23,556 bases of DNA from a virus, in the IMG/VR virus record IMGVR_UViG_3300030328_003218, positions 2,559 to 26,114 of that record. The stretch is one strand, 5' to 3'. Below are positions 1-23,556 of this stretch, piece after piece. The translations under genes and the position numbers were made by a program. Under the pieces are notes generated by a model. That model was not told where the DNA came from and did not search any database. It was given only the letters and a program-made list of their open reading frames with translations. Each line of letters opens with the position of its first letter. The first letter of the stretch is position 1.

Positions 1-353
1 TCTAACATCTCCAAAGGCCTAGCCCCTACCATGGTTTCTTTAACTTCCCCATTCACGAACAATAACATGGTTGGGATTCCAGTTAAATCAAACCTATTTG
101 CTAAAAACGGCTCTTTTTCCACATCAACTTTACGCACTTTTATCTGGCCAGCGTGCTTAGCGGCAAAATCATCAAGTATGGGAGCCTGAAACTCGCAAGG
201 GCCGCACCAGCTAGCCCAAAAATCAACCAAAACAGGCACAGAAGAAGTGCTTATTTCCTGATCAAACGACTTCTCATCCAAAGGAAGGGCGAACCCTTCA
301 TCTAGGTAAACACGTTTTGCCGAACCTTCAATGCGAGAATATTTAGAATCCAT
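1..353 (-). CDS. Thioredoxin, 3' end outside window
   Basis: A thioredoxin-fold disulfide oxidoreductase expected to act in the host cytoplasm. I translated it by hand from the ATG at 353; 117 codons are visible and the C-terminus lies beyond base 1. Seen: an N-terminal extension of about 30 residues, the strand VPVLVDFWASWCGPC with active-site Cys50 and Cys53, and the cis-proline loop GIPT with Pro94. These are the defining thioredoxin residues. The family is usually about 105-110 residues, so this copy is somewhat longer at the N-terminus. Known for the family: phage thioredoxins can supply reducing power to ribonucleotide reductase or act as a polymerase processivity factor, as in T7. A family A polymerase is encoded nearby, but pairing is only inference. 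The start is supported by a promoter whose -10 ends 6 nt before the ATG and by the lack of a Shine-Dalgarno site. It lies just after the terminator of the preceding unit. Confidence 0.93.
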   Translation of the reverse strand, partial: MDSKYSRIEGSAKRVYLDEGFALPLDEKSFDQEISTSSVPVLVDFWASWCGPCEFQAPILDDFAAKHAGQIKVRKVDVEKEPFLANRFDLTGIPTMLLFVNGEVKETMVGARPLEML

Positions 354-359
354 GACTCT

Positions 360-388
360 AGTGTATCACATTTACACGCCTCAAGCAA
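360..388 (-). promoter_or_regulatory. Leaderless promoter for thioredoxin
   Basis: On the minus strand: -35 TTGCTT (383-388), 17 nt spacer, extended -10 TGA-TACACT (360-365), then AGAGTC and the ATG at 353. The expected transcription start falls on or next to the A of the ATG, and no Shine-Dalgarno sequence is present. The same geometry recurs at other operon heads in the window. Confidence 0.65.
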
Positions 389-401
389 GCCATATAATAG
401 C

Positions 402-433
402 AAAAACCCCACCGCCCGAAGACGATGGGGTTT
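402..433 (-). terminator. Rho-independent terminator with UUCG loop
   Basis: Read on the minus strand, AAACCCCATCGTC pairs with GGCGGTGGGGTTT to give a 13 bp stem (two G-U pairs) closed by a TTCG tetraloop, followed by a run of five T that begins inside the stem. It starts 24 nt after the stop codon of the 457-837 gene and so ends that transcription unit just before the thioredoxin promoter. Confidence 0.88.
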
Positions 434-456
434 AAGTAAATCTTTACAGATTAAAG

Positions 457-837
457 TTACGCAACGGCAGTGTTGCCTACGTAACCAACGACGACTGAAA
501 GATCGGCACCATCGGTGCTTGAACCTTTTTGATCTACTTCTAGTTGAAGTACGTCGCCTGCAGCCCAAATCTTAACGTCAGGTAGCGAAGCTGTCACATA
601 AGTGGAGCCAGCGGCTATCGTAGGACGATTTCCTTGGGTTGTGTACATGGTGGTGCCATTTTTGTGCAGGTCTACAATTGCAGTTGCACCAACAGGAGCT
701 GTGACTAGCGCTGCTGTTACAAAAGTAATTTCGCCTGCAAAAGGCATCCGAATAGCTTGCTTACCAGTTGATGTATTCAAATCACCTTTAATGTGATAGT
801 GAAACAATTGGTCGCCTATTACTGCTGAACTTGACAT
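457..837 (-). CDS. Small phage structural protein, paralogue A
   Basis: A 126-residue protein with no signal peptide or membrane segment and an alternating hydrophobic, Gly/Ala/Thr-rich beta pattern, suggesting a small beta-sandwich. I do not recognise a named family; a virion surface or fibre-tip subunit is an inference from composition and position. It is clearly a paralogue of the next gene upstream (865-1242). Both begin MSSSAVIGDQ, share KNGTTMYTTQGNRPTI and WAAGD, and end in GYVGNTA, with roughly two thirds identity by eye. A good Shine-Dalgarno (GAGG, about 9 nt before the ATG) supports the start. It is co-transcribed with its paralogue across a 27 bp gap and is followed by the UUCG-capped terminator. 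It differs from the paralogue mainly in residues 11-25 and around 78-98, which may be surface positions. Confidence 0.85.
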   Translation of the reverse strand: MSSSAVIGDQLFHYHIKGDLNTSTGKQAIRMPFAGEITFVTAALVTAPVGATAIVDLHKNGTTMYTTQGNRPTIAAGSTYVTASLPDVKIWAAGDVLQLEVDQKGSSTDGADLSVVVGYVGNTAVA

Positions 838-864
838 AATTAAACCTCAATCTTTCTGTTAGGG

Positions 865-1242
865 TTACGCTGTGGCAGTGTTGCCTACGTAGCCGATACA
901 TACTGTGAGGTTTGCGCCTGCAGTAGAAGAACCTTTTTGGTCTACTTCAATTGCAAGTCTGTCGCCTGCAGCCCAAGTTAAAACGTCTGGATTGGTAGCT
1001 GTTACTGAAGTACCAGAAACTGCTATCGTAGGACGGTTACCTTGAGTCGTGTACATGGTAGTGCCATTTTTGTTAAGGTCAATTATAGCGGTTGATCCAG
1101 TTGGAGCTGTAGTAACAGCTGCTGTCACAAAACTAATTTTCCCTGCAAAAGGCATTCTAACCTGTTCTTTAACGCCAGTTGATAGGTTGCCTTTGTGTTG
1201 CAACGTAAACATCTGGTCGCCAATTACTGCTGAACTTGACAT
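865..1242 (-). CDS. Small phage structural protein, paralogue B
   Basis: A 125-residue protein, first gene of a two-gene unit and tandem paralogue of 457-837. It has the same N-terminus (MSSSAVIGDQ), the same central NRPTI segment and the same GYVGNTA end. The composition is rich in Thr, Ala, Val and Gly with no charged clusters, typical of small beta-rich virion proteins. The function is not recognised; a decoration, fibre-tip or adhesin role is inference. It starts at the ATG at 1242 with a weak purine stretch (GAAGGTAAGG) 8-17 nt upstream. It is preceded by a leader of about 75 nt from a promoter at 1324-1352 that overlaps the promoter of the divergent plus-strand gene. Confidence 0.85.
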   Translation of the reverse strand: MSSSAVIGDQMFTLQHKGNLSTGVKEQVRMPFAGKISFVTAAVTTAPTGSTAIIDLNKNGTTMYTTQGNRPTIAVSGTSVTATNPDVLTWAAGDRLAIEVDQKGSSTAGANLTVCIGYVGNTATA

Positions 1243-1291
1243 AAGTTTTTACCTTACCTTCATATTAATTGATAAATCGTGATAGTAAATG

Positions 1292-1311
1292 AAAGGAGGA
1301 AAAACTCCCTC
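1292..1311 (-). promoter_or_regulatory. Leader hairpin with anti-SD-like stretch
   Basis: Within the predicted leader of the 865-1242 transcript, minus-strand GGAG (1308-1305) can pair with CTCC (1298-1295), extended by A-U and G-U pairs, around a T-rich loop. The 3' arm reads CCTCCTTTC, which matches the conserved anti-Shine-Dalgarno tail of 16S rRNA. A regulatory role is speculative. Confidence 0.3.
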
Positions 1312-1323
1312 TTTTCTTTCCAT

Positions 1324-1352
1324 ATGATACCACAAATTTGCTTTCAATGCAA
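1324..1352 (-). promoter_or_regulatory. Promoter for the paralogue pair
   Basis: On the minus strand: -35 TTGCAT (1347-1352), 17 nt spacer, extended -10 TGG-TATCAT (1324-1329). The start site is expected near 1317, giving a leader of about 75 nt before the ATG at 1242. It overlaps the plus-strand promoter at 1338-1366 by 15 bp. Confidence 0.6.
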
Positions 1353-1366
1353 GAAACAAGTATAAT
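1338..1366 (+). promoter_or_regulatory. Leaderless promoter for the plus-strand gene
   Basis: -35 TTGCTT (1338-1343), exactly 17 nt spacer, and perfect -10 TATAAT (1361-1366). The ATG at 1373 is 6 nt beyond the -10, so the transcript would start on or beside it. It overlaps the divergent minus-strand promoter, so the two -35 boxes lie within 4 bp of each other. Confidence 0.68.
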
Positions 1367-1372
1367 ATGGAT

Positions 1373-1588
1373 ATGGAAAACAATGAGGGTGCACACGTGT
1401 TCGTCTGTGGCGCAGAAGACGGAACCAAACTACAAGTGTTTATAACTGACACACATTTAGTTCTGGATGCGTTTGATTCAGAGGGAGAACACTTAAGGAA
1501 TATCACTCAAACGTTTGGAGAATGGGTTAAAGAACTTACACCCAGTCCAAGCCCTCAAATCATTGAACCCGTAAAAGATTTTCTTTAA
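1373..1588 (+). CDS. Small protein, only plus-strand gene
   Basis: A 71-residue acidic protein (N-terminus MENNEGAHVFVCGAEDG) of unrecognised function. It shows short beta-like stretches (VFVCG, LQVFITDTHLVL), a FGEWVKEL helix and a proline-rich tail. There is no signal peptide, membrane segment or known motif. An upstream in-frame ATG at 1367 would add two residues, but it overlaps the transcription start region; the 6 nt spacing used by other leaderless genes in the window points to 1373. No Shine-Dalgarno site is present. Its stop codon overlaps the stop of the convergent 1585-1782 gene by two bases. A gene of its own, read against all its neighbours from a strong promoter, is more likely regulatory or an early or accessory gene than a virion part, but that is inference. 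Confidence 0.7.
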   Translation: MENNEGAHVFVCGAEDGTKLQVFITDTHLVLDAFDSEGEHLRNITQTFGEWVKELTPSPSPQIIEPVKDFL

Positions 1589-1782
1589 GAAAACTTATCT
1601 TCGTCTTGCCATGCGGAAATGCCAGTGGGAATTACCGAGAACGAAAAGTTTTTTGCTTCTTCAAGAGTAAACCGAGTTGCATCTGCTTTTGTGCCCCAGT
1701 CATTTGCTGTTGTTGACCAATAATACTTGTTCTGTTCTTCGGGTTGCTCAGGGTTCTCTGCGTTTACTATGATTAAAGCCAT
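1585..1782 (-). CDS. Small protein downstream of S74 fibre
   Basis: A 65-residue acidic protein of unknown function. It has an aromatic segment, YYWSTTANDWG, followed by a probable helix (FTLEEAKNF). The start is secure: AAGGAG lies 6 nt before the ATG and overlaps the stop codon region of the S74 fibre gene immediately upstream, so the two are translationally coupled. Its position right after a fibre gene would suit a fibre accessory or assembly protein, but nothing in the sequence proves this. It ends tail-to-tail with the plus-strand gene, with overlapping stop codons and only a weak AT-rich inverted repeat (TTTTC/GAAAA) at the junction. Confidence 0.8.
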   Translation of the reverse strand: MALIIVNAENPEQPEEQNKYYWSTTANDWGTKADATRFTLEEAKNFSFSVIPTGISAWQDEDKFS

Positions 1783-1792
1783 GTTTTTCTCC

Positions 1793-4333
1793 TTACGCTG
1801 CCTCTAATGCGGCAACCTTTGCTTCTAAAGATTCTATACGATCTTTCTGATCTTTGCAAATTTTGATAAGCGGTGCTGTGAGCATTTCGTAGTAAACAGA
1901 CCGTGGAGTTTCACCCCAATGACCTTCATCATAACGTACTGCATACTCAAATCCTGAGTTGTGGAGACTTTCAGCCGATAAACCTGCTTCAAGAGGAACC
2001 GAAGAATCGTCATCAATGCCTCTAAACTTAATAGGTCTAGCGTCTAGTACTTGATACGCTTCGGCTAAGGGTAGGTCTACAATGTCTTTTTTGAAACGCT
2101 CGCTGGATGTGTACTCCATAACCTGTCGGTCAGAGTCTCGTGAACGTAGCGTCCAATAACCGCCTGATGAGAACGTTGATCCTTGACCTAAATAGAAGTG
2201 GTTCCAAGCAGCACCAGAAGCACCCAAATTCAAACCCTCATTAGAGTAAGGGCGCAACTCAGCAGCACTCAAACGTAACTCATACGCACCAGCAACATGC
2301 CAATACATGTAAGAACCCGGTGCAAACGAATACATCTGACCACCTGCATTTTCATTTTTAAAATACATGTCGTCATTAGCAGGATACCCCATGTAACCAA
2401 ACCGAGCGTTACTGTCATTGTAGTATGCATGATACACAGACTGATCTCCAGCGGTAGTGTTGTGTAGTTCAAGTGCTGAAGAAGTACTGTAAACCTCAAA
2501 TGCGCCAGAATTTGCGCAAACCTTAAAATGACTTAATGCAGTGTTATTACCAAACTTAACATCGCCTCCGTCGGTTTGAAGGTGTAGATCACCCATGGTA
2601 GAATCATCGGATTTTGAAATGATTTCGTTACCGTCAAAAGATAGATGCTGACCTGTAGTAGCACCTATAGTCAAAGCACCATCAGAAGTGTCACTACCTG
2701 TATCAGTCGTATCAGTAAGCACCAACTTTGGCATGGTTACTTCGCCTGTCTCATTAATCTCCATTGCGGTATTTGTGATACCGCTTGCGTAGGAGTTTGA
2801 CGTACCAAACACTAAATGCGAGCCAGTGCCGTCAAACATCGCAGCAATTCTGACATGAGGTGCGGTCTGGTCATCTTGATAAGATGCCTCAACAAGGGAA
2901 ACATAGTTACCTGCCGAGTAGTCAGACTGATCAACTCGCAGACCTTCGCCATCTACGGTTCCTGTGAATGTTGAACCGAGTTTGTTGGTCGTGACGATAT
3001 TGAGGGGAGTCTCAGGCGACGCAGTGCCGATACCGACATTGCCACCACTCAATATGCGCATACGTTCAGTGTCATTGGTTATAAAACGGGTATCGTGGGC
3101 TGAACTAGTTCCAAATAATGCGGTATTACCGCTATCAGAACCGATGTAAGTAGTGGCTGTGCCGTTCAAAGATCTAAAGTATGCGGCACCAGATGCAGTA
3201 ACTACGTCTAACCTGTTTTCTGACTCGTCATAAAGCATGTAAGCACCTGAAGCAGCACCAAAAAACTTAACATCATGACCAGTGTCATCAACACCAACAG
3301 TGAACGGAACTTTAGCAGTTAAATTAGAACCATCGTAAGTAAAGTTAGCATCAGCCCCAAAGGAGCCATTGTTATTAAACTGAACTTGATGATCTGAGCC
3401 ACCCGGTGATCCTCCACCACCAGAAGCATTTTCCCAAGCCACTCCGCTTCCTGTTGAAGTTAAAACTTGTCCATCGGAGCCTTGACCACCATTAACTTTG
3501 AAATTAACTGCATCTACAGTGTCTTTAACAATCAAAGCGTCTGCTGATTCATCCCACAGCATGTATTTACTAGCTGTAGCTCCAAAGAACTTCACATCAT
3601 AACCTGTGTCATCAACACCAACATTTAATGCGGCATCTAATTGTAATGTTTTGTGAATTGTTGTTTGTACAGATCCACCATCTACAGTAATATATGCTGT
3701 TTCTCCACCACTTCCATCGTCTGAACTCAATACGATATCACCATCTGTATTGTAATTAGTTATCTGGATATTACCAGTAGTTTCACTTATTTGTAAATTA
3801 CTTCCGGTATGTTTTATGTTCCCGTCTCCACCTGCCTTACTACCGAGAGTTAGTTTTACATTATCTACTAATGCTAGAGAGTCTTCACTTTCATCCCATT
3901 CCATGTACCTTCCAGATGTTGCACCAAAAAACTTAACGTCTACGCCAGTGTCATCCACACCAAAGGTGGTAGCACCATCTATTTGAATAGTGCCAGCGAC
4001 TTCCAAACCAGTGCCGTTTATCAACTTAAGTGCGTCAGACGTAAAACGAGCAGAAATATTATTTGAACCAGCTTTTTGATGAGCAATCTCAATGATGCCA
4101 TCTTCAGAACCATCCGAAGCATCATCAATCTTACCAGTTATCTTTGCATAAATAACTTTCTGATCATTATCATTCTCACCTTGAAACTTTATCTGACCTA
4201 TATAGTCTGCATCAGCAGGGCTAGCGCTATTTCGGTAAAGTTCAATTACAGGACCAGCAGAAGACCCAGCATCAGTACTTGTATGCGTAACAGTGCTCTT
4301 AAAATCTACTTCTGATAAAAAATCTCTAGCCAT
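1793..4333 (-). CDS. Tail fibre with S74 autoprotease domain
   Basis: An 846-residue tail fibre. Seen: the N-terminal part is Gly/Ser/Thr/Asp-rich. Three repeats of about 32 residues (about 124-155, 238-269, 346-377) share VDDTG.DVKFFGA and YM.WDES. A linker around 306-330 reads GGSDHQVQFNNNGSFGAD, and an RMRILSGGNVGIGT segment lies at about 424-437. The last 104 residues (from about 743) match the peptidase S74 intramolecular chaperone: SSERFKKDI at the cleavage site, GLSAESLH, VYYEMLTAPLIK, and a C-terminal coiled coil (RIESLEAKVAALEAA). Known for S74: the domain trimerises the fibre and then cuts itself off, using a serine at the junction and a nearby lysine, both present here. So the mature fibre probably ends near residue 743. 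It is preceded by its own extended -10 promoter and a GAGG Shine-Dalgarno. The host receptor cannot be read from the sequence. Confidence 0.93.
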   Translation of the reverse strand: MARDFLSEVDFKSTVTHTSTDAGSSAGPVIELYRNSASPADADYIGQIKFQGENDNDQKVIYAKITGKIDDASDGSEDGIIEIAHQKAGSNNISARFTSDALKLINGTGLEVAGTIQIDGATTFGVDDTGVDVKFFGATSGRYMEWDESEDSLALVDNVKLTLGSKAGGDGNIKHTGSNLQISETTGNIQITNYNTDGDIVLSSDDGSGGETAYITVDGGSVQTTIHKTLQLDAALNVGVDDTGYDVKFFGATASKYMLWDESADALIVKDTVDAVNFKVNGGQGSDGQVLTSTGSGVAWENASGGGGSPGGSDHQVQFNNNGSFGADANFTYDGSNLTAKVPFTVGVDDTGHDVKFFGAASGAYMLYDESENRLDVVTASGAAYFRSLNGTATTYIGSDSGNTALFGTSSAHDTRFITNDTERMRILSGGNVGIGTASPETPLNIVTTNKLGSTFTGTVDGEGLRVDQSDYSAGNYVSLVEASYQDDQTAPHVRIAAMFDGTGSHLVFGTSNSYASGITNTAMEINETGEVTMPKLVLTDTTDTGSDTSDGALTIGATTGQHLSFDGNEIISKSDDSTMGDLHLQTDGGDVKFGNNTALSHFKVCANSGAFEVYSTSSALELHNTTAGDQSVYHAYYNDSNARFGYMGYPANDDMYFKNENAGGQMYSFAPGSYMYWHVAGAYELRLSAAELRPYSNEGLNLGASGAAWNHFYLGQGSTFSSGGYWTLRSRDSDRQVMEYTSSERFKKDIVDLPLAEAYQVLDARPIKFRGIDDDSSVPLEAGLSAESLHNSGFEYAVRYDEGHWGETPRSVYYEMLTAPLIKICKDQKDRIESLEAKVAALEAA
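3203..3964 (-). repeat. Three fibre repeats of about 32 residues
   Basis: In-frame repeats at 3869-3964, 3527-3622 and 3203-3298 encode VDDTG.DVKFFGA...YM.(W/Y)DES units. A fourth, more divergent copy (VGSDGSGADVTFHSAT, FLWDASEEKL) lies in the next fibre gene at about 6012-6107, so the unit is shared between two fibres. Confidence 0.8.
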
Positions 4334-4372
4334 GTTATAGGGTTCCTCTGGTAAAAATTAACTTCTTCCCAT

Positions 4373-4381
4373 ATTATAGCA
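4373..4381 (-). promoter_or_regulatory. Extended -10 promoter for S74 fibre
   Basis: On the minus strand TGC-TATAAT (TATAAT at 4373-4378) is a perfect extended -10. No good -35 is seen at 16-18 nt. The expected start near 4367 gives a leader of about 33 nt with GAGG before the ATG at 4333. It lies immediately after the hairpin at 4383-4416. Confidence 0.6.
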
Positions 4382-4382
4382 C

Positions 4383-4416
4383 AAGGGGTGAAGCCAAATC
4401 ATTGACCTCACCCCTT
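4383..4416 (-). terminator. Strong hairpin ending the tail operon
   Basis: On the minus strand, AAGGGGTGAGGTC pairs with GGCTTCACCCCTT (13 bp, two G-U pairs) around an 8 nt loop, starting 24 nt after the stop of the 4440-7169 fibre. There is no T-run; the hairpin runs straight into the -10 of the next promoter. It could be a terminator, a processing or stability hairpin, or a partial read-through point. Confidence 0.65.
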
Positions 4417-4439
4417 AACGGTATGCAATGGCAGCAAAA

Positions 4440-7169
4440 TTATCCGATAATTACGACCTTATATGCGTTGCTAGAAGGCGCAGAAGCGAACGTGAACGTT
4501 ACAGCGTTAGTGCTGGTACGATCCACCTCACAAACCACAGTTTCTAAGCTAGACGCATCATACACTTCACAGATAACATCATTAGTTCCCAAGCTGTGGG
4601 TTACAGCGATAGCTGTAGCAGACCCATCACCAATAGTTCCAGTGACCTTAGTTGTGGCACCTAAATTAGAACGAGCAGCAGCCGCAGTTGAAGCGCCAGT
4701 ACCACCGTGGGCAACAGCGACATCTGTCGCCGCCCATGTACCAGTGGTGATTGTTCCAACTTCAGTAAGTGAAGAAGTAACAACAGTAGACTTTAACTCA
4801 GTTCCAGTCAAAGTCCCTGCAGCAGCGGTAACTGTAATAGCTGCTGTGCCATCAAAATCAACGCCGTTAATAGCTCTAGCAGTCGCCAAAGCCGTGGCTG
4901 TAGCGGCATTTCCAGTTGTGTTTTGGTTACCAGCAGAGTTCACACCCGGAAGATCAATATTGGCGCTACCATCAAATGAAACGCCACCTATTGTTCTAGC
5001 AGTGGCCAACGCTGTAGCCGTTGCCGCATTTCCAGAAGTATTTTGATTACCTGCAGAGTTTACACCCGGAAGGTCAATGTTCGCAGAGCCGTCAAATGAC
5101 ACGCCACCAATATTTCTCGCTGTTGCGAGAGCGGTAGCAGTAGAAGCGTTACCAGTTAAAGCAGCGGTAACGCCAGTGGTTGTGAGCATTCCAGTGCTTG
5201 GGTTGTAGTTGAGTCCTGTGTCTGTTTCAATGCCTTGCGCCCCAGTAGCTCCATCAACAAAAGTTAAGTATACTGTTTCGTTACCTGAGTTATTTGCGCT
5301 AGCTGTAACGTTCGTGGCAGTTGTTGCAGTGTCAGCATTACCAGTTACATCACCAGTTACTGCACCCTCAAGGGTTCCAACCACAAGTGTTGCAGCGGCA
5401 TATCCAGTACCACTAGTATTAACAGTAGTTGTTGGCTCTGCCTGTAAGTCTTTAAAGAGTTTAAACTTGCCGCTGTCATTAGCATCACGGAAAATACCAG
5501 CGTAAAGATCTTGAGATCCGCTTGTATCGTACAGTCCGTAGAAACCAATGTCTACTGAGTCAGCGCTAGTGTTTCCTTTAGCGAGTTTAATCAATGGGTC
5601 TTCAACTGACAACGTAGCAGTATTTACTGTAGTTGTGTCTCCGTTAACTGTAAGGTCACCAGAAATGGTAACATCATTTGGTAATCCAACAGTTATCGCA
5701 CCAGTTGAAGCAGAAACCTCAACCTCATTAGCGGTCCCAGTAAGTGAGGTTACACCATGAGCGTTAATTCTGTCATCTATAGCTGCTGAAGTCATTAACG
5801 ACGTGTCGTTATCGGCAAAAGATTCACCAGATGTTTGAACTGTCGTAAGGCCAACACTATCAAAAGTAAACGTGTCAGTAGCTTGAATTGTTATTCCACC
5901 ATTAGCGGTTAGTAAGCCGCCTACAGTAGCTGTGCCATCTACAGTCAAGTTGTCAGATATGTCAACGTTTCCGTCAGCGACCTCAAGGGCGTTTGCTCCA
6001 TTGGTACCTGTGATTACAAGCTTTTCTTCTGAAGCGTCCCAAAGGAAGCTGTCTCCTGATGTGGCTGAATGGAAAGTAACGTCAGCGCCTGAACCATCTG
6101 AACCAACGGTTAAAGTACCACTGGTCGTTAAAGATGTAAGAGTTCCTACGCTTGTCAACGAAGATCCAACTACGGTTGATTTAAGCGAGGTTCCAGTCAA
6201 TGTTGTAGCAGCGGCTGTTACGGTTATATTTGCGGTACCATCAAAAGAAGTACCATTTATGGTTCTTCCCGTAGCAAGGGCGGTAGCGGTGGCAGCGTTT
6301 CCAGTAGTGTTCTGATTACCTGCGGAGTTAACTCCGGGCAAATCAATATTTGCAGAGCCATCAAAACTTACACCACCAATAGTTCTAGCTGTTGCCAAAG
6401 CTGTGGCCGTTGCAGCGTTTCCTGAAGTGTTTTGGTTACCAGATGAATTAACACCCGGAAGATCTATATTGGCTGTTCCATCAAAAGAAACACCGCCAAT
6501 ATTTCTGGCAGTTGCTAAAGCTGTAGCAGTAGCAGCGTTTCCAGTAATATCGCTGGAGGTAAACGCTACAGTTCCTGAAGAGTTGGGGAAAGTTATTGTT
6601 CGGTCAGCAGTCGGATCAGTTATAGCGAAAGTTGTTTCGTATGAGTCTGCCGTGGCTCCCTCAAAGACAAGAGGCGACGCCGCAGAGAAAGTAGCAGATG
6701 TGAAAGAAGGTGAAGCGTCAACGTTAAGGGTAATAGCTCCAGACGATCCTCCACCATTAAGATTAGTGCCAGCAGTAACTCCTGTTATGTCGCCCTGTGG
6801 GGCTAAAGCCGCAATAGCAGCAGCCGTAACAGTTTTTGGAGTATCGCTGTCGTCCGTATCGGCAATGATTACTTTATCATCAGATGCAACTGTAGCAGTA
6901 GAAAGGCCAGTAGGCGCAAAGTTAACAGTAACAGTACCAGAAGTACCACCACCAGACAAACCAGTTCCCGCAGTAACTCCAGTAATATCACCTACAGCTT
7001 GTAAGCTTACCCACCCTGAACCATTATAAACATAAAGTTCATTGTCTCCAGAGTCATAATAAATCTGTCCAGCAGTAGGCGATCCGGGGGCAGTCCCAAG
7101 GTTTTGTACTTTAGCATTCTGAAGCTCATTTTTATTGAGATCCAGATTTACTAAAAATTTCTGTGCCAT
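4440..7169 (-). CDS. Repetitive long tail fibre
   Basis: A 909-residue fibre, last gene of the tail operon. The N-terminus (FLVNLDLNKNELQNA, then GQIYYDSGDNELYVYNGSGW at about 35-53) is typical of the virion-attachment end of phage fibres. The body holds two blocks (about residues 210-343 and 673-806). Each has three 40-residue units built on ATALATAR.IGGVSFDG and ANIDLPGVNS.GNQNT, followed by a shared LKSTVV.SSLT segment. Such FDG.ANI units resemble phage tail-fibre repeats. A VAHGGTGASTAAAARSNLGA motif (about 818-837) precedes a compact C-terminal domain (about 843-909, IGDGSATAIAVTHSLGTNDV, ending YKVVIIG), probably the receptor-binding tip. No S74 domain or chaperone is visible inside it. 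TAGGAG 8 nt before the ATG supports the start. Long antisense reading frames over this gene are composition artefacts. Confidence 0.92.
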   Translation of the reverse strand: MAQKFLVNLDLNKNELQNAKVQNLGTAPGSPTAGQIYYDSGDNELYVYNGSGWVSLQAVGDITGVTAGTGLSGGGTSGTVTVNFAPTGLSTATVASDDKVIIADTDDSDTPKTVTAAAIAALAPQGDITGVTAGTNLNGGGSSGAITLNVDASPSFTSATFSAASPLVFEGATADSYETTFAITDPTADRTITFPNSSGTVAFTSSDITGNAATATALATARNIGGVSFDGTANIDLPGVNSSGNQNTSGNAATATALATARTIGGVSFDGSANIDLPGVNSAGNQNTTGNAATATALATGRTINGTSFDGTANITVTAAATTLTGTSLKSTVVGSSLTSVGTLTSLTTSGTLTVGSDGSGADVTFHSATSGDSFLWDASEEKLVITGTNGANALEVADGNVDISDNLTVDGTATVGGLLTANGGITIQATDTFTFDSVGLTTVQTSGESFADNDTSLMTSAAIDDRINAHGVTSLTGTANEVEVSASTGAITVGLPNDVTISGDLTVNGDTTTVNTATLSVEDPLIKLAKGNTSADSVDIGFYGLYDTSGSQDLYAGIFRDANDSGKFKLFKDLQAEPTTTVNTSGTGYAAATLVVGTLEGAVTGDVTGNADTATTATNVTASANNSGNETVYLTFVDGATGAQGIETDTGLNYNPSTGMLTTTGVTAALTGNASTATALATARNIGGVSFDGSANIDLPGVNSAGNQNTSGNAATATALATARTIGGVSFDGSANIDLPGVNSAGNQNTTGNAATATALATARAINGVDFDGTAAITVTAAAGTLTGTELKSTVVTSSLTEVGTITTGTWAATDVAVAHGGTGASTAAAARSNLGATTKVTGTIGDGSATAIAVTHSLGTNDVICEVYDASSLETVVCEVDRTSTNAVTFTFASAPSSNAYKVVIIG
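4752..5153 (-). repeat. Fibre repeat block 2 (three 40-residue units)
   Basis: Encodes residues about 673-806 of the long fibre: three tandem 40-residue units plus the LKSTVVTSSLT tail. Its protein sequence is very close to block 1 (6141-6542), but many third codon positions differ. Confidence 0.85.
6141..6542 (-). repeat. Fibre repeat block 1 (three 40-residue units)
   Basis: Encodes residues about 210-343 of the long fibre, duplicated as block 2 about 1.4 kb downstream in the gene. The two blocks are the same length and in the same frame, so they arose as a unit duplication of about 400 bp. Confidence 0.85.
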
Positions 7170-7182
7170 TAGTATTCTCCTA

Positions 7183-7662
7183 CTAAGTTAAGTATGCTTT
7201 TCCTGAAAAAGCAGACTCAAAAGTTATTGTAATTTGTGAAGTACTATCATATTTTACCGTACCTATCACAACTGTACCGGCACTATCTACCACCGTAACA
7301 GAAGGATACCCAATTAATCCGTGGGTCACAGTCCATGTTGTGGCTGCTGAAGATTGAGTGTGAGTGTACCGTTTGGGTATTAATGGTAACGAAGAGGCAG
7401 GCCAACCTGAACCAGTTTTAGGCCCATACAGTTCTCCAGTATCGGTCCGTATCCAAAAATCTCCAGTAGTTCCAATTGCCGCATCAGGTGCGGTGGTTCC
7501 ATAATAAATCTTTGAACTAGCGCCAGCGTCATTTACAAATGTAGCAGCAACTACAGAAACGCTATTTTCTGTAGTATCTGTAACGGTAACCGCATTAATA
7601 ATGTCTGTAGCCGTTACAGAGTTACCTGCTATTTCTGTTATCTGTACTGTATTGTCTGCCAT
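7183..7662 (-). CDS. Fibre-tip-like tail protein
   Basis: A 159-residue tail-associated protein. Seen: a Thr/Val/Asn-rich N-terminus, then YYGTTAPDAAIGTTGDFWIRTDTGELYGPK (in two adjoining parts, about residues 53-82), a motif of phage fibre proteins where a short beta unit precedes the tip. A C-terminal domain of about 60 residues follows (TWTVTHGLIGYPSVTVVDS...SGKAYLT), which resembles the C-terminal tip of the neighbouring 909-residue fibre in its VTH.LG layout. It is probably a short fibre or baseplate-attached tip; the ligand is unknown. Its ATG lies 2 nt after the stop of the upstream gene with no clear Shine-Dalgarno, so translation probably depends on coupling. Confidence 0.82.
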   Translation of the reverse strand: MADNTVQITEIAGNSVTATDIINAVTVTDTTENSVSVVAATFVNDAGASSKIYYGTTAPDAAIGTTGDFWIRTDTGELYGPKTGSGWPASSLPLIPKRYTHTQSSAATTWTVTHGLIGYPSVTVVDSAGTVVIGTVKYDSTSQITITFESAFSGKAYLT

Positions 7663-7664
7663 GG

Positions 7665-8003
7665 CTACACCGTAACGTTAAAATTTCCTTGTAATAAACG
7701 GATAACTGTTCCGCTATTTGATTCAAATAATTCTAAATCATAAATGCCACTAGACGTCAACGTGTTCGTCTCAGCCGAAGTAAGCGTTACTGTTATTGTA
7801 CCATTTGAAACGTTATGTACAAGCCTACCATTTGCATTCGTCAATTCCAACATGGGAGATGCAGCGTCCATTGTTTTTCTAATCTGCATACGAGAAGTCC
7901 AAGAAGTAAGCTGAGCCTTCTCAGAATCAGGATTTTTAACGCTTATCGTAACAGCTAGAGCAGAACCCTTTGTGCACTCAAAATTATAAAGACCTGCCGT
8001 CAT
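7665..8003 (-). CDS. Conserved phage protein, paralogue of 17355-17699
   Basis: A 112-residue beta-rich protein of a phage family I recognise by pattern but cannot name. It has an N-terminal MTAG.Y.F....G, a central MQIRKT....P.LELT..NGR segment, an ITVTLTSAETNTL strand and a YDLELF..NSGTVIRLLQGNF end. The protein encoded at 17355-17699 has the same layout (MSAG.YD, MQVRKR, IELSTSNGR, YDLEI, V.EGDFN) and is a distant paralogue; the two lie close to opposite ends of the tail operon. A structural role in the baseplate or fibre attachment is inference. It starts inside the stop of the upstream gene (ATGA overlap), so the two are coupled. Confidence 0.82.
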   Translation of the reverse strand: MTAGLYNFECTKGSALAVTISVKNPDSEKAQLTSWTSRMQIRKTMDAASPMLELTNANGRLVHNVSNGTITVTLTSAETNTLTSSGIYDLELFESNSGTVIRLLQGNFNVTV

Positions 8004-8317
8004 TGCTCTATAATGCCTGACGCTAAATAATCATCTGCTGTGGCTATCATTCCTCTGGATATCCAATGAGGTAAACCTTCAGAAGTAACAACCATTAAAT
8101 GTCCGTCACCTCTAGGCGAAATAACCTCACCAACAAAAACAAAATTACCTAGAACAGCGCCTTCTTCGGTGCCCCACGCACTTTCCAAGACTTTCTCTAC
8201 TACCTCATCAGCAGAAATCTCTTCGTCTCCCTGCATTGCATTAGCAAAAGCGGCTATAAGGTCATCAACCGAATCATCGTCGTTACGCTCACTCCAAGGT
8301 TTAAAACTTTCTCCCAT
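8000..8317 (-). CDS. Acidic protein of unknown function
   Basis: A 105-residue acidic protein. The N-terminal half (about residues 13-50) is rich in Asp and Glu and probably helical (DDLIAAFANAM, ADEVVEKVLES). The C-terminal half looks beta-rich (NFVFVGEVISPRGDGHLMVV) and includes a small SH3-like or beta-barrel style segment. There is no membrane segment or catalytic motif. The function is not recognised. Its first 17 bases overlap the end of the upstream putative membrane protein in another frame, and its stop overlaps the next ATG (ATGA), so it sits in a tightly coupled run. AGAGG about 9 nt before the ATG supports the start. Confidence 0.75.
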   Translation of the reverse strand: MGESFKPWSERNDDDSVDDLIAAFANAMQGDEEISADEVVEKVLESAWGTEEGAVLGNFVFVGEVISPRGDGHLMVVTSEGLPHWISRGMIATADDYLASGIIEQ

Positions 8318-8621
8318 TTTTCTTTACCTCTTTCTGCAATGCGGCAACTTTTTGATCTAAATCTCTATTTTTTTGTTCTAGTTCAACAACTTCTGCCTGT
8401 AAATGATGCGCTATATATCTTAATCTATTATTTTCTTTCCTCTGTAATTCATATTCTATCCTACTTTGCTTCACTAAATCTAACCAAACGCTGTCTTGAG
8501 CTGATTCTATGTCAAACTCTAACCGTTTGCTACGGTTACGAAGAGTCGCCCATAGTCCAAAGAATGTTACAGCCGAGCCTACAAGTGCGGGCACGGTCAT
8601 GTTAAGGAAATCCCCCCACAT
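8301..8621 (-). CDS. Membrane-anchored coiled-coil protein, holin-like
   Basis: A 106-residue protein with one predicted N-terminal membrane segment (about residues 8-28, VPALVGSAVTFFGLWATL) followed by basic residues (RNRSKR) and then a long charged helix (about 55-100, heptad-like, ELEQKNRDLDQKVAALQKEV). Known families with one membrane helix plus a coiled coil include some holins and inner-membrane spanins; either role, or a membrane-contact tail component, is possible. No enzyme domain is present. It lies in the middle of the fibre genes rather than beside the endolysin-like gene at the right edge, so the lysis assignment is weak. The start is the first ATG; a second ATG at residue 8 is a possible alternative, and no strong Shine-Dalgarno distinguishes them. 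Confidence 0.72.
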   Translation of the reverse strand: MWGDFLNMTVPALVGSAVTFFGLWATLRNRSKRLEFDIESAQDSVWLDLVKQSRIEYELQRKENNRLRYIAHHLQAEVVELEQKNRDLDQKVAALQKEVKKNGRKF

Positions 8622-8633
8622 ACTGTTGCCGCC

Positions 8634-9641
8634 TTAGTAGTCTAGTTCTAATGTGATGAAAGGACCACTCTTGTTGGCAGCAACAGAAGGGTCAGCTATA
8701 TCTCCCGAATTCCAACCATGCGGGTACCAAAAAACATAATTTCCTTGCGAAGAAGCAGCAGTAAACGGTTCAATAAAGTCAGGCACTGGACCGCACGAGC
8801 CTCCACCCGGATTGTCGGGGTCACGCAAACCTTGATTGTTGGTGTTAAGTGTGGAGTTTCCGTAGATAGCAATATGTTTATTAGCGGATTTTATGTTGTT
8901 TATTATTGTAGACGTTAAGTTAATCGTTACTTTTTCACCCCTGCTTAACCAATTGCCTCCGGGGTTCGTCGTTATTTGATTGCTAGCTGACAGGTTAGAA
9001 AGAGAAGCTGTTGTTTCGGATATTGAGCCATTATACTCGCCAACATAAACGTTACCAAAAGCAGTTCCGTATCCTTCTTGTGCATCAGTCTCATTCCTTC
9101 GCTGTATATAAAGTTTAGGATTAGTGATTGTTGGTCTTACCGCTATAAGATCTGCTAAAGTATGCGGCGTGGAAACGCCCTCCAACTTAACTTTATTTGC
9201 CCAACCATCCGTAATATCATACACATAATCGCTGTCACTAAATTCAAGAACTCCAACCCACTCATATGTGTCGGGGTAACACGCAGAAACATATTCCGTG
9301 ACTCCACTCCCAATATCAAACGTAGATTTGATAAGATAAGCTCCTTCACCACCGTACTTGCCTTGCCTTACACTGAAAGCACCATCTGTGAAGCCGCCAG
9401 TTATCCAAGTACCAGCGCTCCCACCAGAAGTAGACCTAAACGAACGGCTGTAACTAGTAGGAACAGCATACGTTCTTTTATCAGAACCAGCGTAAGCCTC
9501 AATCCACGCAGTATTATTCGTGTTTCTTCGTCTAACAATTAACGCAGGGTCCCAAGCACCACTACTATTACGATGCTTAATTTTTCCCCCAGCAATAGCT
9601 GACGACCAGTTGCTACCATCATGATGCTTAATTGAAGGCAT
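8634..9641 (-). CDS. Tail or fibre protein of unknown family
   Basis: A 335-residue protein. The N-terminus is a short motif seen in fibre-type proteins (IKHHDGSNWSSA, IKHRNSSGAWDPALIVRRRN) with an aromatic and basic repeat character. The rest is Gly/Ser/Thr/Asn-rich with alternating hydrophobic strands, several Tyr and Trp (ACYPDTYEWVGVLEF, YVYDITDGW), and a C-terminal segment with Cys and Trp-rich stretches (GNYVFWYPHGWNSGD). I see no catalytic motif. Its position between fibre genes and its composition suggest a tailspike or baseplate-associated adhesin; this is inference. The start is well supported by AAAGGAGA about 7 nt before the ATG. It is separated from the next fibre gene upstream by only 12 nt. 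Confidence 0.78.
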   Translation of the reverse strand: MPSIKHHDGSNWSSAIAGGKIKHRNSSGAWDPALIVRRRNTNNTAWIEAYAGSDKRTYAVPTSYSRSFRSTSGGSAGTWITGGFTDGAFSVRQGKYGGEGAYLIKSTFDIGSGVTEYVSACYPDTYEWVGVLEFSDSDYVYDITDGWANKVKLEGVSTPHTLADLIAVRPTITNPKLYIQRRNETDAQEGYGTAFGNVYVGEYNGSISETTASLSNLSASNQITTNPGGNWLSRGEKVTINLTSTIINNIKSANKHIAIYGNSTLNTNNQGLRDPDNPGGGSCGPVPDFIEPFTAASSQGNYVFWYPHGWNSGDIADPSVAANKSGPFITLELDY

Positions 9642-9653
9642 TATAAATCTCCT

Positions 9654-10661
9654 TTAATTAAGATCAATCCAAATGTCGCCAACTTCTGGGCTACTTGGAG
9701 TGGCGTTGGTTATCCAGATACACTTTGACGCATTTGTATTTCTAGATGCAATTGAAGAGTAACCATACATCAATCTATCAGTAGTGTCTGAAGTAGGGGT
9801 ACCGCCCAACTGAGAGTTTATTTCCGTTTTCAAGTAATATACTGTATCAAGGTCTTTCTTTCCAGTAGCCGTAACGTGACCATTCGCATCAATAGTTAAT
9901 GCGTTAACAGCATTGTTGCCTGAAGCAGTAACATCAGCTGCACCAGTAGTATTGTGAGCAACCGTTTTCGTTGATCCCTCTGAATCAGAACCCGTCACTG
10001 CAAGGCCTGCGCCTGCCGCAACAGTCTCAACATAGTTACCGCTAGTTTTAGTTCCCAAAGCTAAAACAGGGATTCTATCTACACCAAGAGTATCAGAAGT
10101 TATTTTATCAGCGCTCAAGCTAGGTATTCGTGCCGCAGCAAGAGTATCAGAAGTTATTTTATCAGCGCTTAAGTTAGGAATGTCGCCAGCCGCTAAATTA
10201 CTCACCGTAAAGTTAGATGCATCCAAAGTACCGCCCGTAATCTTATCAGCGCTAACAGCAGTAACTTTTGCGTCAGTGACAGCACCAGAAGCAAGCTCTG
10301 CCGTATCAACTGATCCAGCACCAATAGGATGTCTATGGTCAGAACGAGAATACGTAGAATCAGTACCAACAGCGCCAGTAGAACCAGTCAAAGTAGCAGG
10401 AGTACTAGTACCAAACGTACCAATATCAAACCATGCAGTACCATTACAATACGACAAAGCACCTACGCTAGAGTCTGTGCTTGAATAATGAAAAAATCCT
10501 TTATAACCCGCACCAGCAGTTGGCCGAGTTCCTGTTTGATCAAACCCAGCAGCCTTAGCCTCTAACGCACTCATGGAGTCGGTCATTTGTGAGCGTGTAA
10601 AAGCGTCAGTTCCTGCTGTCCAAGTATAAATTCCTAAACGAGTTGAAGCACTTGTTGCCAT
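9654..10661 (-). CDS. Tail fibre protein
   Basis: A 335-residue fibre-type protein. The N-terminal region (FTRSQMTDSMSALEAKAAG, then GYKGFFHYSS and LSYCNGTAWFDIG) is a layout common at the attachment end of phage fibres, followed by the short HRHPIGAGSVDTAELASGAV motif (about 108-127). The middle has repeated NLSADKITSDTLAA units spaced about 18 residues apart, and the end is Thr/Asn/Ser-rich (VGDIWIDLN terminus). These features indicate a trimeric fibrous protein that attaches to the baseplate; the receptor is unknown. It lies directly downstream of the large tail protein I/LamG fusion. An AAAGGA site about 11 nt before the ATG is acceptable, though the spacing is long. Confidence 0.83.
   Translation of the reverse strand: MATSASTRLGIYTWTAGTDAFTRSQMTDSMSALEAKAAGFDQTGTRPTAGAGYKGFFHYSSTDSSVGALSYCNGTAWFDIGTFGTSTPATLTGSTGAVGTDSTYSRSDHRHPIGAGSVDTAELASGAVTDAKVTAVSADKITGGTLDASNFTVSNLAAGDIPNLSADKITSDTLAAARIPSLSADKITSDTLGVDRIPVLALGTKTSGNYVETVAAGAGLAVTGSDSEGSTKTVAHNTTGAADVTASGNNAVNALTIDANGHVTATGKKDLDTVYYLKTEINSQLGGTPTSDTTDRLMYGYSSIASRNTNASKCIWITNATPSSPEVGDIWIDLN
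10085..10169 (-). repeat. 31 bp direct repeat inside fibre gene
   Basis: Identical 31 bp copies at 10085-10115 and 10139-10169 are spaced 54 bp (18 codons) apart and encode the SADKITSDTL unit. Further, more divergent copies lie upstream in the gene. Unlike the blocks in the 909-residue fibre, these copies are nearly identical in DNA, so the repeat is probably recent. Confidence 0.8.
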
Positions 10662-10694
10662 TTTGGATTAATCCTTTCCTCTAAATATATTGTA

Positions 10695-13600
10695 CTATGT
10701 TAATTGGCTGTTGAGAAGAGCGACTTCTGCTGTTGATAAATATCTTTCGTAAAAAGCAAACTGTGAAAGAGCGAACCAAGGATAATACTGTGAGGTAGTA
10801 CCCTCGCTAAAAGTTGCAGCAGTCGTGGCGTTAGAGAAAGCTGCGATTTGGGCATTGTGGTCAGCTTTATTAGCTAAAGTCCCATTGACATAAATACTTA
10901 AGCCTACGGTTGGGTCTCTTTGAACAACAACGTTATCCCAGCCACCAAAAGAAGTTTGCGTCCACGTAGCAGTCTCAGAATTTGTAGCATCCGTAAACAC
11001 TGCTTTCATTGTAGCGTCTTCAAAATAAATCTTCAACCCTTGACTAGAGCCATTCAGTAGCGAGAACACGTTATGGTCCGTGCCTGTTCCTGAAGAAGTC
11101 CAACACCTTCTTATCTGCATAGCTACAGAAAATGGAGTGTAGTATTCTATCTGTGGAGGCTCTGCCGTTACGAACTTTCCTTTATATGGTTGAATAAATG
11201 ACTTGTCAATCGCTTGACTAGATATCCAATCAGTTGAATTATTTGCAGTAGCTCTAGTTAAAGTCCAAGTTTCACCCTCACTGTCTGTACCTGTAGCGCT
11301 TAGAGGGTTAGCTGCCGCACCGATAGTATCTGGTCGGAAGTAAGCAACAGAGTCGGCTGACTTGGCACCGTTTGTCCCATACGTTCCTGAACCATCAAGA
11401 ACGTCTATAGAGTAAATTGTTTTACCACCATACGTTCCTCCAGCGAAAGAATACGAAGTAGCCGTAGCAGCACCAATGTCAATATAGTTGTTTATACTTC
11501 CATCAGAGTCATCATATTCTGTGATACGTATTTTATGAGACCCTGAAGTCAAACCAGAAACAGCTAAAGTGTCTTGAGACCCAAAGTACCAAAGATTGCC
11601 GTGAGTGCTATCTGGCTCCATCGCCATCAACTTCACGTCATTAGCGGCACCATCATAGCCAATAGTGGTGTCAATGTCGCTTTCCGTACCACTAACTGTT
11701 TTTGTAGAATGGAACTCCGCTGCGTATACAGCAGATGCTTTGCTTACATCAATGTCCAGCAAAGGCGTGTAGGAAACATTACCAAAATCATTTACACCGC
11801 CCCCATCAACTATAGCGTGGTTCTCGCTACTTGTCGTACCAGAACCACTAAACGAAAACACAGCGTCATTTATCATAACCCGACTAAAAGCAGCGGGCAG
11901 CGCTGAAGCGTCTGACCAGATACTAGAGTTGCTTAAAGTACCACCAACCTGTATGTTAGCGTCAGCCCCTGCGGTACCTGCAGTTGGAGTAATCGCAGTA
12001 GAAGGGGTAGATGTTAAAACATTTGATTCCCAATCATCATACAAAGAAGATTGAGCATAAAATTTTACAACATCTGAAGCTGACTTACTTACCCTAAACA
12101 CAACAGGACCATACTGCTGAACAGAGGCCATATCTATTTCTGAAGAATAAGCATAGTTTGTAGAGTTCTCATCCATGTAACCATCAACCCACAAAAGCCT
12201 CATCTTGGTATCTGCTGATTGATCAAAACCAGACACAATATAAAACGCCCAGTCGTTATCGCTTCCACCACTGTCTTGCCCACAAACAAGTAATCGTTTT
12301 TCCCTCAAGAACCAATCATCCGGTTGACTACCAGTAGCACCGTTTTGGCCTGACCAAGCTGAAGCCGTAAATGGTGTAAAGTTGGTTAGCTCCACTACAA
12401 TGTCAAAAGCATTATTATCTCCACCAATGTTAAACAAGGGGTCATTTTCAGTAGTCATTTTACCAGACTCACCATACAAATACACTCTATTACCTGTGTA
12501 TTGCGAAGTTCCTATACCGCCACCAAGATTACCTGTCGTGCCCTCGTTTAACAAAATGCTTCTATTGAACCCATCTCTATCATCAATGAACTCATTAGGT
12601 ACTTCTTGTAAACCTTGCAAAGAGGTAAGTATCGCAGAAAAATCATATGAACCATCAGCGGAGTCAATAACATTATTTGTAGAAGTCGCCACAGCACCAG
12701 CAGCCGCAGCATTATTAACAGCATCCGAAACTAAAGAACCACCAACATCTGGGTCAACCGCAGGATCAACTAACGTTTGCATCTTGAAAGGGTTATTAAA
12801 ATCGTTCTTACGTACGATAGAAACGTGACTTGCTGGAGTTTCTGTTTCAAGCAAAGTCTGTAAAAAGGTATCAATCGTTTTTTTAGTTCCAGCATGAATG
12901 CCGGAAAACCCAGTATTTATTTGGTTTCTGTACCCAGAAATAGTGTCAAAGAAATCTGGATCTAAAGCCTGCAAAGCATTCCAAGAAGCAAGTGTTTCTA
13001 AGTCAGCCCATTCGCCCGGCTCCGTACTTCCGGCAGCCTGATACGACTCTAAAGCACTCCATGGAGTAAAACCACTAGCAGATGAAAGTAGCGTGGTTCC
13101 TGTAATGGACGCAAGCCACGGCAAGTATGCGGATGGAGCCGTAAGGGGATCTGTTAAAGTTGACTTGCTCAACGTTCCTTCTGAAGCGTGGATGTAGTCA
13201 AAGTTTCTTGCTGAATCGTAAACTAAGTCTATAGCGTGCAGTAAGGCATCTAGATAAGACCTCAAGGGAAATGGCTGTTGCATTCCTGAGCCGTCTGTCC
13301 CATTTATAAGCCCATTAGTGTCACCTGTACCTGCTGTCGCAGTGCCTGATGAAACGTTGCCAGAAAACTTAAATGCAGCACTGCCGTTTGGAACGCTACC
13401 CCCATGTGTGACATCATTGAAAGCAGTACCGCCTTGTTTAGCCGTAACTTTTACGGTAGCAGCACCGCTAGACACTGTAAAATCAGCATTAGCTGTGTAA
13501 ACAAATTGAGTGCTTCCCACAGTAACAGTAAACTCAGTGCCTATGGGATATGTACCATTAGTGCAGCTAGCTAAGGTTAGAGTACCTTGTGTTTTTACCG

Positions 13601-14540
13601 GCTCTGTCCCTATTGATAGGTTTGCAATATCTTCATCATCAAGACGCATAAATTGAGGAAGATCTTGATAAGCTAACTTGGATATGTTTCCACGATCTTG
13701 AGGGGTGACATCAGCTAGCACAGGATCAAATAATGCCCAATAGTTGCCAGCAGTGATAGAACCAGTAGTGGCCTTAATTGTAATTCGGACCTGCACATAG
13801 TTTGCGTTCTCAGGAGACGCCCCATAAAATCCTACTTTTGAAATAGTTCCAGAAAGCACCGAAAGAACTGAAGGAACGTTTGTTGTTTCTATAGCAGAAC
13901 CACCTATTGATTCATAGAAAACCAACTCAGTTGTAATTGTGCTTTTAAGGGCGGCTGATAGAACAAAAGAACCAAAGTATGCTTTTTCTGAACCGCATGA
14001 AACAACTGGAGAAGTTACAACAATATCTCTACTGTTCCTAGCAGCAATAACCATAGAGTTGCCCCTATAGCTGTCATTGCCCGGAACATACTGATGGTAT
14101 AAAAACATTCTGTAAACCATCGCTAGATACGGATCGTCGTTACCACCAGAGATGGCACCAGCCGTAGCGGTACCACTTCCTCCCATTACAGCAGTAGATC
14201 CAGTAAATGTAGTTGAAGCAGGAATCAAGCCGTTATTATTTACATCGTTATTCGCAGCAGCGTTTACAGTTGCAGTACATGGAACAGTGGCAGAACCACT
14301 GCTTACAGTAAAATCAGCATTAGCAGTAAACGTGTATGTTACACCGTTAACGACCTTGGTAAATCGTTTGTGGTCTGCATCCGTGTACGGTCCATTATTA
14401 CAATTGGCTAAGGTCAGAGTCATCGTGGCTTTTGATCCACTAGTTGACGTCCAACCACCGTTTACATCTGCACCAGTACTCGTTTGATAACCAAAAATTC
14501 TCTGAGTAGTGGAGAAAAGATTAGTGCTTCTAACAGCCAT
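10695..14540 (-). CDS. Tail protein I-like / LamG fusion protein
   Basis: A 1281-residue protein, the largest in the window. Seen, in order: module 3 (about 36-135, LTLANCNNGPY...TYTFTANADFTVSSGSATV); a beta-rich region (about 140-310); module 4 (about 318-418, LTLASCTNGTY...FVYTANADFTVSSGAATV); a helical region (about 425-580) with PFPLRSYLDALLHAIDLVYD, YLPWLASITG and GTKKTIDTFLQTLLETE, which resembles P2 tail protein I; then two concanavalin/LamG-like beta regions (about 705-870 and 1075-1281, the latter with LSIYVNGTLANKAD and FALSQFAFYERYLSTAEVALLN). Known: protein I joins the baseplate to the fibre, next to the J-like wedge; LamG domains often bind sugars. So this probably ties the wedge to the fibres and may bind glycans. 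It starts 12 nt after the J-like gene with AGGAG in place. Confidence 0.85.
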   Translation of the reverse strand: MAVRSTNLFSTTQRIFGYQTSTGADVNGGWTSTSGSKATMTLTLANCNNGPYTDADHKRFTKVVNGVTYTFTANADFTVSSGSATVPCTATVNAAANNDVNNNGLIPASTTFTGSTAVMGGSGTATAGAISGGNDDPYLAMVYRMFLYHQYVPGNDSYRGNSMVIAARNSRDIVVTSPVVSCGSEKAYFGSFVLSAALKSTITTELVFYESIGGSAIETTNVPSVLSVLSGTISKVGFYGASPENANYVQVRITIKATTGSITAGNYWALFDPVLADVTPQDRGNISKLAYQDLPQFMRLDDEDIANLSIGTEPVKTQGTLTLASCTNGTYPIGTEFTVTVGSTQFVYTANADFTVSSGAATVKVTAKQGGTAFNDVTHGGSVPNGSAAFKFSGNVSSGTATAGTGDTNGLINGTDGSGMQQPFPLRSYLDALLHAIDLVYDSARNFDYIHASEGTLSKSTLTDPLTAPSAYLPWLASITGTTLLSSASGFTPWSALESYQAAGSTEPGEWADLETLASWNALQALDPDFFDTISGYRNQINTGFSGIHAGTKKTIDTFLQTLLETETPASHVSIVRKNDFNNPFKMQTLVDPAVDPDVGGSLVSDAVNNAAAAGAVATSTNNVIDSADGSYDFSAILTSLQGLQEVPNEFIDDRDGFNRSILLNEGTTGNLGGGIGTSQYTGNRVYLYGESGKMTTENDPLFNIGGDNNAFDIVVELTNFTPFTASAWSGQNGATGSQPDDWFLREKRLLVCGQDSGGSDNDWAFYIVSGFDQSADTKMRLLWVDGYMDENSTNYAYSSEIDMASVQQYGPVVFRVSKSASDVVKFYAQSSLYDDWESNVLTSTPSTAITPTAGTAGADANIQVGGTLSNSSIWSDASALPAAFSRVMINDAVFSFSGSGTTSSENHAIVDGGGVNDFGNVSYTPLLDIDVSKASAVYAAEFHSTKTVSGTESDIDTTIGYDGAANDVKLMAMEPDSTHGNLWYFGSQDTLAVSGLTSGSHKIRITEYDDSDGSINNYIDIGAATATSYSFAGGTYGGKTIYSIDVLDGSGTYGTNGAKSADSVAYFRPDTIGAAANPLSATGTDSEGETWTLTRATANNSTDWISSQAIDKSFIQPYKGKFVTAEPPQIEYYTPFSVAMQIRRCWTSSGTGTDHNVFSLLNGSSQGLKIYFEDATMKAVFTDATNSETATWTQTSFGGWDNVVVQRDPTVGLSIYVNGTLANKADHNAQIAAFSNATTAATFSEGTTSQYYPWFALSQFAFYERYLSTAEVALLNSQLT
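13287..13589 (-). repeat. Shared baseplate module, copy 4
   Basis: Encodes about residues 318-418 of the 1281-residue protein, just before its tail protein I-like helical region. Core: ASCTNGTYPIGTEFTVTV, TANADFTVSSGAATV, VTHGGSVPNGSA, GTGDTNGLINGT. It is closest to copy 1 at 15753-16055, with well over half the residues matching by eye. Confidence 0.75.
14136..14435 (-). repeat. Shared baseplate module, copy 3
   Basis: Encodes about residues 36-135 of the 1281-residue protein. It keeps LTLANCNNGPY, YTFTANADFTVSSGSATV and GSGTATAG, but its middle (NNDVNNNGLIPAST) is more divergent from copies 1 and 4. Confidence 0.7.
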
Positions 14541-14552
14541 ATTTTTCTCCTA

Positions 14553-16454
14553 TCAAGTCACCGTAATATTTAACGTACCGTAAGTTACTAAAGTTCCAAG
14601 GTTTTTAAGAACAAGATCAGTGGAAACTAAAGTTGAACCACTCAATGCAACAAATTGGCTGCTGTCGTTGGTTCCCCCCGATAGAGCCGACCCTGAATTA
14701 ACTGTCGCTGTTCCCCCTTGATCTCCTGCGGAGCCAGTAAACGAAGGGCCAGAACCCCCAGTTCCGTTTGGCAACTTTCCGCCGTTAGTCTGACTGTTAT
14801 AGTCTAAGCCAACCGCTACAGCTTGAAAAGCTTTATTAGTAGCTGCATTGCTTGAAACAGTAATAGACTCGGTATTAACATAAGCGTACACAGTCGGAGA
14901 GTCGGGATCAGTCGTGGAGTCCACATAGTAAACCGTGGCTTCACCAACAGCATAAGTTGCGTCAGTCGCTCCAGCTAAATCTAGGTTAACTGTAGTTTTC
15001 GTTCCACCTGTTGATCCGGTGTAACCAATATTGTTAGTTCCTATTAAGGTATCGCCTCCCATAGTAAGCGAGCTAACATAGTCAACTCCCTCAACAGAGT
15101 CAATCAGCGAAATTACTTCATTTCGTCTTACCGAATGTTGCTCCCAATCCCAAGAGTTAGTATCAAAGTAGCCCTTCAAAGCCGCTTCTACAGCCGCCTT
15201 AACAGTAGCCCCAGTAGAACCTGACTTCTTAACAACAGTAGCCGTTACGTCAACGTCAGCCAATTCCGCAGACATGACATCAACGTCAAGGCTAGCAGGA
15301 ACACGATCAGAAAGGGCTGTATGTAAATCTGCAAGGTTGGCAGCCGAGACCGGAAGCTGAGTTGATGAAGAAGATGCTGTTGATACGTTTCCACCAACGG
15401 CTACAAGCACATGACCATTGTGTAAACCATAAGTGCCCGCCGTAGTGTCTCTATCACGATAGCGACGTCTGTTGAAAACCGCTACCCGATGTGCATAACT
15501 GTCTTTGTTTGCTGAAATGTAGTACTTTAATTGAGAAGCCGTGGTTGAAGCAGAGGTATAACTAGCAAGAAGATTTATTGCTCTATCAAAGTATTCTTCA
15601 TCCGTTTCTGTGGCTACACCACCAGATGGGGATACCGTGAACTCCGCTGATTTAAAATTAGCACTATCCGAAAGTAATGACAAAGTTTGACCTACAACAG
15701 ACTGGTTATAAGTTGATCCAACCGTGTCTGCAGTAACAACAACATCAACATTGTCGTTAGAGCCATTTATAAATCCATTAGTGTCGCCTGTTCCAGCAGT
15801 CACTGTTCCACTTCCGCCAACATTTGTGTTTGTAAAGCTGGCGCTACCATTAGGTATAACACCGCCATGTGTAACATCGTTATAGTTAACACCAAAAGCA
15901 ACCGCTGTTACAGGAACAGTAGCAGCGCCTCCTGAAACCGTGAAAGCATCGTTAGCAGCATATGTGTATACCACGCTGCTAACAGTCACCGAGAATTGAG
16001 TTCCTGCGGCATAACTTGCATTAGCACAACCAGAAAGTGTCAAAACACCACCAGTTTTTGCAGGAGTTAAATCAACGTCTGAGTTTGTTTTGAAAACATA
16101 ACCTACGCCTGTTCCTGAAGCATAATATAGCAACTCGGAATCTTTAGGTAAAGACAAGTTACCGTAAACAGAAATGTTTACTGTACCAGTCGCTTGAGTT
16201 CCAGCGCTCTTAGTTAAATCAAATAACTCTAAAAGGGTTTCAACTGTGGCACCCGGCAATCTATTTATAGCAAAGATAACATCAGATGAGCGGTTAGCGA
16301 TTGCTTCCGCTAACGCAACTTCAATTTGGCCCGTTGAGGGAGTCCAATCAGGTAGTAGCGCACGAGCAGAAGACAATATAGAGTTTAATGCCGTAGTAGC
16401 ATTGCTATCGTATATTGTTAAATCGGTGTACTTTTTTACATCAGGGGAAGCCAT
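14553..16454 (-). CDS. Baseplate J-like wedge protein
   Basis: A 633-residue baseplate protein of the J-like (P2 gpJ/T4 gp6-related) family. Seen: an N-terminal helical region (LTIYDSNATTALNSILSSAR, PSTGQIEVALAEAIANRSSD) and a core strand series (YGNLSLPKDSEL, GYVFKTNSDVDL, VVVTADTVGSTYNQSVVGQ, TVSPSGG.ATETDEEYFDR at about 273-291, the usual GG.D-TDE signature). A later region of about 390-460 has helix-rich parts (AAVEAALKGYFD, RRNEVISLIDSVEGVDYV). Module 1 (about 134-234) interrupts the core between VDL and VVVTAD, and module 2 (about 488-598) lies near the C-terminus. Known: the family forms the wedge ring of the baseplate next to gp25-like and protein I. The neighbours here are exactly those. 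AAGGA 7 nt before the ATG fits the start. The module insertions make it longer than simple gpJ proteins. Confidence 0.9.
   Translation of the reverse strand: MASPDVKKYTDLTIYDSNATTALNSILSSARALLPDWTPSTGQIEVALAEAIANRSSDVIFAINRLPGATVETLLELFDLTKSAGTQATGTVNISVYGNLSLPKDSELLYYASGTGVGYVFKTNSDVDLTPAKTGGVLTLSGCANASYAAGTQFSVTVSSVVYTYAANDAFTVSGGAATVPVTAVAFGVNYNDVTHGGVIPNGSASFTNTNVGGSGTVTAGTGDTNGFINGSNDNVDVVVTADTVGSTYNQSVVGQTLSLLSDSANFKSAEFTVSPSGGVATETDEEYFDRAINLLASYTSASTTASQLKYYISANKDSYAHRVAVFNRRRYRDRDTTAGTYGLHNGHVLVAVGGNVSTASSSSTQLPVSAANLADLHTALSDRVPASLDVDVMSAELADVDVTATVVKKSGSTGATVKAAVEAALKGYFDTNSWDWEQHSVRRNEVISLIDSVEGVDYVSSLTMGGDTLIGTNNIGYTGSTGGTKTTVNLDLAGATDATYAVGEATVYYVDSTTDPDSPTVYAYVNTESITVSSNAATNKAFQAVAVGLDYNSQTNGGKLPNGTGGSGPSFTGSAGDQGGTATVNSGSALSGGTNDSSQFVALSGSTLVSTDLVLKNLGTLVTYGTLNITVT
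14661..14993 (-). repeat. Shared baseplate module, copy 2
   Basis: Encodes about residues 488-598 of the J-like protein. It is the most divergent copy and lacks the conserved Cys; it keeps ATYAVGEATVYYVDS, ITVSSNAAT, NGGKLPNGTGG and GGTATVNSGSALSGGTND. Confidence 0.6.
15753..16055 (-). repeat. Shared baseplate module, copy 1
   Basis: Encodes about residues 134-234 of the J-like protein and sits in the middle of its core domain. Core: LTLSGCANASYAAGTQFSV, AANDAFTVSGGAATVPVTA, YNDVTHGGVIPNGSASF, GTGDTNGFINGSND. Confidence 0.75.
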
Positions 16455-16463
16455 AATTTATCC

Positions 16464-16766
16464 TTATTGAAACGTAACCATAATGTCAGTTAGACGACCA
16501 GACGTTTCAACTATGTCTACTTCATCTATAACTATGTCAGTGTAGTATTCAGCGAAAGTTTCTAAAAACTCGCCAGAATCAAACTTTGCGAAAACAGGGT
16601 CTTTTATTCCAAAAGTAGGAAACATTGTTCGTTCCCCTTTTTCTGTCCGCAAAAATGCTTGTACTTGCTCGGCCTTATACGTGTCTGTGGAGCTATTTAC
16701 CGTCCCAAAACGGGCATTATTCGGATCTATACGAAACGGGTATGATAGAACAAATTGCACCGCCAT
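16464..16766 (-). CDS. gp25/gpW-like baseplate wedge protein
   Basis: A 100-residue baseplate wedge protein of the T4 gp25/P2 gpW-like family. Seen: the family signature in the centre (AEQVQAFLRTEKGERTMFPT, then FGIKDPVF, about residues 32-60), with the conserved GER and FP.FG turn, a following acidic helix (SGEFLETFAEYYTDIVIDEV) and a beta terminal strand (LTDIMVTF). Known: this protein is a lysozyme-like fold without activity that joins sheath-tail tube to wedge and is a hallmark of contractile-tail systems. It precedes the J-like and protein I-like genes in the usual order. GGAGG 7 nt before the ATG is the best Shine-Dalgarno in the window. Confidence 0.9.
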   Translation of the reverse strand: MAVQFVLSYPFRIDPNNARFGTVNSSTDTYKAEQVQAFLRTEKGERTMFPTFGIKDPVFAKFDSGEFLETFAEYYTDIVIDEVDIVETSGRLTDIMVTFQ

Positions 16767-16829
16767 GTTGTAACCTCCAAAAAAAAGACCTTCATATACA
16801 TTCTACCGTAAAAAGGCACCCTACTGCTA

Positions 16830-17168
16830 CTACTCAGACGCCGCCTTTACCGACGACAGCCAATCCTTAAATGCTGGGTCATCAACAGGCATAACTGTGA
16901 ATTGTACTAAATCAACATCCCATGGAGAACCGCTCATTGACCAAGCGCACTCAATAGAATGCTGGGCCGGTAATATCCCTGCGTTAACTTCTAATCCGTA
17001 GGTGTTTACAAAATAAGTAAAGATGCAGCCGTCTATTCCTTCGTGGAAACACGCTGCATCTTTATCATTTGCAAAGGGGCAAATCTCTGCTGTTACTTTA
17101 ACTTGGGATTTATCCACCCATAATAACATCCTGTGCCCGTCAGGATTCCATTCAAACTCAGTTGTCAT
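16830..17168 (-). CDS. Cysteine-containing tail-operon protein, unknown
   Basis: A 112-residue protein of unrecognised function. It has a beta-like start (TTEFEWNPDGHRMLLWVDKS, VKVTAEICPF) and four cysteines (about residues 30, 40, 48 and 74) in an ICPF...AACFHEGIDGCIFTYF...ECAW layout that could form disulfides or a metal site, but it is not a recognised zinc motif. There is no signal peptide or membrane segment. It sits just upstream of gp25-like, so a baseplate or tail role is plausible. It overlaps the upstream coiled-coil gene by 11 bases and has only a weak Shine-Dalgarno, which suggests coupled translation. A 63 bp gap follows before the gp25-like gene, with no clear promoter. Confidence 0.72.
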   Translation of the reverse strand: MTTEFEWNPDGHRMLLWVDKSQVKVTAEICPFANDKDAACFHEGIDGCIFTYFVNTYGLEVNAGILPAQHSIECAWSMSGSPWDVDLVQFTVMPVDDPAFKDWLSSVKAASE

Positions 17169-17355
17169 CTTCTGGTGGTGGCTCTTCCTCTTTATGGTTC
17201 GCCATCATATGCAAATCTTCATTTACTCCCTGCATATGCTCTATAGTCTTAGTAGCAACAACTAATTGTGCTTTTAAGTCAACAACAGTCCGTTTGGCAG
17301 TAGCCAACTCTTCCCATAAAACGTCAGCTAAAACACCTTCATCATAGGAAAACAT
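17158..17355 (-). CDS. Small coiled-coil protein in tail operon
   Basis: A 65-residue protein with a probable long helix (VLADVLWEELATAKRTVVDL, KAQLVVATKTIEHMQGVNED) of heptad character and an acidic, proline-containing tail (HKEEEPPPEDDN). There is no enzyme motif or membrane segment. Its function is unknown; a small assembly or bridging protein is one possibility. The start is secure: ATG overlaps the upstream stop (TAATG) and AGAGGT lies about 9 nt before it. Its end overlaps the next gene by 11 bases, so it is part of a tightly coupled group at the head of the tail operon. Confidence 0.78.
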   Translation of the reverse strand: MFSYDEGVLADVLWEELATAKRTVVDLKAQLVVATKTIEHMQGVNEDLHMMANHKEEEPPPEDDN

Positions 17356-17699
17356 TATCGTGTTACCTCTGGAATTAAGTTAAAGTCGCCTTCAACCACT
17401 CTCTCAACTACACCACCAGAGCTTGTTATTTCAAGATCGTACACGCCACCATCTGTTAAGGCAGCGGTATCAGCAGCAGTGATGCTTAAAGAGATCTCTC
17501 CGGAAGAGTTAAGTGTCATTCTACCATTTGAAGTGCTCAACTCAATTAAAGCAGATGTACTACTAACCCTTTTTCTTACCTGCATTTTACCAGTATAAGA
17601 ACTAAGGTTTCTTGCAGTACCAGAACTGTCTTTAACAGTAAGGGTACGTGAAAAGGTCGCTCCCTGTTCACATATGATATCGTATTCTCCAGCGCTCAT
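17355..17699 (-). CDS. First gene of tail operon, paralogue of 7665-8003
   Basis: A 114-residue beta-rich protein, likely the first gene of the long tail operon. Its layout (MSAGEYDIICEQGATFSRTL, then YTGKMQVRKR, IELSTSNGR, ISLSITAADTAAL, YDLEITSSGG, RVVEGDFN) matches the shorter paralogue at 7665-8003. I recognise the pattern as a common small phage virion-type family but cannot name it; a baseplate or fibre-connector role is inference. AAGGAG, 6 nt before the ATG, sets the start, and a TATAAT on the minus strand lies 28 nt upstream of the ATG. The gene downstream begins at its stop (TAATG). Confidence 0.85.
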   Translation of the reverse strand: MSAGEYDIICEQGATFSRTLTVKDSSGTARNLSSYTGKMQVRKRVSSTSALIELSTSNGRMTLNSSGEISLSITAADTAALTDGGVYDLEITSSGGVVERVVEGDFNLIPEVTR

Positions 17700-17726
17700 A
17701 ATATTCTCCTTGAGGGTTCTTAAGAT

Positions 17727-17732
17727 ATTATA
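17727..17732 (-). promoter_or_regulatory. Candidate -10 for the tail operon
   Basis: A perfect TATAAT on the minus strand, with start expected near 17720 and AAGGAG before the ATG at 17699. No convincing -35 at 16-18 nt (TGAGTT is the best) and no extended -10, so a dedicated sigma factor or activator could be needed. A weak CCTTA/TAAGG hairpin lies just upstream, at 17733-17748. Confidence 0.45.
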
Positions 17733-17752
17733 CCTTAATCACCTAAGGGAAC

Positions 17753-17947
17753 TCACTTAGAACTAGTAGACTTCTTAGATGATTTCTCTTCTTCATCAAT
17801 GGCAACTTCAGAAACCTGAACTAACATCTCTTGAAGTTGTTTCATACCAGCACGCAACATAGAGTTGTCAGCAGTCAACTGCTTAATCTGATTTAGAAGA
17901 TCATCAATTACTTCATTTGGATTAATGTTTAAATTTGTATCACTCAT
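17753..17947 (-). CDS. Small coiled-coil protein with its own promoter
   Basis: A 64-residue protein of unknown function. Residues about 12-48 form a probable amphipathic helix (NEVIDDLLNQIKQLTADNSM, GMKQLQEMLVQVSEVA) and the C-terminus is a charged, Ser/Lys-rich tail (EEEKSSKKSTSSK). There is no HTH or enzyme motif, so it is more likely an oligomerising partner than a DNA-binding protein. It has a promoter of its own with a near-ideal -35 and a palindrome over the -10, and the start codon sits 6 nt after the -10, which fits leaderless translation. It lies between the sigma factor and the tail operon; a role in the late switch is possible but unproved. Confidence 0.78.
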   Translation of the reverse strand: MSDTNLNINPNEVIDDLLNQIKQLTADNSMLRAGMKQLQEMLVQVSEVAIDEEEKSSKKSTSSK

Positions 17948-17953
17948 AATTAT

Positions 17954-17982
17954 ATTTTATCCTTTCAGGATAACTGTGTCAA
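17954..17982 (-). promoter_or_regulatory. Leaderless promoter of coiled-coil gene
   Basis: On the minus strand: consensus -35 TTGACA (17977-17982), 17 nt spacer, -10 TAAAAT (17954-17959), then ATAATT and the ATG at 17947. An AAAGGA lies 12 nt before the ATG, too far for a usual Shine-Dalgarno. The -35 begins 4 nt after the sigma factor stop codon. Confidence 0.72.
17957..17973. promoter_or_regulatory. Palindromic operator candidate
   Basis: TTATCCT-TTC-AGGATAA is a perfect inverted repeat with 7 bp arms and a 3 nt centre, lying over the spacer and the upstream edge of the -10 of the 17954-17982 promoter. Bound here, a dimeric repressor would block RNA polymerase. The regulator is unknown; the winged-helix proteins at 21906-22677 are candidates. 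Confidence 0.5.
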
Positions 17983-17986
17983 CCCC

Positions 17987-18901
17987 TTATTCCATGTTCT
18001 CAAAGCTAAACGCCCACGCCACACCTGATGCAGGGTGTCTCAGGCGAGCAATCGCTTTAGCTTCTAACTGTCTAACTCGCTCACGAGTCAAGCCCATTCG
18101 TTCCCCAATTTCTTGTAAAGTCAACGCATGCTCTTCCTCACCTAAACCATGATGCATTTTCAAAACTTGCAATTCTCTCTCAGGTAGAACAGACAAGGCA
18201 TCCATAATGGATTGTGCAAAACTAGCTTCCATACCTGCTTCTTCCACATTGATAGCATTTGGATCAATTAATGTGTCAACATGCTGTAAAGAGCTACCCT
18301 CTGTTATCGCATTATCTATAGATTCAAGCCTAGTGTTTTCCATATGAGACCAAACATTATCTAATTTATCAATATCCCACTCAAGGAAATAGGCTAAATC
18401 TTTACGATTAAACCCGTCTTCTCTAGACTCAAACTCCTCAACAACTGCCGCTAGCTTACGCACATCAGCCTCAACATGCATAGGTAAGCGTATAGCCCTG
18501 CCACTATTTGCTATCGCACGCTGACACGCTTGACGGCACCACCATGTTGCATAAGTAGAAAATTTAAACCCACGCTCAGGATCAAACTTATCTACAGCAC
18601 GCATTAGGCCAATCGTGGCCTCTTGAATCAAATCTTCGTATTCCATACGTGTTTGTGAGCGAGAATAACGAGCTGCAGTGTCCATAGCTAGACGTAAATT
18701 ATGTTCAACAAAGGTATCTTTTGCTCTTTTGCCCTCTTTAATTGCCGCTTGAAGTTTTCTACGAGACCTAACATCAGGGGTCTCACCTAAAGCTTCAAGT
18801 TTAACTTGCGCTTCAACACCCTCAATAACAGCACGTCCTAAAACTGTCTCTTCTTCTCTACTAAGTATTCTGTGTTTAGAACTCTCAACGTAACCTGCCA
18901 T
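17987..18901 (-). CDS. Sigma-70 family RNA polymerase sigma factor
   Basis: A 304-residue sigma factor of the primary (sigma-70) type that would redirect host RNA polymerase. Seen: region 1.2 at about 10-27; region 2 at about 60-140, with FVEHNLRLAMDTAARY, EDLIQEATIGLMRAVDKFD, and the region 2.3-2.4 block GFKFSTYATWWCRQACQRAI (about 111-130) then RAIRLPMHV; region 3 at about 145-185; and region 4 at about 225-290, with LPERELQVLKMHHGL and the helix-turn-helix LTLQEIGERMGLTRERVRQL (about 260-279). The strong match of 2.4 and 4.2 to primary factors suggests it recognises promoters near TTGACA/TATAAT. The Cys at WWCRQ replaces the usual Ile. The start overlaps the stop of the small 61-residue gene (TAATG), with AAGGAG about 9 nt before it. 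Phage-encoded primary-type sigma factors usually drive middle or late genes. Confidence 0.95.
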   Translation of the reverse strand: MAGYVESSKHRILSREEETVLGRAVIEGVEAQVKLEALGETPDVRSRRKLQAAIKEGKRAKDTFVEHNLRLAMDTAARYSRSQTRMEYEDLIQEATIGLMRAVDKFDPERGFKFSTYATWWCRQACQRAIANSGRAIRLPMHVEADVRKLAAVVEEFESREDGFNRKDLAYFLEWDIDKLDNVWSHMENTRLESIDNAITEGSSLQHVDTLIDPNAINVEEAGMEASFAQSIMDALSVLPERELQVLKMHHGLGEEEHALTLQEIGERMGLTRERVRQLEAKAIARLRHPASGVAWAFSFENME

Positions 18902-19086
18902 TACTTCTGCTCCTTCTGCTGATCTAGCGTATTCGCTAATGACTTAATAAAAATCTTACCTAAGCTTTTGTGTTTGCTTTGGTAAGCCGGATGTCGCCGC
19001 TTAGCGGCTTCTCTTTCTAGATGTATATATGAATCATCTTCCAAGCTATATGCTCCCTTTTTGCTGTAAAACGTGCCTAAAAGCAC
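18901..19086 (-). CDS. Small protein coupled to the sigma factor
   Basis: A 61-residue basic protein of unknown function, with a start at GTG (19086). The start is chosen because the GTG sits 6 nt after a strong -10 and there is no Shine-Dalgarno site. It shows a charged helical segment (HLEREAAKRRHPAYQSKH) and a C-terminal KSLANTLDQQKEQK. It ends in a TAATG overlap with the sigma factor, so the two are co-translated. Being small, basic and ahead of a sigma factor, it could be an anti-sigma or sigma-partner protein, but no family match is visible, so this stays speculative. Confidence 0.7.
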   Translation of the reverse strand: MLLGTFYSKKGAYSLEDDSYIHLEREAAKRRHPAYQSKHKSLGKIFIKSLANTLDQQKEQK

Positions 19087-19092
19087 CTATAA

Positions 19093-19121
19093 ACTATACC
19101 ACATACAAAACATTTTGTCAA
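19093..19121 (-). promoter_or_regulatory. Leaderless promoter of the sigma operon
   Basis: On the minus strand: consensus -35 TTGACA (19116-19121), 17 nt spacer, extended -10 TGG-TATAGT (19093-19098), then TTATAG and GTG at 19086. It is the strongest sigma-70-type promoter in the window. Confidence 0.8.
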
Positions 19122-19144
19122 GCCCTTTTCTCAAGTTTTGTAAG

Positions 19145-19177
19145 AAAAAAATAAGTTTTGTTAATAACCCTCAACTT
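19145..19177 (-). terminator. Weak candidate terminator after DNA polymerase
   Basis: On the minus strand, AAGTT (19177-19173) can pair with AACTT (19157-19153) around a 15 nt loop, with a T-run at 19151-19145 just after. The stem is only 5 bp and AT-rich, so this may be only an A/T-rich spacer. Two copies of minus-strand CAAAACTT lie at 19153-19160 and 19133-19140. Confidence 0.3.
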
Positions 19178-19182
19178 TTGCT

Positions 19183-21111
19183 TTAAAACGTAGCTAATTC
19201 TGTCTCTTTTATGTGATTTACTAGCGTTTCATCTCCAAACTGCAAACGATCCTCATTTTTTATCGCAATTTGGGTGTGTTCGCCCTCTGTATATAACGTA
19301 CCCCATGAATCTCCACCAAGTTCAGGGTCAGATGATATATGGATATCTTTCAATATCATCTCCATAGTGACACCTGCTTCTCTGCATAAATCTTCAGCCA
19401 AATCACTTGGGAAAGAGAAAAGTATCTCGTCATGGATCGGTAATAACGCATAGTCCCAATAACCACTTGCCGCTAATTTTACCATAGCCCTACCTAAAAC
19501 ATCTCGTGCCGTAGACTGTATGCAGTAGTTTAAAGCAGCATAAGGCCTGTCTGAATCAACAGGCAGCTTACGTCCAGTATGGGTTATTACATAGTTTCTC
19601 ACTCCCTTTTTAACTGGAGCCGCTAATTGATGCGAAAACTGAGTAACCCCCTTATAAGTTGAGTCAAACAAATCACATACTTTTTGAGCTTCGTCAATAG
19701 ATAAACCTGATTGTCTCGCTAAGGTCTTTGGACCAGCACCATAAACTTTACCAAAGTTAACCGTTTTTGCGATTTTTCTTGTGACCCCGGTGTTGTCAGC
19801 AGTTGTTTGATGTAAATCTCCGCCTTGTTTGAAAACATCTAACATAACAGAATCCTGTGAAAGAGCGGCTAAAACCCTTAATTCAACTCCAGAGAAGTCA
19901 ATTGAAGCCATTCTGCACCCCTCTTCAGCTAAAAACATACGACGTATAGCATCATTACCAGAAGGTAACTGCTGTAAAGGAGGGTGACTAATTGACATTC
20001 TACCAGTTCTCGCATGAAGGCTGTTGATTTTTGGGTGAACCCTGCCATTGGAATCCATGTTTTCTAGCGATGCAATCACATAAGTGTCACGCCACTTAGC
20101 ACTGTTCTTTGCTGTCATAACTGCTGTAGCCAACTGTGCGGCATCCTTATTTGAAGGATCATCCGCTATAGCGTTTAAAATTGTTTTATCAACTTTAATC
20201 GCACCTGAAGCTGTAGTTTCTAGTAATTTAACGCCCATGCCTTGTAAAGCAGCGGCAACATCTCTTGTAGCATTATGGTTATTTACCCCAAACCCTCTAA
20301 CTATTTCTATGCTTTGTTTTTCATCATCCGTCATTTTTTGAACAAGTTTTTCAGCATACTCAACATCAATACGCATTCCTCTGCGTTCCATTTCTGCTAC
20401 AAGTAACATCAACTCGTGCTCATATTTAACTAAATGCCCCATAGTCTGACGATTTATCTCGTCTCTAAGTTTAGGGTACAAGCGAGCAGTTAATACCACA
20501 TCCATACCCGCATAATGAACCATAGTTGGGTGTGAGGCCGGTATCTTGCGCCAACCGTCCTTATCACTCCAACCATTCTCTTTAAAAATCTTTTTTAAGG
20601 CTGATTGTGAATCAGGAGCGGACTTATCAACGTGAAACGCAGCTAAGTTCTTTAAGCCATGACCCACACCACCTTCAACCCTACTGCGTGGGTCCGCTAA
20701 GTGGGAGAGTATCTTTGTGTCAAATGTTCGCTTCAAAATGTCTATGGCATCAACGTGCCCATGCCTATCTAGACCTAAAGCGTCGTATGATGCGTTGTGG
20801 GCTAGTAGCCTATAGTCAGTTTCATTCATGACCATATCTATAGATTTCTGGAACCAAGGCTCACCCCAAATAAAGACAAACGCTTCAGAAGTGTCACCCC
20901 ATTGAATGCTCTTTATCTCCCAAGTTGGGGCGTAGGTGTCAAGACCAGTTGCCTCAATGTCATACGCTAATGGTCGTTTTCTGTCAAACAACCATTCTGA
21001 AAAAACTCTAAACTCTTCGTCCGAGCGCACAAGGGTAACCTTCTGCATTGGAGTGTCTAGAATGTCTTGTTCGTGTAACCAGTCGTCAAATAATGTTATA
21101 TTGTCCGCCAT
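19183..21111 (-). CDS. Family A DNA polymerase with 3'-5' exonuclease
   Basis: A 642-residue replicative DNA polymerase of the Pol I/T7 type, without a 5' nuclease domain. Seen: exonuclease motifs YDIEATGLD (Asp51, Glu53), LLAHNASYD (Asn106, Asp110) and HYAGMD (Tyr200, Asp204). The polymerase has motif A SIDFSGVELR (Asp405, Glu410), motif B TRKIAKTVNFGKVYG (Arg445, Lys449, Phe453, Tyr457) and motif C LPIHDE (about 557-562, His560, Asp561). All catalytic residues are present, so it should both polymerise and proofread. The position matching E. coli Pol I 762 is Phe, seen in many virulent phages. Motif A reads DFSGVELR where DYSQIELR is usual. It begins in a TAATG overlap with the upstream exonuclease, with only a weak Shine-Dalgarno, so it probably depends on coupling. 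The thioredoxin at the other end of the window could be a partner, as in T7, but no thioredoxin-binding loop was identified. Confidence 0.96.
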   Translation of the reverse strand: MADNITLFDDWLHEQDILDTPMQKVTLVRSDEEFRVFSEWLFDRKRPLAYDIEATGLDTYAPTWEIKSIQWGDTSEAFVFIWGEPWFQKSIDMVMNETDYRLLAHNASYDALGLDRHGHVDAIDILKRTFDTKILSHLADPRSRVEGGVGHGLKNLAAFHVDKSAPDSQSALKKIFKENGWSDKDGWRKIPASHPTMVHYAGMDVVLTARLYPKLRDEINRQTMGHLVKYEHELMLLVAEMERRGMRIDVEYAEKLVQKMTDDEKQSIEIVRGFGVNNHNATRDVAAALQGMGVKLLETTASGAIKVDKTILNAIADDPSNKDAAQLATAVMTAKNSAKWRDTYVIASLENMDSNGRVHPKINSLHARTGRMSISHPPLQQLPSGNDAIRRMFLAEEGCRMASIDFSGVELRVLAALSQDSVMLDVFKQGGDLHQTTADNTGVTRKIAKTVNFGKVYGAGPKTLARQSGLSIDEAQKVCDLFDSTYKGVTQFSHQLAAPVKKGVRNYVITHTGRKLPVDSDRPYAALNYCIQSTARDVLGRAMVKLAASGYWDYALLPIHDEILFSFPSDLAEDLCREAGVTMEMILKDIHISSDPELGGDSWGTLYTEGEHTQIAIKNEDRLQFGDETLVNHIKETELATF

Positions 21112-21875
21112 TATGGTACAATCTCTGGTCGCTCAACCTTCTCAGCCAATCTAGTACGACTATAACTTCTACAGTCGTTACATTGGAATTGGCGATATGT
21201 AGCAACCTTTGTATACTGATATCCTCTGTATTGAATATTACTTGAACCACACGTTGGGCAATTTGAAGAACCAGTAAACACATTTAAGTTCGGATGGTTA
21301 TTCATCCAAGGACGTAACTCTTTGTACACTTTTACGAGAAGATCCACGTCTTGCTTGGCATATTTTTTCATAGTTTTCCAAGCTTTCACATCTCCTCGCA
21401 TACAACCAGCCCATGTCTCAAAACCACCTGTATCAACTTTTTCGCCTAAGCCTAAATGTTGTCCAAGATGGTTTAACTTATTGCTATTAAACATAAAGTG
21501 CCGTCTTGCGACCTTTAAAGTGTCAACTGACTTAGGCTTTGAAGGAGGTCCAAATCCGTGGACTATAAACCGAGCGTTCGCTTTACGCATATCAAACTTG
21601 TCGCCATTATGAGCGACAACAACATCAGCCTCATCAAATAACTCCCACATCTTTTTAGCAACATGATAGTCGTTCTCTGGGTCTTTTTTATATGCTTCCT
21701 TGAAATCATCTAAAGCGCAAACATGCGTCTTACGCTCGCCTTCCCATTTATACGAAACACATAAAAGATACCATTCCCTGTCATGGGCAATAACATTCTG
21801 TTCGTACTGGCCCCATACATATGCAAGGTTTGGCGCTGTCTCAATATCATAATACAACACTCTTGGCTTACTCAT
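21111..21875 (-). CDS. DEDDy exonuclease with C-terminal zinc ribbon
   Basis: A 254-residue exonuclease of the RNase H-like DEDD superfamily, first gene in the polymerase operon. Seen: motif I YYDIETAP (Asp10, Glu12), motif II VVAHNGDKFDMRKANARF (about residues 86-103; Asn90, Asp95) and motif III KYAKQDVDLLVKVY (Tyr172, Asp176). The C-terminal part (about 205-240) has CPTCG and CNDC (Cys206, Cys209, Cys232, Cys235), a four-Cys zinc ribbon that should bind DNA or a partner. This pattern predicts a 3'-5' exonuclease. The polymerase next door already has its own proofreading domain, so this one may serve repair, recombination or end trimming. A TTGCCT promoter with extended -10 TGC-TATAGT and an AGGAGAGG Shine-Dalgarno lie upstream. 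Confidence 0.9.
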   Translation of the reverse strand: MSKPRVLYYDIETAPNLAYVWGQYEQNVIAHDREWYLLCVSYKWEGERKTHVCALDDFKEAYKKDPENDYHVAKKMWELFDEADVVVAHNGDKFDMRKANARFIVHGFGPPSKPKSVDTLKVARRHFMFNSNKLNHLGQHLGLGEKVDTGGFETWAGCMRGDVKAWKTMKKYAKQDVDLLVKVYKELRPWMNNHPNLNVFTGSSNCPTCGSSNIQYRGYQYTKVATYRQFQCNDCRSYSRTRLAEKVERPEIVP

Positions 21876-21904
21876 TAAATACCTCTCCTAAATCCTCTAC
21901 CTAC

Positions 21905-21933
21905 ACTATAGCACATTTGTAGCCATAAGGCAA
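21905..21933 (-). promoter_or_regulatory. Promoter of exonuclease-polymerase operon
   Basis: On the minus strand: -35 TTGCCT (21928-21933), 17 nt spacer, extended -10 TGC-TATAGT (21905-21910). Start expected near 21898, giving a leader of about 23 nt with AGGAGAGG before the ATG at 21875. The -10 overlaps the stop codon of the upstream winged-helix gene. Confidence 0.68.
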
Positions 21934-22163
21934 GTCTTTAAGCGTTGAATGTCTTCCAACTCTGAAAATCCTTCTGCCGCATGGAATATTGTGCGCCTAC
22001 TTTTTCTTGTCTTTGTTAGTATACCTTCTTTGACCAAACGGTCAAGTGACCGCCAAACATGCTGGTAACGCATTCCAAGATTATCCGCAATTTCTTTTTG
22101 CGTCATTTCTGGATGCTCCAACACTGCCAAAAGAACCCTTGCGTTAACTGTCAGGATTCTCAT
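21906..22163 (-). CDS. Winged helix-turn-helix regulator
   Basis: A small DNA-binding protein, likely a transcription regulator. Seen: a helix-turn-helix block (VLLAVLEHPEMTQKEIADNL, then GMRYQHVWRSLDRLVKEGIL) and a basic wing (TKTRKSRRTIFHA), the layout of MarR/ArsR-type winged helices. There is no ligand pocket or metal site visible. The start is uncertain: a TTG at 22187 would overlap the upstream gene by 44 nt, and ATG codons lie at 22172, 22169 and 22163; I give 22163 because the folded domain starts just after it, making it 85 residues. It overlaps the 3' end of the 22144-22677 gene, so it is translated with it. Confidence 0.8.
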   Translation of the reverse strand: MRILTVNARVLLAVLEHPEMTQKEIADNLGMRYQHVWRSLDRLVKEGILTKTRKSRRTIFHAAEGFSELEDIQRLKTCLMATNVL

Positions 22164-22677
22164 CGTCATCATACGATATTGACTCAAGGACCGACAACGA
22201 AAGGTCCATTTCCTTCAATTTAGATTCAAGTATGTTAGCCTTTTCAAGGGCAACATTTAATTTACCTGAAGTTTCCGCTAACGTGCCACATAGAAAAATT
22301 ATTTTTTCTTCGGTACTGCTAAGAGAAGCTAACTTATCATAAATATCTGTGTCAATAACACCGTATGATTCCGCTTGTCTGGTTACGAGCGCTCTATAAG
22401 AAGTCAGGCTTTCTTGGAACCTCTGATCTACCGTAGCAATATCAACCAGCGTAGGCTCAAAGTTATCTCCAACGGAAATAACAGAACCTTCTCTAACCAA
22501 AATCCCCGCTTCAACAAGTGGATCTACAGCACGATGAACCCAATTTTCATCTGTGCGAAACGTTCCTTCTTTAGCGATTATTAAATTTATTGCACGTAAA
22601 AGAGAGTCATCATCTCTATCCATCTGGCTAGAACCAGCGTCCTTAACGTGCCACTCTTTGTTACTATTTTGTTCCAT
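22144..22677 (-). CDS. Predicted winged-helix and coiled-coil protein
   Basis: A 177-residue protein of unrecognised family. About residues 25-70 look like a winged-helix fold (DDSLLRAINLIIAKEG, WVHRAVDPLVEAGILVREGS), and the C-terminal half has a helical stretch with heptads (about 129-165, AETSGKLNVALEKANILESK, KEMDLSLSVLES) ending in an acidic tail. This suggests a dimeric DNA-binding protein, but no family is recognised. It is first in a two-gene unit with the winged-helix regulator. The ATG at 22677 sits 6 nt after a TAGTAT -10 and there is no Shine-Dalgarno, so it is probably leaderless. Confidence 0.75.
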   Translation of the reverse strand: MEQNSNKEWHVKDAGSSQMDRDDDSLLRAINLIIAKEGTFRTDENWVHRAVDPLVEAGILVREGSVISVGDNFEPTLVDIATVDQRFQESLTSYRALVTRQAESYGVIDTDIYDKLASLSSTEEKIIFLCGTLAETSGKLNVALEKANILESKLKEMDLSLSVLESISYDDDENPDS

Positions 22678-22683
22678 GAAGGT

Positions 22684-22712
22684 ATACTACCCGAATATGG
22701 TTACTTTGTCAA
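22684..22712 (-). promoter_or_regulatory. Leaderless promoter of the regulator pair
   Basis: On the minus strand: consensus -35 TTGACA (22707-22712), 17 nt spacer, -10 TAGTAT (22684-22689), then ACCTTC and the ATG at 22677. No Shine-Dalgarno. The -35 lies just before the 3' end of the nuclease gene. Confidence 0.68.
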
Positions 22713-22715
22713 GGG

Positions 22716-23078
22716 TTATTTGCGAGAACCGCCATGATATTCAACGCCGTGACCAGAACTAATGATGTCAACATTCAAGCACGACATCATCTCTATATCC
22801 CCATAAATTGTACCTAAGACTCTTCCAAACTTACCTTTAGCATCTTTCTTAGTTTGAACAAAGACGTGGTCGCATTTTCCTAGCCAATTTGACACGAAAT
22901 CTTTAGCCGCTAAACCTAATGCTTTTTCTTCTAGATCTCTTGTTCGTGATTCCGGAGTATTTACCCCATTTAAACGAACACGTACTTTGTGCCATACATT
23001 GAACCCTAAGTCAAGATTTAAGTCTACTGTGTCGCCATCAACGACCCTATCAAGTGAAGCTTTATAAAAATACTGCAT
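22716..23078 (-). CDS. SNase-type (thermonuclease) nuclease
   Basis: A 120-residue nuclease of the staphylococcal nuclease family, which would cut DNA or RNA with calcium. Seen: DRVVDGDTVDLNLDLGF with Asp16 (matches SNase Asp21), VRLNGVNTPES with Arg35 and Glu43, and KGKFGRVLGTIYGD with Arg86 (matches Arg87). The catalytic Arg and Glu residues are present. At the place of SNase Asp40 there is Asn (GVNTPE rather than VDTPE), a change that may alter metal binding, although GxNTPE-type variants are known in phage relatives. The chosen start is the ATG at 23078: a longer frame from a TTG at 23129 would overlap the endolysin-like gene, while the 23078 ATG is 6 nt after a TATACT box. No signal peptide, so it acts in the cell, perhaps on host DNA. 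Confidence 0.88.
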   Translation of the reverse strand: MQYFYKASLDRVVDGDTVDLNLDLGFNVWHKVRVRLNGVNTPESRTRDLEEKALGLAAKDFVSNWLGKCDHVFVQTKKDAKGKFGRVLGTIYGDIEMMSCLNVDIISSGHGVEYHGGSRK

Positions 23079-23084
23079 AGCTAT

Positions 23085-23090
23085 AGTATA
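23085..23090 (-). promoter_or_regulatory. Possible leaderless -10 of the nuclease
   Basis: Minus-strand TATACT lies 6 nt before the ATG at 23078, the same distance as in the other leaderless genes. No good -35 (CTGTAG at 17 nt) or extended -10 is seen, so this is the weakest member. Confidence 0.4.
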
Positions 23091-23107
23091 CAGCTTCCTA
23101 GGCGATA

Positions 23108-23556
23108 CTACAGCCCCCATGGACTCCAACCGCCTTCAGTGACCCATATATGATAACCTGACCTTAAGTTTACGTACGGGTCATATAGGTCATCGCAAGT
23201 GGTAACGCCACTATCCCTAACTTGTAAGTAGCCATCAGGCCAATACATGTTTGATGTGCACCAGTATCTGTTTATCTGAATTAATCCTAGTGAACCACCA
23301 ATAGGGTCATCGCCATTAAAAGCATTAGGATCACACCTAGACTCTCTATAAATAACGTACGAAAGTTTTCTTAATTCTTCCTCTGGCCAGCCAGCAGTTC
23401 TAGCAAGATCTAACCACTCAGGGCACTCCCACCCATCTCTTAAAATAGTGTTATTAGTAGGCTTGGGGTAAGTGAGGTTAATTAAGCCAAGACTTACAGC
23501 ATGCGTTCTATGTGCGCCCCAAGTAGTTAGTCCATAGATCCCATCGGCTTCTACAC
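23108..23556 (-). CDS. Endolysin-like muralytic enzyme, 5' end missing
   Basis: The last 149 codons of a gene that begins beyond the right edge; I translated it by hand and it ends in TAG at 23108. Seen: an apparent end of a peptidoglycan-binding domain (VEADGIYGLTTWGAHRTHA), a linker, then a lysozyme/transglycosylase-like domain with KLSYVIYRESRCDPNAFNGD, GGSLGLIQINRYWC and, near the C-terminus, LRSGYHIWVTEGGWSPWG. The Glu in YRES is the expected catalytic residue, and SLGLIQIN resembles the second motif of soluble lytic transglycosylases. So it should cleave peptidoglycan, either for lysis or for entry. Which of the two cannot be told from the visible part. No holin-like gene is seen next to it. 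Its stop precedes the nuclease by 29 bases. Confidence 0.88.
   Translation of the reverse strand, partial: VEADGIYGLTTWGAHRTHAVSLGLINLTYPKPTNNTILRDGWECPEWLDLARTAGWPEEELRKLSYVIYRESRCDPNAFNGDDPIGGSLGLIQINRYWCTSNMYWPDGYLQVRDSGVTTCDDLYDPYVNLRSGYHIWVTEGGWSPWGL

Follow-up and report, generated by a model that had tools for sequence, protein, structure and literature searches.

Several genes in the viral DNA analysed here begin exactly six nucleotides downstream of a sigma-70-type -10 hexamer, a spacing that raises the question of whether their mRNAs lack a leader and, if so, whether leaderless starts are a rule for the operon heads of this phage or belong to particular genes. In the established geometry of sigma-70 promoters, a -10 hexamer ending 6 nt before a start codon places +1 on the first base of that codon. 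The analysed stretch (the window; 23,556 nt) comprises bases 2559-26114 of a 37,204-base virus record, with a GC content of 0.43. Nearly all of its genes lie on the minus strand, the lone plus-strand gene being at 1373, and its content includes long, probably structural genes as well as genes for a sigma-70 factor, a family A DNA polymerase, an exonuclease, a winged-helix protein, an SNase-like protein and thioredoxin. Two adjacent similar genes (457-837 and 865-1242), whose products both start with MSSSAVIGDQ, are likely a tandem duplication. With the phage sigma factor, which carries conserved regions 2 and 4, as query, 25 relatives were retrieved from IMG/VR at 68-94% identity; because the next matches drop sharply to 39%, these sigma-bearing relatives constitute a tight family. 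A search of cellular genome contigs found no cellular or prophage relative of this sigma factor. Some members of the family exceed 100 kb, so the 37,204-base record is probably partial.

A preliminary description of the window proposed that five genes, starting at 353, 17947, 19086 and 22677 on the minus strand and at 1373 on the plus strand, share one layout consisting of a -35 hexamer, 17 nt, a -10 hexamer, 6 nt and the start codon. When the boxes were read base by base, every hexamer, spacer and gap proved to be as described. A sixth site, at 23078 on the minus strand, had been credited with the -10 spacing and no -35, and this too was found, as TATACT-6-ATG with a best -35 of just 2/6 matches. 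The sites and the features around them are as follows (SD, Shine-Dalgarno).

3..353, minus strand: thioredoxin gene, running off the window (PF00085, E 3.9e-26)
354..388, minus strand: predicted leaderless promoter of the thioredoxin gene, TTGCTT (383-388)-17-TACACT (360-365)-6-ATG
1338..1372, plus strand: promoter of the lone plus-strand gene, TTGCTT (1338-1343)-17-TATAAT (1361-1366)-6-ATG
17753..17947, minus strand: gene for a 64-aa coiled-coil-like protein, function not assigned (PHROG 1399/9321)
17948..17982, minus strand: predicted leaderless promoter of the 64-aa gene, TTGACA (17977-17982)-17-TAAAAT-6-ATG
17987..18901, minus strand: phage-encoded sigma-70 family factor, SD-led (PF04542/PF04545, PHROG 351)
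19087..19121, minus strand: strong promoter ahead of the 61-aa/sigma operon, TTGACA (19116-19121)-17-TATAGT-6-GTG, the GTG probably not being the start (comparison with relative L002)
21905..21933, minus strand: counter-example, exonuclease promoter TTGCCT-17-TATAGT with a leader and an AGGAG site
22144..22677, minus strand: gene for a 177-aa protein, family not assigned; the structural model (pLDDT 80.2, pTM 0.52) has an N-terminal domain resembling a winged helix and, at the C terminus, a long helix
22678..22712, minus strand: predicted leaderless promoter of the 177-aa gene, TTGACA (22707-22712)-17-TAGTAT-6-ATG
23079..23090, minus strand: weak site, -10 TATACT at 6 nt from the SNase-like gene (22716-23078), no -35

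The hexamers and their 17-nt spacing fit a SigA-like sigma-70 promoter, in which TTGACA- and TATAAT-like boxes stand 16-18 nt apart, and three of the sites match the consensus at 10-11 of 12 positions; the -35 of 353 and 1373 is the weak TTGCTT, which agrees with TTGACA at 3/6. The gene at 1373 has a second in-frame ATG at gap 0 (1367). A TANNNT motif whose first T lies about 12 nt before the start codon is found at the five sites and at 23078, and in the relatives it peaks sharply at gap 6. Across the full 37,204-nt record, the geometry occurs at 6 of 44 gene starts vs 0 of 3,719 non-start ATG, GTG or TTG codons. Outside the window, the same record holds three more cases, C1:1596 (minus), C1:26460 (minus; GTG, spacer 16) and C1:34486 (minus). 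When the record and its 25 relatives were taken together, 60 distinct strong promoters were located close to gene starts, and 29 of them had a gap of 6 nt; the runner-up, a gap of 14 nt, accounted for 4. Loci reached through a search with the record's ferredoxin contained further leaderless gene families with the 17- and 6-nt spacings, some of them in records of family members. A broader search for TTGACA-17-TATAAT-6-ATG carries no weight here, since its result is poorly separated from that of a gap-9 control: among the matches listed, 78 of 120 ATGs open frames of at least 50 aa in the scan and 57 of 121 in the control. The geometry is real and is conserved in relatives.

The strongest and decisive case for a conserved, predicted leaderless geometry is the 177-aa gene at 22677. 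Its promoter occupies nearly the whole of a 38-nt intergenic gap, and the arrangement TTGAC(N), 17-18 nt, TANNNT, exactly 6 nt, ATG recurs in all 24 records with readable upstream DNA (spacer of 17 in 21 records and of 18 in 3), so that the -10-N6-ATG spacing looked for in related phages is indeed conserved there. The 19 distinct upstream sequences show no variation in TTGAC or in the T, A and last T of the -10, against an identity of 0.29 across the spacer; an SD of at least 5 bases precedes the start in none of the 24 records. Searches of the phage collection, Pfam and PHROGs matched nothing to the protein itself, whose alignment is highly variable. A Foldseek search with its structural model returned no match at E 0.001, and VIA-align matched numerous winged-helix entries at Z values no higher than 6.6, which is insufficient for assigning a family. 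A candidate operator just upstream of the -35 was rejected, as in the aligned sequences it reads as the last codons of the SNase gene upstream (GGKR-stop).

The same comparison extends to two further genes. The thioredoxin gene has its -10 at 6 nt in 6 of the 7 relatives that possess it, the seventh (L608) being leadered with an AAGGAG site, and 10 of 22 homologues of the 64-aa gene retain the same geometry, some of the others being SD-led. The gene at 1373 has the boxes and lacks the conservation: its sole homologue resides in the L002 record at 99% identity and so lends no independent support. Across relatives (L602-L607), the -35 of the thioredoxin promoters is mostly of a TTGCNT type and not TTGACA, which hints at two -35 classes; a TTGCNT-type -35 at the exonuclease gene was set aside as confounded, since it apparently lies inside the coding end of the preceding gene. 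A strong intrinsic-terminator-like hairpin with a TTCG loop (minus strand, 404-433) lies where the structural operon ends, immediately ahead of the thioredoxin promoter. The thioredoxin gene contains a run of undetermined residues just beyond the window edge, and it clusters with other redox genes, for ferredoxin and a peroxiredoxin-like protein (record 811-2911 and window 3-353).

Could such a layout arise without selection for leaderless translation? Chance, or the composition of an AT-rich genome, might be suspected from unrestricted consensus scans of the window, which came near the shuffle expectation (43 vs 37), but the absence of the geometry from every non-start codon and its complete conservation among orthologues at one gene leave such an artefact exceedingly improbable. 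A more serious, though still unlikely, alternative is compaction alone, whereby promoters squeezed into minimal gaps would bring the start codon beside the -10. This accords with the 177-aa gene, where 20 of 24 records have an intergenic gap of 32-44 nt, just the length of one promoter, and where the -35 starts no more than a few bases from the upstream stop codon. Packing, however, does not readily account for a start-codon gap of precisely 6 nt throughout, instead of 3-9, nor for the thioredoxin gene, which keeps 6 nt within a 103-nt gap in the window that leaves room for a leader; short gaps, moreover, also precede SD-led genes.

The base at -1 provides a further indication. It is C or T in 33 of 36 leaderless-type starts vs 107 of 184 SD-led starts (Fisher p 5e-5), which fits a start-site preference reported for M. 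tuberculosis (PMC3898074). As to Shine-Dalgarno sites, their proposed absence stands for 353, 1373 and 22677. At 17947, an AAGGA about 12 nt upstream overlaps the -10 and would be usable only if transcription started further upstream, and at 19086 the proposal fails if a TTG at 19044 is the start. Genes inside operons mostly do use SD sites, as had been described. Leaderless initiation is thus well supported, as a prediction from sequence, for 22677 and 353, and for 17947 in those relatives that keep the site, by the fixed spacing, the -1 pyrimidine and the -10 spacing of the likely host discussed below; as a general rule it does not hold.

Several sites show where the rule gives way. At 19086, relative L002 (94% identical) keeps both the promoter and the GTG, yet the GTG frame stops after six codons there, whereas an AAAGGAG site, the TTG at window position 19044 and the downstream coding sequence are all conserved. 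The GTG is therefore probably not a real start, contrary to the preliminary description, and the gene is more likely leadered and translated from the TTG. A conserved GTGC-loop-GCAC hairpin (19044-19092; also in L609) lies between the sigma-operon promoter and the TTG; in the relative a run of T comes directly after it, and it might have a role in the leader. At 23078, the -10 is kept in the window's own record (G000), L002 and L005 among 17 homologues, so the spacing stands and its conservation does not. Among relatives, the -10 of the exonuclease gene shifts with respect to the start codon, from a distance of 6 nt to one of more than 15 nt. Finally, of 13 starts in the window that follow a gap of at least 27 nt, six are preceded by a -10 at 6 nt; the other seven, which lack it, include SD-led operon heads at 21875, 17699 and 16766; leaderless starts are thus no rule for operon heads. 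From the exonuclease drift and these counts, the fixed spacing is seen to be a property of particular genes and not of all promoters of the virus family.

Comparison with the likely host bears on how these starts would be read. The record's ferredoxin matched almost only Actinomycetota among the cellular genomes searched, mostly Acidimicrobiia MAGs, and its DNA polymerase is nearest to those of actinophages; judging from these two genes, the host is most likely a marine member of the Acidimicrobiia (Actinomycetota). No sigma match was found in 32 phage records with similar ferredoxins, many of which are fragments. In Acidimicrobiia loci from the ferredoxin search, with gene starts called mechanically, 96 of 934 genes have TANNNT at gap 6, which is 42 times the background. 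Two separate genomes, one at a phage-like GC, gave 13 of 90 and 16 of 113, and a third, smaller sample 5 of 80, so that about 6-14% of genes carry this spacing, far above background. Control loci from other sigma-encoding phages and of cyanophage type had gap-6 TANNNT at 0.8 times background with no peak. Since the likely host shares the -10 spacing and other sigma-encoding phages lack it, the phage appears to use host-style leaderless initiation. The match covers the -10 spacing and not the whole promoter, because host leaderless genes have no TTG -35 (0/96, 0/13 and 0/16), whereas 36 of 54 phage leaderless starts carry one. The -1 pyrimidine preference was not seen in the two small host samples.

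We consider it highly probable that, in the style of the host, these sigma-70-type promoters produce transcripts without a leader ahead of the first gene in some transcription units of a phage that most likely infects marine Acidimicrobiia. Transcription would start at the A of the start codon or no more than two bases from it, from promoters recognised by the host's primary sigma or by the phage's own, and ribosomes would bind straight to the start codon at the 5' end, as they do on many actinobacterial genes; downstream genes of each unit would be translated from SD sites. The near-consensus -35 added by the phage may lend these promoters greater strength than that of host leaderless promoters with a -10 alone; this is plausible because a -35 placed 17 bp upstream raises leaderless expression in Deinococcus (PMC12340547).

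That -35 could instead suggest the phage's own sigma factor as the main reader of the promoters. In favour of this, regions 2 and 4 are conserved in the sigma-70 factor that the family encodes, and the strong -35 of the phage sites is missing from the leaderless genes of the host; TTGACA-17-TATAAT, however, should be readable by any primary sigma, and the same kind of promoter precedes the sigma operon, making the scheme circular unless host sigma reads that promoter. We regard it as improbable. Somewhat less probable still is a distinct promoter class, combining host-style leaderless spacing with a full consensus -35, that the phage sigma would use to express a conserved regulator, along with a handful of further genes, without reliance on SD-based translation. 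Equally doubtful is the idea that leaderless and SD-led genes form expression classes, translation of the former shifting relative to the latter as ribosomes or initiation factors change during infection. The putative regulator of 177 aa is leaderless in every relative and structural genes are SD-led, and in M. tuberculosis the two kinds of genes differ in functional distribution (PMC3898074), but SD-led operon heads exist, several genes are leaderless in some relatives and not in others, and the leaderless set also includes the thioredoxin gene and one for a putative lipoprotein. Host-style gene architecture in a compact genome is the simpler reading.

If host-style leaderless initiation is correct, a phage family without cultured members uses its likely host's style of translation at specific genes, with the spacing kept over deep divergence. 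This would give better start codons for these genes and a weak host clue for metagenomic phages, and the contrast between a gap that is fixed at one gene and drifts at another offers a natural means of probing the role of leaderless starts in a phage.

Comparable arrangements are known. Leaderless SigA-like promoters (PL1, PR2 and PL2) were predicted in Cluster O mycobacteriophages (PMC4351075), and the likeness rests on 22677, 17947 and 353, at the level of sequence; those phages are cultured and unrelated, whereas the present geometry was traced through about 25 uncultured relatives. In Deinococcus-Thermus, a -10 motif next to the ORF gives leaderless expression (PMC12340547), a system of cellular genes in a different phylum that resembles the phage sites in having the -10 adjacent to the start. 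Among actinobacteria, TA-led leaderless genes, with TANNNT about 12 bp upstream of the start and no SD, make up about 20-26% of genes (PMC3160421, PMC3898074); they share the -10 spacing with the phage, which has a conserved -35 where the host promoters have none. As leaderless genes are common in actinobacteria and were already predicted for some actinobacterial phages, this is not a new kind of system; what is new is its conservation across a diverse uncultured family and the -35 that sets the phage apart from its likely host.
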